Below are positions 1 through 64,000 of a stretch of 64,000 bases of DNA, one piece after another; the first letter of the stretch is position 1; every line of letters starts with the position of its first letter. Below the pieces are notes generated by a model that was not told the DNA's origin, did no database searches, and saw nothing but the letters and a program-made list of their open reading frames with translations. This DNA comes from Mucilaginibacter arboris (lineage in GTDB: Bacteria; Bacteroidota; Bacteroidia; Sphingobacteriales; Sphingobacteriaceae): the NCBI RefSeq assembly GCF_009754915.1, contig NZ_WPIK01000010.1, forward strand, positions 109,007 to 173,006, given 5' to 3'. The translations under genes were made by a program, and so were the position numbers.

Positions 1-2
1 TC

Positions 3-1430
3 GATTACTGGACAAATGAAAAGGAAAGCCCTTATGTCGAAGTAAAACCGTTTGATTGGTTTCGCGGCTATCATGTTGGCGGACGCTCTTTAATGTGGGG
101 CAGGCAATCTTACCGCTGGAGCGATTATGATTTTGAAGCGAATGCTAAAGATGGTATTGCTATTGACTGGCCTATCCGTTACAAGGATTTAGCTCCCTGG
201 TACAGTTATGTAGAAAAATTTGCAGGAATTAGTGGCAACCGCGATGGCTTGCCGCAATTGCCGGATGGCGATTTTATGCCGCCTATGGAAATGAACGTGG
301 TAGAAAAAGACGTAGCTGCACGTATCAAATCACATTATAAAAATATGCGCCACATGGTTATTGGAAGAGTAGCCAATATTACCGAAGCGCTTAAAAACAG
401 GACTAACTGCCAATATAGAAATAAATGCTGGCTGGGTTGCCCTTTTGGTGCTTATTTCAGCACGCAATCTTCTACTTTGCCAGCAGCTGTGGCCACGGGT
501 AATTTAACGCTTCGCCCGTTTTCTATCGTTACTAAAATTTTGTATGATAAAAACAGCAAGAAGGCAACCGGAGTGGAAGTGCTTGATGCAGAAACCAATC
601 AAACTTACGAGTACAAAGCGAAAGTAATTTTCCTGAATGCTTCTACCTTAAACTCTGCCTGGGTTTTAATGAATTCTGCTACCGATGTCTGGCCGGATGG
701 TTTAGGCAGCAGCAGTGGCGAACTGGGCCATAATTTAATGGACCATCACTTTCGTTGTGGTGCAAAAGGCAGGGTTGAAGGGTTTGAAGATAAATACTAC
801 TTTGGCCGCCGTGCCAATGGTATTTATGTACCCCGTTTCCGCAATTTATTTGGTGATAAAAGAGATTATATCCGCGGTTTTGGATACCAGGGAAGTGCGA
901 GCAGGGAAGGCTGGAGCCGTGAAATTGCCGAAATGAATATTGGCGGAGATTTTAAAGATGCACTATCAGAACCAGGAAGCTGGACGATGGGTTTAGGTGC
1001 CTTTGGCGAAACGCTGCCTTATCATGAAAACCGTACTTATCTCGATAAAACAAAAAAAGATAAATGGGGACTGCCGGTTTTGGCAATGGACGCAACCATT
1101 AAAGATAACGAGCAGAAAATGCGTGTAGATATGATGCAGGATGCCAAAGAAATGATGGAAATTGCCGGTTTAAAAGATGTAAAAGTTTATAATAATGGTT
1201 ATAATTTAGGTGGAGGTATCCACGAAATGGGAACTGCACGTATGGGCCTTGATCCGAAAACCTCCGTATTAAACAAGCACAACCAGGTTTGGGATGCAAC
1301 CAATGTTTACGTAACAGATGGTGCTGCCATGACATCGGCTGCTTGCCAGAACCCTTCGCTTACTTATATGGCACTTACCGCCCGTGCTGTTGACCATGCT
1401 GTTGGTGAAATGAAAAAGTTGAATGTTTGA
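3..1430 (+). CDS. GMC-family sugar dehydrogenase, catalytic subunit (5' part outside window)
   Basis: Probable FAD-dependent periplasmic sugar dehydrogenase. The frame is open from base 3, so the N-terminal FAD-binding part lies upstream of the window; alignment by eye with the complete paralogue at 10819-12537 suggests roughly 90 residues are missing. Visible parts are 'GYHVGGRSLMWGRQ' near the new N-terminus, a Cys-rich stretch 'CQYRNKCWLGCPFG', and the GMC C-terminal domain with the His of 'GGIHEMGTARMG' and the Asn of 'CQNPSLTYMAL', the usual catalytic His/Asn pair. In known members the partners are a small gluconate_2-dh3 subunit (here 2925-3497) and a cytochrome c (here 5819-6256). The exact sugar is not readable; oxidation at C3 of a glycoside is inferred from the neighbours. 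Confidence 0.88.
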   Translation, partial: DYWTNEKESPYVEVKPFDWFRGYHVGGRSLMWGRQSYRWSDYDFEANAKDGIAIDWPIRYKDLAPWYSYVEKFAGISGNRDGLPQLPDGDFMPPMEMNVVEKDVAARIKSHYKNMRHMVIGRVANITEALKNRTNCQYRNKCWLGCPFGAYFSTQSSTLPAAVATGNLTLRPFSIVTKILYDKNSKKATGVEVLDAETNQTYEYKAKVIFLNASTLNSAWVLMNSATDVWPDGLGSSSGELGHNLMDHHFRCGAKGRVEGFEDKYYFGRRANGIYVPRFRNLFGDKRDYIRGFGYQGSASREGWSREIAEMNIGGDFKDALSEPGSWTMGLGAFGETLPYHENRTYLDKTKKDKWGLPVLAMDATIKDNEQKMRVDMMQDAKEMMEIAGLKDVKVYNNGYNLGGGIHEMGTARMGLDPKTSVLNKHNQVWDATNVYVTDGAAMTSAACQNPSLTYMALTARAVDHAVGEMKKLNV

Positions 1431-1436
1431 TACTGA

Positions 1437-1459
1437 AATTTAAGTGATAAAAGAAGCAT
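1437..1459 (-). repeat. ATGCTTCTTTTA repeat, minus copy
   Basis: Exact 12-bp core at 1448-1459 with a T/A tail toward 1437. It fills most of the 38-bp gap before the Tat oxidoreductase and ends 9 bp before its ATG. Confidence 0.85.
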
Positions 1460-1468
1460 TTTATTCTC

Positions 1469-2896
1469 ATGACTAAAGAAAACGATCAGCAAAAAACAGT
1501 AAACCGGCGCATTTTTATAAAAAATGCTGCAATTACTGCTGCGGCTTTTACCATCGTTCCGCGCTTTGTTTTAGGCGGAAAAGGATACACAGCACCAAGT
1601 GATAAATTGATAATTGCCGGCATCGGCGTTGGTGGAAAAGGTGAAAGTGATCTAACCAATTTTTATAAAAGCGGTAAGGCTGAAATTGGTTTTTTGTGTG
1701 ATGTGGACGATCGTCGTGCTGCAAAATCTGTAGCAAGTTTTCCGAAAGCAAAATACTACAAAGACTGGCGGAAACTTTTTGATAAAGAAGCAAAACACAT
1801 AGATGCGGTTTCAGTATCAACACCAGATCATAACCATGCCATTATTACTTTGGCTGCCATGCAACACCACAAACATGTGTACGTGCAAAAGCCGTTAACA
1901 CATGATATTTACGAAGCGCGGATGTTAACGGAAGCAGCTAAGAAATATAAAGTGGTAACCCAAATGGGCAACCAGGGCGCATCGAATGACGGAACACGGC
2001 AATTAACAGAATGGTACGATAATGATTTGATTGGAGATGTGCATACGGTTTACTGCTGGACAAATCGCCCGGTCTGGCCGCAAGGTATTCCATGGCCAAC
2101 AACAAAAGCAGAAGTTCCTAAAGAGTTAGATTGGGATTTGTGGTTAGGCACAGCTCCTCAGAAAGATTATGTAGATAAACTAATCCCTTTTAACTGGCGC
2201 GGCTGGTGGGATTACGGTACGGGCGCTTTAGGCGATATGGGTTGCCATTTGGTAGAAGCGCCTTTCCGGGTATTGGGTTTGCAATACGCAAAAGATGTAC
2301 AGGCAAGTGTGGGAAGTGTTTATGTAGATGAATTTAAACGCGGTATTTTTCCGGATAGTTGTCCGCCTTCCAGCCATATTACCCTAACTTTCCCCAAAAC
2401 AAACAAAACAAAAGGAGATATAACGCTGCATTGGATGGATGGGGGCATACAGCCGGAAAGGCCTGAAGAATTAGGCGCAAACGAAAAGTTTGGCGACGAC
2501 GGAAACGGAACGCTATTTATCGGTACAAAAGGAAAAATGATTGCCAGTACTTATTCTGCTGATCCTAAATTATTACCAACATCCCGCACCAATGAAGTAC
2601 AGGTTAAGCAAACCATAGAGCGTGTGCCAGGCCAGGCCGAAGGCCATTACGGACAATGGGTAGAAGCATGTTTGGCAGGTTATGGCAAAAAACAAGTGAG
2701 TTCACCATTTGAAGTTGCCGGCCCGTTAACAGAAGCATTACTGATGGCAAATTTAGCAGTAAGGGGAAATGATTTAAAAGGCGGCCATATAAAAATGCTT
2801 TGGGATAACCAAAATATGAAGATTACCAATTTTGATGATGTAAACCGTTTTGTAAAACGCGATTACCGTCAGGGCTGGAATAATTTAAAAGTTTAA
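1469..2896 (+). CDS. Gfo/Idh/MocA-family oxidoreductase, Tat-exported
   Basis: NAD(P)-dependent sugar oxidoreductase, 475 aa. A twin-arginine segment 'NRRIFIKN' followed by a hydrophobic stretch (about residues 13-35) predicts Tat export, so the cofactor would be tightly bound in the periplasm. The Rossmann start is 'IIAGIGVGGKG' (about 48-58), and 'VQKPLTHD' (about 140-147) is the family's E/Q-K-P motif with the catalytic-type Lys. The C-terminal half is the long Bacteroidota-type extension. It lies 38 bp after the GMC gene and 28 bp before the small subunit, so the three are probably co-transcribed. Substrate unknown; a keto-sugar intermediate of the same pathway is an inference. Confidence 0.88.
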   Translation: MTKENDQQKTVNRRIFIKNAAITAAAFTIVPRFVLGGKGYTAPSDKLIIAGIGVGGKGESDLTNFYKSGKAEIGFLCDVDDRRAAKSVASFPKAKYYKDWRKLFDKEAKHIDAVSVSTPDHNHAIITLAAMQHHKHVYVQKPLTHDIYEARMLTEAAKKYKVVTQMGNQGASNDGTRQLTEWYDNDLIGDVHTVYCWTNRPVWPQGIPWPTTKAEVPKELDWDLWLGTAPQKDYVDKLIPFNWRGWWDYGTGALGDMGCHLVEAPFRVLGLQYAKDVQASVGSVYVDEFKRGIFPDSCPPSSHITLTFPKTNKTKGDITLHWMDGGIQPERPEELGANEKFGDDGNGTLFIGTKGKMIASTYSADPKLLPTSRTNEVQVKQTIERVPGQAEGHYGQWVEACLAGYGKKQVSSPFEVAGPLTEALLMANLAVRGNDLKGGHIKMLWDNQNMKITNFDDVNRFVKRDYRQGWNNLKV

Positions 2897-2924
2897 TAAC
2901 ATACTGTTTTTATGCACTAAAAAT

Positions 2925-3497
2925 ATGGATAGAAGAGAAGCTGTTACCAAAATTGCCTGGCTGCTTGGCGGAACAATAGTAGGCGCCGAGCTTTTTGTAC
3001 AAGGTGGATGTAAATCAACGCACGAAAAAGTAAGCGAACTATTTAGTAAAGAGCAAATTAGTTTTTTAGATGAAGTGGGCAATACTATTTTCCCTGCTAC
3101 CAATACGCCTGGTGCTAAAGCTGCCGGTATTGGTAAGTTTATGGCGGTAATGGTAAAAGATTGTTATTTGCCAAAAGACCAGAAAGTGTTTACCAAAGGC
3201 TTATCCCAGTTGGATGAAGCAAGCCAGAAAAAGAACGGCAAGAAGTTTTTAGAGTCCGACCCGAAACAGCGTACAGCTTTGCTGGTAGATTTGGATAACG
3301 AGCAGAAAGCCTATCAAAAAACTAAAAAGAAAGAAGACCCGAACCATTATTTCAGGATGATGAAAGAGCTCACGATGTTAGGCTATTTCACTTCAGAAGT
3401 TGGCGCAACCAAAGCTTTACATTATTTGCCGGTTCCTGGAAAATATGATGGCGATGTGCCTTATAAAAAAGGTGAAAAAGCCTGGGCACTTTCCTAA
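2925..3497 (+). CDS. Gluconate 2-dehydrogenase subunit 3 family protein
   Basis: Small subunit of membrane or periplasmic GMC sugar dehydrogenases, 190 aa, needed in known systems for export or assembly of the flavin subunit. The N-terminus has Arg-Arg ('MDRREAVTKIAW'), a hydrophobic helix and 'QGGCKS', which looks like a lipobox, so it may be a Tat lipoprotein. The core 'TIFPATNTPGAKAAGIGKFM' matches the family's conserved start (about residues 51-70). A paralogue sits at 10269-10826 directly before the second GMC gene. Here the order is GMC, oxidoreductase, small subunit. Confidence 0.87.
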   Translation: MDRREAVTKIAWLLGGTIVGAELFVQGGCKSTHEKVSELFSKEQISFLDEVGNTIFPATNTPGAKAAGIGKFMAVMVKDCYLPKDQKVFTKGLSQLDEASQKKNGKKFLESDPKQRTALLVDLDNEQKAYQKTKKKEDPNHYFRMMKELTMLGYFTSEVGATKALHYLPVPGKYDGDVPYKKGEKAWALS

Positions 3498-3516
3498 TCA
3501 ATACAAAAAGTTAATA

Positions 3517-4668
3517 ATGAGACTAAGATTAGGAATGATTGGTGGCGGACAAGGTGCTTTTATTGGTGCTGTTCATCGCATTGCTGCACGAATGGACGAT
3601 CAGTATGAATTAGTTTGTGGCGCTTTCAGCAGTGATCCTGCAAAATCAAAAGCAAGCGGTTTGTTACTAAATTTGCCCGACAATCGGATTTATAATTCCT
3701 GGCAGGAACTGATCGAAAAAGAAAAGCAACTTCCGGAAAACGAACGGGTACAGGTTATCAGCATTGTTACACCAAACCATGTCCATTTTGCACCTGCAAA
3801 AGAAGCATTGGAAAATGGTTTTCATGTTATCCTGGATAAACCTGCAACTTTTTCGCTTCAGGAAGCAAAAGACTTACAGCAAGTAATTGAACAAACCGGA
3901 AATCTTTTCTGCCTCACCCATACTTATACCGGTTATCCGATGGTAAAAGAAGCAAGGCAGATTGTTTTGTCTGGCAAACTTGGAAAAATCAGAAAAGTTT
4001 ATGTAGAATATCCGCAAGGCTGGTTAAGTAAATTTGAAGAAGGAACAGACAATAAACAAGCATCCTGGCGCACAGACCCGACAAAAAGCGGCATTGCCGG
4101 GGCAATGGGCGATATTGGCACACATGCTTTTAATTTATGCGAATATGTTTCCGGTTTACAAATTGAAAAGCTTTGTGCTGATATAAATATAATGGTACAA
4201 GGCCGTCAGTTAGATGATGACGGTGCCGTATTGTTAAAATTCAGCAACGGAGCAAGCGGTATTTTAGTAGCCACGCAAGTTGCTGCCGGAGAAGAAAACA
4301 ATGTTAAAATAAGAGTTTACGGAGAAAAAGGAGGATTAGAGTGGCAACAGGCAGATGCAAATACTTTAAAGGTAATGCTGCTCGACAAACCGGTAGAAAT
4401 CTGGCGTACGGGCGGAGGTTATACCAGTTCTTTTGCGCAACAAAATACACGGACACCTGCTGGCCATCCCGAAGGTTACCTGGAAGCTTTTGCCAATCTT
4501 TATAAAAATTTCGCTTTTACTATAAAAGCAGGTTTAGAAGGAAAAAAGCCTGAAAAAGAATGGTTGGATTTTCCGGGAATTGAAGAAGGCGTGCGCGGAA
4601 TGGCATTTATAGAAAACGTAATTGCTTCCGGCAAATCAGAAAAAAAATGGACTGATTTTACCATATAA
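3517..4668 (+). CDS. Gfo/Idh/MocA-family oxidoreductase, cytoplasmic
   Basis: Second sugar oxidoreductase, 383 aa. I chose the ATG at 3517 because translation from it begins 'MRLRLGMIGGGQGAFIG', a complete Rossmann GxGxxG-like start; an upstream in-frame ATG at 3400 would lie inside the previous gene. The catalytic motif reads 'VILDKPATFS' and the His of 'GDIGTHAFNL' fits the usual active-site histidine. There is no signal peptide, so it should act in the cytoplasm, unlike the Tat-exported paralogue at 1469. It starts 19 bp after the small subunit and ends 6 bp before the next isomerase. Confidence 0.88.
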   Translation: MRLRLGMIGGGQGAFIGAVHRIAARMDDQYELVCGAFSSDPAKSKASGLLLNLPDNRIYNSWQELIEKEKQLPENERVQVISIVTPNHVHFAPAKEALENGFHVILDKPATFSLQEAKDLQQVIEQTGNLFCLTHTYTGYPMVKEARQIVLSGKLGKIRKVYVEYPQGWLSKFEEGTDNKQASWRTDPTKSGIAGAMGDIGTHAFNLCEYVSGLQIEKLCADINIMVQGRQLDDDGAVLLKFSNGASGILVATQVAAGEENNVKIRVYGEKGGLEWQQADANTLKVMLLDKPVEIWRTGGGYTSSFAQQNTRTPAGHPEGYLEAFANLYKNFAFTIKAGLEGKKPEKEWLDFPGIEEGVRGMAFIENVIASGKSEKKWTDFTI

Positions 4669-4674
4669 TTTACT

Positions 4675-5727
4675 ATGACTACTTTATTAGGCCCAGCTAT
4701 ATTTTTAGCACAATTTATTGGTGATGAAGCACCTTTTAACAGTTTAGATGCTATTTGTCGCTGGGCTGCCGATCTTGGTTTTCAGGGCATCCAGTTACCT
4801 ACTAACAATGCTTCTTTTATCGACCTAAAATTAGCAGCAGAAAGTAAAACATATGCGGATGACTTGAAAGGAAAAGTAAATAGTTTCGGGTTAGAAATAA
4901 CGGAACTATCAACGCATTTACAGGGACAGTTAGTTGCTGTAAATCCTGTTTACGATACTTTATTTGATGCTTTCGCGCCTGAGCAATATCGTAACAATCC
5001 AAACGCCCGGAAAGAATGGGCAATTCAGCAATTAAAATATGCCGCAAAAGCATCACAGAATTTAGGATTAAAAGCACATGCTACTTTTAGCGGTGCTTTA
5101 TTATGGCCGATGGTTTATCCCTGGCCGCAACGGCCGGCTGGTTTGGTAGAAACTGGTTTTACAGAATTAGCAAATCGATGGTTACCTATTTTAAATGAGT
5201 TTGATGAATGCGGAATAGATTTATGTTATGAAATCCATCCGGGAGAAGACCTGCATGATGGCATAAGCTACGAAATGTTCTTGGAAAAAGTGAATAACCA
5301 TCCTCGTGCCTGCCTGCTTTATGATCCTTCGCATTTTGTATTGCAGTGTTTGGATTACTTGGCTTACATCGACAATTACCACGAACGCATTAAAATGTTT
5401 CATGTAAAAGATGCAGAATTTAACCCAACAGGAAAACAAGGCGTTTACGGCGGTTACCAAAATTGGATTGATCGTGCCGGCCGTTTCCGTTCTTTAGGCG
5501 ATGGCCAGGTTGATTTCAAAGCTATTTTTAGTAAAATGGCTGCTTACGATTACAAAGGCTGGGCAGTTTTAGAATGGGAGTGCGCACTTAAAAATCAGAA
5601 AGACGGCGCTAGGGAAGGGGCAGAATTTATCAGAAACCATATTATCCGGGTAACCGACAAAGCATTTGATGATTTTGCCGCTTCCGGTGCGGATGCTTCT
5701 TTTAACAGAACTTTATTAGGAATATAA
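4675..5727 (+). CDS. Sugar phosphate isomerase/epimerase (TIM barrel)
   Basis: AP-endonuclease-2-like TIM barrel of 350 aa, the family that isomerises sugars and keto-sugars with a divalent metal. Metal-ligand-type residues are visible in 'CYEIHPGEDLHDG', 'LLYDPSHFVLQ', 'KMFHVKDAEF' and 'AVLEWECALK'. No signal peptide. Only 6 bp separate it from the preceding oxidoreductase, suggesting translational coupling and action on the same sugar. The substrate cannot be read from the sequence. Confidence 0.86.
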   Translation: MTTLLGPAIFLAQFIGDEAPFNSLDAICRWAADLGFQGIQLPTNNASFIDLKLAAESKTYADDLKGKVNSFGLEITELSTHLQGQLVAVNPVYDTLFDAFAPEQYRNNPNARKEWAIQQLKYAAKASQNLGLKAHATFSGALLWPMVYPWPQRPAGLVETGFTELANRWLPILNEFDECGIDLCYEIHPGEDLHDGISYEMFLEKVNNHPRACLLYDPSHFVLQCLDYLAYIDNYHERIKMFHVKDAEFNPTGKQGVYGGYQNWIDRAGRFRSLGDGQVDFKAIFSKMAAYDYKGWAVLEWECALKNQKDGAREGAEFIRNHIIRVTDKAFDDFAASGADASFNRTLLGI

Positions 5728-5818
5728 ATTAAATACAAACTATTGTAGTTGTAAAGGAAATCAGACGAAAAGCTTTTCTCGATAATACTTCAGCAGCTTC
5801 AAAAATTAAATTATCACC

Positions 5819-6256
5819 ATGAAAAAAACAGCTATTATCCTTAGCCTTTGTGCCGTTATTGCCGCATGCAGTAACAATAAGTCTGATCAAAATGTAAGCA
5901 ACGACAGTACAACAGCAGCCAATCAAAGCGCAAAAAGCCAGGAAAGCGACGCCGATACCAATGCGACTAAAATTGGTACAGATTCTAATGCAGGCAACGC
6001 CCCTTCAAAAGGTGCACAATTAATTGCTTCGGCTGATTGTTTGGGTTGCCACAAAGAGCAGGAAAAATTAGTCGGGCCGGCTTATAAAGATGTTGCTAAA
6101 AAATATCCTTCAAACGATAAAAATATCACTTATCTGGCTAATAAAATCATTTCCGGCGGTAAAGGTGTTTGGGGCGATGTACCGATGACCCCACATCCAA
6201 ATTTAGCTTTAGCTGATGCTAAGGAAATGGCAAAATATGTTCTGTCTTTAAAATAA
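5819..6256 (+). CDS. c-type cytochrome lipoprotein
   Basis: Small monohaem cytochrome c of 145 aa. The signal 'MKKTAIILSLCAVIAACSNN' ends in a lipobox with Cys at about residue 17. A Ser/Asn/Asp/Thr-rich linker (about 20-65) precedes the haem domain with 'CLGCHKE' (CxxCH, about 79-83) and a distal Met in 'VPMTPHP'. In this setting it is the likely electron acceptor of the GMC dehydrogenases. The 91-bp gap upstream holds the palindrome GAAAAGCTTTTC (5767-5778) and could contain a separate promoter, but no clear -7 box is seen. Confidence 0.9.
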   Translation: MKKTAIILSLCAVIAACSNNKSDQNVSNDSTTAANQSAKSQESDADTNATKIGTDSNAGNAPSKGAQLIASADCLGCHKEQEKLVGPAYKDVAKKYPSNDKNITYLANKIISGGKGVWGDVPMTPHPNLALADAKEMAKYVLSLK

Positions 6257-6290
6257 ATCCAATTTAATCTAACCTTAAACTAAACCAATT

Positions 6291-7553
6291 ATGACTGCTG
6301 CTATCCGCACCAAGTTATCTGCCATGATGTTCCTGGAATTTTTTATCTGGGGCGGATGGTTTGTAACTTTAGGAACATATCTATTAAAAGACTTAAAAAC
6401 ATCCGGAATAGAAGTCGGTGCGGCTGTTACCACACAATCCATCGGCGCTATTGTTGCGCCGTTTATTATCGGTTTAATTGCCGATAAGTTTTTCTCCGCA
6501 CAAAAAATCCTGGGTGTTTTGCATTTATTAGGCGGGGCGCTGCTTTGGTGGGCATCAACAGCAACAAATTTCAGTTCTTTTTACCCGGTTATTTTAGTTT
6601 ACATGATTCTGTACATGCCAACGCTGGCATTGGTTAATTCTGTTTCTTTCCGGCAAATGCAAAACCCAAGTAAAGAATTTCCGCCAATCCGGGTATTAGG
6701 AACTATTGGATGGATCGTGGCAGGAGCATTAATCAGTTGGTTAAACTGGGACAAACAAGGCGGAGAAGCAGCATTGGTAAACACTTTTAAAATGGCTGCT
6801 ATTGCATCTGTTGTGCTTGGTTTATTCAGTTTTACGCTGCCTTCAACACCTCCTGTTAAACGTGGGGAAAGTACAACTATTGGCGAAATTTTAGGTTTGG
6901 ATGCTATCCGTTTGCTTAAAAACAGTTCTTATCTCATTTTTTTTATTGCTTCTATAGCCATTTGTATTCCGCTTGCATTCTATTATGGTTTTGCCAATCC
7001 TTTTTTCCAGGAAAAAGGCATGCAGGCAACAACGGTAACGCAATCACTTGGGCAGGTATCAGAAATATTATTTATGGTGATGATCCCTTTCTTTTTTGTA
7101 AGGTTAGGTGTTAAAAAAATGCTTGCTGTAGGAATGCTGGCCTGGGCTTTACGCTACGTTTTGTTTGCCTATGGCGATGCCAATTCCAATTACTGGATGC
7201 TAATTTTAGGTATTGTTTTACATGGCGTTTGTTATGATTTCTTCTTCGTTACCGGACAAATTTATACGGATAACCTGGCAGGAGAACGTTTTAAAAGTGC
7301 CGCCCAGGGTTTTATTACTTTAGCTACTTATGGTGTCGGAATGCTGATTGGTTCTTTAATTGCCGGACGTATTGTTGATCAATATAAAACATCAGAAACA
7401 GCCCATAACTGGCAAACCATTTGGCTGATACCGGCAGGAATAGCCGCAGTAGTTATGGTTTTGTTCCTCTTATTTTTTAGGGATAAAAACAGCATGGCAA
7501 CTGATCCTGCTTTGAACCTCGACGAGCAAAAAGATATGCGTTTAGATGTTTAA
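6291..7553 (+). CDS. MFS transporter, nucleoside:H+ symporter (NupG-like) family
   Basis: Inner-membrane permease of 420 aa with about 12 hydrophobic helices. The N-terminus 'KLSAMMFLEFFIWGGWFVTLG' and the charged loop 'IRVLGTIGWIVAGALISW' match the nucleoside permease (NHS) branch of MFS. Many Bacteroidota members sit in sugar loci rather than nucleoside loci, so here it probably imports the oxidised sugar or its cleavage product (inference). It is 34 bp after the cytochrome gene and 11 bp before the next isomerase. Confidence 0.85.
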   Translation: MTAAIRTKLSAMMFLEFFIWGGWFVTLGTYLLKDLKTSGIEVGAAVTTQSIGAIVAPFIIGLIADKFFSAQKILGVLHLLGGALLWWASTATNFSSFYPVILVYMILYMPTLALVNSVSFRQMQNPSKEFPPIRVLGTIGWIVAGALISWLNWDKQGGEAALVNTFKMAAIASVVLGLFSFTLPSTPPVKRGESTTIGEILGLDAIRLLKNSSYLIFFIASIAICIPLAFYYGFANPFFQEKGMQATTVTQSLGQVSEILFMVMIPFFFVRLGVKKMLAVGMLAWALRYVLFAYGDANSNYWMLILGIVLHGVCYDFFFVTGQIYTDNLAGERFKSAAQGFITLATYGVGMLIGSLIAGRIVDQYKTSETAHNWQTIWLIPAGIAAVVMVLFLLFFRDKNSMATDPALNLDEQKDMRLDV

Positions 7554-7564
7554 CCGATAAAATT

Positions 7565-8446
7565 ATGGCATCAAAACAAAACCGCCGTTCTGCTATCAAA
7601 AACTTACTTGCCGGTACAGCAACTGTTGCTGCCGGCAGTACAATTGCTTCTTTTACCACACTAAAAATGGAACCCTTAGCACTTAAAGGAAACATCAATC
7701 ATTCGGTTTGCCGTTGGTGCTATAATGATTTATCGTTGGATGAACTTTGCATACAGGCAAAAAAAATCGGTATTAAAGGAATCGATCTGATCGGTCCAAA
7801 AGAATGGCCAATCCTGAAAAACCATGGAATGGATTCACCCATGTGCAACGGTGCCGAGATTAGTTTGACGGAAGGTTTCAACAATAAAAAATACCACGAA
7901 ACTTTGGTGAAGAATTATTCTGAGATGATTCCGCTGGTTGCAAAAGCCGGATACAAAAACCTGATCTGTTTCAGCGGAAGCAGGGAAGGTATGGATAACG
8001 AAACCGGCTGGAACAATTGTGTAGAAGGTTTAAAAAAAGTAATTGGCCTGGCCGAAAAACACAAAGTGGTGCTGGTAATGGAACTGCTAAACAGTAAAAT
8101 TAACCATAAAGATTACCAGTGCGACCGTACTTCATGGGGCGGAGAATTAGCTAAAAGAATGGGTTCTGAAAATTTTAAATTGCTGTTCGATATTTACCAC
8201 ATGCAAATTGACGAAGGCGATATCATCAGAAATATTACAGATTATCATCAATACATTGCGCATTACCATACTGGCGGCGTGCCGGGCAGAAATGAGATTG
8301 ATGATACTCAGGAATTATATTATCCGGCTATTATGCGGGCAATTGTAAAAACCGGCTTTAAAGGTTATGTGGCCCAGGAGTTTATTCCGAAGCAAAAAGA
8401 TAAAATTGCATCGCTAAAAAAAGCAATTGAAATATGTGATGTGTAA
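7565..8446 (+). CDS. Hydroxypyruvate isomerase-family TIM barrel, Tat signal
   Basis: Sugar isomerase of 293 aa. The N-terminus 'NRRSAIKNLLAG' is a twin-arginine signal, so it is probably periplasmic. The body is a hydroxypyruvate-isomerase-like TIM barrel with 'VVLVMELLNSKINHKDYQCD' (metal Glu), 'LLFDIYHMQIDEGD' (Asp and His), 'HYHTGGVPGRNEID' and 'VAQEFIPK'. The HPI-type 'YHMQ' and 'GR.E.D' motifs set it apart from the other barrels in this cluster. Its substrate is unlikely to be hydroxypyruvate itself; a keto-sugar is more plausible given the neighbours. Confidence 0.85.
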   Translation: MASKQNRRSAIKNLLAGTATVAAGSTIASFTTLKMEPLALKGNINHSVCRWCYNDLSLDELCIQAKKIGIKGIDLIGPKEWPILKNHGMDSPMCNGAEISLTEGFNNKKYHETLVKNYSEMIPLVAKAGYKNLICFSGSREGMDNETGWNNCVEGLKKVIGLAEKHKVVLVMELLNSKINHKDYQCDRTSWGGELAKRMGSENFKLLFDIYHMQIDEGDIIRNITDYHQYIAHYHTGGVPGRNEIDDTQELYYPAIMRAIVKTGFKGYVAQEFIPKQKDKIASLKKAIEICDV

Positions 8447-8482
8447 GTTCCAGTTTCCAATTATAAAACCTATTGACCAAGA

Positions 8483-9358
8483 ATGACAACAAGAAGAAGT
8501 TTTTTAGCACAAACCAGTTTTGCTGCTGCTGCCCTGTGGCTTCAGCCAGATTTACTTTTTGCCAAACCTGCTTATAAAGTTGGCTTGCAATTGTATAGCT
8601 TACGCGATGAAATTGGTAAAGATATAAAAGGAGTAATTGCAAAAGCTGCAAAAGCTGGCTATCAGGAACTGGAAACTTTTGGTTACGATAAAGAAAAAGG
8701 ATTTTTTGGTTTAAGCCCGAAAGAGTTTAAACAAACTTTAGCAGACAATGGAATGGTTACGCCAAGTGGCCATTACGGGATTGATCCGTTTTTAAATGGC
8801 GGAAGCAGTGATGACCTGAAAACTTATATTGAAGTTGCTAAAACAGCAGGCCAAAGTTATTTAACCGTTCCTTATTTAGGTGCAGATATGCGCAAATCGG
8901 TGGACGACTTTAAAAAGCTTGCATCAAATATGAACAAGGCAGCAGAACTTTGTAAGCAATCAGGTTTAAAATTAGCTTATCATAATCATGATTTTGAATT
9001 TAAGCCAATTGATGGAACCATGTTGTATGATGTTTTGCTAAAAGAAACCGATCCAAAATTAGTGAGTTTTGAAATGGATATTTATTGGGTTGTACGCGCA
9101 GGCCAAGACCCAGAAAAGTTAATTAAAGCATATCCCGGCCGTTTTCCAATGTGGCACATTAAGGATATGGATAAAACCAAGCCTGAATTAAATACCGAGA
9201 TTGGCAGCGGCAGCATTGATTTCAAAAAGATTTTTGCTTTGGCACAAGTTTCAGGGTTGAAGCATATTTTTATGGAACAGGAAAATTTTACCAATATCGA
9301 TCCTTATCAAAGCATCGCCCAAAGCTCAACTTACATCAAAAACGAACTGCTTAAATAA
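8483..9358 (+). CDS. Sugar phosphate isomerase/epimerase, Tat signal
   Basis: TIM-barrel isomerase of 291 aa. The start 'MTTRRSFLAQTSFAAAALWLQ' is a twin-arginine signal. Motifs are 'YHNHDFEFKPIDG', 'FEMDIYWVVRAGQDP', 'PMWHIKDMDKT' and 'FMEQENF', giving the usual metal Glu/Asp/His set. It is a paralogue of 13529-14413, sharing 'DIYWV..AGQDP' and 'W H.KDMDKT'. It lies between the HPI-like barrel and the DUF1080 hydrolase. Confidence 0.86.
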   Translation: MTTRRSFLAQTSFAAAALWLQPDLLFAKPAYKVGLQLYSLRDEIGKDIKGVIAKAAKAGYQELETFGYDKEKGFFGLSPKEFKQTLADNGMVTPSGHYGIDPFLNGGSSDDLKTYIEVAKTAGQSYLTVPYLGADMRKSVDDFKKLASNMNKAAELCKQSGLKLAYHNHDFEFKPIDGTMLYDVLLKETDPKLVSFEMDIYWVVRAGQDPEKLIKAYPGRFPMWHIKDMDKTKPELNTEIGSGSIDFKKIFALAQVSGLKHIFMEQENFTNIDPYQSIAQSSTYIKNELLK

Positions 9359-9367
9359 ATTTAGTTC

Positions 9368-9390
9368 ATGCTTCTTTTATCTGCAAAAAA
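9368..9390 (+). repeat. ATGCTTCTTTTA repeat, plus copy
   Basis: Exact core at 9368-9379, then TCTGC and an A-run. The 33-bp gap between two co-directional genes is almost entirely this element. Its own ATG is in frame with the next gene, which could mislead start calling. Confidence 0.85.
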
Positions 9391-9391
9391 T

Positions 9392-10165
9392 ATGCGTAAA
9401 TCTATTTTGTTGACAACCATTTTAGCAGGGGGTTTTTTTATGGCCAATGCACAACAAACTGCAAAACATGAAGATACCGAGTTTTACGAACCTGTTCCGC
9501 CTGTAGTAACTCCCGGAAAAACCAATACCGATCCGCCTTCAGACGCGATCATCTTGTTTAGCAAAGGCAACCTTAACCAATGGGTTTCTACGGAAGATAA
9601 TAGTAAACCGGCTGACTGGACTGTGGAAGGCGATTATTTTACGGTTAAAAAAGGAACGGGAAATATTGAAACGAAGAGAAAATTTAGCAATTACCAGTTG
9701 CATGTGGAGTGGAAAATCCCAACAAATATTACCGGTGAAGGCCAGCTTCGTGGAAACAGCGGTGTTTTTTTAGCTTCTACCGGAAAAGGCGATGCAGGTT
9801 ACGAACTGCAAATCCTGGATTCGTACAACAACAAAACTTATGTAAACGGGCAGGCAGGCAGTATCTATAAACAATTTATTCCGCTGGTAAACGCAAACAA
9901 AAAACCAGGCGAGTGGCAAACGTACGATGTAATCTGGCAGGCGCCAACTTTTAAAACAGACGGTTCTGTTAATACACCTGCAACTGTAACGGTTATATTT
10001 AATGGCGTATTGGTGCAAAACCATATTGTTTTAAAAGGAGAAACGCTTTATGTTGGCCAGCCGGTTTACAAAGCTTACAGTGGCGGCGCACCTATTAAAT
10101 TGCAAGCCCATGGTGATAAAAGTGAACCAATTAGCTATCGTAATATTTGGGTGAGGGAATTGTAA
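9392..10165 (+). CDS. DUF1080 protein (3-keto-disaccharide hydrolase domain)
   Basis: Secreted concanavalin-like beta-sandwich of 257 aa. I place the start at 9392 because 'MRKSILLTTILAGGFFMANAQ' is a clean signal peptide; the ATG at 9368 adds eight residues that come from a repeat element. DUF1080 is the family now called 3-keto-disaccharide hydrolase. Typical blocks are 'IILFSKGNLNQW', 'WKIP...GEGQLRGNSGVFL', 'GYELQILDSYNNKTYVNGQ' and 'PIKLQAHGDKSEPISYRNIW'. Beside GMC dehydrogenases it would cleave glycosides oxidised at C3, which is the main reason to read this cluster as a 3-keto-glycoside pathway. Confidence 0.88.
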   Translation: MRKSILLTTILAGGFFMANAQQTAKHEDTEFYEPVPPVVTPGKTNTDPPSDAIILFSKGNLNQWVSTEDNSKPADWTVEGDYFTVKKGTGNIETKRKFSNYQLHVEWKIPTNITGEGQLRGNSGVFLASTGKGDAGYELQILDSYNNKTYVNGQAGSIYKQFIPLVNANKKPGEWQTYDVIWQAPTFKTDGSVNTPATVTVIFNGVLVQNHIVLKGETLYVGQPVYKAYSGGAPIKLQAHGDKSEPISYRNIWVREL

Positions 10166-10176
10166 ATGCAGGTAAA

Positions 10177-10199
10177 TTTTAGGCCGGTAAAAGAAGCAT
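10177..10199 (-). repeat. ATGCTTCTTTTA repeat, minus copy
   Basis: Exact core at 10188-10199; the tail reads CCGGCC then TAAAA on the minus strand. It lies in the 103-bp gap after the DUF1080 gene. Confidence 0.85.
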
Positions 10200-10268
10200 G
10201 AGGTTTATGCCCGCTTCTTATTCTTCAGCCTGAAACAGCTAAACAACATAAAAACTTAAAGTACACAG

Positions 10269-10826
10269 ATGATGAACAGGCGATCTGCTATTAAAAACAT
10301 GACCATTTTAGCCAGTGGTGTTTTTCTTTTTCCTTCGTGTTTAAAGCATGAGGACGGAAAGGTTTCGATCAAGCTAAATAAAATGCACATTAACGCTGCG
10401 CAGGAAAAACTGGTTGCAAATGTTGCCGAAACGATCATTCCGCAAACAGATTCTCCCGGTGCTAAGGCTTTAAATGTGCATCAGTTTGTATTGAAGATGA
10501 TGGACGATTGCCATAATAAAAAAGACCAGGACAATTTTATAAAAGGATTGGCGCAACTGGAAGATTTTACAAAAGCACGTTATAAACATTCTTTTGCTGA
10601 ATGTACACCAAAACAACGGGAAGATGTATTGCTCAGCATAGAGCAAAACAAGCAGACAGAACCTGCTTTAACAGCTTTTTACCAGATGCAAAAGCAGTTA
10701 ACGGTGCAGGGTTACGGCATGTCTAAATATGTTATGACAACAAAACTTCCTTACGAACTGGTTCCGGGAAGGTACAATGGTTATTTTCCTGTTAAAAATT
10801 TAAAAAATCACGCTAAAAATGGCTAA
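10269..10826 (+). CDS. Gluconate 2-dehydrogenase subunit 3 family protein (second copy)
   Basis: Small dehydrogenase subunit of 185 aa. The N-terminus carries Arg-Arg ('MNRRSAIKNM') and then 'FPSCLKHED', a lipobox-like Cys. The core 'TIIPQTDSPGAKALNVHQFV' aligns with the paralogue at 2925. Its last 8 bases overlap the start of the following GMC gene, so the pair is translationally coupled and probably forms one complex. A second in-frame ATG directly follows the first. Confidence 0.87.
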   Translation: MMNRRSAIKNMTILASGVFLFPSCLKHEDGKVSIKLNKMHINAAQEKLVANVAETIIPQTDSPGAKALNVHQFVLKMMDDCHNKKDQDNFIKGLAQLEDFTKARYKHSFAECTPKQREDVLLSIEQNKQTEPALTAFYQMQKQLTVQGYGMSKYVMTTKLPYELVPGRYNGYFPVKNLKNHAKNG

Positions 10827-12537
10827 TCTTAATATAGACAGCATTAAGACACAAACTTTTGATGCTATTGTAATTGGTTCTGGAATGAGCGGTGGCTGGG
10901 CAGCAAAAGAACTGACCGGAAAAGGACTTAAAACGTTAATGATAGAACGGGGCCGGGATGTAAAGCATATTAAAGATTATCCAACTACAAACAAATATCC
11001 CTGGGAATTTGAACATCGCGGAGAAATTCCGCTGGATATTCGCGAAGCAAACCCTTCTGTAAGCAGGTGTTATGCTTTCCGTGAAGATGCGGAACATTTT
11101 TTTGTAAAAGATACAGACCATCCTTATGTTCAAACTAAACCTTTTGATTGGATCCGCGGCTATCAGGTTGGAGGAAAATCATTGCTTTGGGCAAGGCAAA
11201 CACAACGCTGGAGCGATTTTGATTTTGAAGGGCCTGCACGTGATGGTTTTGCTGTAGATTGGCCTATCCGTTATAAAGATATTGCTCCCTGGTATAGTTA
11301 TGTAGAAAAGTTTGCCGGTATTTCGGGAAACCGCGATGGTATTGATAATTTGCCTGACGGCGAATTTTTACCAGCTTATCCGCTTAGTTGTGTGGAAGAT
11401 TACTTTAAAAAACAAGTAAACGCTAACTATAAAAACAGGCATGTTATCAGTGCCCGTTGTGCGCATTTATCAAAACCCAACAAAATTCATTACGATCAGG
11501 GCAGAGGCCAATGCCAGAACCGGGTTTTATGCCAGCGCGGTTGCCCGTTTGGTGGATATTTTAGCGCAAATTCGTCAACTATTCCATGGGCAGAAAAATC
11601 GGGTAATTTAACCATGCGTACTAACGCAGTTGTGCAAGCTATAATTTACGATGAACAAAAAGGCAAAGCCACAGGTGTAAGGGTGATTGATGCCCACACT
11701 AAAGAAACAACAGAGTACTATGCTAAAATTATTTTTGTAAACGCAGCCGCCATCAATACTAATTTATTGTTGCTCAATTCAACTTCAAACCGTTTTCCAA
11801 ATGGTTTAGGTAATGATAGCGGTTTGTTAGGCAAATACGTTGCTTTTCATAACTATCGGGCAAGGATTAATGCAGAATACGATGGGTTTAAAGATCTGAC
11901 AATAGATGGCAGAAACCCCGCAGGCGGAGGTTACATGCCGCGTTTCAGAAATGTTTATAAACAGGAAACGGACTTTTTGCGCGGCTACGCAGCAGGTTTT
12001 GGTTCTTACAGAAGTTCTATTGCCGATTCAAAAGGCGTTGGCAGCAGTTTTAAAGAAAACATGCTGCATCCGCAATTATCGCCCTGGAAAGTTGGGTCGC
12101 ACATGATGGGGGAAACAATCCCAAAAGAAACAAACTTTGTAAGATTGGATAAAAACCGGAAAGACGATTGGGGAATGCCGCTGCTTGATATTTCTATCGC
12201 TTATGATGACAATGATGAAAAAATGGTGAAAGATTTCTTTGAACAGTTTACAGAAATGTACACCAAGGCTGGTTTTACAAATATCAAGATCAGTGATTCG
12301 CATCAGGCACCTGGTTTAGATATTCATGAAATGGGCGGCGTAAGAATGGGCAAAGACCCAAAAACCTCCCTGCTAAATAAATGGAACCAGTTGCACGAAT
12401 GCAAAAATGTTTTTGTAACGGATGGCGCCTGCATGACTTCCACTTCATCACAAAACCCTTCGCTTACTTATATGGCTTTAACTGCCCGCGCTGCTGATTA
12501 TGCTGTTGACCAGTTAAACCGGAAGGAACTGGCCTGA
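10819..12537 (+). CDS. GMC-family sugar dehydrogenase, catalytic subunit (complete)
   Basis: Flavin dehydrogenase of 572 aa. The N-terminal FAD motif is 'FDAIVIGSGMSGGWAAKEL' (about 14-32), the flavin-region segment 'GYQVGGKSLLWARQ' lies near 115, a Cys-rich loop 'CQNRVLCQRGCPFGG' near 235, and the C-terminal catalytic pair is the His of 'LDIHEMGGVRMG' and the Asn of 'SQNPSLTYMAL'. No signal peptide of its own is seen; in this family export by the Tat signal of the small subunit is the usual explanation and fits the 8-bp overlap with 10269-10826. It is a paralogue of the truncated gene at the window start. The stop codon overlaps the first base of a repeat element. Confidence 0.92.
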   Translation: MANLNIDSIKTQTFDAIVIGSGMSGGWAAKELTGKGLKTLMIERGRDVKHIKDYPTTNKYPWEFEHRGEIPLDIREANPSVSRCYAFREDAEHFFVKDTDHPYVQTKPFDWIRGYQVGGKSLLWARQTQRWSDFDFEGPARDGFAVDWPIRYKDIAPWYSYVEKFAGISGNRDGIDNLPDGEFLPAYPLSCVEDYFKKQVNANYKNRHVISARCAHLSKPNKIHYDQGRGQCQNRVLCQRGCPFGGYFSANSSTIPWAEKSGNLTMRTNAVVQAIIYDEQKGKATGVRVIDAHTKETTEYYAKIIFVNAAAINTNLLLLNSTSNRFPNGLGNDSGLLGKYVAFHNYRARINAEYDGFKDLTIDGRNPAGGGYMPRFRNVYKQETDFLRGYAAGFGSYRSSIADSKGVGSSFKENMLHPQLSPWKVGSHMMGETIPKETNFVRLDKNRKDDWGMPLLDISIAYDDNDEKMVKDFFEQFTEMYTKAGFTNIKISDSHQAPGLDIHEMGGVRMGKDPKTSLLNKWNQLHECKNVFVTDGACMTSTSSQNPSLTYMALTARAADYAVDQLNRKELA

Positions 12538-12560
12538 TGCTTCTTTTATGCCGATAATTT
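12537..12560 (+). repeat. ATGCTTCTTTTA repeat overlapping a stop codon
   Basis: Exact core at 12537-12548. Its first A is the last base of the TGA of the GMC gene. Confidence 0.85.
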
Positions 12561-12595
12561 GATTAATAAAGTAACATCAATTAAAAACTAAAATC

Positions 12596-13387
12596 TTGAA
12601 AAGAAGCTCTTTTATTAAAACTGCTGTAACTGCAGGATTAACAGCTAATGTTTTATCGGCTGTTGCAGATGTAGATGCTCAGAAAAAAACAGCTACCGAA
12701 TTTTATGAGTTGAGGGTTTATAAACTGAAAGACCAGGCCCAGCAAAAACTGGTGGAAGATTATTTTCAGCAGGCAGCCATTCCGGCATTAAATAAATTAG
12801 GAAGCAAAAATATCGGTGTGTTTACAGAAATGAAACCGGAAGGGCAAACGCGCATTTTTGTGCTGATACCTTTTGCCTCTTTAGAAGCTTTTTTAAAAGT
12901 TCAGGATAATTTATTAAAAGATGCAACTTATCAAAAAGCAGGTGCGGCATATTTGCAAGCGCAGGCAACAGGCCCGGCTTACGACCGGATAGAAAGTTCC
13001 CTTTTGCAGGCTTTTGCATCTACCCCAAAACTAATGGCACCTGAAAAAAAGGAACGTTTTTTTGAATTGAGACGATATGAAAGCGCAAGCGAACTCACCG
13101 GGAAAAAGAAGATCGAGATGTTTAACGAGGCGGGAGAAGCAGCCATATTTAAAAGGCTCAATTTTAAACCGGTATTTTTTGCGGAAACTTTGATTGGAGA
13201 GATGCGGCCGAATTTAACTTACCTAATTACGTTTGACAACATGGAAGACCACGATGCTAAATGGAAGGCCTTTGGCAGCGATCCGGATTGGAAAAGGATC
13301 AGTTCCATGCCCGAATATTCAGACAAAAAAAATGTTTCCCGCATTACCTCCACGTTTCTTGTTCCGGCTCCTTACTCTCAAATATAA
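12596..13387 (+). CDS. NIPSNAP-family protein, exported
   Basis: Protein of 263 aa starting with TTG; the start is supported by the immediately following signal-like 'KRSSFIKTAVTAGLTANVLSA'. Two NIPSNAP (dimeric alpha-beta barrel-like) repeats are visible: 'FYELRVYKLKDQAQQKLVEDY' begins the first (about 37-57; key residues E39, R41, Y43) and 'FFELRRYESASELTGKK' the second (about 157-173). No catalytic activity is established for the bacterial family; it often accompanies sugar oxidoreductases in Bacteroidota. Confidence 0.82.
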   Translation: MKRSSFIKTAVTAGLTANVLSAVADVDAQKKTATEFYELRVYKLKDQAQQKLVEDYFQQAAIPALNKLGSKNIGVFTEMKPEGQTRIFVLIPFASLEAFLKVQDNLLKDATYQKAGAAYLQAQATGPAYDRIESSLLQAFASTPKLMAPEKKERFFELRRYESASELTGKKKIEMFNEAGEAAIFKRLNFKPVFFAETLIGEMRPNLTYLITFDNMEDHDAKWKAFGSDPDWKRISSMPEYSDKKNVSRITSTFLVPAPYSQI

Positions 13388-13528
13388 GTGTTCATACTGT
13401 TTTTACCATGCTAATTTTGTACTGGTAAAAGCAGTATTTGTGTTTATATATACAAGCTTAAATTTCTATAATTGAAAAGCATTTCCTTTGATGCTAACCA
13501 ATCAATAAACCATTTTAATACTTAAATC

Positions 13529-14413
13529 ATGACTACCAGACGTTCGTTTATCAAATCTTCTGCTGTTTATTCTGCCAGTTTGTTAGTAGCACCAAGTTTA
13601 CTAAATTACAACCATAAATACATTGGCCTGCAATTATATACGGTGCGGGATGCTATGCAAAGCGATCCTGCCGGTACATTGGCACGTGTAGCTAAAATTG
13701 GATACAATTCTGTAGAGGGTGCAACTTATACCGGCACGCAAAAGTTTTATGGGATGGAAGCGCCAGCATTTTCGCGCTTGCTAAAACAAAATGGATTGGT
13801 AATGTTAAGCAGCCATTATCGCTTAGGCGAGGAAAAAGCAAATGGCGAAACCGTAAAAGGAACGTTAATGACAGACTGGGACAAAGCCGTGGATGATGCT
13901 GCCGCTGTTGGTATCAAATACATGGTTTGTGCTTTTTTGGCAGAATCAGAACGCGGAGGGTTAGACCATTACAAACAAATAGCAGAACAGTTTAACAAAG
14001 CAGGCGAAAGGTGTAAAAAAGCCGGTATCCAGCTTTGTTACCATAACCATGCTTTTGAGTTTGATAAACAGGGCGGCAAATACCCTTATGAAATATTGCT
14101 GGATGATACAGACAAAAACCTGGTAAAAATGGAAATGGATATTTACTGGGTAAGCAAAGCAGGGCAGGACCCAATTGCTATCATCAACCAGCATCCGGGC
14201 CGTTTTCCACTATGGCATGTAAAAGATATGGACAAAACGCCGGAACATAATTTTACAGAAGTTGGAAATGGTTCTATCGATTTTAAAAAAATATTTAAAT
14301 ATGCCGATAAAGCCGGTTTACAATATTTTTTTGTAGAACAGGATAAAACCCCCGGCGATCCGTTTAACAGCATCGCCCAAAGTATTAACTACATCAAAAA
14401 AAACCTGGTGTAA
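13529..14413 (+). CDS. Sugar phosphate isomerase/epimerase, Tat signal (paralogue)
   Basis: TIM barrel of 294 aa with the twin-arginine start 'MTTRRSFIKSSAVYSASLLV'. Motifs are 'CYHNHAFEFDKQGG', 'MEMDIYWVSKAGQDP', 'PLWHVKDMDKTP' and 'FFVEQDKTPGDPF', closely parallel to 8483-9358, so the pair arose by duplication. A 141-bp gap precedes it, larger than others in the cluster, so it could have its own promoter; I see no convincing -7 box. A weak hairpin follows at about 14424-14451. Confidence 0.86.
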   Translation: MTTRRSFIKSSAVYSASLLVAPSLLNYNHKYIGLQLYTVRDAMQSDPAGTLARVAKIGYNSVEGATYTGTQKFYGMEAPAFSRLLKQNGLVMLSSHYRLGEEKANGETVKGTLMTDWDKAVDDAAAVGIKYMVCAFLAESERGGLDHYKQIAEQFNKAGERCKKAGIQLCYHNHAFEFDKQGGKYPYEILLDDTDKNLVKMEMDIYWVSKAGQDPIAIINQHPGRFPLWHVKDMDKTPEHNFTEVGNGSIDFKKIFKYADKAGLQYFFVEQDKTPGDPFNSIAQSINYIKKNLV

Positions 14414-14477
14414 AAAGTATTAGAAGGTAAGCCTTTTTGCCGCCTTTCTATTGTTTAGACAAGTCTGCCAGTGGCTT

Positions 14478-14496
14478 CCCTCTCCTTTGGAGAGGG
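14478..14496. repeat. CCCTCTCC hairpin
   Basis: Perfect 8-bp stem CCCTCTCC/GGAGAGGG with a TTT loop, in the gap between two genes. Related CCTCTC...GAGGGG hairpins occur near 38027 and 43229, so it is a recurrent small element. Confidence 0.6.
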
Positions 14497-14516
14497 GCCG
14501 AGGCTTATAATAAACA

Positions 14517-14539
14517 TTTTTATGCCATAAAAGAAGCAT
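14517..14539 (-). repeat. ATGCTTCTTTTA repeat, minus copy
   Basis: Exact core at 14528-14539 with tail TGGCATAAAAA. It is the same 23-bp sequence as the copy at 18201-18223 on the other strand. Confidence 0.87.
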
Positions 14540-14636
14540 CAAAAGAGAAAACCCTACACAACTTCAAAATTAAATCCTTTGGCCCCTGTTGTTAAACATA
14601 ATAAAATGGCAGGCTTTTTTACCGATAAAAAACAGT

Positions 14637-16157
14637 ATGAAAACAAAGCATCTATTTAAAACAGCTTTACCGGTGCTGGTATCGCTGTTGTCTTATGCTG
14701 CATCAGCACAAAAAATTGGAATATTTGACGGGCAGGCCGATGTTGGCAAAAATGTAAAACCTGGTTCGGGTACTTTTATCCCGCAAACGCAGCAGTATGT
14801 TATTTCTGGTGCCGGTTATAATATTTGGTTCGATCATGATGAATTCCATTATGTATGGAAGAAAATGAAAGGCGATTTTATACTCTACACCAAAGCAGAA
14901 TTTGCGGGCTGGAACGGGGTAGAAGAACACCGGAAAGTTGGCTGGATGGTACGTAAAAGTTTAGACGGAAATTCGGCACAAATTAACGCGGTAGAACATG
15001 GCGACGGTTTAACTTCTTTGCAATTCAGAAGGACAGCAGGTGCAACAACCGAAGAAATAAAATCTAAAATTAACCATGCCAACATTATCCAGTTAGAAAG
15101 AAAAGGCAATACTTACACCATGCGCGTAGCAAAATACGGCGAACCTTTTGTTACTGAAGAAGTATCCGATTTAGATTTAGGCGATGACGTTTATGTTGGG
15201 TTATTTGTTGGTTCACACAATGCTGATGTTGCCGAAACGGGTATTTTCCGTGATGTTCGTATTACCGTTCCGTTTGCAGGAAATGCCGATCAACGGACAC
15301 AAATGACTTTGGGCAGTAACCTCGAACTAATGGAAATAGCAACCGGAAACCGGGAGATCATTTATACTGTTCCTTATTCTATCCAGGCACCTAACTGGAC
15401 TAAAGACGGTAAAAGCCTTATTTTTAACGATAGCAAAGGCTTACTGTACAACTTTGACCTGGCTAACCGTCAGCCTAAATTGTTAAACACGGGCGACGTT
15501 AAAAACAACAATAACGACCATGTTCTTTCTTTTGATGGAAAAATGCTCGGCCTAAGCAGTTCGGTAAATACTTTGGGCGGGTCTATTGTTTACACGGTTC
15601 CGGTTACTGGCGGAACACCAAAACAAATTACACCCAAAGGGCCTTCTTACCTGCATGGCTGGTCGCCGGATGGCAAAAGCTTGGTTTTCTGCGGAGAAAG
15701 GGACGGCGAATTTGACGTATATAAAGTACCTGCAACCGGCGGAAAAGAAGTTAGGTTAACTACTGAAAAAGGTTTAGATGACGGGCCAGAATACACGCCC
15801 GATGGCAAATATATCTACTTTAATTCTGTTCGTTCTGGCTTGATGCAGATTTGGCGGATGAAACCCGACGGCAGCGAACAGGAGCAGGTAACCAAAGACG
15901 ATTATGATAACTGGTTTGCACATATTTCTCCGGACGGAAAATCCATGGTGTTTTTATCTTTTCTAAAAACAGAAGTAGAACCTGGCATTCATCCGCCTTA
16001 CAAACATGTTTATATCCGGATGTTGCCCATTAGCGGGCAAGGAACGCCAAAAGTGCTGGCTTATATTTATGGCGGGCAAGGTTCTATCAACACACCTTCC
16101 TGGTCGCCTGATAGCAAGCATATTGCTTTCATTAGCAACAGCGATATGAGCAAGTAA
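14637..16157 (+). CDS. TolB-like PD40 beta-propeller protein, secreted
   Basis: Secreted protein of 506 aa. The ATG at 14637 gives a signal peptide 'MKTKHLFKTALPVLVSLLSY'; an upstream ATG at 14589 would add 16 unrelated residues. Residues about 25-210 are a lectin-like DUF1349-type domain ('FHYVWKKMKGDFILYTKAEF'), followed by about five PD40/WD40-like blades recognisable as 'PNWTKDGKSLIFN', 'GWSPDGKSLVFCG', 'PEYTPDGKYIYFNS', 'AHISPDGKSMVFLS' and 'PSWSPDSKHIAFIS'. The fold binds proteins or sugars; no enzyme motif is seen. It closes the rightward sugar cluster. Confidence 0.85.
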   Translation: MKTKHLFKTALPVLVSLLSYAASAQKIGIFDGQADVGKNVKPGSGTFIPQTQQYVISGAGYNIWFDHDEFHYVWKKMKGDFILYTKAEFAGWNGVEEHRKVGWMVRKSLDGNSAQINAVEHGDGLTSLQFRRTAGATTEEIKSKINHANIIQLERKGNTYTMRVAKYGEPFVTEEVSDLDLGDDVYVGLFVGSHNADVAETGIFRDVRITVPFAGNADQRTQMTLGSNLELMEIATGNREIIYTVPYSIQAPNWTKDGKSLIFNDSKGLLYNFDLANRQPKLLNTGDVKNNNNDHVLSFDGKMLGLSSSVNTLGGSIVYTVPVTGGTPKQITPKGPSYLHGWSPDGKSLVFCGERDGEFDVYKVPATGGKEVRLTTEKGLDDGPEYTPDGKYIYFNSVRSGLMQIWRMKPDGSEQEQVTKDDYDNWFAHISPDGKSMVFLSFLKTEVEPGIHPPYKHVYIRMLPISGQGTPKVLAYIYGGQGSINTPSWSPDSKHIAFISNSDMSK

Positions 16158-16182
16158 ATTTTTTGCTGGTAAAAATAGTATC

Positions 16183-16220
16183 AACAACAAAGGCGGCCAG
16201 ATTTGGCCGCCTTTGTTGTT
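16183..16220. terminator. Strong bidirectional terminator
   Basis: A perfect 17-bp stem (16183-16199 with 16204-16220) and a GATT loop between convergent genes. The plus side continues TTTCAAT and the minus side has an A/T-rich flank, so it can end transcription both ways. Confidence 0.85.
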
Positions 16221-16230
16221 TCAATAAAAA

Positions 16231-17124
16231 TTATGGTTTACTTGTTGTGGTAACAGGCTGTAAAATGTGTGTATCAGAAAGCCAGTCGGCCATGCGTTGC
16301 GGCCATGTATTGATCGATTTTAATTTAGAACGGTTGCCCATATTAAAGCCATGGTCACCATGCGCAAACAAGTGCATTTCTACAGGTACTTTAGCAGCAC
16401 GGTAACGTTCAAGCAATTGGATAATACTGATGGAACAGCAGGCATCATCATTGGCAGCCGTTAAAAAAACAGGAGGTGCATCGGATGGAATAGTTTCCGG
16501 AATATATTTAGGCCCCGGATAAACCAGCATTAAAAAATCAGGACGGCCGTTTAAGCGGTCAATCGGGTCAAGCGCTTTCGGGTTTCCTTTTCCGGGTGCA
16601 AAAGCAATCATGTCTGCTACTTCGCCACCGGCAGAAAAGCCAAGCATGCCAATCCGGTTAGTATCCAAACCAAATTCTTTTGCCCGGCTTCTTACCAGCC
16701 GCATTGCACGGTAAGCATCCTGTTTTGGATGAATATCCACACTGTACGGCGAGTTTTCTTCGCGGCCTAACCGGTACTTCAATACAAAAGCAGCAATACC
16801 TAAACTGTTTAAAAACCGGGCTGGTTCTACGCCTTCTGCAGTATATACTAATAAACTGTGTCCGCCGCCGGGGCAAATAATTACGGCTGCACCGGTAGCT
16901 TTTTCTTTTGGAGGCAGAAAAGCAGTAACAGAAGGGTTATTTATATTTTTTACCCAGTAATCTTTAGCTTCTTCCGGAATGTTGCGCCTGCTTTCAAAAC
17001 CCGGCGCACCTTTTGGCCAAAGCGGGATTACTTGCGGCTGGGTTTGTGCAGGTGCCTTTATTGTTAAAAGAAACAGCAGTAAACCAGGTGCAGCAAGTTT
17101 GAGGGGAAATAATAATCTGAGCAT
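16231..17124 (-). CDS. Alpha/beta hydrolase, acetylxylan-esterase-like, secreted
   Basis: Secreted esterase of 297 aa. I chose the ATG at 17124 ('MLRLLFPLKLAAPGLLLFLL', a signal peptide) over an in-frame TTG at 17157. The oxyanion block is 'IICPGGGHSLL', the nucleophile motif 'GMLGFSAGGEV' (GxSxG), the acid 'FLTAANDDACC' and the base His in 'FAHGDHGFNMG'. This is the BD-FAE / endo-1,4-beta-xylanase-annotated esterase group that removes acyl groups from plant polysaccharides. It is convergent with the propeller gene and probably transcribed alone. Confidence 0.85.
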   Translation of the reverse strand: MLRLLFPLKLAAPGLLLFLLTIKAPAQTQPQVIPLWPKGAPGFESRRNIPEEAKDYWVKNINNPSVTAFLPPKEKATGAAVIICPGGGHSLLVYTAEGVEPARFLNSLGIAAFVLKYRLGREENSPYSVDIHPKQDAYRAMRLVRSRAKEFGLDTNRIGMLGFSAGGEVADMIAFAPGKGNPKALDPIDRLNGRPDFLMLVYPGPKYIPETIPSDAPPVFLTAANDDACCSISIIQLLERYRAAKVPVEMHLFAHGDHGFNMGNRSKLKSINTWPQRMADWLSDTHILQPVTTTSKP

Positions 17125-17266
17125 ATTGCGTTTATTAGGTTTAAGATAAATGTACAAGCAATAAAATAGTTTTTAACAAACCTGAGCGGATTAAATTTTT
17201 CAAGGTAAAATAGGCTTTATTTTCTTTAAAATCAGAATTAAATTATAATGCCTTATTTGGTAAGAT

Positions 17267-17290
17267 ATACTTCTTTTAATGGCAAAAAAT
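17267..17290 (+). repeat. ATGCTTCTTTTA repeat, variant copy
   Basis: ATACTTCTTTTA (one mismatch) with tail ATGGC and an A-run, in the 270-bp intergenic region between the esterase and a response regulator. Confidence 0.65.
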
Positions 17291-17394
17291 TAAGATAAAA
17301 ACCTGTTAATTTGCTATTTAAAAAAGAAACGTAATTATATATTCTACTCGGTTTGCTTTTTTATTGATTTTTAAAAATCCAATTGTATAACAGC

Positions 17395-18048
17395 ATGATC
17401 AGTGTTTTATTAACGGAGGACCACAATGTGGTCCGTAACGGCATTAAATCTCTTTTAGAAAAAGAAAATGAGTTACAAGTGGTTGCCGAAGCTACTAATG
17501 GCAGGCAAGCATTAGACTTATTAGAGAATGGCTTAGACCCGGATATTATTTTAACCGATATTAATATGCCCCAGATGACTGGAATAGAATTGGCTGCCCA
17601 GGTTAAAAACAAATTTCCTAAAGTAAAGCTGCTCGTCCTTTCTATGCTCGATCATGAAAAATATGTTGTAGAAGCGTTTAAAGCCGGTGCGATTGGTTAT
17701 ATTTTAAAAAATGTTACCGCAACAGAACTAATTTATGCTTTGTTACATGTTTGCAGAAATAACGAAAGATATGTTTGTCATGAACTTTCTTTACGGATGC
17801 TTGATAAACTAATTAAGAAACAAGATGTTGTAATTCCGGATGAACTTGCAGATGTAGATATTTCTAAACGTGAAATAGAAGTATTAAGTTTAATTGCAGA
17901 AGGTTATACAAATTTGGAAATTGCCGATAAATTATATACAAGTAAACGTACGGTTGAAGGGCATCGACAGAATTTAATTGATAAAACCGGCAGCAGAAAC
18001 ACAGCTGCACTTATTCGTTATGCTATTTTAGGGGGCTTAATTAGTTAA
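17395..18048 (+). CDS. LuxR/NarL-type response regulator
   Basis: Two-domain transcription regulator of 217 aa. The ATG at 17395 gives 'MISVLLTEDHNVVRNGI', a standard receiver start; an upstream TTG at 17383 is less likely. The receiver domain (1-120) has the acidic pair in 'LTEDH', the phospho-acceptor Asp in 'DIILTDINMPQMTG' and Lys in 'YILKNVTA'. The C-terminal LuxR HTH is 'EVLSLIAEGYTNLEIADKLY' then 'SKRTVEGHRQNL' (about 155-195). No partner kinase is adjacent, so it is an orphan. Confidence 0.9.
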   Translation: MISVLLTEDHNVVRNGIKSLLEKENELQVVAEATNGRQALDLLENGLDPDIILTDINMPQMTGIELAAQVKNKFPKVKLLVLSMLDHEKYVVEAFKAGAIGYILKNVTATELIYALLHVCRNNERYVCHELSLRMLDKLIKKQDVVIPDELADVDISKREIEVLSLIAEGYTNLEIADKLYTSKRTVEGHRQNLIDKTGSRNTAALIRYAILGGLIS

Positions 18049-18746
18049 TCAGTTTAAGTTCTGTTTATTTTGATGTTTCTATCTAATTATTTTTCCAATC
18101 CGGCAAATTCTTTTTTTAATAATTGTGCCAGACTTGCAAGTTTGAAACAGATTATTTAATGTTAAAATTGTTACCGTTTTTCTGCTTGTACTTTTGTTTG
18201 ATGCTTCTTTTATGGCATAAAAATATATTTGCCATCCATTCCTATTTCTTTAAAAAAAGCTTCAGCTAAAAAGATTAAACTCCTGAAAAGATGGGCGTGT
18301 GCCTGCTCTTTTTTTACATAGGTTTGGTTTATGTTTTTACAATGATGCTGGTCCGGGTATCCAAGTTTAAACATTTTTTGCTGCCTCAGCTTTAATCTTC
18401 TATTGGGTTTTATTTTTAAGTTAAAACAGGTATTAATTCATTAATGCTAAAGTATTTATACGTCTGGCGGTTAAAAATACTTTTAGCAGTTTTGTATCAT
18501 TAACTGTTAAGAAAATGAAAGCGGGCCTAAAAAAAGTTTATCAGGCTTCTTAATTCCGAAACCACAACAATATTATTCATCACAACCTATCTGTATCGAT
18601 CCAATAAAGTCTGTAGAAAAGAAACCCTTACCTCAAAATTTTCTAAGCCTTTTAAGTGTTTCTTAATAAAACAGGTTTAACAATAGAACTAAGTATATCA
18701 AATTAAAAAATATTTGAAATCAGTTTTAACCCTAATTTAAAAAGTA
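18049..18746. other. 698-bp intergenic region
   Basis: I see no convincing gene here. It holds one repeat copy (18201-18223) and otherwise AT-rich sequence with stops in all frames at short range. A regulatory role for the response-regulator gene at 18747 is possible, but no promoter element stands out. Confidence 0.5.
18201..18223 (+). repeat. ATGCTTCTTTTA repeat, plus copy
   Basis: Exact core followed by TGGCATAAAAA. The inner part TTTTATGGCATAAAA is a near-perfect palindrome, best seen in this copy. Confidence 0.87.
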
Positions 18747-19148
18747 ATGCTGAAAAAAGTATTAGTGCTGGACAATGATCCACGAATTTTAGAGGTGATG
18801 GAAGAAGTATTAAGGTATGAAGGTTTTGAGGTGAAAACTTTTGAAGGGACAGACGATATATTACCGCTTGTTAAACAACACAAGCCAGATCTTTTGATCA
18901 TTGATTATATTTTAGATGGCGTAAATGGTGGCGAACATTGCCGCAGGGTTAAAAATTATCCGGTTACTTGCAAGCTTCCGGTTATTATTATTTCTGCTTA
19001 TCCCAAAGTTTTTCAATCGCTGGGCCACTACGGCTGTAATGCATTTATTGCTAAACCATTTAATTTATCTGTTCTGATGGATAAAGTAAATGAATTGATT
19101 AGCAGTATTCCCAAAATGCGTATTAATACCCAACTAAACGGGTACTAA
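18747..19148 (+). CDS. Single-domain response regulator (receiver only)
   Basis: CheY-like protein of 133 aa with no output domain. Receiver features: 'VLVLDNDPRILEVMEE' (acid pocket Asp-Asn-Asp), 'DLLIIDYILDGVNGGEH' (phospho-Asp), 'VIIISAYPK' (Thr/Ser position) and 'FIAKPFNLSVL' (Lys). It should act by protein contact or as a phosphotransfer intermediate. It sits alone, 92 bp before the small SSB gene. Confidence 0.87.
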   Translation: MLKKVLVLDNDPRILEVMEEVLRYEGFEVKTFEGTDDILPLVKQHKPDLLIIDYILDGVNGGEHCRRVKNYPVTCKLPVIIISAYPKVFQSLGHYGCNAFIAKPFNLSVLMDKVNELISSIPKMRINTQLNGY

Positions 19149-19240
19149 TACTTAACCTAAGATTAATAATTACTTTTAATATTGAATTAGTTATAAGCAA
19201 TATAATTTATCGAATACAAACCCTTACTTTCTGGTACGTT

Positions 19241-19609
19241 ATGTTTACAAATTCAGGTATAAACAAGGTATTCCTTGTAGGCAATATAGGTAAAGAACCA
19301 AAATTGCATAATTTTACAGATCAGCCCGAAGTTTTATGTTTTCCTTTGGTAACAAAAGAGATCATCAAAAAGAATGGTGAAGATTTTGAATTGGTAGAGT
19401 GGCATAATATTAAAATACCTAAAGATGTTGCCGCTACAAATAGCCGGCAATTACAAAAAGGATATTTGCTTCATGTAGAAGGTAAAATACAAACCCGGAG
19501 CTTTTATGATGAACAGCAGATAAAAAAATATAAACTGGAAATTATTGTAACCAAGTTTCAGGTTTTAAGTGCTGTTCCTGAACCTGAAACTGTTTTGCAG
19601 AATATTTAA
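19241..19609 (+). CDS. ssb: Single-stranded DNA-binding protein, short form
   Basis: OB-fold SSB of 122 aa. 'NKVFLVGNIGKEPKLHNF' (about 8-25) is the SSB start, 'VEWHNIKIPKDVAATN' matches the conserved W-H segment and 'GYLLHVEGKIQTRSFYD' the L-G-x-x-x-x-x-E-G block. The acidic C-terminal tail of housekeeping SSB is absent (it ends 'PETVLQNI'), so this is probably an accessory paralogue such as those linked to competence or mobile DNA. That would fit an uptake-sequence reading of the window's repeat, but is only suggestive. Confidence 0.85.
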   Translation: MFTNSGINKVFLVGNIGKEPKLHNFTDQPEVLCFPLVTKEIIKKNGEDFELVEWHNIKIPKDVAATNSRQLQKGYLLHVEGKIQTRSFYDEQQIKKYKLEIIVTKFQVLSAVPEPETVLQNI

Positions 19610-20044
19610 AATTGAAGCAAAAGGTTGATGTGAAAGATTGGTTTTTGCAATGTCCAACATTTTGTTAATGATGGGCCGGTAATCTTCTAATTGTCGTTTT
19701 ATAAGCAAACTTTTATTTTCATCTGAAATTTTAACCGTAAATAAGTAAACTGATATTACAAGTTTCCTGCTTTTACTTATAATATCAACCTTAAAGTTTA
19801 CGTTTTCTTTTTTGCTTTCGGAATGCTTTGTTTGTTAACTTCAACAGTTTTTATTGCTGAATTTGATTTAAAACTACCTTTAGAAAATCCCGACAATTAA
19901 AATTGTATCATTTATATAACATACCATGTTCTATAAATGTAAAGTTGTTACATTCCTATAATTGCTATACTTCTTTTATCGCATAAAAATTAGCGCCCAA
20001 TTATCAGGTGATAAAAGAAGCATAGCCTAAATTAAGGCTTGTAA
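19610..20044. other. 435-bp gap between convergent genes
   Basis: No gene is supported. The 3' part contains an inverted pair of the window-wide repeat; the remainder is AT-rich and unremarkable. Confidence 0.5.
19967..20023. repeat. Inverted pair of ATGCTTCTTTTA repeats
   Basis: A plus copy (19967-19978, one mismatch) faces an exact minus copy (20012-20023). The arms 19965-19980 and 20010-20025 pair at 15 of 16 positions. It lies between convergent ssb and GlcG-like genes, a terminator position. Confidence 0.8.
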
Positions 20045-20446
20045 TTATTTTACGGCAACAGCTCCGGCAGTTGCAACTTCATGGTCGTTTTCTACCGTAT
20101 CTCCAGATACGCCAATGGCACCAATTATCTGGCCTGCCGCATTGTTAATTACTACACCTCCCGGAAAAGTAATTAGTCCGCTATTAGAATGTTCTATGTT
20201 GAACAGGGGTTTGCCGGGTTGTACCAAAGGGCTTAAAGCCGAAGTATTCATCATAAACCAGGCCGCTGTTTTTGCTTTCTTCTGCGCAATATCTACAGAA
20301 CCGATCCAGGCGCCATCCATTCGTACAAATGCTACCAGGTTGCTGCCTGCATCTACTACGCAAATGTTCATTTTAGTTTTTAATTCTGCTGCTTTCTGTT
20401 TGGCGGCAACTATCGCTGCTTCTGCCTGGGCCAAGGTAATGTTCAT
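20045..20446 (-). CDS. GlcG/HbpS-family (haem-binding-like) protein
   Basis: Small cytoplasmic protein of 133 aa of the GlcG/HbpS family. Signature parts are '[20 protein letters not shown]', '[20 protein letters not shown]', 'KKAKTAAWF' and the Gly-rich end '[19 protein letters not shown]' followed by 'TVENDHEVA'. Family members bind haem or act with glycolate/diol enzymes; the role here is open. No signal peptide. It is convergent with ssb. Confidence 0.83.
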
Positions 20447-20690
20447 GTTGGTTTTGTTATTGGTTTTTATCCAAATCCAACACCTGCTTTACACCTTTGT
20501 TTTTAATAAGAAAAACTTGCTTTTTTATAAACATGCATGTAAAAATGTATAAACAAACAATTTATTTCCTGTTCCTATTAATCCTTTTAAAAACACTAAA
20601 AGCAATTCTGCCCCTGTTTATTTCCAATACTTTATTTGCAATGCATTTATGACTTTTTACCAGATACAGTCGCTTCAACACTGATGCAGA

Positions 20691-20713
20691 ATGCTTCTTT
20701 TATGCCGGTAAAA
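20691..20713 (+). repeat. ATGCTTCTTTTA repeat, plus copy
   Basis: Exact core at 20691-20702, tail TGCCGG then TAAAA. It lies just downstream of the kinase stop at 20728 in the 281-bp gap, which holds nothing else recognisable. Confidence 0.85.
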
Positions 20714-20727
20714 TTTAGTCAGTAGGT

Positions 20728-22746
20728 TTATCTTGGATAAATTGGAAGGCTGAAGTAAAAGGTAGAGCCTTTACCAATTTCGCTTTCCACCCATATCTTT
20801 CCTGCATGGTGCTGGATAATTTCGGCAGAAAGGTACAAACCAATACCAAAACCGGATATGGTGCTTGTATGCGCGTTTTCTACACGGTAAAAACGTTCGA
20901 ACAGTTTTTCCTTATCCTGCTGTTTAATACCCATACCTTCATCTTTTATACTTACCTGTGCCATACCATCAATTTGCTGGCAGGCAATTTCGATAAGCTT
21001 TCCTTTGGGCGAATATTTGATAGCATTGCTGATTAAATTATTGATCACCTGCCTGATCTTTTCAGCATCGGCATATAAGTTGATGGTTTCGCAAGCCATG
21101 AAAGAAATAGTATGGCTTTGGGTAGCGGAAGCCAATTCTTCAACCGTTTCCTTCAGCAGGTCATGGAGCAGGAAGTAAGTTTTATTGAGATGTATTTTTC
21201 CGGTTTCTAAGCGGGAGATGTCAAGAAAACCGTTAATCATCCCGGTCATCTTTTTTACCTGCTTGTTTACCTTGTTCAGCGCAGCTAAAGTAAAATCGTC
21301 TTCATTTTTTTTCGATTTGGCCATTAACATCTGCACATAGGCTTTTACTGTAGTAAGCGGTGTTTTAAGTTCGTGGCTAACCATCGCAATAAAATCGTTC
21401 TTGCGGATCTCGTTCAGTTTCTGCTCGGTAATGTCCAGGACCGTTCCGGTAAAACGGACGGGCTTATCCTGTCCATCAAAAGTGGCTTTGCCCATGGAGC
21501 GTATCCAACGGAGCTTTTGATCTTCTTTTCCGATCGTCCGAAATTGAATATCGTAATCGCCGTTGCTAACCGTTTTAATAAATACTTTATTGATAAAATC
21601 TTTTACCCGCCCGGTATCTTCAGGGTGGATGGCATTTAAAAAATCATCTTCAAAAGTAACGGCCTCCTGGTGGCTTATCCCGAAAAGGGCCCGGCAACGC
21701 TCATCCCATTCCAATGTGCCTTTTTCCAGGTCTCGGTCAAACGTACCTAAATCAGCCGCTATCATGGCCATCTGTAACTTATGCTGTTCTTTTTCGAGTT
21801 TGTTTTTAGCGTTTATCATTTCTGTTACCTCGAAAACAAAAACCAATATGCCATCTACCAAACCTTCTGCATTGTGCCTGGGCTGGTAAATAAAATTAAA
21901 GTAACGGTCTTCTATTGGCCCGCCTATATATCTTGCCAACGGTACATGTACCCCGTTCCCTTCAAAACTTTTGTCGTTATGATAAACATCCTGCAATATA
22001 CCCCACACATTTTCTTTAATTTCTGGCAGGCCTTCTAAAATAGGCTTGCCTAACAGATTGCGGCCTGGTAAAAGTTCCTGATAAGAAGGATTAACCAACT
22101 CGAAAACCAGATCGGGCCCGTTAAGGATACAGATCCCGGCAGGGGCCTGCATAAAAAACCTTTTTAACCTGTCCCGCTGGCTTTCAGATTCTGCCTGCGC
22201 CATTTCCAAAGCCTGTTTAGCCCTGCTTAAATCGTTATAGGCTTTTATCTGTTTGGTGGTTTCTGTGCAAATTACCAGTACGCCGCCTGGTTTTCCGGTT
22301 TCGTTATTTACGCGGCTGTAATTAAAAGTCCAGTAAACATCTTCGAGTTTGTTGTTTCGGTAAATCGGTATCAATTGGTCTTCATGCCAAACAGCTTCTC
22401 CGCCAGCCATCACCTGGTCTATTAAAGGTTTGATAACAGGCCATATTTCCGGCCAGCATGCTGCTCCCTTTTGGCCTAAAGCTGTTGGATGTTTTCCGTC
22501 GTTTCCAAAACTGGGCCGGTAAGCATCGTTATAAAACTGGATCAATTCTGGGCCCCACCATAAAAACATCGGGAACTTAGAATTAAGGATAATGCTAACG
22601 GTAGTAAGCAGGCTTTGCGACCAGTTTTCCGGAGTACCAATTACGGTTGAAGACCAATCAAACCCACGGGTTAATTGCCCCATTTCGCCACCCCCTTCTA
22701 AATATGGATGGTAGGAGAGTTGCTGCTGGCTAACAGGTGGAGGCAT
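20728..22746 (-). CDS. PAS-domain sensor histidine kinase
   Basis: Soluble sensor kinase of 672 aa without membrane helices. Order: an N-terminal PAS/GAF-like module (about 20-175, 'FPMFLWWGPELIQFYNDAYR'), a PAS (about 190-310), a PAS/PAC with PAC sequence 'RFTGTVLDITEQK' (about 320-440), HisKA with phospho-His in 'FIAMVSHELKTPLTTVKAY' (about 455), and HATPase_c with N-box 'NNLISNAIKYSP', G1 'DEGMGI' and G2 'GFGIGLYL'. The partner regulator is not adjacent. A minus-strand promoter is suggested at 22773-22804. Confidence 0.9.
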   Translation of the reverse strand: MPPPVSQQQLSYHPYLEGGGEMGQLTRGFDWSSTVIGTPENWSQSLLTTVSIILNSKFPMFLWWGPELIQFYNDAYRPSFGNDGKHPTALGQKGAACWPEIWPVIKPLIDQVMAGGEAVWHEDQLIPIYRNNKLEDVYWTFNYSRVNNETGKPGGVLVICTETTKQIKAYNDLSRAKQALEMAQAESESQRDRLKRFFMQAPAGICILNGPDLVFELVNPSYQELLPGRNLLGKPILEGLPEIKENVWGILQDVYHNDKSFEGNGVHVPLARYIGGPIEDRYFNFIYQPRHNAEGLVDGILVFVFEVTEMINAKNKLEKEQHKLQMAMIAADLGTFDRDLEKGTLEWDERCRALFGISHQEAVTFEDDFLNAIHPEDTGRVKDFINKVFIKTVSNGDYDIQFRTIGKEDQKLRWIRSMGKATFDGQDKPVRFTGTVLDITEQKLNEIRKNDFIAMVSHELKTPLTTVKAYVQMLMAKSKKNEDDFTLAALNKVNKQVKKMTGMINGFLDISRLETGKIHLNKTYFLLHDLLKETVEELASATQSHTISFMACETINLYADAEKIRQVINNLISNAIKYSPKGKLIEIACQQIDGMAQVSIKDEGMGIKQQDKEKLFERFYRVENAHTSTISGFGIGLYLSAEIIQHHAGKIWVESEIGKGSTFYFSLPIYPR

Positions 22747-22772
22747 ATTGAATAGGGTTGTTTTTGGAATGC

Positions 22773-22804
22773 TAAAGATAAGCTTTAATCGTAAAATTGG
22801 TAAA
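22773..22804 (-). promoter_or_regulatory. Candidate Bacteroidota promoter for the PAS kinase
   Basis: On the minus strand a TTTA at 22804-22801 is followed after 20 bp by TATCTTTA (22780-22773), one mismatch from the TAnnTTTG -7 box. It is about 27 bp upstream of the start codon. Confidence 0.35.
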
Positions 22805-22934
22805 CCCGGGAGTATCAGTTTTGGTAATAGAACACCTGCTAATTATTAAAACCATTCTTTAGGCCAATTTCACAAATGAATATGTTTATACTGAAGTTGT
22901 TTAAACTTTTTTCTGGCCTTCTTTTTTTGGGCCG

Positions 22935-23013
22935 ATGCTTCTTTTATCAGCTAAAAATCCTGGTCATTAAATTTTGATTTTTTAGGCTGATGCTTCTTTT
23001 ATCACCTAAAAAA
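22935..23013 (+). repeat. Two direct ATGCTTCTTTTA repeats
   Basis: Exact cores at 22935-22946 and 22990-23001, 55 bp apart, with tails TCAGCTAAAAA and TCACCTAAAAAA. Both are preceded by a GG-C-GATG-like context, hinting that the conserved unit extends a few bases upstream. Confidence 0.85.
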
Positions 23014-23032
23014 TGTTAACCATTCACTAACA

Positions 23033-23063
23033 GACTTATAAGGTTTTCAAAACCTTATAGGTC
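23033..23063. repeat. Long intergenic palindrome
   Basis: GACTTATAAGGTTTT pairs with AAAACCTTATAGGTC around a single C; 14 of 15 positions match. It lies between divergent genes, so it is not an obvious terminator; a hairpin repeat or operator is possible. Confidence 0.6.
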
Positions 23064-23156
23064 AATTAGTGAATCTTGTCCCCTTTTTCTACTAAATTTA
23101 AACATTATTTAATAGTACAAGTTACGGACAGTCATAAAACATAAAGATCAAAAATT

Positions 23157-23594
23157 ATGATGACCTTAAACCCTTACCTGGTTTTTAAAGATAATTGTGA
23201 AGAGGCATTCAATTTTTATAAAGTAATTTTTGGCGGCAATATTTTATTTATGGGGCGCTATAAAGATGTACCCCAGGGCGACAAACAATGGTTTCCGATG
23301 GCACAAGATGAAAAAATAATGCATGCCACCTTACAACTTAATGCAGAAACCCTTTTAATGGGTTGCGATAGTTTAGAAACACACGAACAGTCAAAAACGG
23401 TATTTTTGAACAACTTTTATCTTTACATCAGTACGGATAATGAGGAAGAAGCCTATCGCATATTTAATGGCCTGGCGGTAGGAGGAAAAATAATAATGCC
23501 GATAACCCAAACATTTTGGAGTACACATTATGGAATGCTTGCCGATAAATTCGGAATTTATTGGAAGATTACCTTTAACCCCAACAAGCAATAA
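23157..23594 (+). CDS. VOC-family (PhnB-like) protein
   Basis: Protein of 145 aa in the PhnB/3-demethylubiquinone-methyltransferase-like branch of the VOC fold. It opens 'LNPYLVFKDNCEEAFNFYK' and has 'VIFGGNILFMGRYKDVP' and 'IMHATLQLNAETLLMGCD', then 'PITQTFWSTHYGMLADKFG'; the last block carries the family's metal-site-like Trp/His/Tyr pattern. Function in this family is mostly unassigned. Two adjacent ATGs make the exact start ambiguous by one codon. Confidence 0.85.
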   Translation: MMTLNPYLVFKDNCEEAFNFYKVIFGGNILFMGRYKDVPQGDKQWFPMAQDEKIMHATLQLNAETLLMGCDSLETHEQSKTVFLNNFYLYISTDNEEEAYRIFNGLAVGGKIIMPITQTFWSTHYGMLADKFGIYWKITFNPNKQ

Positions 23595-23912
23595 CAATGA
23601 AGCTAACGCAAAAAATTGGTTTTGTAAGTTAAAAGGATAACGCTATAAACCAGAATAATCGTTCATAACATTATTGCTATTCGTTTTATGCTGCTAAAAG
23701 AAGCATTCTATTTCAGGTTGCCTCTAAAGGTAATGTTGTTTTAAACCGGGCGCAAAAAAGGACAATGCTTCTTTTAGCAGGTAAATTAATACAAAGGTTA
23801 AATTCAGCAGCAATAAGGGGCCTGCCTTTCGTCTCCCCCAAATACAATTTGTAATAACAATTGGAACATTAAAAAGAAATGGCTGCATTTGCAAAGCTAA
23901 GCAGAACAATCT
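23595..23912. other. 318-bp gap between convergent genes
   Basis: No gene is supported. Its only notable content is the long inverted repeat pair at 23684-23784. Confidence 0.5.
23684..23784. repeat. Inverted pair of ATGCTTCTTTTA repeats with 17-bp stem
   Basis: A minus copy (23695-23706) faces a plus copy (23765-23776), both exact. The arms 23691-23707 and 23764-23780 are perfectly complementary over 17 bp, extending into the variable GCAG tail, which implies the two copies arose or are kept together. It lies between convergent VOC and kinase genes. Confidence 0.85.
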
Positions 23913-25556
23913 TTAACCCTGCTTCGGGCCGGCTTTAAAGTAGATACTAAACATACTGCCTTTGCCGGGCTCACTTTCTACGGTGATGTTGCCGCTTGCC
24001 GCATGGATGATCTTTTTTGCAAGGTACAGGCCAATACCGTAACCTTCCACGTCGCGGTGCAACCTGCCGTACATATCAAAAATCCGGTCGATGCCGTCGG
24101 AAGGGATCCCTATGCCGTTATCCTGTACCGTTAGCACTATTTCGCCGCTAATGGTAGCCGTACGGATATAGATTACCGGCGGTCCTTCGCTTTTAAACTT
24201 AATAGCATTGGAAACCAGGTTATACACAATGCTCCTTAAGTTCTTTTTCGAAAAAAGGATCTGCTTAACCTCAAAGTTTTTATGGATTACTGCGCCTGAT
24301 GATTTAATCTTATTGTCCAGGCTCCATTCTATAGTGCCCATCATTTCTTCCAGGTCAACCATTTCCATGGCCAGCATTTCGCTTTCTATTTTGGCGATGG
24401 TAGCAATGTCTTTAATGAGCAGGCGAAATTTCTTGACCGAAGAATTAATGATCGCTAAAAATTTATTAAGCTGCTCATCCTGAACTTCCATTTTATGGAT
24501 TACCGCCACACAACCTTCTATATTGCTTAAAGGCCCTAACAAATCGTGGGAAACGGTATGCACAAAATTATTCAGGTCGGCATTTACGCGCTGCAGGCCC
24601 TTGTTCTTTTTATCCAGCTCTACCTGTGTCCTTTTAAGTTCTGTAATGTCGTTAAAAGTCAGGATAGCGCCCTTAATGGCATTGTCGGGCTGCTGCAAAT
24701 AAGGCATAGTTATTACCTGGTACCATTTACCGTCAATAGCTTCTATTTCTTTGGTAACCGTACAGTCTTCCTGCAGTACCTTTTTAATATCTTCTGTCAG
24801 CGTTTCAAACTTAATATTGGTGGTAATGTTACCGATCGGGCTGCCAATATCACTTTCAATCAGATTAATCAGTTTTACGGCACTTGGCGAAAACTTCATC
24901 AGCAGCATATCCTTGTTAATAAATAACTGGCCGTTAATGTTGCTCCTGAAATAATTATTCAAATCATCGTTCAGTTCCAGCAGCTCTTTGTTTTTTAACT
25001 GATAATCCAGATTGATGGTATGCAGTTTATCATTTACCGCTTGCATTTCCTCGTTAGAAAATTGCAGGTTCTCGTGAGAAGCGGCGGTTTTTTCCGCTGC
25101 TAAATGAAGCTTATGTTTCAGCTCCTTCAGTTCCGCTTCCAGGTGCAGTGTGTGCTGGTCCCTGTATATTTTTTCATCAAACACAAAATCTTCCTGCCCT
25201 TGTGGTGCTGCGGCTTTATCTTCAGCAAAGGTAACCATCAGCAATTGCTGCTCCTGGTTATTAATTGATAGCGGGCTTACAGATAGGTTTATCATTAAAA
25301 CACCTTCGCCTTGTTTAATTTTAATACCGTTCGAGGCTGCCCTTTTCTGGGTTTGTAAAACAGTAGTGCGTAGCGTATTAAAAGCAATATCCAACGGTTT
25401 AGGTAAAAGTTTGGCCAGGTTATCATTAAAATTCTTTTGAAGGAAGTATTTAGTGGTATCGCCGTAAGTTTTTACAACCCGGCTATTTTTATCAATGCAA
25501 ACAATCAGGTAACCCAATTCGCTCAAAAGTGCTGTGGTTACTACTTCATCTAACAT
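23913..25556 (-). CDS. PAS sensor histidine kinase with coiled-coil linker
   Basis: Soluble kinase of 547 aa. The N-terminus (1-120, 'LLSELGYLIVCIDKNSRVVK') resembles the PAS segment of CheB/CheR fusion proteins; a coiled coil rich in Glu/Lys/Leu follows (about 140-210), then a PAS domain ('YFRSNINGQLFINKDMLLMK' onward, about 205-320), HisKA with the His of 'FVHTVSHDLLGPLSNIEG' (about 340) and HATPase_c with 'NLVSNAIKFKS', 'VQDNGIGIPSDG' and 'GYGIGLYLAKKI'. This coiled-coil plus PAS layout usually trails CheB-CheR modules, so the gene may be a detached end of such a protein. Confidence 0.88.
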   Translation of the reverse strand: MLDEVVTTALLSELGYLIVCIDKNSRVVKTYGDTTKYFLQKNFNDNLAKLLPKPLDIAFNTLRTTVLQTQKRAASNGIKIKQGEGVLMINLSVSPLSINNQEQQLLMVTFAEDKAAAPQGQEDFVFDEKIYRDQHTLHLEAELKELKHKLHLAAEKTAASHENLQFSNEEMQAVNDKLHTINLDYQLKNKELLELNDDLNNYFRSNINGQLFINKDMLLMKFSPSAVKLINLIESDIGSPIGNITTNIKFETLTEDIKKVLQEDCTVTKEIEAIDGKWYQVITMPYLQQPDNAIKGAILTFNDITELKRTQVELDKKNKGLQRVNADLNNFVHTVSHDLLGPLSNIEGCVAVIHKMEVQDEQLNKFLAIINSSVKKFRLLIKDIATIAKIESEMLAMEMVDLEEMMGTIEWSLDNKIKSSGAVIHKNFEVKQILFSKKNLRSIVYNLVSNAIKFKSEGPPVIYIRTATISGEIVLTVQDNGIGIPSDGIDRIFDMYGRLHRDVEGYGIGLYLAKKIIHAASGNITVESEPGKGSMFSIYFKAGPKQG

Positions 25557-25689
25557 ACAGGTTTTATTAAAGGCTAAGAAAAAGGATGTATCTGAAAATA
25601 TAAGAAGTAATTAAATGTACTATAATATTTAAAAATGAAGTGGTTTACAGGAAATCGGTGCAGCATATTACATTAGTCCAAATGGGTTG

Positions 25690-25783
25690 ATGCTTCTTTT
25701 ATCACCTAAAAAACAACAGGCCGATGTACTTGCACAACCTGAAAACCAGTAACAATAAAAATTTACCTGTATAAAAGAAGCAT
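25690..25783. repeat. Inverted pair of ATGCTTCTTTTA repeats
   Basis: A plus copy (25690-25701) and a minus copy (25772-25783), both exact, with 13-bp complementary arms, between divergent genes. This pair cannot be a simple terminator, so pairing is not only about ending transcripts. Confidence 0.83.
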
Positions 25784-25924
25784 GGAAAATTAAAGGTAAA
25801 ATAAACAAACTCCTTTTTAATAATAAATATTATTGGTGCAAAAAAATAAATATTGTTTCTATTTAGAATCAGTTTGTATTGCAGCAAAGCCCGGCTATGC
25901 CTTTTCTGGCTTCGCAGCAATACT

Positions 25925-25932
25925 TACCTTTG
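25925..25932 (+). promoter_or_regulatory. Bacteroidota -7 box
   Basis: TACCTTTG is a perfect TAnnTTTG box 18 bp before the CDGSH start codon, giving a leader of about 10-13 nt. No clear -33 TTTG is visible at the right spacing. Confidence 0.5.
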
Positions 25933-25950
25933 CCCCCGAAAAAAATAACT

Positions 25951-26175
25951 ATGGCAGCAACAAAATTAACCATCAACAACAATGGTTCAGTAAAAATAGA
26001 AGGCGATTTCGAGATCGTGGATATGCAGGGCAACAATTACGGTTTGCAGGGGCGCACCATTGTTTCGGTTTGCCGCTGCGGTTTATCCGCTAATAAACCC
26101 TTTTGCGATGGCTCGCACAAAGGGCATTTTGAACACAATGCAATAGCGTTTGATTTACCGCCGCGGAAGGTGTAG
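25951..26175 (+). CDS. CDGSH iron-sulfur domain protein
   Basis: Small [2Fe-2S] protein of 74 aa. The ATG at 25951 fits the promoter box and the domain length; a 24-codon extension from 25879 would run through the promoter. The cluster motif 'CRCGLSANKPFCDGSHKG' (about 41-58) has the three Cys and one His ligands. Such proteins are redox or cluster-transfer factors; the partner is unknown. It is convergent with the arabinofuranosidase. Confidence 0.9.
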   Translation: MAATKLTINNNGSVKIEGDFEIVDMQGNNYGLQGRTIVSVCRCGLSANKPFCDGSHKGHFEHNAIAFDLPPRKV

Positions 26176-26248
26176 TAATAATCGATGAACCGCCCGGTCC
26201 AAAAAGGTGGTTGCAGGGGCAATGCTTCAATCGCCCCTGCAATCGCCT

Positions 26249-28237
26249 TTATTTGATCTGCAATTGCAGGACACTAATGGAATAAGGCTCAAAAACCCTG
26301 CTGAACATTTTGCTCAGGCCTTTGATCTTCCGATTAACGGGTATAATCTTTTTCGGCTCCTCTATCGTGTTGGTATCCTCCGGTTTACTGCTTTTTAATA
26401 CCGTCAGCGTTCCTTCTCCGGCTACTTTCCCGGCGCCTGCCAGGTCTATGGCAACAGTTTGCGCCTTGTCCGAAGCATTCACCACTTTCAGGTAAAGCAC
26501 ACCTGTTTGGGTATTTCTGGTAGCAACATAAAACAAAGAAGGGATAGGTTTAGGCATCCTTCCGGCTGTGCTGTCCTTTTTGTTCGGGCTGCGGGTTTGC
26601 GTGGGTATATTCTCACCGGTTACAGTAACTATTTTATCACCTAAATAAGTGCTGAACATCTTTTGCGCATAATAGGAGGGAGAACCATAACTGTTTAAGG
26701 CATTATAACCGATCAGGTCCGATTTCCATTGCATCCCGCCGGGGTTAACGTTTACAAACAGCGGCGCATAGCACGACATGATCACATGGTCTGAGTTGCG
26801 TTCCATGCCCGTCATCCAGGCGGCATCACCTAAAGCAGCGTTCATATTGGTAGTTGGAAAGCCTTCGCGCGTGGCCCATTCGCCTACAAATATTTTCGGG
26901 TCTTTGCGGTCGTAGTTATCGTAATGGCTGGCATCTTCTTCCATTTCCCATGCCGTGCGGTAATAATGCTCGTCGAACACATCCGGACGGCGGGTAGTAA
27001 CTTTAAACCGGGAACCCAGGCCGTCTTTACCACCTACTGTAGAGATCAGTTGCAATTGCGGGTACTTAGCCCGGATGGCATCGCAGAACTGGGTATAACG
27101 GGCTTCGTAACTGCCCGAGCGGTCAAAGCCATCTTCATTGCCAATCTCAATATAAGTCAGTTTAAAAGGGGCAGGATGGCCGTCTTTGGCACGTTCTGCT
27201 CCCCATTTGGTATTTACATCGCCTGTTACATATTCAATTTCTTCCAAAGCTTCATCCACAAAAGGTTTTAAAAACGGCCCTGCCTCCATGTGGTCGCCTT
27301 TTAAGGTATAACCAGCATAAACAGCCAGCAAAGGCTCCATTTTCAGGTCTTCGCACCACTCCAAAAACTCTAATAAGCCTAAGCCGTCGGAAGAGCGGTA
27401 ACCCCAGGGGCCCTGGTGGCCGGGCCGGTTTTCCAGTCCGCCTAAAGTGTTCTTCCAGGGGAAACGGGTAGCAAACAGATCGCCTTCCAGGTAATTGCCG
27501 CCGGGGAAACGCAGAAAAGCAGGTTTCATGCCGGCAAGCAAATCCATTATATCTGTCCGGTTGCCGTTTGCACGGTTATGGTATGTAGGCGGGAACAAGG
27601 AGACCAGGTTAAACCAGTAAGTGCCTTTTTTAGAAGTGGAAATAACCAGGCGGGCAGCAGCAGTGGGCTGGATACCGGCCTTGGTTTGCAAGGTTACCTC
27701 ATACTTTTTCCAACCGTGGCCGCTTAACGTAACCGGCGCAGCAGCATAAGTAGCCGGGCCGGTAGTGCTTTCGATGCTTACCGTTAAAGGCGCAGCATTT
27801 TCCGTGGCGGCCCTTGCGTAAAAAGAAGCTTTATAAGTAGTTTGCGGTTTTACGGGGATGCCCCAGTAGCCCTCGTTGGCAATACCGGTGCTGCCGCTAT
27901 CGTTCTCTACCTCAAGCCTTAAAGAAGTGGTAAGGGCAGGATTAAGCGGCGTGCTGTTATCCAGCTTAATGCTTCCTTTACCACCTGTTTTTTCTACCAC
28001 TGTCCAATGTTCCGGCTCTCTCGGGTTATCCTTAAAAACACGGTTTCTTACCAGTTCTGCATACAGGCCGCCATCGTAGGAGTAATTGATCTCTTCGGTC
28101 ATCAGCCCATATAGTTTCGGGCTTACGTTTGCAGTAGCTTTATTCAGGTTTACCGTTAATTTAGGGTTTTGTGCTTCTAAACCTTTAAACATAAAAAGGC
28201 AGCCGAATACAAGGGAGGGGAGCGTTAGTTTCTTCAT
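26249..28237 (-). CDS. GH51 alpha-L-arabinofuranosidase, secreted
   Basis: Glycoside hydrolase of 662 aa that releases L-arabinose from arabinan or arabinoxylan. The signal peptide is 'MKKLTLPSLVFGCLFMFKGLEA'. The start of the mature protein and 'LYGLMTEEINYSYDGGLYAELV' (key residues E, D, E; about 43-64) belong to the GH51 fold, interrupted by a CBM4-like sandwich (about 75-215). The catalytic acid is in 'YIEIGNEDGFD' and the nucleophile in 'KIFVGEWATREG', each Glu in the expected Asn-Glu and Glu-Trp context. A C-terminal beta domain follows. It appears to be monocistronic. Confidence 0.92.
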   Translation of the reverse strand: MKKLTLPSLVFGCLFMFKGLEAQNPKLTVNLNKATANVSPKLYGLMTEEINYSYDGGLYAELVRNRVFKDNPREPEHWTVVEKTGGKGSIKLDNSTPLNPALTTSLRLEVENDSGSTGIANEGYWGIPVKPQTTYKASFYARAATENAAPLTVSIESTTGPATYAAAPVTLSGHGWKKYEVTLQTKAGIQPTAAARLVISTSKKGTYWFNLVSLFPPTYHNRANGNRTDIMDLLAGMKPAFLRFPGGNYLEGDLFATRFPWKNTLGGLENRPGHQGPWGYRSSDGLGLLEFLEWCEDLKMEPLLAVYAGYTLKGDHMEAGPFLKPFVDEALEEIEYVTGDVNTKWGAERAKDGHPAPFKLTYIEIGNEDGFDRSGSYEARYTQFCDAIRAKYPQLQLISTVGGKDGLGSRFKVTTRRPDVFDEHYYRTAWEMEEDASHYDNYDRKDPKIFVGEWATREGFPTTNMNAALGDAAWMTGMERNSDHVIMSCYAPLFVNVNPGGMQWKSDLIGYNALNSYGSPSYYAQKMFSTYLGDKIVTVTGENIPTQTRSPNKKDSTAGRMPKPIPSLFYVATRNTQTGVLYLKVVNASDKAQTVAIDLAGAGKVAGEGTLTVLKSSKPEDTNTIEEPKKIIPVNRKIKGLSKMFSRVFEPYSISVLQLQIK

Positions 28238-28268
28238 GCGGGAAAGTAATTTCAGTTAGAATTGGCTA

Positions 28269-28287
28269 AATTGTCGTATTGACAATT
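28269..28287. promoter_or_regulatory. Inverted repeat upstream of the arabinofuranosidase
   Basis: AATTGTC-N5-GACAATT, perfect 7-bp arms, 32 bp upstream of the ATG. Either an operator for a sugar-responsive regulator or a 5'-leader hairpin. Confidence 0.4.
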
Positions 28288-28322
28288 ATAAGGTTTCTGT
28301 CAAGGTAAAACAAATTATAATG

Positions 28323-29080
28323 ACTTTTTGGTTCTTTTTGGTCAAGCAAAAAGAATGTATTGCAAGGAAGCCGGGGGTTTGCTTAAAAAATATATATTAA
28401 GCGGGTGAAAGCCCGATTGGATACAAATTATTAAGCTATAAAAGAAGCATTGCTTCATTTAGCAAACCTGCGGTTGCTGGCTTTATGTTCTTTTTGCTTG
28501 AACAAAAAGAACCAAAAATTCAAGAATGCCGGATCGCCTCCGGGCGGCATTCAGCCCCTCCCGCCCGGGTGTATACCTTGCAGTTCAACAACTTGATCAA
28601 TACCGAAGCGCCAGGTTGTCGCCCGTCAGGTGTAATTGCAATTCAATAACTTAGTCATATCGAAGCAGCCGGTCGTCACCCTGGCGCGGAAAGGCCTGAC
28701 AAAACGCCCGGAGGGATCGGGTTTGTCTTGACTTTTTGGTTCTTTTTGGTCAAGCAAAAAGAACGTATTGCAAGCAAGCCGCAGGTTTGCTTAAAAAATA
28801 TATATTAAGCGGGCCTTCGCCCTTTTCTTACGTTCTTTTGCCTTGATGCAAAAGAACCAAAAGATCAAGCATTTCGGATCGCCTCCGGGCGGCATTCAGC
28901 CCCTCGCTCCTGGGTGGCTACCTTGCAAGTTCAATAAGTTAGTCAATACCAAAGCGCCAGTTCGTCGCCCTGGCGCGGAAAGGCCTGACAACCCCATCCC
29001 TCTGGGCATTTGTTCTGGCCTTTCTGCACTTGAGCGGATACCCGGTAGAGTTTGTATATTAAGCTGTACTAATTTTGATT
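28323..29080 (-). repeat. Composite interspersed repeat array, left copy
   Basis: A mosaic of GC-rich and AT-rich blocks that is the reverse complement, block by block, of the arrays at 38160-38725 and 39690-40690. Recognisable blocks are the hairpin TTCTTTTTG-N6-CAAAAAGAA, GGATCGCCTCCGGGCGGCAT, 'GCGCGGAAAGGCCTGACA' and 'AAAATATATATTAAGCGGGC'. About two units are present and one carries an exact ATGCTTCTTTTA core (28439-28450, minus). Short open frames inside it are repeat-derived. Confidence 0.75.
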
Positions 29081-29147
29081 ATAAAACACTTGATAAAAAC
29101 AGTAGCAATGGCTTTTGAAGCCCCCACTACTGTTTCACAAATGGCGA

Positions 29148-29771
29148 TCATTGCACAATCCGCGACAGCACATCCGAATACGCCAACTGGTCTTTGCGGC
29201 CAATGGCACCAACGCGGGCATAAACACGGGTCCCGCTGGGCAGTCCGGTAAAGGTGTAGGAAACGGTAGTGGTAACCCAGGTAGTCCAGGTGGTGTTCTC
29301 GTCTGGCTGGGCCAGCGAATATTCGTGACTGTACATAATGGCCTGGGCAACACCTTTTACGGTCGATTTCAGTTCGCCGGTGTTTAAACCGTCGGCAAGT
29401 GTATAACCTGTTGGTGCAGCCATTGCCGGTACGCTGCTGCCGGTAGCGGCAAGGTCAAAACCGGTTCCGGCAAGTTTGGCCTGGTTGCCTAATGATAGCC
29501 CTTCCAGATTAATGGCCAGCATCCGCATGGCGCCAAGCAACGAATCCTTCTCCTGGTTTTTCATGGCGATAGCGGCACGGTCGCCGCTGGAAGCTGCAAC
29601 CAGGTTTTGAGAATAGCTGTTTTTAACCGTTGTAAAATCATGCAGGGTAGGAACAGTGGCCGGAAAGTCGGTGTTGTTTGTCAGGCTGGCAATAATTTTT
29701 CCGCCTTTCAAATCGAGGTTAGAATCGGTTAGTTTCGAGTAATCTTTAATCAGGGTAACATTCTTTTTCAT
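29148..29771 (-). CDS. Conserved hypothetical protein with fibronectin-like C-terminus
   Basis: Protein of 207 aa. The ATG at 29771 gives 'MKKNVTLIKDYSKLTDSNLD'; an upstream in-frame start would add 24 residues of low plausibility. There is no signal peptide or membrane helix. The C-terminal 60 residues ('VSYTFTGLPSGTRVYARVGA', then 'GRKDQLAYSDVLSRIVQ') resemble the end of a fibronectin type III domain. I do not recognise a function. It is wedged between a composite repeat array and a 21-bp tandem repeat. Confidence 0.65.
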   Translation of the reverse strand: MKKNVTLIKDYSKLTDSNLDLKGGKIIASLTNNTDFPATVPTLHDFTTVKNSYSQNLVAASSGDRAAIAMKNQEKDSLLGAMRMLAINLEGLSLGNQAKLAGTGFDLAATGSSVPAMAAPTGYTLADGLNTGELKSTVKGVAQAIMYSHEYSLAQPDENTTWTTWVTTTVSYTFTGLPSGTRVYARVGAIGRKDQLAYSDVLSRIVQ

Positions 29772-29998
29772 GTTATTTTTTTTATCGCCACAGAACCATT
29801 TCCGGGCTGCTGAAACGAAAATAGTGCTGCTTTTACAAAGCAAAAAACGTGTATTGCAGCATTTACCGGCTTTTACCCATCCTTTAAAAACATTACTGTT
29901 TTTTACCAGACTTTACCCGGAAACACCGTTTTTAGGTTTTCCTGTCTGTTTTTACCGTTTAGCCTTGTTTCCTGTAAAACCATGCGAAAATCCGTAGG

Positions 29999-30250
29999 GA
30001 AACAGGCTTTTTCCTTTAAGTAAAAGCCTGTTTCCTTAAAGTACTTTGGCATTTCCTTCAGGTGTTTTGACATTTCCTTTAAATACTTTGGCGTTTCCTT
30101 TAAGTATTCTGGCTTTTCCTACAGGTACTTTGGCATTTCCTTTAAGTATTCTGGCTTTTCCTTTAAGTACTTTATCATATCCTTAAAGGGTTCTGGCTTT
30201 TACCAGCAGGTTTCCGGCTATTCCTTTGGGTTTTTAGGCTTGTTTATTAA
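29999..30250. repeat. 21-bp tandem repeat, about 12 degenerate units
   Basis: Units of exactly 21 bp with consensus GTACTTTGGCATTTCCTTTAA; units 30041-30187 are best conserved and both ends are decayed. On the minus strand the period is seven codons reading L-K-E-x-P-x-Y, with stops in several units, so it is either a dead coding repeat or a non-coding array. It lies upstream of the hypothetical gene at 29148-29771. Confidence 0.85.
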
Positions 30251-30373
30251 ACCTTTGCTCACCAGTGCACCATAAAAGCATTTTTTCGTTGTGTCGGACA
30301 TCTATGCACTTCCTGCTTTGGCTTCCGCAACTGTTTCTATAAGTTTTGTATGCTAAAAAAAGCATGAAAACAA

Positions 30374-30406
30374 GAAATGCCCTTCGGCAGGGCAGAAGGG
30401 CATTGG
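30374..30406 (-). terminator. Hairpin terminator of the small minus-strand gene
   Basis: AATGCCCTTC pairs with GAAGGGCATT (10 bp) around a short loop; on the minus strand it is followed by TCTTGTTTTC. It is 26 bp downstream of the stop at 30432. Confidence 0.7.
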
Positions 30407-30431
30407 GTATAGGTAACAGGTTTACCCAAAA

Positions 30432-30635
30432 CTACATGTTCAGGTGGAAATACAGTTGCTCACGGGTTAAATGGTACTCTTCGCAAAGCTGGTAAATGTG
30501 CAGCCGCTCCACGCCATATTTGCTGCAATAACGCGATAGCTCCAGTCGGCAGGTGGTTTCGCATTGCTGGGTAAGTATATGTAAATGTTGCCAGGTAACA
30601 AACAATAAAGGTGATTTCTTTACAGCAGGTTGCAT
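30432..30635 (-). CDS. Small hypothetical protein, possible HTH
   Basis: Protein of 67 aa, divergent from the restriction-modification operon (200 bp between starts) and backed by its own terminator, which is the main reason to accept it. The C-terminal part 'IYQLCEEYHLTREQLYFHLN' could form helix-turn-helix; four Cys are present but not in a zinc-finger spacing. It may be a controller of the operon, but no family is recognised. Confidence 0.45.
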   Translation of the reverse strand: MQPAVKKSPLLFVTWQHLHILTQQCETTCRLELSRYCSKYGVERLHIYQLCEEYHLTREQLYFHLNM

Positions 30636-33058
<2,423 letters not shown>

Positions 33059-33063
33059 AACTT

Positions 33064-34608
33064 ATGGTAGATGAACTTGTAAAGCATTTAACGGATGTTG
33101 GTAATTTGCCATACCTTTTTGTCGGTTCCGGGTTTTCCAGACGTTACATCGGTATGGAAAATTGGCAAGACCTTTTAGAGAATGTTTGTAAACAAATTAA
33201 TTTACCACGACCTTTTCCATATTACTTAACAGAATCAAATAAAGATTACCCGCTTCTGGGTAGGCTTATAAGTGATGCATTTTACGAAAGTTTTTATGAA
33301 TTGGATTACAAAACTCAATATCCTTATATTTCTGACGAAATACTCAAATGGGGTAATAAGGATACTCCGTTAAAATATGTAATATCCAATTATATAGGTA
33401 CAAAATCACTTTTGCCAAAACATTTAATAGATGAAATTGAAGAGTTAAAAAAAATAAAAGTCGCAGGAGTAATTACAACAAATTGGGATTGTTTTTTAGA
33501 AGAGATTTTTATTGATTTTAAAACATATATAGGACAAGAAATGATGTTTGCAGAAACATTAAATTTTGGGGAAATATTTAAAATTCACGGGTGTAGTTCC
33601 AAACCTGATTCTTTAGTGTTGACTAGTAGAGATTATGTTGACTACAATAATCGTAATGCATATTTAACAGCAAAATTGCTTACCATTTTTGTTGAACATC
33701 CCATTGTATTTTTGGGTTATTCATTAAGTGATCCTAACATTCTAAATATCATAAATTCAGTATTTCAATGCATACAAAAAGAGAATTATGATAAATTTAA
33801 AGATCGATTAATATTTGTTGAATATGACGATAGCATTATAGATCCAACATTTATGGATGGAACTCTACCTATAGGTAATGGTATTTTTCTGCCTATAAAA
33901 CACATTAAAACAAAAGATTTTAGTGCCATTTATACTGCATTGCAAAAAATGGAACAGACAATACCAACAAAACTATTAGTCAGACTAAAGGATATGTTTT
34001 ATGAGTTTGTAGTAAGCAACAAACCTGGTGATAAAATGTACATTGATGTTAACAACATCGACTATAGCAAGCTTGATAACATACAAGCAGCTTTTGGATT
34101 TGGCGTTGCCGATATTGTACATGATTATGGTTATCGAAGTATATCACCAAAAGATATATTGACAGATATTCTTTCTGATAGCAACTTGTATGTTGCAGAC
34201 AAGTTACTTACTTCAACTTATTCTCAAATAATAGGGAATATAGAGTATTTTCCAATATATAAATACCTAAAAGCAACTGGTGTTACCTCGCTAAATGATT
34301 TAAAAACGCAATATCCATCTTTCTCTGACATTGTTTTAAGTAGGCTAAAAAAAATTAATTTCAACAAGTTAATGCCAGGGTCAGGATACGTAGCACACAA
34401 ACCAAAAGTAAATCTATATAACGATCTGGATGATTTAATCAAGAACGAAGACATTTCACATGTTTTAATATATCTGCATTTACTTGATCATTCTAAAATT
34501 AACCTTATCACACTGCAAAGCTTTTTAAACGATAATTTTGATAAGTACTATAACAAGACAGATTTTCGAAAAGCTATTTGTTTATATGATATTCTAAAAT
34601 ACAGTTAA
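33064..34608 (+). CDS. SIR2-family protein embedded in the type III R-M operon
   Basis: Protein of 514 aa with an N-terminal SIR2-like NAD-binding domain (about 10-270). Visible are the glycine loop 'YLFVGSGFSRRY' (about 17-28), 'ITTNWDCFLEE' with the conserved Asn (about 141), the His of 'FKIHGCSSKPDS' (about 175) and 'IVFLGYSLSDPN' (about 216-225). In defence SIR2 enzymes (ThsA, DSR1/2, SIR2-HerA, SPARSA) these positions support NAD+ hydrolysis that aborts infection. The C-terminal half (about 290-514) has no recognised domain and could sense phage or contact Res/Mod. It sits 5 bp after mod and 3 bp before res. It is visibly more AT-rich than its neighbours, suggesting separate acquisition. 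Confidence 0.88.
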   Translation: MVDELVKHLTDVGNLPYLFVGSGFSRRYIGMENWQDLLENVCKQINLPRPFPYYLTESNKDYPLLGRLISDAFYESFYELDYKTQYPYISDEILKWGNKDTPLKYVISNYIGTKSLLPKHLIDEIEELKKIKVAGVITTNWDCFLEEIFIDFKTYIGQEMMFAETLNFGEIFKIHGCSSKPDSLVLTSRDYVDYNNRNAYLTAKLLTIFVEHPIVFLGYSLSDPNILNIINSVFQCIQKENYDKFKDRLIFVEYDDSIIDPTFMDGTLPIGNGIFLPIKHIKTKDFSAIYTALQKMEQTIPTKLLVRLKDMFYEFVVSNKPGDKMYIDVNNIDYSKLDNIQAAFGFGVADIVHDYGYRSISPKDILTDILSDSNLYVADKLLTSTYSQIIGNIEYFPIYKYLKATGVTSLNDLKTQYPSFSDIVLSRLKKINFNKLMPGSGYVAHKPKVNLYNDLDDLIKNEDISHVLIYLHLLDHSKINLITLQSFLNDNFDKYYNKTDFRKAICLYDILKYS

Positions 34609-34611
34609 TAG

Positions 34612-37284
34612 ATGGCTCTGCATCCAAGTTTTCCAAAAGACCCTCACAAAATCCTTGATCCTAAACTGCGCTGGTTTCCCGCAGAAGAAACTCTGCGTGA
34701 GCAGCGTTACGATCATTTAATGCCGCCCTTAGTAGATAGTTTAAGAAAGAAAGTTAAAATATGGCGGGATGAAAACTATGCAGGCGCTACAGAAACTAGT
34801 ATCGCATTATTAAACTGGTGGTTTAAAACAGAACATTTAATTCCAGGCTTTGATGGAATGGTAAATTGTTTTGAATATTACTTTGCCCAGCGGGAAGGCA
34901 TAGAAACTATTATTTACTTGTATGATGTTGTAAAAGCGAAAGATAAATATGATTTGTTACGCTTTGATTCTCACGGTTCTGTTTCTGCTGGAATGTTTGA
35001 TGAAACCTGGCAGCGGTATGTTGTGAAGATGGCTACAGGTAGCGGCAAAACCAAGTTGTTAAGTTTGGCATTGGCTTGGTCTTATTTTCACAAATTGTAT
35101 GAACCTAACTCTACCTTAGCACGCAACTTTTTGGTTATTGCACCTAACATTATCGTGCTTGATCGTATCCGCAATGACTTTGATGGCTTAAAGATATTTT
35201 TTGAAGACCCGGTAATCCCCGATAATGGTTTTAATGGACAGAATTGGCAGGACGATTTCCAACTTTCTCTGCATATCCAAGACGAAATAAGAATTGTAAA
35301 TAAAACAGGAAACATCTTTTTAACAAACATACACCGTGTTTATGAAAGCAACGATCAGGATGCTTCTTTTATTGATGAAGATACAACATCTTACTTTTTA
35401 GGGGCAAAACCGGTAACCAAAACAAATGAATCGCAAGTTGACTTGGGTAAAATTGTAAGAGAAATTGATGAAATTGCAATCTTAAACGATGAAGCACATC
35501 ATGTGCACAATCCAAAGTTAGCCTGGTTTAAATCTATTCAGGATATACATAATCAACTGTTGCAAAAAGGTTCAAAGCTGTCCATTCAAATTGATGTAAC
35601 GGCTACTCCAAGGCATAACAATGGTTCTATCTTTGTACAAACCATTGCAGACTATCCGCTGGTAGAAGCTATAGCCCAAGATGTTGTTAAACATCCGGTT
35701 TTGCCAGATTTGGCAAGTCGTGCCAAATTAAGTGAAAAGCAAAGTTCACGTTTTTCAGAACGTTATGAAGATTACCTGCATTTAGGTTATTTGGAATGGA
35801 AAAAAGCTTACGACGAACACATCAAGCTTAACAAGAAAGCTATTTTATTCATCATGACTGATGACACTAAAAACTGTGATGAAGTAGCAGAATTTTTAGA
35901 AAACGCATATCCTGAATTAAAAGGAGCAGTATTAACTATTCACACCAATAAAAGCGGCGAAATAACAGAAACGGTAACCAGCAAAAACAGAGACGAGTTA
36001 GAACTTTTACGAAAACAGGCAAATGAAATAGATAGCATCGAAAGTCCTTACAAAGCAATTGTTTCTGTTTTGATGCTAAAAGAAGGATGGGACGTTAAAA
36101 ATGTAACTACTATTGTAGGGCTTCGCGCTTATAGTTCTAAAAGTAATATTTTGCCAGAACAAACTTTAGGTAGAGGATTACGCAGAATGTATCGCGGACA
36201 AGATGTAACAGAATATGTAAGCGTAATTGGAACAGATGCTTTTATGGATTTTGTTGAATCAATAAAAAGCGAAGGTGTTGAACTGGAACGTACCGGAATG
36301 GGTAACGGCACAAAACCAAAAGCACCGTTAGTTATTGAGGTAGATCAGGAAAATCCGCAAAAGGATATAGAAAAACTGGAAATCGAAATACCTATACTTA
36401 CGCCGAGAATTTTTAGAGAATACAAAAACCTATCAGCATTAAATCCTGATACATTTTCTTTTCAAACTTTGCTTTATAAAAACTATACGGAAGCAGAGCA
36501 AAGAGAAATTATATTTAGAGATATAGCAGAAGATTATATAACCCATACGACTCAATTAGAATCCCGTTTTTCTATTGATCCACAAAATGTAATAGGCTTT
36601 TTTACAAGGGCAATTATGCGGGAACTTCGTTTAATTAGCGGATATGATGTTCTTTATGAAAAAGTTAAGTATTTTATACAAAATCTTCTTTTTGGACAAT
36701 TAGTAATTGTTGATGATTTAAATACGGTTCGTAATCTTTCAGCAACAGCATCCACAAGAACTATTCTGGAAACCTTTTTTAAAGCAATTAACCAACTAAC
36801 TATTCTGGATAAAGGAGAAGCAGAAATTAATGGTTTTATTAAAGTTGGAAAGTGCCGTCCTTTTGTTACTAATGATCAAAGTTATATACTTCCTAAAAAA
36901 TCTGTTTTCAATAAGATAATTGGTGATAGCTATTTAGAATTGGAGTTTGCGGCTTACTTGGATAATTGTACCGATATAATATCTTTTGTAAAAAATTACT
37001 TTGGATTAGGCTTTAAAATAGATTACCAAAATGCTAACGGTGGAATTTCTAATTACTATCCAGACTTTATTGTAAAAGAAACTGAAAAACGAATTTGGAT
37101 TATAGAAACTAAAGGCAACGCCGATTTAGACGTGCCTTTAAAAATACAAAGGTTAAAACAATGGTGCGAGGATATAAATATAGTTCAAGACCGAGTTAAT
37201 TTTAATTGGTTATATGTTGAGGAAGAAAAGTATAGAGCTAAAAAGCTTTATTCGTTTAAGGAGCTGGTAGCGGGTTTTAAATGA
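34612..37284 (+). CDS. res: Type III restriction enzyme subunit (Res)
   Basis: ATP-dependent helicase-nuclease of 890 aa that cuts after two unmodified sites communicate. Walker A is 'KMATGSGKTKLL' (about 139-150), the Walker B box 'ILNDEAHHVHNP' (about 289-300), helicase motif VI 'LGRGLRRMY' (about 517-525), and the C-terminal PD-(D/E)xK nuclease 'YYPDFIVKE' then 'WIIETKGNAD' (about 815-842). All three activities look intact, so the system is probably functional. A 12-bp window repeat core occurs by sequence at 35360-35371 inside the gene. Confidence 0.93.
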   Translation: MALHPSFPKDPHKILDPKLRWFPAEETLREQRYDHLMPPLVDSLRKKVKIWRDENYAGATETSIALLNWWFKTEHLIPGFDGMVNCFEYYFAQREGIETIIYLYDVVKAKDKYDLLRFDSHGSVSAGMFDETWQRYVVKMATGSGKTKLLSLALAWSYFHKLYEPNSTLARNFLVIAPNIIVLDRIRNDFDGLKIFFEDPVIPDNGFNGQNWQDDFQLSLHIQDEIRIVNKTGNIFLTNIHRVYESNDQDASFIDEDTTSYFLGAKPVTKTNESQVDLGKIVREIDEIAILNDEAHHVHNPKLAWFKSIQDIHNQLLQKGSKLSIQIDVTATPRHNNGSIFVQTIADYPLVEAIAQDVVKHPVLPDLASRAKLSEKQSSRFSERYEDYLHLGYLEWKKAYDEHIKLNKKAILFIMTDDTKNCDEVAEFLENAYPELKGAVLTIHTNKSGEITETVTSKNRDELELLRKQANEIDSIESPYKAIVSVLMLKEGWDVKNVTTIVGLRAYSSKSNILPEQTLGRGLRRMYRGQDVTEYVSVIGTDAFMDFVESIKSEGVELERTGMGNGTKPKAPLVIEVDQENPQKDIEKLEIEIPILTPRIFREYKNLSALNPDTFSFQTLLYKNYTEAEQREIIFRDIAEDYITHTTQLESRFSIDPQNVIGFFTRAIMRELRLISGYDVLYEKVKYFIQNLLFGQLVIVDDLNTVRNLSATASTRTILETFFKAINQLTILDKGEAEINGFIKVGKCRPFVTNDQSYILPKKSVFNKIIGDSYLELEFAAYLDNCTDIISFVKNYFGLGFKIDYQNANGGISNYYPDFIVKETEKRIWIIETKGNADLDVPLKIQRLKQWCEDINIVQDRVNFNWLYVEEEKYRAKKLYSFKELVAGFK

Positions 37285-37304
37285 TACGATGATTTTCTAC
37301 TTGG

Positions 37305-37495
37305 TCGGGATTTGTAATCCCGTCCTTTGGGCTTAGGATCTGTGATCCTGTTTTACAAACAAAGATGCTTTTTACCGATCAGGATCTGGATATTTCAACC
37401 CATTTAGAAGTTAAGGTTTGTGTTTAATGGTGGATAATAAAAGGATTGGAAATCCTTGGTTCAGAGGACGGGATTGCAAATCCCGACCAGTAAGA
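37305..37495 (+). repeat. 191-bp hairpin-rich element, copy 1
   Basis: Bounded by CGGGATT-TGT-AATCCCG at the left and CGGGATT-GCA-AATCCCG at the right, with inner hairpins AGGATC-TGT-GATCCT and AAGGATT-GGA-AATCCTT: four short hairpins around a central 80-bp block. It starts 20 bp after res and has about eight differences from copy 2 (roughly 96% identity). Confidence 0.85.
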
Positions 37496-37555
37496 CAACT
37501 CAATTAAACAGGTGTTTAAATAAACCACAATATATTATTGTTATCCTTTAAACTT

Positions 37556-37634
37556 GTCTTTTAAAAGCTGAACTGGATAGGGCAACGGTTTTCTAAACCG
37601 TCTGTCTCAGGGTACAATTAATTATAGAAAGGCA
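37556..37634 (+). pseudogene. tRNA-Arg(TCT)-like degenerate sequence
   Basis: A perfect anticodon arm (stem ACGGT/ACCGT at 37585-37589 and 37597-37601; 7-nt loop TTTCTAA, anticodon TCT at 37592-37594), a D-arm with 'AACTGGATAG', and a possible 7-bp acceptor stem GTCTTTT/GAAAGGC (37556-37562 with 37627-37633, two wobble pairs). The T-arm is wrong: GTACAAT stands where TTCGAAT is expected and its stem does not pair. Read as a decayed tRNA gene. Confidence 0.55.
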
Positions 37635-37708
37635 GGTATGTCTTTTTTCGGTAGAGCAACTCATTCGTAATGAGTAGGGCGGAGATTCTATTTCCGTTGT
37701 AAGCTCCT
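37635..37708 (+). pseudogene. tRNA-Thr(CGT)-like degenerate sequence
   Basis: Directly abuts the Arg-like sequence. The anticodon arm is perfect (ACTCA/TGAGT, loop TTCGTAA, anticodon CGT at 37666-37668) and 'GGTAGAGCAAC' is the expected D-arm 3' half. A T-arm-like hairpin CGGAG-ATTCTAT-TTCCG follows with 4 extra nt before AAGCTCC, which looks like an acceptor 3' strand; the 5' strand pairs poorly. Decayed tRNA gene or phage-type tRNA remnant. Confidence 0.5.
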
Positions 37709-37769
37709 TTAATTTTGGTTTAAACTAAAAAGACGGTTAATTTAAAACATAAAAGTAATTTGTAATACC

Positions 37770-37997
37770 ATGACCGTTTCGCAACTGATACAAAAACTAC
37801 AGACACTCCCACAAGATGCCTTAGTAATAACAGAAGGCTATGAAGATGGCTATGATACCATTAAAAAAATTTCTTTAATATCAATTGAAGAAAACCCTAA
37901 AAAGGAATGGTATTTAGGTAATTATATAGATGGTGAAGGCGCTAAGGCAACGCAAGCCGTATTTCTAAATGCTGAAACGAAAGCAGGTTCTTATTAG
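37770..37997 (+). CDS. Small conserved hypothetical protein, phage-like
   Basis: Protein of 75 aa beginning 'MTVSQLIQKLQTLPQDALVI', a start I associate with short proteins common on phages and mobile DNA; the next segment is 'EGYEDGYDTIKKI'. No signal peptide, membrane helix or catalytic motif. It follows the two tRNA-like sequences and lies between the 191-bp direct repeats, so it may be the remnant of a small mobile insertion. Confidence 0.65.
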   Translation: MTVSQLIQKLQTLPQDALVITEGYEDGYDTIKKISLISIEENPKKEWYLGNYIDGEGAKATQAVFLNAETKAGSY

Positions 37998-38023
37998 TAG
38001 CGGCTTGCAGGTTTGCTAAAGAA

Positions 38024-38042
38024 CACACCCCTCTCAAGAGGG
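38024..38042. repeat. CCCCTCTC hairpin
   Basis: CCCCTCTC-AA-GAGGGG small hairpin, the same family as 14478-14496 and 43224-43240. Confidence 0.5.
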
Positions 38043-38132
38043 GAAGTAGGACGGCCATCGTTCTGACGGCATATTATAATTTGAAAGAAGATCCCTCCCT
38101 GCGGTTCGGGATGACAGTGCGGCACACCAAAA

Positions 38133-38152
38133 ACAACCGGTAAAAGAAGCAT
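38133..38152 (-). repeat. ATGCTTCTTTTA repeat, minus copy
   Basis: Exact core at 38141-38152, just before the right-hand composite array; tail CCGGTTGT. Confidence 0.83.
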
Positions 38153-38159
38153 TCAACAG

Positions 38160-38725
38160 TAAAGCTTAACCGAAAGAAAGGGAAATTGCAAGGTAGCCAC
38201 GCAGGAGCGAGGGGCTGAATGCCGCCCGGAGGCGATCCGGCATTCTTGATTTTTTGGTTCTTTTGTATCAAGACAAAAGAACGTAACAGCAGCAACCGTA
38301 GGTTTGCTTAATGAAGCGATGCTTCTTTTATAGCTTAATTATTTGTATCCAATCGGGCTTTCGCCCGCTTAATATATATTTTTTAAGCAAACCTTCGCTT
38401 GCTTGCAATACGTTCTTTTTGCTTGACCAAAAAGAACCAAAAAGTCAAGACAAACCCGAACCCTCCGGGCGTTTTGTCAGGCCTTTCCGCGCCAGGGCGA
38501 CGACCGGCTGCTTCGGTATTGATCAAGTATATTGAACTTGCAAGGTAGCCACCCAGGAGCGAGGGGCTGAATGCCGCCCGGAGGCGATCCGGCATTCTTG
38601 AATTTTTGGTTCTTTTTGTTCAAGCAAAAAGAACATAAAGCCAGCAACCGTAAGGTTTGCTAAAAAAAATCGTACTTCTTTTATAACATAAATTATTGTA
38701 TTCAATCGGGCTTTCGCCCTCTACT
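38160..38725 (+). repeat. Composite interspersed repeat array, right copy 1
   Basis: Same blocks as 28323-29080 but in the opposite orientation: AAGGTAGCCACGCAGGAGCG, ATGCCGCCCGGAGGCGATCC, a hairpin with TTCTTTTTG/CAAAAAGAA arms, then 'AATCGGGCTTTCGCCC'. Two units. The exact repeat core at 38319-38330 and a one-mismatch copy at 38673-38683 sit at equivalent positions in each unit. Confidence 0.75.
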
Positions 38726-38727
38726 GT

Positions 38728-38918
38728 TCGGGATTTGTAATCCCGTCCTTTGGGCTTAGGATCTATGATCCTGTTTAACAAACAAAGATGCTTTTAACCA
38801 GTCAGGATTTGGATATTTCAACCCATTTAGAAGTTAAGGTTTGTGTTTAATGATGGATAATAAAAGGATTGGAAATCCTTAGTTCAGAGGACGGGATTGC
38901 AAATCCCGACCAGTAAGA
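38728..38918 (+). repeat. 191-bp hairpin-rich element, copy 2
   Basis: Direct repeat of 37305-37495, same length and orientation, with all four hairpins intact. Substitutions are in loops or the centre, so stem pairing appears preserved. Confidence 0.85.
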
Positions 38919-38970
38919 AACCGATAATCTTCGATGAAAGTAAAAAAGTTAACATTTTGTGGAATAATTC

Positions 38971-39004
38971 TTTTGCAGGATTCAATCCAATAATCTTATA
39001 TTTA
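38971..39004 (+). promoter_or_regulatory. Candidate Bacteroidota promoter
   Basis: TTTTG (38971-38975), a 21-bp spacer and TATATTTA (38997-39004), matching the -33 TTTG / -7 TAnnTTTG layout apart from the final base. It lies 35 bp before the start at 39040. Confidence 0.45.
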
Positions 39005-39039
39005 GATGTTCTGCTTTTCATCAACTAATTCCTTATGTT

Positions 39040-39612
39040 ATGGATGCTAACCCTTACCTAAACCAAAAATTTATCGAATTCCCGTTAAGTAAATTCAAAC
39101 TGACCTTGATATTACTGGGCGCACTATGCTTTGTAGGAACAGGGATCTGGTTAGTTAGCAAAGCCTTGAAAGCGGTTCCTACATTCCCCATCAACCGGAT
39201 GTTTTTATTAATGATAGGCTTTGCTTCGATCCTGTTCTTTGGCATCTGCACCGTAGCTATACTACTTAAGCTGTTTCAAAAGATCCCGGGGATCATTATT
39301 GATGCGAATGGCATTACGGACCACTCCAGCGGGATTTCTTCAGGGTTGATTAAATGGGACGACATTACCCATATAGATATAGTAGAAGTAAGCCGGCAGA
39401 AACTGATCATGCTTTATGTGGTTAACCCCGACGAGTACATCCAACGGCATAGTAATTTCTTAAAGCGGAAGGCTTCCTTATTTAACTACCAGCGCTATGG
39501 CACGCCCCTGGGCATCACCACCAATGATTTAAAATGTACGACGCAAAAACTGCATGATGTATTAAAAAGTAACTGGGAACAGCATCATAGCCTGGTTTTC
39601 GATGCCGTGTAA
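39040..39612 (+). CDS. STM3941-family membrane protein
   Basis: Protein of 190 aa with two N-terminal membrane helices (about 22-44 'LTLILLGALCFVGTGIWLV' and 53-77) and a cytoplasmic PH-like domain: 'GIIIDANGITDHSSG', 'GLIKWDDITHIDIVEV'. The body matches the STM3941 family often seen in Bacteroidota; its function is unknown. It lies between two repeat arrays with its own candidate promoter, as an isolated gene. Confidence 0.78.
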   Translation: MDANPYLNQKFIEFPLSKFKLTLILLGALCFVGTGIWLVSKALKAVPTFPINRMFLLMIGFASILFFGICTVAILLKLFQKIPGIIIDANGITDHSSGISSGLIKWDDITHIDIVEVSRQKLIMLYVVNPDEYIQRHSNFLKRKASLFNYQRYGTPLGITTNDLKCTTQKLHDVLKSNWEQHHSLVFDAV

Positions 39613-39689
39613 GAGGATTAATGAATTGCCGCTGTTTTTATCAAGATGATAGTGCAGGGGAAAGGCTATTGCCCGGTGGAAGTGATAAA

Positions 39690-40690
39690 TGCAGCCCGGA
39701 AGCGATCCTGCTTGCTTGCAATATGTTCTTTTTGCTTGACCAAAAAGAACCAACAAAATCAAGACAAACCCGATCCCTCCGGGCGTTTTGTCGGGCCTTT
39801 CCGCGCCACGGTGACGACCGGCTGCTTCGGTATTGATCGAGTTATTGAACTGCAATTACACATGGCGGGCGACGACCAGCTGCTTTGGTATTGACTAACT
39901 TATTGAACTGCAAGGTAGCCACGCAGGAGCGAGGGGTTGAATGCCGCCCGGAGGCGATCCGGCATTCTTGAATTTTTGGTTCTTTTTGTTCAAGCAAAAA
40001 GAACATAAAGCCAGCAACCGCAGGTTTGCTAAATGAAGCGATGCTTCTTTTATAGCTTAATATTTTGTATCTAATCGGGCTTTCGCCCTTCTTTTCGTTC
40101 TTTTTCCTTGATGAAAAAGAACCAACGAAATCAAGACAAACCCGGTCCCTCCGGGCGTTTTGTCAGGCCTTCCCACGCCAGGGCGACGACTGGCTGCTTC
40201 GGTATTGATCGAGTTATTGAACTGCAAGGTAGCCACGCAGGAGCGAGGGCTGAATGCCGCCCGGAGGCGATCCGGCATTCTTGAATTTTTGGTTCTTTTT
40301 GTTCAAGCAAAAAGAACATAACAGCAGCAACCGCAGGTTTGCCAAAAAAATAATGCTTCTTTTATAACATATTATTGTATTCAAACGGGCTTCGCCCTTC
40401 TTTTCGTTCTTTTTCCTTGATGAAAAAGAACCAAAAAATCAAGAACGGACAAATCACCTCCGGGTGTCCGTCCAGCCCTGCGCACCTGGGTGGTTACCTT
40501 GCAAGCCGCTCTGAAAAGTGTAAGAAATGGTGAATTAAAAAGAATTATGTCCGTTGGAAAGGTCATCACCAAGCCGGAAGCCACGCAGGCGGGAGGGGCT
40601 GAATGCCGCGGAGGCGATCCGAAATGCTTGATTTTTGGTCCTTTTATGTCAAGCCAAAAGAACTACTAAGACAAAACCTGTTTATCCAAA
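39690..40690 (+). repeat. Composite interspersed repeat array, right copy 2
   Basis: About three units of the same composite element, same orientation as 38160-38725. Each has the TTCTTTTTG/CAAAAAGAA hairpin, 'GGGCGTTTTGTCAGGCCT' and 'GGAGGCGATCCGGCATTC'. Exact repeat cores at 40041-40052 and 40353-40364 occupy the same place in two units. The last unit is truncated and diverged. No real gene is supported inside. Confidence 0.75.
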
Positions 40691-40806
40691 GAAAAATTCA
40701 GGGCAATCCCTGGACCGCCTCCACCAAAAGAAAAATGTGCATAATAGCGGTACATAGCACAACAGCATTCGCAAATAACAATTTTTGATTTAGCCGTTAA
40801 AAGACC

Positions 40807-41235
40807 ATGAATAAATTAACCCCCTTCCATATTGCCATACCCGTTTACGACCTGGAAGAGGCAAGAAAGTTTTACCGGGAAGTATTGGCATGCAGCGAAG
40901 GACGGAGCGATGAACTTTGGACCGACTTTAATTTGTATGGCCATCAGTTGGTTATCCATTTAAAACCCAGGCCGGCGGGAGAAATAAAAACCCATGTTAG
41001 CCCGGTTGACGGGCATGATGTTCCTGTTCCGCATTATGGTGTAGTGCTGGAGTGGGAGGAATGGCAGGCACTGGAAGCGCGGCTAAGAGCGCAACATATT
41101 CAGTTTATGATTGAACCTGGCATCCGTTTTAAAGGAAAACCCGGAGAGCAGGCAACCATGTTTTTCCTGGACCCTTCGGGGAATGCTTTAGAATTTAAAG
41201 CCTTTAAAGATATGGGCCAATTGTTTGCCAAATAG
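40807..41235 (+). CDS. VOC-family (glyoxalase-like) protein
   Basis: Protein of 142 aa of the glyoxalase/bleomycin-resistance fold. The start '[20 protein letters not shown]' carries the first metal-ligand His; '[16 protein letters not shown]' and '[16 protein letters not shown]' follow, and the end '[20 protein letters not shown]' has the metal-ligand Glu in 'ALEF'. Two betaalphabeta motifs fit a complete single-subunit VOC enzyme. Substrate unknown. Confidence 0.85.
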
Positions 41236-41307
41236 CGGTCAGCAAGAAAAATTCCGGCTGTTAGTAGTTACAAGTGGTAGAACATTTATGGAATACAAAA
41301 CCACTGT

Positions 41308-42048
41308 TTAGTTAACCGCTTGAAAACGTTTCATTTCCACTGTTTTCCAATCAATCATTTTATAATAGTCCTGCACAGACTGTTCTTTTAAAAACTCTTT
41401 CATCCCGGCGTCGGCATCCGCCAGTGTTTTCCAGTAGATCATCATCAGGCGTTCGCCATCCTCGGCAATACCGGTACGGCGGGTAATATAACCCGTTTGC
41501 CTGCTGATGTAATCGGCATCCACCTGCTGGTCGCGTTTTTCAAAAGTATCGCGCTGCACCTGTTTTTTCTCTTTAAAAGTAGCCAGTTCAATTACATACG
41601 GTTTCACATCTTTTAAAGAATTGCTCTGGTCGTCTTTCACAAAAAAGCGTTTGCGGTCTATCGTTGCCGTGTCAATAATTTTCTGCACACCGTTCCATAG
41701 TGGGTTTTTAATAAAGGCCTGCTGGTCGGCATCGGCATGGGCAGCATTGTCCCATGACAATACCACCAGCCAGTTGCCCTGCTGGTCGATCCCGCTTTCT
41801 TTACTGATGTAACCGGGTTGCTTTTGCGTGTATCTTTGCTGTACAATAGAATCCAGGCGGGTATATTCTGCCTGCTGCACACCTTTTTTGGTCTTGTAAG
41901 TAATAATTTCGATCACGTAATTGGCATAGTTAACCGGTTGTCTTTTGGGCGCTTTCTTAGTTTGCTGGTTATTGGATGACGAATTGCAGCCAGCGGTAAA
42001 CAAAACAACAATGGCCGCCATAAAAATATAAGTAAAGGCTCTTTTCAT
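41308..42048 (-). CDS. Lipoprotein with two dimeric-barrel (ABM-like) domains
   Basis: Lipoprotein of 246 aa. The ATG at 42048 gives 'MKRAFTYIFMAAIVVLFTAG' followed by Cys (lipobox 'TAGC'). Two similar domains follow, about 45-145 and 152-246: 'YVIEIITYKTKKGVQQAEY' / 'YVIELATFKEKKQVQRDTF' and 'NWLVVLSWDNAAHADA' / 'ERLMMIYWKTLADADA', the antibiotic-biosynthesis-monooxygenase-like ferredoxin fold. No haem or metal residues are certain. Convergent with the VOC gene (72 bp apart). Confidence 0.75.
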   Translation of the reverse strand: MKRAFTYIFMAAIVVLFTAGCNSSSNNQQTKKAPKRQPVNYANYVIEIITYKTKKGVQQAEYTRLDSIVQQRYTQKQPGYISKESGIDQQGNWLVVLSWDNAAHADADQQAFIKNPLWNGVQKIIDTATIDRKRFFVKDDQSNSLKDVKPYVIELATFKEKKQVQRDTFEKRDQQVDADYISRQTGYITRRTGIAEDGERLMMIYWKTLADADAGMKEFLKEQSVQDYYKMIDWKTVEMKRFQAVN

Positions 42049-42283
42049 GGATAAAAAAATTTCTGCTTTAAAGCTAATACTATTTTCATCCGACATAATC
42101 ATAAAAACCCCGGCTTATGGTTAATTGAAATTACAATGACTTTTAAGGAGATACAGATCGATTGTTTTTAGCTTGTTGAGGAAAAATGTGCAGGAAAGCA
42201 GAAAGATTATTTCTTGTTATTTTGCCTCATTTCTTTGAACAAATCTATCTCATAATCCTTATTGGTAAAATATAAACAGAAGT

Positions 42284-42306
42284 ATGCTTCTTTTATCCTA
42301 TAAAAA
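42284..42306 (+). repeat. ATGCTTCTTTTA repeat, plus copy
   Basis: Exact core at 42284-42295, tail TCCTATAAAAA, ending 5 bp before the ATG of the MtfA-like gene. Transcripts of that gene would carry it in the leader. Confidence 0.86.
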
Positions 42307-42311
42307 CCGTT

Positions 42312-43091
42312 ATGATATTTTACCTGCTTGCGGCACTTGTCATTATATTCCTGATCGGCTATTTTATCTTCAAAAAGCCATTCATCAAGCATAGTCCAGA
42401 CCTTGGGCAGCAAGAAAAATACCGTTTGTTGCTTGAACAGCACGTACACTTTTATCAGCAGTTAAAACCCGAAGACCAGCAGCGCTTTGTGTTAAAGGTA
42501 GAAGAGTTTTTGCAGAACACGCGCATAGAAGGTGTGGGTTTGGAACTGGAAGACCTGGACTGCGTTTTAATTGCAGCAAGTGCGCTGATCCCGATTTTTG
42601 GTTTTAAAGAATGGAAGTACCCGCAGTTGAGCAATGTTATTTTATACCCCGATACCTTTAACAACGATTTTAAGTTTGAAGGCGGCAATAGGGAAATAGC
42701 AGGCCTGGTAGGCAGCGGGTTTATGAACGGACAAATGATCCTCTCGAGGGCAGCTTTGCGGAAAGGTTTTTCTGCTTCCGCAGGAAAAGAAAATACAGCG
42801 GTCCATGAGTTTGTACACCTTTTAGATAAGGAAGACGGTGCAACGGATGGTTTGCCGGAACATCTTTTGCCTGATGGATTTTCGCGCCCCTGGTTAAAAC
42901 TGGTACATGAAGAGATCAGAAAGATAGAAAACGGAAAATCTGATATTGACCCTTATGCCATGACCAACGAAGCTGAGTTTTTTGCAGTTGCTGCCGAATA
43001 CTTTTTTGAAAAGCCCGAAAAGCTGAAACAAAAACACCCGCAACTGTACGAAATGCTCAGCAGGATATTCATGCAGGAGCCTGCTGATTGA
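42312..43091 (+). CDS. mtfA: MtfA-like zinc metallopeptidase
   Basis: Zinc-dependent peptidase of 259 aa in the MtfA (M90) family. An N-terminal membrane helix (about 2-18, 'FYLLAALVIIFLIGYFIF') is present. The catalytic site is 'NTAVHEFVHLLDKEDG' (HExxH, about 163-178) with the downstream Glu in 'MTNEAEFFAVAAEYFF'. In E. coli MtfA acts with Mlc in the PTS control of glucose uptake; a Bacteroidota member need not do the same. No neighbours suggest a partner. Confidence 0.87.
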   Translation: MIFYLLAALVIIFLIGYFIFKKPFIKHSPDLGQQEKYRLLLEQHVHFYQQLKPEDQQRFVLKVEEFLQNTRIEGVGLELEDLDCVLIAASALIPIFGFKEWKYPQLSNVILYPDTFNNDFKFEGGNREIAGLVGSGFMNGQMILSRAALRKGFSASAGKENTAVHEFVHLLDKEDGATDGLPEHLLPDGFSRPWLKLVHEEIRKIENGKSDIDPYAMTNEAEFFAVAAEYFFEKPEKLKQKHPQLYEMLSRIFMQEPAD

Positions 43092-43139
43092 ACCCGAAAC
43101 TTTATTATTACTGCCTTTGCTGCTGATGCTTGTCTGTGA

Positions 43140-43162
43140 TTTTATGCCGGTAAAAGAAGCAT
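43140..43162 (-). repeat. ATGCTTCTTTTA repeat, minus copy
   Basis: Exact core at 43151-43162, tail CCGGCATAAAA; identical in tail type to the copy at 20691. Confidence 0.86.
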
Positions 43163-43353
43163 GGTTTCAACCTGAACGGGAAGCACCTGGAACGAATAGC
43201 TTGTTTACGAAAGGCACTCGTAAACCTTCTCAAGAGGGGCAATATAACGCCTATCTTTCGGGTTCTAATTTTAGTATTGATAGGATTGAATTTTATTTTA
43301 GTAAGAAACATTGCGGGTCCCTTTATTTAAAGGAGTAAAGGTGATGGCCTTGT

Positions 43354-43376
43354 TTTTTACCCGATAAAAGAAGCAT
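43354..43376 (-). repeat. ATGCTTCTTTTA repeat, minus copy
   Basis: Exact core at 43365-43376, tail TCGGGTAAAAA. Confidence 0.86.
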
Positions 43377-43516
43377 TGCTAAAAACCAACAGCAAAAACT
43401 AAAGCAGGCATTTGTAAAATTTGAACATACAATGATTTTAAAACCAATTACAAGCATTTTCTTCCATAATAAGAAAATATGTTTTTAATTTAGCCTTATT
43501 TCTCACGACTGACTGA

Positions 43517-44653
43517 ATGATATTAATAGTTGATGATAGGCCTGAAAATATAATTGCTCTAAGAAGGATACTCGAAAAACACCAGTTTGAAGTAGATTCT
43601 GCATTATCAGGGGAAGAAGCATTAAAAAAAGTCCTGAAAAATAATTATGATTTGATTATCCTGGATGTGCAAATGCCCGGGTTAGATGGCTTTGAAGTGG
43701 CCGAATCTATTTCCGGTTACAGCAAAACCAAGGACATTCCTATTATTTTTCTCTCTGCCGTAAACGTAAACAAACAGTTTATCAGCAAAGGTTATGCTTC
43801 CGGCGGCCGCGATTATTTGATAAAGCCTTTTGACCCGGACGTATTGGTGCTTAAAGTAAAAACCTTTATTAAACTGTACGAACAAACTTGTGCACTGCAA
43901 AATATGCAGCAGGTCCTGGTAGAAGAAATCGAGTTCAGGAAACAGGCAGAACGAACTAAGGATGAGTTTATTACCATGGCCAGCCACGAACTCAAAACGC
44001 CTTTAACTTCTATTAAAGGGTATATGCAGATGGTAGACCGTTCGGTTGACCGCGACCTGAAAGAAGATGCCAAAAAATACCTGGAGCGTACCCGCCAGCA
44101 GTTAGAAAAGCTGAACATTTTGATCGATGATTTGCTGGACACGTCTAAAATTGCAAGCGGCAAACTTGAATTTAAGAACCGGGTGTACGAGATCGACCCG
44201 ATTATTGATAATGCGGTCGATATTATCCGCCAGACTTTCCCCAGCCATAGCATTATCAAGACCGGAGAGGCAGGCGCAAAAGTTTATGGCGATCAGATCC
44301 GTATTGAACAGGTTATCCTGAACTACTTAACCAACGCCATCAAATACTCGCCGTTTTCAACAGAAATATTGTTCGATGTTTCTTTGTTGTCATGCGATGA
44401 AGTAATGATTAATGTGACCGATTCCGGAATTGGTATCCCGAAAGATAAACAGGAACAGCTTTTTACCAAATTTTACCGGGTAGAAGAATCGTCCAACCGT
44501 TTCCAGGGCCTGGGGATGGGCTTGTATATCTGTGCCGAAATCATCAAAAGGCACCACGGCCGTTACGGGGTTGACAGCGAGCCGGGCAAAGGTTCGTCCT
44601 TTTATTTTACGCTTCCTGTTTATCATAACCAGGAACAAACTTTAAAATCTTAA
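43517..44653 (+). CDS. Receiver-histidine kinase hybrid
   Basis: Soluble protein of 378 aa with receiver first and kinase second. The receiver (1-122) has 'ILIVDDRPENIIAL', the phospho-Asp of 'DLIILDVQMPGLDGF' and Lys in 'DYLIKPFDPD'. HisKA has the His of 'FITMASHELKTPLTSIKGYM' (about 159), HATPase_c has 'LNYLTNAIKYSPF', 'VTDSGIGIPKDKQ' and 'GLGMGLYICAEII'. It lies 15 bp before the giant hybrid kinase, so it can relay phosphate to or from it; the pair forms an operon. Confidence 0.92.
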   Translation: MILIVDDRPENIIALRRILEKHQFEVDSALSGEEALKKVLKNNYDLIILDVQMPGLDGFEVAESISGYSKTKDIPIIFLSAVNVNKQFISKGYASGGRDYLIKPFDPDVLVLKVKTFIKLYEQTCALQNMQQVLVEEIEFRKQAERTKDEFITMASHELKTPLTSIKGYMQMVDRSVDRDLKEDAKKYLERTRQQLEKLNILIDDLLDTSKIASGKLEFKNRVYEIDPIIDNAVDIIRQTFPSHSIIKTGEAGAKVYGDQIRIEQVILNYLTNAIKYSPFSTEILFDVSLLSCDEVMINVTDSGIGIPKDKQEQLFTKFYRVEESSNRFQGLGMGLYICAEIIKRHHGRYGVDSEPGKGSSFYFTLPVYHNQEQTLKS

Positions 44654-44668
44654 CTACTTATCGGTTTT

Positions 44669-47600
44669 ATGAAAACCAAAATTAGCCGCGATTTACAATT
44701 AGGGTTCGGATTGTCCCTGCTGCTTGTCCTGATCAGCTCGATCGCTTCTTATATCAGCATCCGTAACCTTTTAGATAATGCCGAAAAGGTTGATCAAAGT
44801 AATCTTGTTATTTTAAAGCTCGAAAACATTATTTCGACCATGAAAGATGCAGAAACCGGACAAAGAGGTTTTCTGCTTTCGGGTGATGAAATTTTTCTGC
44901 AGCCTTATAATGGCTCCGATCAAAAAGTTTTTAGTGCGATAAAAGAAGTAAGCCGGCTTACAGCCAATGATCGGGATATGCAGCAGCATATCAATCACTT
45001 AAAAAATGTAATTGCAAACAGGTTAAACTCTTTGCAATCATTAATTAATGATAAACGGGCAGGTAAAAGTATCAGTTTAGGGCAACTTAAAAAGGGCAAG
45101 GAAGAAATGGATTTCCTGCGGAGCGAGGTGAGCAAATTGGAAAACCAGGAGCGTAGGATTTTATCAGAATCATCCAGCCTCCAACGTTCGCTAACGGCCC
45201 TTACCCCGCTGATTATTGTTTTCGCTGCCCTGTTGTCTTTACTGGTTTCTTTGATCTATTATTTTAAGCTTCGCGGAAAATACCATGAAAACATAAAACT
45301 TCGCCAGGATTTAGAGCATAAAGATGAAGCAATGGCCAAAAGGCTTAGCCTGGTCCATCAGGTTGCCAATAAAATTTCTAACGGCGATTACCAGATCCGC
45401 GTAAGCGATGATGAACAGGACAGCCTGGGCGGAGTATCGCTTTCTTTAAATAAAATGGCTGAGTCGCTTGCTTACGCTTTCAGTAACCTCGAAGCAAATG
45501 AAAAGCTGCAAAGCGGTATTAGTAACCTCAATGATAAGATGCTGGGCCAGAAAGATTTAAAAACTCTAACTTCACAAATACTCAACTTTCTGGTTCAATA
45601 TACACAAAGTAATGTCGGCGCTTTTTATACCTTGGAAAATGATGTATTGCAGTTGCAAAGCGGTTATGCTTTAGCTGCCGGCCATTTGCAGGAAATTAAG
45701 GTTGGCGAAGGGATAACCGGACAATGTGCAACCAGTAAAAAAATCATTCAGTTAAAAAACATCGATAAAAACAGTATTGCCATTAGTTATGCCAGCGGCG
45801 AAATTAAGCCTGCACATATTGTGGCCGTTCCTGTTTCTTATGAAGGAGCTATTTTTGGCGTGATTGAACTTGCCTCACTGGAAAATTATCCTGATCTCAG
45901 CATCCAATTTTTAGAACGAGTAGTCGAAAACATCGGTATTGCCTTGCATACTGCTAAAAACCATCAGGAATTGCAGTTATTGCTACAGCAAACGCAACAG
46001 CAAGCCGAAGAATTAAGCAAACGGCAGCGCGAACTCGAAAACATGAACAGCGAACTGGAAGCTTACACGCAAAAGTTACAGCAATCTGATGAAGAACTGC
46101 GCGTACAGCAGGAAGAACTGGAACAATCTAACCAGGTACTGGAAGAGCGCAGCCACTTGCTGGAAGAGCGCAACCAGATGATTATAGAGCGCAACCAGGA
46201 AATACAGCGCAAGGCCGAAGAACTGGAAATTACTACACAGTACAAATCGGAGTTTCTGGCCAACATGTCGCACGAACTGCGCACGCCATTAAATTCTATT
46301 TTGTTGCTTTCCAGGTATTTGCATGAAAATGATGAAGGAAACTTATCTGGCGAGCAGGTAGAATCTGCCGAAGTAATTTTAAATTCAGGAAAAGGCTTGC
46401 TTAACCTGATTGACGAAATCCTGGACTTATCGAAGATTGAAGCCGGTAAAATGGACGCGGAGTACGAAAAGATCCCGATTAGTGAAGTAGTTTCTGAGAT
46501 GCAGGCGTTGTTTGCGCCGGTAGCAAAAGAAAAAAAACTAACTTTAAATATGTCGGTTAGTCCTGCTTTACCAGACAGGATCGAAACCGACAAGCCTAAA
46601 TTAGAGCAGATCTTAAAGAACCTGCTTTCAAATGCCCTTAAATTTACCACTAAAGGTGAAGTTAGCCTGAAAATTGAAGCGGAAGGTAATGGTTTTATCC
46701 GTTTTGCTGTTGCCGATAGTGGTATCGGTATTTCTGCTAAGGACCAAGAGCTTATTTTTGAACCTTTCCGCCAGGCAGATGGCTCTACCAGGAGAAATTA
46801 CGGTGGCACAGGTTTAGGCCTTTCCATCAGCCGTAAACTGGCAGAACTGTTGCAGGGAGAAATCCGTGTAATTAGCGAACCAGGCAAAGGAAGCGAGTTT
46901 ATTTTATCTGTTCCAAAAGGAAAACCTGCAGGACTGGAATCTGAAGCAGTAACTTATCCGGCACCGGCAGCTACACAAAAATTGCCGGTAAAAGAAGCAC
47001 CGGCTGGCAGCAACGGACGGGTTAAACATTTATCAACTTTAATTCCTACAGAGATTAAAGACGACCGGGATAAACTGAAAGAAAATGATAAAGTAATCCT
47101 GATTATTGAAGATGATACGGTTTTTGCCAATGCTTTATTAAAGTTTACCCACGAAAAGGGTTACAAAGGCCTGGTTGCCGTACGCGGCGACCAAGGCATA
47201 GAAATGGTACAGCAGTACAAGCCCGACGCTGTTTTGCTGGATATACAATTGCCGGTTAAAGATGGCTGGGAAGTGATGGAAGAGCTGAAAAGTAACCCTT
47301 CTACCAGGCATATCCCGGTGCACATCATGTCATCACTGGAAGTAAAAAAAGAAAGCCTGCTAAAAGGGGCAATTGATTTTATCAATAAACCACTTGCCAT
47401 TGAGCAGATGAAAGGTTTGTTTGAGAAACTGGAGGATGCCATGCGCAGAAGCCCGAAAAAAGTGTTGATTGTGGAAGATAACGAGCAGCATGCCAAAGCG
47501 CTTTCTTATTTTCTGGAATCATTTAGTATCACTTCAGAAATCTCCGGGAACATCAACCGCAGTATTGATACACTACAAAAAAGGGAAGTAGACTGTGTAA

Positions 47601-48274
47601 TTATGGACATGGGCGTTTCGGGCAAAGCTATTTACGATTCGTTGGAAGTTATTACCCTGCAGCCTGGCCTTGACCGTATTCCGATTATTGTTTTTACCGG
47701 TAAACATCTTTCATTAGCTGAAGAAAGCCGGATCATGCGTTTTGCAGATTCTATCGTGGTAAAAACAGCACAGTCGTACCAGCGCGTACTGGATGAAGTT
47801 GCCCTTTTTCTGCACATTATGGAAAAAAAGGAAACGGCTGTAGCTGCAAATGGCGAAATATTTAAAAAATCGGGGGCACTTACGGAAGTACTTAAAAATA
47901 AAACAGTCTTAATTGCCGATGATGATGTTCGGAACATCTTTTCGCTCACCAAATCCCTTGAAAAATATAAAATGAATATCGTTACAGCTACCAATGGCCG
48001 CGAAGCTTTTGAACAACTGGAGCAGCACCGCGTAGATATTGTTTTAATGGATATGATGATGCCGGAAATGGATGGTTACGAAAGTATCAGCAAGATCAGG
48101 CAGCATCCTGACTTTAAAAATCTGCCTGTTATTGCCGTAACTGCCAAAGTAATGCCCCAGGACCGCGATGCATGTATAAAAGCCGGCGCTTCGGATTATA
48201 TTTCAAAACCAGTAGATATTGATCAACTAATTTCCCTCCTGCGTGTTTGGCTTTACGACCAGGCCATTAAATAA
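44669..48274 (+). CDS. Large hybrid histidine kinase with CHASE3, GAF and three receivers
   Basis: Membrane sensor kinase of 1201 aa. Order: TM1 (about 12-30), CHASE3 ('MKDAETGQRGFLLSGDE'), TM2 (about 178-200, 'LTPLIIVFAALLSLLVSLIY'), HAMP-like, GAF (about 285-430), a long Gln/Glu-rich coiled coil (about 430-525), HisKA (His in 'EFLANMSHELRTPLNSIL'), HATPase_c ('LSNALKFTTKGE', 'GGTGLGLSISRKL'), then receivers at about 805-925 ('DAVLLDIQLPVKDG'), 930-1050 ('DCVIMDMGVSGKAIYD') and 1075-1195 ('DIVLMDMMMPEMDG'). The second receiver is divergent around the Asp but keeps 'MD'. A near-copy of the window repeat (GGTAAAAGAAGCAC, 46987-47000) lies in a linker. Confidence 0.92.
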   Translation: MKTKISRDLQLGFGLSLLLVLISSIASYISIRNLLDNAEKVDQSNLVILKLENIISTMKDAETGQRGFLLSGDEIFLQPYNGSDQKVFSAIKEVSRLTANDRDMQQHINHLKNVIANRLNSLQSLINDKRAGKSISLGQLKKGKEEMDFLRSEVSKLENQERRILSESSSLQRSLTALTPLIIVFAALLSLLVSLIYYFKLRGKYHENIKLRQDLEHKDEAMAKRLSLVHQVANKISNGDYQIRVSDDEQDSLGGVSLSLNKMAESLAYAFSNLEANEKLQSGISNLNDKMLGQKDLKTLTSQILNFLVQYTQSNVGAFYTLENDVLQLQSGYALAAGHLQEIKVGEGITGQCATSKKIIQLKNIDKNSIAISYASGEIKPAHIVAVPVSYEGAIFGVIELASLENYPDLSIQFLERVVENIGIALHTAKNHQELQLLLQQTQQQAEELSKRQRELENMNSELEAYTQKLQQSDEELRVQQEELEQSNQVLEERSHLLEERNQMIIERNQEIQRKAEELEITTQYKSEFLANMSHELRTPLNSILLLSRYLHENDEGNLSGEQVESAEVILNSGKGLLNLIDEILDLSKIEAGKMDAEYEKIPISEVVSEMQALFAPVAKEKKLTLNMSVSPALPDRIETDKPKLEQILKNLLSNALKFTTKGEVSLKIEAEGNGFIRFAVADSGIGISAKDQELIFEPFRQADGSTRRNYGGTGLGLSISRKLAELLQGEIRVISEPGKGSEFILSVPKGKPAGLESEAVTYPAPAATQKLPVKEAPAGSNGRVKHLSTLIPTEIKDDRDKLKENDKVILIIEDDTVFANALLKFTHEKGYKGLVAVRGDQGIEMVQQYKPDAVLLDIQLPVKDGWEVMEELKSNPSTRHIPVHIMSSLEVKKESLLKGAIDFINKPLAIEQMKGLFEKLEDAMRRSPKKVLIVEDNEQHAKALSYFLESFSITSEISGNINRSIDTLQKREVDCVIMDMGVSGKAIYDSLEVITLQPGLDRIPIIVFTGKHLSLAEESRIMRFADSIVVKTAQSYQRVLDEVALFLHIMEKKETAVAANGEIFKKSGALTEVLKNKTVLIADDDVRNIFSLTKSLEKYKMNIVTATNGREAFEQLEQHRVDIVLMDMMMPEMDGYESISKIRQHPDFKNLPVIAVTAKVMPQDRDACIKAGASDYISKPVDIDQLISLLRVWLYDQAIK

Positions 48275-48331
48275 AAACAGGCGGTAAAAGAAGCATGGCA
48301 AAATGTTGCTGCTTCTTTTACCGGTTCAAAA
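48274..48331. repeat. Hairpin formed by two ATGCTTCTTTTA repeats
   Basis: An exact minus copy (48285-48296) and a plus copy (48309-48320, one mismatch) form a 14-bp perfect stem (48282-48295 with 48310-48323) around a 14-nt loop. It lies between two co-directional signalling genes, so it could attenuate cheR. Confidence 0.85.
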
Positions 48332-48340
48332 AAGATCATT

Positions 48341-49150
48341 TTGCTGAATGAAGAGGAAATTTCGCTGTTATTAACCGATCTGATCGACATTTACGGTTAC
48401 GATTTTACCGGTTATGCTAAACCAACACTTTACAGGCGCATTAACCGGCTTTTCAAACTTCGGTCATTTTCAGGGTTTACCGCTTTTCGTTACCTGCTCA
48501 TCCACAATCCCGAATATTTAGACTGGTTTATTGCTGAAATTACAGTTCCGGTAACAGAAATGTTCCGGGACCCTTCTTTTTTTTTAACGCTGAGGAATGA
48601 GGTTTTACCAGTTTTAAACAATTGTCCGCTTATCCGCATCTGGCATGCAGGCTGCTCTACCGGAGAAGAAGCGTATTCCCTTGCTATTATCCTGAAAGAA
48701 CTGCAACTGTTGCAAAAATCTGTAGTGTACGCTACAGACATTAACCCTAAAGTATTAAAAGTAGCCGCAGCAGGTATTTATCAGCAAGATACCATGAAGC
48801 ATTATACTGAAAATTACATGCATGCGGGCGGCATAGCAAATTTCTCTGATTATTATACCGCCCATTATGATTTAGTGAAGCTGGACGATCAGTTAAAAAA
48901 GCGGATTGTTTTTTCTACACATAACCTGGCTGCCGATACTTCTTTTAACAACTTCCAATTAATTATTTGCAGAAATGTGCTCATTTACTTTAACCAGGAA
49001 CTGCAACAGCGCGTATTTACACTGTTTGATAACAGTTTAGAAACAAACGGTTTTTTAGGATTGGGAAGTAAAGAAACGCTTCAGTTTACGCGCCTGAACC
49101 ATTATTACCAGAAGTTAAACCAGAAAGAAAAAATCTGGCAAAAGCGCTGA
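48341..49150 (+). CDS. cheR: CheR-family protein methyltransferase
   Basis: SAM-dependent methyltransferase of 269 aa for receptor glutamates. The start is a TTG (48341); no better ATG precedes the conserved N-terminus 'EEISLLLTDLIDIYGYDFTG'. The SAM motif I is 'IWHAGCSTGEEAYSLAI' (about 103-119), followed by 'SVVYATDINPKVLKVAAAG' and the motif 'FQLIICRNVLIYFN'. No CheB, CheA or MCP gene lies nearby. In Bacteroidota such CheR proteins often belong to kinase-linked signalling rather than flagellar chemotaxis, which fits its place behind the two kinases. Confidence 0.9.
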   Translation: MLNEEEISLLLTDLIDIYGYDFTGYAKPTLYRRINRLFKLRSFSGFTAFRYLLIHNPEYLDWFIAEITVPVTEMFRDPSFFLTLRNEVLPVLNNCPLIRIWHAGCSTGEEAYSLAIILKELQLLQKSVVYATDINPKVLKVAAAGIYQQDTMKHYTENYMHAGGIANFSDYYTAHYDLVKLDDQLKKRIVFSTHNLAADTSFNNFQLIICRNVLIYFNQELQQRVFTLFDNSLETNGFLGLGSKETLQFTRLNHYYQKLNQKEKIWQKR

Positions 49151-49243
49151 TTAAAAATTAACTATCACAAAAAAATCACACGTTTACTTTCTTTTTTTTG
49201 CTGATAAAAAGAGTAGTTTTAAGGTGAGAAAAATTCAATATTT

Positions 49244-49888
49244 ATGGAGAAAGATCAATGTGCTGCGCCGGAAGATAATCCGAATGAAAATACAGGTTCA
49301 AGCCGTCGCGATTTCCTTAAAAAAATTTCTGTTTTAACAGCAGTTGCGCTAACGCCGGTTAGTTTGGTAACTGCTGCCGAAAATGAAATAGACGAAAAAC
49401 TTGCTGCAGTTTTTGAAAAAGTACCGCTAAAGCTGGAAGTAAATGGCGTTAAACACAGCTTATCTGTTGAGCCGCGGGTTACTCTGCTGGATCTGCTGCG
49501 CGAACAACTTCAGCTCACCGGAACAAAAAAGGGCTGCGATCATGGTCAGTGCGGTGCATGTACGGTCCATATAAATGGCAGGCGCCAGAATTCGTGTTTA
49601 ACATTAGCCGTAATGCACGAAGGCAAAAAGGTAACCACGATAGAAGGTTTGGCAAACGGAATACAATTGCACCCCATGCAGGAAGCATTTATTAAACACG
49701 ATGGTTTCCAGTGCGGTTATTGTACGCCGGGACAAATCATGTCGGCAGTTGCTTGTATCCGTGAAGGACATGCAGGTTCTGAAGCAGAGATCAGGGAATA
49801 TATGAGCGGAAACATTTGTCGTTGCGGTGCTTATCCGAATATTGTAGATGCCATTACAGAAGTGAAGAACGGAGGACAAAAAGTATGA
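49244..49888 (+). CDS. paoA: Periplasmic aldehyde oxidoreductase, 2Fe-2S subunit (PaoA/YagT-like)
   Basis: Iron-sulfur subunit of 214 aa of the xanthine-dehydrogenase family. 'SSRRDFLKKISVLTAVALTP' is a Tat signal. Cluster 1 is in 'GTKKGCDHGQCGACTVHING' and cluster 2 in 'GFQCGYCTPGQI' plus 'NICRCGAYPNI', giving eight Cys ligands. Its stop overlaps the start of the FAD subunit by 4 bp (ATGA). A TAGTTTTA 22 bp upstream of the start resembles a -7 box. Confidence 0.9.
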   Translation: MEKDQCAAPEDNPNENTGSSRRDFLKKISVLTAVALTPVSLVTAAENEIDEKLAAVFEKVPLKLEVNGVKHSLSVEPRVTLLDLLREQLQLTGTKKGCDHGQCGACTVHINGRRQNSCLTLAVMHEGKKVTTIEGLANGIQLHPMQEAFIKHDGFQCGYCTPGQIMSAVACIREGHAGSEAEIREYMSGNICRCGAYPNIVDAITEVKNGGQKV

Positions 49889-50868
49889 ACCAGTTTCAAT
49901 ATGTAAGGGCTGTAAGCAGTAAAACAGCAGTTGCTACATTAGCAAAAGACCCTTCTGCTAAATTTATTGCCGGCGGGACAAACCTGATCGATCTGATGAA
50001 GAACGGCGTTACTGCCCCGCAAAAGCTGATCGATATTAATAATCTTCCGCTTGCTGAAATAAAAAAGCAGGCAAATTCTTTATATATCGGTGCATTGGCA
50101 ACCAACAGCGGCGTTGCCGATAATAAATTAGTGCTGCAAAACCAGCCGTTATTGGCAATGGCATTAAATGCCGGAGCTTCTGCACAGTTAAGAAACGTAG
50201 CAACCGTAGGCGGCAACATGATGCAGCGTACGCGCTGTTATTACTTTTACAATACCGATCTGCCCTGCAATAAACGCCAGCCTGGTTCTGGTTGCGGCGC
50301 TTTGGAAGGAATAAACCGGATGCATGCTATTTTTGGTTTTAGCCAGCAGTGTATTGCTGTTCACCCAAGTGATATGTGCGTTGCTTTGGCAGCGCTTGAT
50401 GCAACGGTTTTGGTTTCCCGGCCGAAAGGCGATAGAAAAATTTTGTTTACGGATTTTCATCGTTTACCGGGAGACCATCCGGAGAAAGACAACACTTTGG
50501 CTAAAGATGAACTGATTACCGGCGTAGAAATTCCTGATAATAGTTTCGGCAAAAATATTCATTATTTAAAAGTGCGAGACCGTGCTTCTTATGCTTTTGC
50601 ACTGGTTTCTGTTGCGGCTGCCCTCAACATCAAAAATGGTACGATAAAAGAAGCACGGCTTGCCATGGGCGGCGTTGCGCATAAACCCTGGAGATTAACC
50701 GAAGCCGAAAAAGCTTTAGTTGGAAAACCTGCATCCGAAGAAACCTTTAAACACGCTGCCGAAATAGCGATGCAAGGCGCAAAAGGTTTTAAATACAACT
50801 CCTTCAAACTGAAAATGGCACCTAATACAATAATTCAGGCATTAAAAACAGCATCAGCAACAGCATAA
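49885..50868 (+). CDS. paoB: Aldehyde oxidoreductase, FAD subunit (PaoB/YagS-like)
   Basis: FAD-binding subunit of 327 aa. The ATG at 49885 overlaps the previous stop (ATGA); an upstream start would read in the paoA gene. FAD motifs are 'KFIAGGTNLIDLMK' and 'LRNVATVGGNMMQRTRC'. The segment 'RTRCYYFYNTDLPCNKRQPG' with the Cys soon after matches the extra [4Fe-4S] site that distinguishes PaoB from other members. It is 4 bp before paoC. Confidence 0.9.
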   Translation: MNQFQYVRAVSSKTAVATLAKDPSAKFIAGGTNLIDLMKNGVTAPQKLIDINNLPLAEIKKQANSLYIGALATNSGVADNKLVLQNQPLLAMALNAGASAQLRNVATVGGNMMQRTRCYYFYNTDLPCNKRQPGSGCGALEGINRMHAIFGFSQQCIAVHPSDMCVALAALDATVLVSRPKGDRKILFTDFHRLPGDHPEKDNTLAKDELITGVEIPDNSFGKNIHYLKVRDRASYAFALVSVAAALNIKNGTIKEARLAMGGVAHKPWRLTEAEKALVGKPASEETFKHAAEIAMQGAKGFKYNSFKLKMAPNTIIQALKTASATA

Positions 50869-50872
50869 ATTT

Positions 50873-53113
50873 ATGAAAAAGCAAGATTTTTTTAATTTGG
50901 AAGCTGTTGAAGCAATGGATCGGGTTGACGGAAGATTGAAAGTTACCGGTGCGGCCCGCTATTCGGCAGAGTTTCCGATACCGAAATTAACTTATGGCGT
51001 TTTGGCAACCAGCACTATTGCAAGCGGTAAAATTCAAAGTTTAGATACTAAAAAAGCAGAACGTGCGCCAGGTGTTTTAGCGGTGATCTCTCATTTCAAT
51101 GCACCAAAAATTCCGGGTTATTCAGAAGGGTCAAACCCGGCAAAAGGAGCGACAACGAAAGGACAACCTTTACGTATTTTTTCGGATGACATCATTATGT
51201 TTTATGGCCAGCCAATTGCTTTGGTTGTGGCTGATACGTTGGAAAGGGCACAGTTTGCAGCAGGACAAATAAGTGCACAATATCAGAAAGCAGATTTTCA
51301 AACAGATTTTGATGGAAATGTAAGCCATGCAGATTATCCTGCTCAGGCAAAAAACAGAAATTCTACCGGCGATTATGTTCGCGGAGAAGTTGATGCTTAC
51401 AAAAAAGCGCCGGTAAAAATAGAAGCTGAGTATGTAATCCCGACAGAAGTGCATAACCCTATGGAGCTGCAATCTATTATTGCGGTTTGGGATGCTGCGG
51501 ATAAAGTTACTGTTTATGATAAAACACAATCGTTAAAAGGGGCACAGGGAACTATTGCACAGGCATTTAAAATTCCTGCGGAAAATGTACAGGTTGTTGC
51601 CACTTATGTTGGCGGTGCTTTTGGCAATGCTTTACGTACCTGGCCGCACGAAATTGCAGCGGTTATGGCAGCACAAAAAGTTGGCCGTCCGGTAAAATTA
51701 GTCGTTAACCGCGAGCAAATGTTTACGATGGTAGGTTATCGCCCTTATACCTGGCAAAAAGTTAGTCTGGGTGCAACTGCTGATGGTAAATTAGTTGGGA
51801 TCAGCCATGAAGTTATCGGACAAACATCTGCTTATGAAGAATTTACGGAAGGAACGGTCAACGTTTCAAAATTTCTCTATGCCTGTCCAAATGTAAATAC
51901 TAGTTATAAAATTTTACCTTTAAACGTAAGCACGCCAACCTGGATGCGTGGTCCTGGAGAAGCTTCCGGTGCTTTTGCCTTGGATTGTGCGATGGACGAG
52001 CTGGCGTATCAGTTAAACTTAGACCCGATTGAATTACGCTTGCGAAATCATGCTGATATTGATCCGGAACGAAACCTGCCGTGGTCGAGCAAGTATTTAA
52101 AAGAATGTTATCAGGAAGCAGCCCAACGCATTGGCTGGTTTAAACGTAACCCTAAACCTCGTTCCATGCAATCAGAAGATGGGATGCTGGTAGGTTATGG
52201 TATGGGAACAGGAAGTTTTTCTGCCGGCAGGAGTGCGGCTACGGCAAGCATCCAAATGTCGGCTGATGGTACTTACACTATTCAATGCGCCACAACAGAT
52301 ATTGGGCCGGGAACAGCAACGGCAATGGTACAAATAGCATCAGATGTATTACAGGTCCCTGCGGATAAAATAAAATTCCAGTTAGGTAATTCTTCTTTTC
52401 CGAAAGCACCGAGCCAGGGCGGTTCTTCCACCGTTTCTACAGTTGGTTCCGCCGTTACTGCCGTTTGCGTTTCCTTAAAACAAAAACTGGCTGCATTAGC
52501 TGCCGGACAAGGAGAATCTGCTGCGGTAAAACCGGCAGACCTGGTTTTTGAGAATGGAAAAATATCTTCGAAAGATCAATCTATTAATATATCCTATACT
52601 GATGTTTTGAAAAAGCACAGCCTGCCTTCATTGGATGCAACAGAAGAATCGAGGGCGGGAGCAGAGCGGCAAAAATATTCGTTTTACTCTTTTTCGGTGC
52701 ATTTTGTTGAAGTGCATGTGCATCCGGCAACCGGACAAGTCAGGGTAAAAAGAGTAGTAAGCTGCGCAGATGCCGGTAAAATCATCAACCAAAAAACAGC
52801 AGGAAGCCAGGTTATTGGCGGGGCAATCGGCGGTATCGGCATGGCTTTAATGGAAGAAGCCATTATGGATAACCGTTTTGGCCGGTACGTAAACAACAAC
52901 TTTGCCGATTACCATGTTCCGGTCCATGCTGATATTCCGCATATCGATGCTGTTTTTATCGATAAAAAAGATCCGTACATCAACCCGATGGGATCAAAAG
53001 GCGTAGGGGAAATATCGCTGATCGGAATGGCAGCAGCAGTTGCAAATGCGGTATTCCATGCAACCGGAAAACGCGTAAGGGATCTACCTATTACGCCAGA
53101 TAAACTGATTTAA
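50873..53113 (+). CDS. paoC: Aldehyde oxidoreductase, molybdopterin subunit (PaoC/YagR-like)
   Basis: Molybdopterin cytosine dinucleotide-binding catalytic subunit of 746 aa. The MPT-binding and channel segments 'VATYVGGAFGNALRTWPHE', 'WMRGPGEASGAFALDCAMDE' and 'QGGSSTVSTVGSAV' are seen, and the catalytic Glu is in 'MGSKGVGEISLIG' near the C-terminus. It should oxidise aldehydes in the periplasm, with the Tat signal on PaoA. PaoD-type maturation chaperone (XdhC-like) is not in this window, so it must lie elsewhere. The gene ends 109 bp before the convergent NRPS gene. Confidence 0.91.
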   Translation: MKKQDFFNLEAVEAMDRVDGRLKVTGAARYSAEFPIPKLTYGVLATSTIASGKIQSLDTKKAERAPGVLAVISHFNAPKIPGYSEGSNPAKGATTKGQPLRIFSDDIIMFYGQPIALVVADTLERAQFAAGQISAQYQKADFQTDFDGNVSHADYPAQAKNRNSTGDYVRGEVDAYKKAPVKIEAEYVIPTEVHNPMELQSIIAVWDAADKVTVYDKTQSLKGAQGTIAQAFKIPAENVQVVATYVGGAFGNALRTWPHEIAAVMAAQKVGRPVKLVVNREQMFTMVGYRPYTWQKVSLGATADGKLVGISHEVIGQTSAYEEFTEGTVNVSKFLYACPNVNTSYKILPLNVSTPTWMRGPGEASGAFALDCAMDELAYQLNLDPIELRLRNHADIDPERNLPWSSKYLKECYQEAAQRIGWFKRNPKPRSMQSEDGMLVGYGMGTGSFSAGRSAATASIQMSADGTYTIQCATTDIGPGTATAMVQIASDVLQVPADKIKFQLGNSSFPKAPSQGGSSTVSTVGSAVTAVCVSLKQKLAALAAGQGESAAVKPADLVFENGKISSKDQSINISYTDVLKKHSLPSLDATEESRAGAERQKYSFYSFSVHFVEVHVHPATGQVRVKRVVSCADAGKIINQKTAGSQVIGGAIGGIGMALMEEAIMDNRFGRYVNNNFADYHVPVHADIPHIDAVFIDKKDPYINPMGSKGVGEISLIGMAAAVANAVFHATGKRVRDLPITPDKLI

Positions 53114-53177
53114 GAAGCTGAAAAGCAGTTTGTAATCAGCTACATTAATTAGTTTCGAAAGAGGATTAAAACAATAA

Positions 53178-53200
53178 TTTTTATCCGGTAAAAGAAGCAT
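53178..53200 (-). repeat. ATGCTTCTTTTA repeat, minus copy
   Basis: Exact core at 53189-53200, tail CCGGATAAAAA, in the gap between convergent paoC and NRPS genes. Confidence 0.86.
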
Positions 53201-53202
53201 GT

Positions 53203-53237
53203 AAACCAATCCGCATCTTAGTTAGGCGGATTGGTTT
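53203..53237. terminator. Hairpin terminator between convergent genes
   Basis: AAACCAATCCGC (53203-53214) pairs with GCGGATTGGTTT (53226-53237), so the last codons of the NRPS form one arm. Flanks are A/T-rich; it can serve both directions. Confidence 0.6.
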
Positions 53238-56200
53238 AAACAATTTTGCAATACTTGTGCAAATTCTTTATCGTTTGGAGGAGCAAAAATATAATTATGG
53301 TCTCCGGGGATTTCGTGAATGCGGACTCCTTTTAAAGCAAATTTGTCCCATCCCAGGTATTTAGGGTCTTCCATATAATACGTCCTCACTTTGGCACGGA
53401 AAAGATCAATAGTTCCATTATAAGGTGTAATATGATAATGTGCAGCAGCATTTTGGTTCATCCTGTCAATCTCGTTAGCATAACCAAAAAAACCAACCTG
53501 GTCTTTGCCTTTGGCCGGGTTTATTTTCCAGTAAAATTTGGTTACTTTTCTTTTGATCATCAGGGTTTTATACTTGTAAGTGCTAACCGGATTTTTGGCC
53601 AGCAGCACGAACGTATATAGAAAACGACAGTTATAATTCCAGATTTTATGAAGTAGCCGTACAGGCAAAGGATGAATGTACTTGGTTTGATCTGCATAAG
53701 AATCAAAAAGTGCCAGCATTTTTACTTCTTTGCCTAATTCCTGCAGTTGCTTTGCCATTTCGTAAGCAATCGTTCCGCCTAAAGAATAACCGGCCAACAT
53801 ATACGGCCCGTTTGGATTATGTTTGATGATCTCGCTTACATAATGTGCAGCTATATCTTCCAGCTTATCTAAAGGCTCATCAATGCCGTTTAAACCTTTT
53901 GCTTGTAAGCCGTAAACAGGCTGATCGGGATCCATGTAAGTAGCTAAAGTATTGAATAACAAAACATTTAGTCCGGCGCCATGAACCATATAAAGCGGTG
54001 CTTTGCTGCCTTTTGGCCTGATAGGGACCAGGGAATCCCATGTAATAGATTTTCCATCCATTTGCAGCAGTAGTGACAATGATTCGATGGTGGAAGATTC
54101 AAATAGCGATGCAAGTGGCAAACGTTGTCCGGTTTCTTTTTCCAGCAAATTCATAATCTTAACTGCTGTAAGCGAATGTCCGCCGATCTCAAAAAAGTTA
54201 TCGTAAATACTAATGGCAGGAAGCCCGAGAACCTCGCACCAGATATCTGATACTAATTTTTCTACATCTGTTCTCGGTGCAATAAAACCAGAAATAGTTT
54301 CAGTTGGTACTGCCGTACCTGGCAAAGCATTAGGTTTAGGTAAAGCCTGCCGGTCTATTTTATTATTTGGCGTTAGCGGTAATGCAGGCAGGATTACAAT
54401 TTGTGCCGGTATCATAAAAGGGGGCAGTACTTCTTTTAAGGCAGATTTCCATTGATGTATCCATTGCTTTTCGTCGTATTTTTTTACATGAGGCGCAACA
54501 ACATAAGCTACCAGTTGCTGGTTCCCGGGCTGGTCTTCGCGCGCTATTGCTACAACCTGAGTGATGTGTTCCTGATAAGAAAGCCGGGCTTCTATTTCGC
54601 CCAATTCTACCCGATGGCCTCTTATTTTAACCTGATGGTCTGCACGTCCTAAAAACTCAATTTCACCATTTGATAAAAAGCGTCCAACATCTCCGGTACG
54701 GTACATTTTTTTACCGGAAACACCGCTAAAAATATCATCAGGAAAACGCGTTGCTGTTAAGCCGGGCTGGTTTAAATAACCTCTTGCAACGCCATCTCCT
54801 GTAATAAATATTTCGCCGATTTCACCTTCCGGAAGCAGGCCTAAATGTTCATCCAGAATGTAAATTTGTGTGTTATCAATAGGGCGGCCAATAGTAATCA
54901 GCTCATCCGTATTAATATGTTTTCCGGTAGAGTAAATGGTTGTTTCGGTAGGGCCATACATATTCCATAAACCGGAACATAAAGTAGTTAAATTTTTAGC
55001 CAGATCAGGCTGCAAAGCTTCTCCGCAGCAAAAAATCCGTACAGGTAATTTTTCTTTCCATCCGGAAGCAATTAACAAACGAAAGGTAGCCGGAGTGGCC
55101 TGTATCAAACTTACTTTAGCTGCTTTTATCAGCTTTAATAATTCGTCACCATTTTTTGCGGTTTTTGTATCTGCCAAAACCATTTCCGCACCGCAAATTA
55201 ATGGCAGAAAAAGTTCCAGCCCGGCAATATCAAAAGAAATAGTCGAGATGGCCAGCATCCGGTCTTCAGCAGAAATACCCGGCCATTTCCGGATACTGTT
55301 TAGCAAATTAACAATGTTATGATGCTCTATCAGAACGCCTTTTGGTTTACCGGTTGAACCAGAAGTATATAACACGTAAGCCAGATCTGAACCTTTAATT
55401 TCTACATTTGGTTCTTCTGCCGAAAACTGATTTAATTGTGGTAATATCTCTTCCAGCAGCATTTCTTCTGCAGGAGATACAAACTGTCCTTTATATTTCT
55501 GATTAACGAGTAATAGTTTGGCTTCAGAATCCTCCAGCATGTAATTGATGCGTTCCTTCGGATAAGTAGGATCAAGCGGAATATAAGCCGCACCTGTTTT
55601 CATTACAGCCAATATGGTTAATACCATTTCTATCGAACGGTCTAATGCTACACCAACTAAATCGCCTTGCCTGATGCCTTTTTTAAGGAGCAAAGCGGCC
55701 AGTTGGTTGGATTTTGACAACAGTTCGCCGTTGGTGATAGAAGTATGATGAAAGTGGATTGATGTTTTTACCGCATGCTTTTTTAGGCTTTGGCTGATTA
55801 ATACCGGAAGCGCTTCTTTCGGATAAACCGCAAACGTATTGTTCCATTTTTTTAACTGTTTGCTTAAAACGTTTTTCGAGGGAAGGCTGATACTGCTGAT
55901 TGAACGATCAGGTTCCTGTGAAATAACCTGTAACAGCATTTCAAAGCTTTCCATCATCCAGCGGATAGTTCCTGCTTTAAAAAGTTGGGTATTGTATGAC
56001 CATTCCAGCGTTAATTCCTGTTCTGATCCGCTTGCGTTTAAAAATATCTCAAAAGTTTCGTAAGCGCGCGGATTGTAATGCAAACGATGGGTTAAGCTTT
56101 CAAACTTAACGCCATCGTCCATATTCATATCCATGTTAAATACAATGGGCGCAAGCGGAATACGGGAAGGATCACGAGGAAACTGAAGCAGTTTAAGCAG

Positions 56201-57268
56201 GCTGCCTAAACTTAATTGCTGATGTTCCAGTGCATCCAGGATTTCTGTTTTTCGTTGTTTGAGATAGGTGTTAAAAGTTGATGCTTCTTTTAGCACACTT
56301 TTTATAGGAAGTAAGTTTACACAATGTCCGGTCAGGCCATAATAACCACTTGCTGCCTGCCCGGCTGCCGGAAGCCCGAGCACTACTTCTTCCTGTCCGT
56401 TTATTTTATGCAGCAAAACTTCAAAAGCCGAAAGCAGTGTGACAACAAAACTACAACCTTTTTTAGCGCCTGTTTTTTTTATGGCCGAGGTAAGTTCAGG
56501 ACTTAATTTAAAATCGTCACGCTGACTTTTATAAGTTCGGGAAGCAGGCCGGGGATAATCTGTCGGTAATTCTGTAACAGGTATTTTTCCGTCAAATTGG
56601 TTTAACCAAAACTGTTTGGTTTGCTGATAAGCTTTGGATCCCGAAAACTGCAACTGTTCGTTAATGTAGTTGCTCATTTGCGGCACTTCCGTCAATTTGG
56701 GTTCTCGCCCTTGCTGGTAAGCAACGTAAAGTTTGCTTAAATCCTGTAACAGAATCCCTAACGACCAGCCATCACAAATAATATGGTGCGCACTAAACGT
56801 AAAATAATGTTCCTGCGGAGCAAGTTTGAAAAGCGTAGTACGAAACAGCGGACCGTTTTCTAAATCGTAAACCTGTTGGGCTTCCTGCTGCAAAAACTGT
56901 TTTATAAATACTTGCTGTTCTTGCTCTTTTTGATTGGATAAATCCTTGTAAATAAGATTTAAAGGATAGCTTCTGTAAATTAAAATTTCAGTTCCATCGC
57001 TTTTAAAATTACTGCGTAAAGATTGGTGCCGAAGGATCAAATCCTGTAAAGCAAGCTGCAGTGAGTTTTGGTCCAGGCAGCCTTTCACGTTTAAAGAAAC
57101 AGATTCGTTATAACAACGGTTGGCATCATCACCACCAAGCTTGCAGGAAAGCCAGATTTCTTCCTGCGGTTTTGCCAGGGGAATAGACAATTCAATTTCG
57201 GGCCCTGAAAAAGGATCGAAATCAACCGGTTCTAAATAGTAAGGTTCTGTAGCTGTGTTCAAATTCAA
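53222..57268 (-). CDS. Nonribosomal peptide synthetase: C-A-T-TE
   Basis: Terminal synthetase of 1348 aa. Condensation domain (about 20-460) with 'SAHHIICDGWSL' (HHxxxDG, about 158-168); adenylation domain (about 480-980) with 'YVLYTSGSTGKPKGV' and 'NKIDRQALP'; carrier with Ser in 'IGGHSLTAVK' (about 1032); thioesterase with Ser in 'AGYSLGGTIAY' (about 1162) and a late His in 'IPGDHNYIF'. The ten-residue adenylation code reads by eye as DILTFCMIYK, close to no code I know. The start is TTG inside a TTGA overlap with the upstream gene's stop, so translation is coupled. It adds one amino acid and releases the product. Confidence 0.92.
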   Translation of the reverse strand: MNLNTATEPYYLEPVDFDPFSGPEIELSIPLAKPQEEIWLSCKLGGDDANRCYNESVSLNVKGCLDQNSLQLALQDLILRHQSLRSNFKSDGTEILIYRSYPLNLIYKDLSNQKEQEQQVFIKQFLQQEAQQVYDLENGPLFRTTLFKLAPQEHYFTFSAHHIICDGWSLGILLQDLSKLYVAYQQGREPKLTEVPQMSNYINEQLQFSGSKAYQQTKQFWLNQFDGKIPVTELPTDYPRPASRTYKSQRDDFKLSPELTSAIKKTGAKKGCSFVVTLLSAFEVLLHKINGQEEVVLGLPAAGQAASGYYGLTGHCVNLLPIKSVLKEASTFNTYLKQRKTEILDALEHQQLSLGSLLKLLQFPRDPSRIPLAPIVFNMDMNMDDGVKFESLTHRLHYNPRAYETFEIFLNASGSEQELTLEWSYNTQLFKAGTIRWMMESFEMLLQVISQEPDRSISSISLPSKNVLSKQLKKWNNTFAVYPKEALPVLISQSLKKHAVKTSIHFHHTSITNGELLSKSNQLAALLLKKGIRQGDLVGVALDRSIEMVLTILAVMKTGAAYIPLDPTYPKERINYMLEDSEAKLLLVNQKYKGQFVSPAEEMLLEEILPQLNQFSAEEPNVEIKGSDLAYVLYTSGSTGKPKGVLIEHHNIVNLLNSIRKWPGISAEDRMLAISTISFDIAGLELFLPLICGAEMVLADTKTAKNGDELLKLIKAAKVSLIQATPATFRLLIASGWKEKLPVRIFCCGEALQPDLAKNLTTLCSGLWNMYGPTETTIYSTGKHINTDELITIGRPIDNTQIYILDEHLGLLPEGEIGEIFITGDGVARGYLNQPGLTATRFPDDIFSGVSGKKMYRTGDVGRFLSNGEIEFLGRADHQVKIRGHRVELGEIEARLSYQEHITQVVAIAREDQPGNQQLVAYVVAPHVKKYDEKQWIHQWKSALKEVLPPFMIPAQIVILPALPLTPNNKIDRQALPKPNALPGTAVPTETISGFIAPRTDVEKLVSDIWCEVLGLPAISIYDNFFEIGGHSLTAVKIMNLLEKETGQRLPLASLFESSTIESLSLLLQMDGKSITWDSLVPIRPKGSKAPLYMVHGAGLNVLLFNTLATYMDPDQPVYGLQAKGLNGIDEPLDKLEDIAAHYVSEIIKHNPNGPYMLAGYSLGGTIAYEMAKQLQELGKEVKMLALFDSYADQTKYIHPLPVRLLHKIWNYNCRFLYTFVLLAKNPVSTYKYKTLMIKRKVTKFYWKINPAKGKDQVGFFGYANEIDRMNQNAAAHYHITPYNGTIDLFRAKVRTYYMEDPKYLGWDKFALKGVRIHEIPGDHNYIFAPPNDKEFAQVLQNCLNQSA

Positions 57269-60200
57269 TTATTTTGTTTAACCTGCAAAAATTTGTCTTT
57301 ATGTTCCGGGTGTGCTATAAACCAGGCCGTGTTTCCATTTTTATCTTTTCCAAGCCTTGCACCCGGAATTGGCGGTGCTTCTTTTACCATACTTTTTTGC
57401 AGTTGGTTCCTGGTTTCGTTAAATCCTAAAAAACCTGCTGCCGCCAGTTCTAATGCACTTTCTTCAAAAATTTTAGCTATGCGGTTTACTTCTTCCTTTG
57501 TATGTGCCTGGGTTAAAAAACAAGGAAAATTATCCCAGATATGGATTCCTTTCATTCGCATCAGGGTAAACAGCAGTTCGTTATGTTTGTATTCGTGTTT
57601 AAATTTAATCTTCCATAAAGAACCAAAACTTGCAATGTAGATGGGCAACTGATGTTCGTTACAAGTTTTGTTCATTGCTTCTGCCAGCCTGCTGGTTTCG
57701 GCATTGATCTTTTTTTGTAAGTCCGGGCCTTGTTCTTTTAAGTAGTTTAAAGTGGCTTTAGTAGCAGCCAGCGTTAGCGGATGGCGTACAAAAGTTCCGG
57801 CAAAATAAGTAACGCCGGCTTCGGGTGTAGAATCGTCTCCGTATTGCCAGAAACCTCCGTCAAGCGCATCCATTAAAAGTTTTTTGCCTGCAATTACACC
57901 AATTGATAATCCGCCGCCAATTACTTTTCCATACGTTCCCAAATCTGCTTTTATGCCAAACAAAGCCTGCGCGCCGCCCGGATGCATCCGGAAACCGGTA
58001 ATTACCTCATCAAAAATTAATGGCGTGCCTGCTTCTTCGGTAATTTGCCGTAGTTCTTTTAAAAATTCTATTGGCTGAAATTCCGGCCTTCGGCTTTGTA
58101 CCGGTTCTACCAAAACAGCAGCCAGTTCGTGTACCCTTTCTTTAATAATTTTTAAAGATTCATCTGTTCCGTAATCCAGGATCAGCATGTTTTGAACTGC
58201 TTCCGGCATAATTCCTGGTGCTGCCGGAAAAGACTTCAGTTTTTTTGTTCCGCGAACAATTACTTCATCAACAATCCCATGATAAGAACCCGAAAAAGCA
58301 ACAATGAGCGGGCGGCCTGTAACGGTCCGGGCAATACGCATCGCACCTAAAACAGCTTCAGAACCGGTATTGCATAAAGCAGCACGATCTGCACCGGTAA
58401 ATTCGCAAATAAGCTGGCTTACTTCTCCTGCAAGTTGATGTTGCGGACCGATTTCATATCCGTTTTCTAATTGTTCCTGTAAAGCTTTTTTGACGAAATC
58501 AGGCTGATAACCTAAAAAATTACTGCCGAAACCATTCAAAGCATCAATATACTCATTGCCATCTACATCCCATAAATGGCTACCTTTGGATTTATTAACT
58601 ACAAGTGGATAAACAATTTCTTTAGTAGCAGGACTAAACCCGGAAACAACACGCGGATCGGCCATAAAAGCACGGTTTTCCTGAGCTTGGGCTTTACTTT
58701 TTGCTGTTTTTTGATTGTATTGTTTGATGAGGTTCTTTAAAAAATCCCGTTGCAGCACACTAAGTTCTTCTTTTTCTTTTTGGATGCGTGCCGTTGCGCC
58801 AAATGGTTTTTTAATTTCTGCTGCTTCTTCTGCAGATAATTGCAGCTCAACAGGTTTCTGTTCCGCAGCAACAAATACTTCTTTTATCCCTGTTTTTTTA
58901 TCATCCTGCAATAAATTTATTTGCTGGGAAATCAGTTGGATTTGCTGAGCTAATAAGTTTAAAACAGAATTGTCCTGGCCAGAATTTGTGGATTGAATTG
59001 GAACAGAAAAACTTGGCATCTGCTGAACTACTTCTTCCTGAAAAGCTTCTTTTGGCAGCTTTGTTTCTAAATAGGCAGCCAGTAATTCTATCGTATCAAA
59101 CTGCTCGTTCAGATTACGGAAAGAAACAGGTACATTAAATTTTTTAGTTAATGAAAGCGAGATTTGTGTAAGCAAAAGCGAATCAAAGCCCATTTCTATA
59201 AATGTGCAATCCGGCTGCATTTCCTGCAGTTCAATTCCCGAAGCATCATAAAGAATGGTTTTAATTTGTTCTGATAACTTATTTATTTTCATTACTTTAG
59301 GTTGTTCAGGTTGAATTTTTTGTGCTTTAATATTTTCCTGTTGTAATAATGGCCCAGCATCAGTTTTAAATGCTGTAGAAATTGGGTTTGCCCAGCACTT
59401 TTTATAATCGTAAGCGTAAGGCGGAAGCTGGAGCTTTCTTCTGATTTGCCCGCTGTAAAAGGCTTTCCAATCTGGTTTAAAACCTTCTGCCCATAATTGT
59501 CCAAGCACTTTCAGCATTCCGGCGTATACAGATTCTTTTTCTCCGGTTGGTGCTACTGCACTGGCAAACATTGCATTTTTGTTTACACATTGCTGCCGAA
59601 CTAAAGGCGCTAAAGCATTGCCGGGACCAACGCCAATCAGGAAGTTATGCTGATCAATGAGCAAAGTATCTACAGCATCAGCAAATAAAACCGTATTGCG
59701 GATATGAGCCGACCAGTAACCTGCAGATGTTGCTTCTTCCGGTTTAAGCCAGGTTCCGGTAACGGTAGAAACTATTGGTGTTTTAGGAGGATTTAAAGCG
59801 ATGGTTTTTACCACTGCTTCAAACGGTTTCAGGATCGGATTCATCAAGGCAGAGTGGAAAGCATGTTTGTTTTCCAGCAATCGGCCCGGAATTTCCTGCT
59901 CATTTAATTGGGTGCTAAAAGAAGCAATAGCTTCATCTTCCCCAGATACAACCATAATATCCCGGCTGTTAACTGCTGCGATAGATAGGCTTGCTGGTAA
60001 AATTTTTTCCAGTTTTTGTTGGGAGATTTTGACCGCAAGCATACTTCCGCCAGGCAAAACCTGCATTAGTTTACAACGTGCAACTACTAATTTTAAGGCA
60101 TCTTCCAGGCTAAAAACCCCTGCTAAATGTGCTGCCATAAACTCGCCCAAACTGTGCCCGGCTACACTTTCAGGCTGCAATCCCCAGCTTAACCATAATT

Positions 60201-63200
60201 TAGCCATTGCATATTGCATGGTAAAAACAGCAGGCTGGGCATATAAAGTTTGTTTTAGTTTTTCTGCGGAGGCAGGGCCGGAAGAATCAGGATAAATAAT
60301 ATTTCGGATATCTTCGCCTAATTCCTGTTTCAGCCAAATGGCGCATTCATCAACTGCATCCCGGAAAACACTTTCCTGCTGATATAATTCCAGGTTCATG
60401 TTAACAGATTGAGAACCTTGTCCCGGAAACAGAAATGCTACTTTTAACCGGTTATTTTGAAGGTTTTTTTGTGCAGGTTTTACAGCTGCGAGTTCCAGTT
60501 TCTCCTGCAAATCCTGTACATCAGAAACAACTAAAAAATCACGGAAATTAAAATCCTGCCGGGTATGATGAAGCGTGTAAGCAATATCTGCAGCAGCAGT
60601 TTCCGGATACTTATCGATATAATCAATTAAACTTTTTGTATAATTTTGTAAACTGTCTTCTGTTTTGGCCGACCAAGTGATTAAACAAGCTGGTTTTGGT
60701 GCTGTTTCTTCAATTGGCGTTTGCAGATATTCCTGCATAATTACATGCACATTTGTTCCGCCAACACCAAAAGAACTTATGCCTGCAAAGCGTGCTTCTT
60801 TTACCTGCCAATTTTTTAATTCTGTATTTACAAAAAACGGACTATGCTCAAAATCGATATTCGGGTTAGGCCGATTATAATTAATAGAAGCCGGAATTTG
60901 CTGATAATGCAAAGCCAAAGCAGTTTTGATAAACCCAGCAACGCCGGCAGCCGCCGTTAAATGGCCAAAATTGCTTTTTACAGAACCAATTGCACAAAAT
61001 TGCAGATCAGTTTGCTTTCCGAAAGCCAGTTTTAAACCTTCTATTTCTATCGGATCGCCAATTGGCGTTGCTGTTCCGTGTGTTTCAATATAGGAAATAG
61101 AAGCTGCGTCAACTTGTGCATTGGCCAATGCCATTGCAATTGCATTTGCCTGTCCTTCTGCACTTGGTGCTGTAAAACTGCTTTTGCCGGAGCCATCGTT
61201 ATTTACGCCTGCTCCTTTTAGCACTGCAAAAATAGTATCGCCGTCACGCTCTGCATCTTCCAGGCTTTTTAAAAGTACCACGCCTGCGCCATCGCTAAAA
61301 ACGGTTCCCTGTGCGTTAGCATCAAAAGGGCGACAATGTCCGTCTTTGCTAAACATCGCGCCTTCCTGATATAAACTTCCGCTTTTTAAAGGAGAAGTTA
61401 TGGCAGATGCTCCGGCTACAGCAACAGAACATTGACCATTTCGGATACTTTCTGCTGCCTGTGTTATCGCTAACAAACCAGTAGAACAGGCAGCATAAAC
61501 GCTAACTGCCGGTCCTTTTAAATTCAGTTCGTAAGCGGTCCTGCTGGCAATGTAATCTTTTTCGTTCAAAGCCATTACCTGGAAAGTGCCTACATTTTCA
61601 ACCTTTTCTGTATTTGTAAATACGTTATTTTGATAATAGCTGTTGTTTCCTGATCCTGCAAAAACACCAGTTGTTCCTGAAAATTTTTCCGGCAAATGTC
61701 CGGTTGTTTCCAGCACTTCGCGCGCTAATTCCAGGAAAACCCTTTGTTGCGGGTCCATCAATTCAGCAGCTTTTGGGTTGATGCCAAAAAAGGAAGCATC
61801 AAACTCATCAGCATGATCAATTAAACCTCTGGCTTTAACATAATCAGGATTATTTTTTAAAGTTGAAGGAATAGCCGGATCGAGTTCATCATCCGTAAAA
61901 AAACTGGTGGTTTCTTTGCCGTTTTTCAGAATCTCCCAAAACTCACCTATATTGTTTGCCCCGGGAAAACGGCAAGCCATTCCAATTACAGCAACCTCCC
62001 GGCCAATGCTTCTTTTACCGGTGTTTTTTTGTGTTATGATGGAAGTATCTCCACCTGAAAAATATTTAGCAATGCCGCTGATGGTTGGAAATTGATAAAG
62101 TTTTGCTACCGGCAACTGGTATTGCCATTGCTCTTTTAAAGCAGCAATGCTTTTTAAAGCCAGTAACGAGTTTCCGCCAAGTTCAAAAAAGCTATCTTCT
62201 GTGCCTATTTCGTTCAGTTGTAATAAAGCTTCCCAGTTGGCTGCAATTCTTTTTTCGGTTTCTGTTGAAGGTGCTTTGTAAAATGATGTTAGTTCCGGCC
62301 GTTTAAAATCTGGTTTTGGCAAAAGCTTTTTATCAACTTTACCGCTGCTGGTAAATGGTAGTTCTTTTAGCCAGATAAAAGCAGCAGGCATCATGTAATC
62401 AGGAAGTTTTTGGGCTATGATTTGCCTTAAAACTGTTGTATCCTGCTGGTTTCCGGAAGCAACCAGATAAGCAACTAACCTGGTTAAACCCGGAACATCT
62501 TCCCACGCAACCACAACCGATTGTTTAACTGCTGCTGATTGGTTAAGCAGTGTTTCTATTTCTCCCGGCTCAATCCGGTAACCTCTAATTTTTATCTGAT
62601 GGTCTATCCGTCCCAAAAACTCAATCTCTTTGTTCGGCTGAATTCTGGCCAGGTCGCCGGTACGGTAAATGCGCAATGCTTCTTTTACCGGATGATTTAT
62701 GATTGGAAATTTTTCCTGATTAAGTTCTGGCTGATTGAGATAACCTTCTGCAATGCATTTTCCACTTAAACAAAGTTCGCCAGTTTCGCCATCTGCAACT
62801 TGATTTAATTCTTCATCCAGAATCAAAACTTCTACCTCGTCAATAGCTGTTCCGATAGAAGGTAAAGAAGGCCAGTTTTGCGGATCTTCGGCTAACTTTA
62901 ATTGTGTTACCACGTGGCATTCTGTTGGCCCGTACTGGTTAAACAAAACACAGCCGGGCAAAGAGTTAAAAAACTGCCTGATTTGCGGCGTAATTTTTAA
63001 CTGTTCTCCGGCAGTCATCACTTCCTGTAAAAAAGGCGGAAAAATTTTGCCGGAAACCGCAGCTTCCGTTAAATATTGTAAAGCAACAAAAGGTAAAAAC
63101 AGACGGTTTATTTGCTTGTCCTGAAGGAATTGCAACAGTAAATTTGGATTAAGCCGTTCGTTATCTGTCAACAGCACTAAATGCCCGCCAGTACAAAGCG

Positions 63201-63807
63201 TAGCAAAAATCTCCTGAAAAGAAACATCAAAACTTAAAGGCGCAAATTGTAAAGTACGTGAATCTTCCGCGGCAACCGAATGCTGTTTTTGCCAGGTAAT
63301 TAAATTAACCAGCGAAGCGTGGCCCATACAAACACCTTTTGGCGCACCGGTAGAACCGGAAGTGTAAAGCACATAAGCTAAATCGCCGGGATTAATATCA
63401 GATAAGTTTACTGCCGATTTTTCTTCGGGCTGAATAGAACGAAGCCCGAGTTTTTCAAAAAAACCTTTTTCATTTTTTGGTGCCAGGCAAAACTGTGTTC
63501 CCGAATCTGAGACAAGTTGTTGTAACCTGTCTTTTGGGTAATTCGGATCTAAAGGCAAATAGGCTTTTCCGGCTTTTAAAATAGCCAGAACACCAACAAT
63601 CATTTCCAGCGAACGGGTAGTGCTGATGGAAATGAGGCCGGAAGAAAATGCCTGCTCAGCTATAAAGCCTGCCAGCAAATTAGACGATTCCTCTAATTGC
63701 TGATAGGTAAGCTGTTTGCCAGCCATAGAAACAGCAACTGCATTTGGTGTTTGTTGTACTTGTTGCTGAAAAAGCTGATGAATAAAATGAATATTTTTAT
63801 AACCCAT
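57265..63807 (-). CDS. Hybrid NRPS-PKS with aminotransferase: A-T-KS-AT-ACP-AMT
   Basis: Starter synthetase of 2180 aa. Adenylation (about 10-500) with 'YVLYTSGSTGAPKG' and 'GKVDKKLLP'; carrier Ser in 'LGGNSLLALK' (about 543); ketosynthase (about 602-1030) with Cys in 'YAACSTGLLAI' (about 774), His in 'YIETHGTATP' and 'SNFGHLTAAAG'; acyltransferase with 'PGQGSQ', 'GHSLGEF' (Ser about 1219) and malonyl-type 'HAFHS'; ACP Ser in 'MGFDSLLL' (about 1543); class-III PLP aminotransferase (about 1700-2130) with 'LIFDEVITGFR' and Lys in 'TYGKVIGGG' (about 1961). The adenylation code reads DVQVMAQVVK, nearest to proline codes such as DVQLIAHVVK. The AMT should turn the beta-keto group into a beta-amine, as in MycA of mycosubtilin. 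Confidence 0.93.
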   Translation of the reverse strand: MGYKNIHFIHQLFQQQVQQTPNAVAVSMAGKQLTYQQLEESSNLLAGFIAEQAFSSGLISISTTRSLEMIVGVLAILKAGKAYLPLDPNYPKDRLQQLVSDSGTQFCLAPKNEKGFFEKLGLRSIQPEEKSAVNLSDINPGDLAYVLYTSGSTGAPKGVCMGHASLVNLITWQKQHSVAAEDSRTLQFAPLSFDVSFQEIFATLCTGGHLVLLTDNERLNPNLLLQFLQDKQINRLFLPFVALQYLTEAAVSGKIFPPFLQEVMTAGEQLKITPQIRQFFNSLPGCVLFNQYGPTECHVVTQLKLAEDPQNWPSLPSIGTAIDEVEVLILDEELNQVADGETGELCLSGKCIAEGYLNQPELNQEKFPIINHPVKEALRIYRTGDLARIQPNKEIEFLGRIDHQIKIRGYRIEPGEIETLLNQSAAVKQSVVVAWEDVPGLTRLVAYLVASGNQQDTTVLRQIIAQKLPDYMMPAAFIWLKELPFTSSGKVDKKLLPKPDFKRPELTSFYKAPSTETEKRIAANWEALLQLNEIGTEDSFFELGGNSLLALKSIAALKEQWQYQLPVAKLYQFPTISGIAKYFSGGDTSIITQKNTGKRSIGREVAVIGMACRFPGANNIGEFWEILKNGKETTSFFTDDELDPAIPSTLKNNPDYVKARGLIDHADEFDASFFGINPKAAELMDPQQRVFLELAREVLETTGHLPEKFSGTTGVFAGSGNNSYYQNNVFTNTEKVENVGTFQVMALNEKDYIASRTAYELNLKGPAVSVYAACSTGLLAITQAAESIRNGQCSVAVAGASAITSPLKSGSLYQEGAMFSKDGHCRPFDANAQGTVFSDGAGVVLLKSLEDAERDGDTIFAVLKGAGVNNDGSGKSSFTAPSAEGQANAIAMALANAQVDAASISYIETHGTATPIGDPIEIEGLKLAFGKQTDLQFCAIGSVKSNFGHLTAAAGVAGFIKTALALHYQQIPASINYNRPNPNIDFEHSPFFVNTELKNWQVKEARFAGISSFGVGGTNVHVIMQEYLQTPIEETAPKPACLITWSAKTEDSLQNYTKSLIDYIDKYPETAAADIAYTLHHTRQDFNFRDFLVVSDVQDLQEKLELAAVKPAQKNLQNNRLKVAFLFPGQGSQSVNMNLELYQQESVFRDAVDECAIWLKQELGEDIRNIIYPDSSGPASAEKLKQTLYAQPAVFTMQYAMAKLWLSWGLQPESVAGHSLGEFMAAHLAGVFSLEDALKLVVARCKLMQVLPGGSMLAVKISQQKLEKILPASLSIAAVNSRDIMVVSGEDEAIASFSTQLNEQEIPGRLLENKHAFHSALMNPILKPFEAVVKTIALNPPKTPIVSTVTGTWLKPEEATSAGYWSAHIRNTVLFADAVDTLLIDQHNFLIGVGPGNALAPLVRQQCVNKNAMFASAVAPTGEKESVYAGMLKVLGQLWAEGFKPDWKAFYSGQIRRKLQLPPYAYDYKKCWANPISTAFKTDAGPLLQQENIKAQKIQPEQPKVMKINKLSEQIKTILYDASGIELQEMQPDCTFIEMGFDSLLLTQISLSLTKKFNVPVSFRNLNEQFDTIELLAAYLETKLPKEAFQEEVVQQMPSFSVPIQSTNSGQDNSVLNLLAQQIQLISQQINLLQDDKKTGIKEVFVAAEQKPVELQLSAEEAAEIKKPFGATARIQKEKEELSVLQRDFLKNLIKQYNQKTAKSKAQAQENRAFMADPRVVSGFSPATKEIVYPLVVNKSKGSHLWDVDGNEYIDALNGFGSNFLGYQPDFVKKALQEQLENGYEIGPQHQLAGEVSQLICEFTGADRAALCNTGSEAVLGAMRIARTVTGRPLIVAFSGSYHGIVDEVIVRGTKKLKSFPAAPGIMPEAVQNMLILDYGTDESLKIIKERVHELAAVLVEPVQSRRPEFQPIEFLKELRQITEEAGTPLIFDEVITGFRMHPGGAQALFGIKADLGTYGKVIGGGLSIGVIAGKKLLMDALDGGFWQYGDDSTPEAGVTYFAGTFVRHPLTLAATKATLNYLKEQGPDLQKKINAETSRLAEAMNKTCNEHQLPIYIASFGSLWKIKFKHEYKHNELLFTLMRMKGIHIWDNFPCFLTQAHTKEEVNRIAKIFEESALELAAAGFLGFNETRNQLQKSMVKEAPPIPGARLGKDKNGNTAWFIAHPEHKDKFLQVKQNN

Positions 63808-64000
63808 AATTGCTATAGCGAAATTATTGCTTTGCCGGCCATGCTATTTAGTTTTCAACTAATGCACCTATAGGTTTTCTTATACGTACAGCTTCTTTTT
63901 TTGGTTATTATTTTTAGTTGGATATTGTTGAGGGAAACATTTAAACATTGAGGTTGTTTAAACTTATTTAGGGGGAAATTAGGTTTCCAATAAAAGCTGA
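63808..64000 (-). other. Upstream region of the NRPS-PKS operon
   Basis: AT-rich 193 bp to the window edge. TAATTTCG on the minus strand (near 63819-63826) is one mismatch from a -7 box, but no -33 element at proper spacing is seen. Any regulator of the cluster would lie beyond the window. Confidence 0.3.

What the first reader, a model, noticed from the sequence alone, without database searches (positions are those of the whole stretch)
1448..62687. A 12-bp word, ATGCTTCTTTTA, recurs 28 times: possible DNA-uptake sequence
Seen: 28 exact copies on both strands: 24 in non-coding gaps (12 plus, 12 minus) and 4 in genes, plus several one-mismatch copies. With about 60% AT composition roughly 0.02 are expected in 64 kb. 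Most intergenic copies continue T/C, 4-5 variable C/G-rich bases, then TAAAA, so a conserved core is followed half a helical turn later by an A/T tract. Known: Neisseria DUS and Pasteurellaceae USS are abundant 9-12-bp words without strand bias, with A/T flanks, often as inverted pairs at gene ends. Inference: this could be an uptake sequence of a competent Bacteroidota. Alternatives are a REP-like mobile hairpin (the inner TTTTA-N5-TAAAA is palindromic) or a regulator site.
Basis: partly seen in the sequence, partly recalled or inferred. Interest (0 to 1): 0.85.

Follow-up and report, generated by a model that had tools for sequence, protein, structure and literature searches.

The report
DNA-uptake word in a pilus-less Bacteroidota
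A 12-letter DNA word occurs 1,100 to 2,100 times in each of three genomes of one unnamed genus of Sphingobacteriaceae bacteria, inside and between genes and in two interchangeable spellings; it is likely the tag by which these bacteria would recognise and take up DNA of their own kind, a habit so far described in two other bacterial families that use a pilus not found here.

Summary
In detail: 30 exact copies in the window (0.04 expected), 1,947 in the genome, 2,114 and 1,118 in the two other genomes of the genus, at most 9 in each other genome scanned. The full motif is (A)TRCT[TC or GT]TTTTA, then YCRSN, then an A/T tract without TpA steps 19-22 bp from the core start. The tract may be A's or T's, so it is a double-strand (shape) signal, not a hairpin. 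Copies show no strand bias, the exact word is about 15 times denser between genes, yet 402 of 818 sampled sites (both spellings) lie in genes; they are not insertions, tend to even spacing, form close inverted pairs, and 131 of 174 alignable sites are kept in a sister species (12% for random 11-mers), 16 of them in the other spelling. These match the sequence hallmarks of Pasteurellaceae USS and Neisseriaceae DUS. ComEC, DprA and ComEA-like proteins are present; type IV pilus ATPase and pilins were not found. REP/RAYT, KOPS/Chi, promoter and terminator readings fail tests. Uptake is untested and the reader protein unknown; an HhH-plus-beta-barrel protein beside comEC is the candidate channel. 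Best reading: an independently evolved, pilus-free DNA-uptake sequence (0.72).

The parts
1448..1459 (-). exact word
4808..4819 (+). exact word, in gene 4675-5727
5693..5704 (+). exact word, in gene 4675-5727
9368..9379 (+). exact word; its ATG is the first start codon of ORF 9368-10165, my gene call starts later
10188..10199 (-). exact word
12537..12548 (+). exact word
14528..14539 (-). exact word
18201..18212 (+). exact word
20012..20023 (-). exact word
20691..20702 (+). exact word
22935..22946 (+). exact word
22990..23001 (+). exact word
23695..23706 (-). exact word
23765..23776 (+). exact word
25690..25701 (+). exact word
25772..25783 (-). exact word
28439..28450 (-). exact word inside a longer repeat
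35360..35371 (+). exact word, in ResIII gene 34612-37284; no A/T tract
38141..38152 (-). exact word, T-type tract
38319..38330 (+). exact word inside a longer repeat
40041..40052 (+). exact word inside a longer repeat
40353..40364 (+). exact word inside a longer repeat
42284..42295 (+). exact word
43151..43162 (-). exact word
43365..43376 (-). exact word
48285..48296 (-). exact word, T-type tract
53189..53200 (-). exact word
56281..56292 (+). exact word, in gene 53222-57262
62006..62017 (+). exact word, in gene 57265-63807, T-type tract
62676..62687 (+). exact word, in gene 57265-63807
548..558 (-). GT spelling (TRCTGTTTTTA), in gene
2902..2912 (+). GT spelling
3944..3954 (-). TC spelling, preceded by T, in gene
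7484..7494 (-). GT spelling, in gene
7645..7655 (+). TC spelling, preceded by T, in gene
13395..13405 (+). GT spelling
17268..17278 (+). TC spelling with A at position 3
19968..19978 (+). TC spelling with A at position 3
29094..29104 (-). GT spelling
38673..38683 (+). TC spelling, in longer repeat
44940..44950 (-). TC spelling, in gene
45766..45776 (-). GT spelling, in gene, T-type tract
46989..46999 (-). TC spelling, in gene
47760..47770 (-). GT spelling, in gene
48310..48320 (+). TC spelling, inverted pair with 48285
48937..48947 (+). TC spelling, in gene
50645..50655 (-). TC spelling, in gene
50843..50853 (-). GT spelling, in gene
52948..52958 (+). GT spelling, in gene
54428..54438 (+). TC spelling, in gene
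57376..57386 (+). TC spelling, in gene
58876..58886 (+). TC spelling, in gene, T-type tract
59916..59926 (-). TC spelling, in gene
60222..60232 (-). GT spelling, in gene
60793..60803 (+). TC spelling, in gene

Best explanation
The word is a genome-wide double-stranded DNA signal, mostly kept at the same places between two species of one Sphingobacteriaceae genus, that likely works as a DNA-uptake sequence: a surface protein would bind it on free DNA and so favour uptake of DNA from the same genus. Shown: the motif (12-bp core in two interchangeable spellings plus an A/T tract roughly 1.5 helical turns downstream), its abundance, its placement in and between genes, its origin by substitution and not insertion, and its retention. 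Inferred: that uptake bias plus homologous recombination drives and maintains the copies, as proposed for Haemophilus and Neisseria. Further inferred: since type IV pilus genes were not found, the DNA would cross the outer membrane by another route, for which the 682-aa helix-hairpin-helix plus beta-barrel protein encoded next to comEC is the best candidate channel; the protein that reads the word is not identified.
For: Abundance without strand bias: 982/965 in G000, 1055/1059 and 598/520 in the two genus relatives; backwards-word control 0-1 per strand. Extended motif with random flanks. Tract TpA-free on either strand at 354 of 416 intergenic and 285 of 402 coding sites, against about 10% and 7% of random positions. 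In genes and between genes. Of 174 alignable sites of G000 contig C1, 131 remain a site in G002 (115 same spelling, 16 other), 32 are lost by substitution, 11 meet a gap; random 11-mers are identical in 12%. Coding sites are gap-free against proteins of other genera in 61 of 64 (random 1173 of 1246), amino-acid identity 0.40 there against 0.59. Spacing tends to be more even than chance, and 41 inverted stand against 5 direct pairs within 30 bp (pair counts). ComEC, ComEA-like HhH proteins, DprA, HhH-barrel beside comEC. The same hallmarks are listed for USS/DUS in PMC1626085 and PMC7811141 (passages); two coexisting dialects in Simonsiella muelleri in PMC3630211 (passages).
Against: No uptake or competence has been measured in this genus. 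Type IV pilus ATPase (PF00437; only sub-cut-off matches in long frames of G000 and G002) and N-methyl pilins (PF07963) were not found in the three genus genomes while present in 7 of 21 and 5 of 17 genomes searched, yet both known uptake-sequence systems use a type IV pilus. The Riemerella surface-protein domain DUF5689 was not found in the genus either. No reader protein was found. ComEC and the HhH-barrel also occur in word-free sister genera, so they do not explain why only this genus has the word. The evenness test was significant for both statistics on G000 contig C1 but for one of two in G002. One of the two RAYT loci (L153) has more words around it than average, 3 exact and 2 near-forms in 3.3 kb. 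Conservation alone would also fit a chromosomal binding site.
Confidence: 0.72

Rival explanations
1. The word is the binding site of an abundant intracellular, sequence-specific DNA-binding protein (nucleoid organiser, chromosome-structure or recombination factor) peculiar to this genus.
For: A double-strand motif with a shape-sensitive A/T tract, conserved in place and tending to even spacing, would fit such a protein; no uptake machinery specific to the genus was found.
Against: No polarity, unlike KOPS or Chi; I recall no known bacterial chromosomal site of this length at about 0.9 sites per kb with half of them in genes (recalled, not searched). Coding copies sit where the protein sequence differs more than usual from other genera, which a useful site need not do; this is weak evidence.
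Confidence: 0.15
2. The word belongs to REP-like mobile hairpins spread by a RAYT transposase.
For: G000 has two Y1_Tnp genes; TTTTA-N5-TAAAA can pair in the commonest spelling; one of the two loci, L153, has 3 exact words and 2 near-forms in 3.3 kb.
Against: 141 of 818 sites have TTTT where the pairing arm should be AAAA, and TpA steps are avoided, a duplex feature; 402 of 818 sites are in genes; change is mostly by substitution and coding sites are not insertions; both Y1_Tnp genes are flanked on both sides by unrelated palindromes.
Confidence: 0.02
3. The word is a regulator site or an intrinsic terminator.
For: Convergent gene pairs carry most sites per kb and sites in tandem gaps lean to the upstream gene's end; close inverted pairs could form terminator stems.
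Against: Orientation to genes in tandem gaps is near balance (75 same, 57 opposite in G000; 53 and 53 in G002), divergent (promoter) gaps have the lowest density, half of the sampled sites lie in genes, and only 11 of the 353 neighbouring-site intervals on contig C1 are convergent pairs within 30 bp. Use as terminator parts is a known side role of DUS/USS (PMC3630211 and PMC5217627, passages).
Confidence: 0.05
4. A polar recombination or segregation signal (Chi- or KOPS-like).
For: Thousands of short words per genome.
Against: No strand bias: 982/965 genome-wide and 90/78 within contig C1, intermixed.
Confidence: 0.02

Closest known systems
Haemophilus influenzae / Pasteurellaceae uptake signal sequence (USS)
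   Same: Short core plus downstream A/T tract(s) about a helical turn away, with rigid narrow-groove tracts; close to 1 copy per kb; no orientation bias; more regular than random; close inverted pairs; enriched between genes but many in genes; not insertions (PMC1626085, PMC7811141, passages).
   Different: Unrelated sequence; 12-bp core in two interchangeable spellings in one genome; one clear tract, on either strand; Bacteroidota host without detected type IV pilus genes; uptake not tested.
Neisseriaceae DNA uptake sequence (DUS) and its dialects
   Same: Clade-limited word in thousands of copies, related dialects, two dialects in one genome (Simonsiella muelleri), inverted pairs linked to terminators (PMC3630211, passages).
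   Different: Bound by the pilin ComP of a type IV pilus (PMC3630211, PMC7811141, passages); no flanking motifs (PMC1626085, passages). Neither pilus ATPase nor N-methyl pilins were found here.
Riemerella natural transformation (Flavobacteriales)
   Same: Bacteroidota competence with ComEC, DprA, ComF, RecA, an HhH protein and a predicted outer-membrane protein as essential genes, the unfamiliar ones without homologs in known uptake machines (PMC8459023, abstract, sections 19-20 and passages); R. columbina prefers its own DNA (PMC7965970, section 16).
   Different: k-mer counts up to 10 bp there listed only A/T-rich words and left an uptake sequence open; its DUF5689 protein family was not found in this genus.
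REP elements with RAYT
   Same: Many short intergenic copies; Y1_Tnp genes in the genome.
   Different: No hairpin requirement, many copies in genes, no insertion, and the RAYT genes are flanked by other palindromes.

Membership tests
DNA-uptake sequence (USS/DUS) | fragments with the word are taken up preferentially | not testable with these tools
   needs an uptake assay
DNA-uptake sequence (USS/DUS) | about one copy per kb over the whole genome, clade-limited | tested here: met
   1,947 exact copies in 4.16 Mb; at most 9 in each of 57 genomes outside the genus; 1,629 extended copies against at most 9 in each of 394 class genomes. Both spellings: 409 sites in 460.8 kb of G000
DNA-uptake sequence (USS/DUS) | no orientation bias | tested here: met
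   982/965
DNA-uptake sequence (USS/DUS) | favours non-coding DNA but many copies in genes | tested here: met
   136 of 198 exact copies in the 12% non-coding DNA of the G000 sample; 402 of 818 sites of both spellings in genes
DNA-uptake sequence (USS/DUS) | arises by substitution, not insertion | tested here: met
   32 of 43 sites not kept differ by substitution, 11 meet a gap; 61 of 64 coding sites gap-free
DNA-uptake sequence (USS/DUS) | more regular spacing than random | tested here: inconclusive
   C1: P 0.008 and 0.002; G002: P 0.18 and below 0.001
DNA-uptake sequence (USS/DUS) | closely spaced inverted pairs | tested here: met
   41 inverted against 5 direct within 30 bp
DNA-uptake sequence (USS/DUS) | inner-membrane and cytoplasmic transformation genes present | tested here: met
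   ComEC, HhH/ComEA-like, DprA; these are also present in word-free relatives
DNA-uptake sequence (USS/DUS) as known, pilus-borne | type IV pilus with a reader pilin | tested here: not met
   PF00437 above cut-off and PF07963 not found in G000, G001, G002
REP/RAYT | palindromic hairpin flanking a RAYT gene, extragenic | tested here: not met
KOPS / Chi | strand polarity along the replichore | tested here: not met
transcription-factor regulon | sites sit at promoters | tested here: not met
   divergent gaps have the lowest site density; half of sampled sites in genes

The most novel reading that the evidence does not exclude
A Bacteroidota genus has evolved, independently of Pasteurellaceae and Neisseriaceae, a sequence-specific DNA-uptake system without a type IV pilus: a bipartite word (12-bp core in two coupled spellings plus a rigid A/T tract) is read at the surface by a non-pilin receptor, and DNA enters through a helix-hairpin-helix/beta-barrel outer-membrane protein encoded with ComEC.
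Probability: 0.45. Interest if true: 0.92.

Novelty: new variant of a known kind. Interest (0 to 1): 0.82.

Why it matters
Strong uptake-sequence preference is described for two families, Pasteurellaceae and Neisseriaceae, both pilus-based (PMC7811141, passages). A third, unrelated origin in another phylum and without a detected pilus would separate what the DNA signal needs (core plus rigid tract) from what the pilus needs, and would give a handle on how Bacteroidota without a pilus bring DNA through the outer membrane. The word makes this testable: competition assays and pull-downs with a 30-bp oligo, and comparison of receptor candidates between this genus and its word-free sisters.

Tried and rejected
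Polarity: the hit list looked polar on contig C1 because the list was cut and minus hits are missing from it; the sequence itself shows 90/78 intermixed. REP/RAYT: rejected. Hairpin: rejected. Riemerella-type surface protein DUF5689: not found. Type IV pilus: not found. A density contrast between conserved and non-conserved DNA was uninformative: similar densities, and most 'non-syntenic' DNA is one 139-kb stretch whose counterpart was not fetched. Sister genera: no word of comparable excess in 20-60 kb samples of 9 genomes, apart from a REP-like repeat in G017; small samples could miss a rarer word. Viral contigs: 6 stretches with one match each to the extended pattern; one scan only. Printed precedent for an uptake sequence in Bacteroidota was not found in the searches (open-licence papers only; listings, with passages or sections of six papers read: PMC7965970, PMC8459023, PMC7811141, PMC1626085, PMC5217627, PMC3630211). 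Gene calls are my own ORF/hexamer caller, not a standard annotation. The first ortholog comparison (12-mer only) is superseded. A comparison of protein sites with other genera pools G000 and G002, so orthologous sites count twice in part.
Full report
OBSERVATION. The window holds 30 exact copies of ATGCTTCTTTTA, 18 on + and 12 on -, where dinucleotide shuffles give 0.04. The window lies in G000, a 4.16-Mb draft genome with 982 + and 965 - copies; the word read backwards gives 1 and 0. Two genomes of the same genus have 1055/1059 and 598/520 copies; 57 other genomes of the family and class have at most 9 each. A 14-base extended pattern, TRCTTCTTTTAYCR, occurs 1,629 times in G000 and at most 9 times in each of 394 other genomes drawn from the class (partly the same genomes as).

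ORGANISM. A named collection gave a locus from 'Sphingobacteriaceae bacterium isolate Lichen_MAGs_lobaria3' (L033) that lies in a genome (G060) with the same size and the same match coordinates as G002, the same-genus relative. The host is therefore an unnamed genus of Sphingobacteriaceae; a habitat is hinted at only by the name of that lichen assembly.

MOTIF. A logo of 198 exact copies from 460.8 kb of G000 (window plus contig C1, 11% of the genome) shows little signal beyond about 10 bp upstream and 30 bp downstream, so copies are not parts of one longer repeat. Downstream come Y, C, R, S, N and then an A/T tract. One-mismatch forms are rare except at positions 1 and 3 and, weakly, 7. A second spelling, TRCTGTTTTTA, coexists: TRCT-TC-TTTTA 299 and TRCT-GT-TTTTA 110 in the G000 sample, with the single-step intermediates TT 33 and GC 20 (odds ratio about 50). 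With YCR attached the GT spelling occurs 420, 541 and 508 times in the three genus genomes and at most 6 times in each of 57 others.

A DUPLEX SIGNAL. Among 818 sites of both spellings (460.8 kb of G000 and 460 kb of G002) the four tract positions read AAAA 335, TTTT 141, AAAT 63, AATT 61, ATTT 39, but TTAA 2, TATA 0 and ATAT 4 (21, 29 and 45 expected from independent columns). TpA-free A/T tracts are found at 354 of 416 intergenic and 285 of 402 coding sites, against about 10% and 7% of 15,000 random positions each. Runs of A on either strand without TpA steps mean a rigid, narrow-groove duplex (established knowledge of A-tracts), and argue against the TTTTA/TAAAA hairpin as the required form. 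Mora et al. report the same shape preference for the AT-tracts of the Haemophilus USS (PMC7811141, passages).

PLACEMENT. With my own gene calls (88%, 84% and 89% coding for C1, window and G002 stretch) 136 of 198 exact words in G000 are intergenic, about 15 times the coding density; of the GT spelling 69 of 110 are in genes. Convergent gaps have the most sites per kb (4.9 in G000, 6.5 in G002), divergent the least (2.8, 2.6), tandem 3.9 and 3.5, with sites in tandem gaps leaning to the upstream gene's end; orientation to the genes in tandem gaps is 75 same to 57 opposite in G000 and 53 to 53 in G002. Within 30 bp, 41 neighbouring pairs are inverted and 5 direct (P = 4e-8). Spacing tends to be more even than in 1,000 placements keeping the coding/non-coding split: on C1 P = 0.008 and 0.002, in G002 P = 0.18 (bin variance) and below 0.001 (gap CV).

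ORIGIN AND UPKEEP. Of 174 sites of G000 contig C1 in blocks alignable with G002, 115 keep the spelling, 16 have the other spelling, 32 are lost by substitution and 11 meet a gap; in the reverse direction the figures are 116, 16, 33 and 13 of 178. A random 11-mer in those blocks is identical in 12% of cases. Sites outside alignable blocks were not counted. Of 279 site-bearing proteins of G000 and G002, 43 had a hit of 40% identity or more in the DNA of other Bacteroidota genera on hand; of their 68 coding sites 4 lay outside the alignment, 61 had no gap and 3 a gap, like random positions (1173 of 1246 without a gap), so they are not insertions. Amino-acid identity at the sites is 0.40 against 0.59 elsewhere in the same alignments (orthologous sites of the two genomes count twice in part). 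So words either lie in, or have changed, less conserved protein stretches. Two spellings widen the choice of encoded residues; Frye et al. discuss the same for two DUS dialects in Simonsiella muelleri (PMC3630211, passages).

MACHINERY. ComEC is present in G000, G001 and G002 and in 29 of 31 genomes searched, DprA in 9 of 9, HhH_3 proteins in 25 of 25, with a frame of 307 aa holding two HhH_3 matches in G000. Type IV pilus/type II secretion ATPase PF00437 is above cut-off in 7 of 21 genomes but in none of the genus; G000 and G002 have only weak matches below cut-off in frames of 650 and 924 aa. N-methyl pilins are found in 5 of 17, none of the genus. DUF5689, the domain of a Riemerella protein essential for transformation (PMC8459023, sections 19-20), is in 22 of 60 genomes, none of the genus. 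Three bases before comEC ends a gene for a 682-aa protein (G000 C78, L222:17947-19995, minus strand) with a weak HhH_3 match (E 0.019; the G003 ortholog 1.9e-9). Its predicted structure (mean pLDDT 73.9, pTM 0.71) has helices between 45 and 117 and two dozen long strands from 139 to the end, and resembles outer-membrane barrels such as MtrB, FimD and TonB-dependent receptors, at query-normalised TM-scores below 0.4, so only the fold class is supported. Orthologs sit beside comEC in the four sister genera examined (41-45% identity), so the protein is a candidate channel, not the cause of the genus-only word. A gene (265 aa in G003; weakly PorV-like, below NCBIfam's cut-off) that precedes it in those four sisters was not found at the G000, G001 and G002 loci.

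RIVALS. Two Y1_Tnp (RAYT-family) genes exist, but each is flanked on both sides by its own palindromic repeats, unlike the word. At one of them (L153) 3 exact words and 2 near-forms also lie within 3.3 kb, more than the average of about 1.4 exact words; the other locus has one. Polarity is absent, against KOPS or Chi. Promoter and terminator readings do not fit placement, except that some close inverted pairs may serve as terminator stems, as known for USS and DUS. A genus-specific chromosomal binding protein is the serious rival and cannot be excluded by sequence.

VERDICT. By sequence the word meets the listed hallmarks of uptake sequences (frequency, no orientation bias, inverted pairs, non-coding preference with many genic copies, non-insertional origin, and in part regularity; PMC1626085, passages). 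Uptake is untested and the pilus used by both known systems was not found. I therefore claim that it likely works like an uptake sequence, in a new host phylum and with another entry route, and do not file it as a member of the pilus-borne USS/DUS systems.

Noticed in passing
window 28301-40660: A family of longer repeats (up to 194 nt, 60-100% alike, with 'GGTTCTTTTTGxTCAAGCAAAAAGAAC' and 'AACCGCAGGTTTGC' parts) lies on both sides of a ResIII-domain restriction gene (34612-37284); several copies carry the word.
   Followed up: partly
window 29989-30240: Tandem array of 21-bp units (TTTCCTTTAAGTACTTTGGCA-like) beside the restriction gene region.
   Followed up: no
L153 1033-1919 and L154 1241-2214 (G000 C56 and C83): Both Y1_Tnp genes are flanked by their own palindromic repeats, REP-RAYT-like arrangements with two different repeat families.
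   Followed up: partly
L178-L180 (G017): A genome of a sister genus is rich in CGTCATTGCGAGG, a REP-like word, 18 copies of TCGCAATGACG counted in 60 kb on both strands.
   Followed up: no
contig C1 of G000 and C1 of G002: All 10 convergent word pairs with a 6-bp gap have the GT spelling on the left, 6 of them with the TC spelling on the right and 4 with GT; TC/TC palindromes with this gap were not seen.
   Followed up: no
L222 17947-19995 and L227 4158-6966: Next to comEC, four sister genera have a weakly PorV-like gene followed by an HhH plus beta-barrel gene; the window's genus keeps the barrel, with a much weaker HhH match, but the first gene was not found there.
   Followed up: partly
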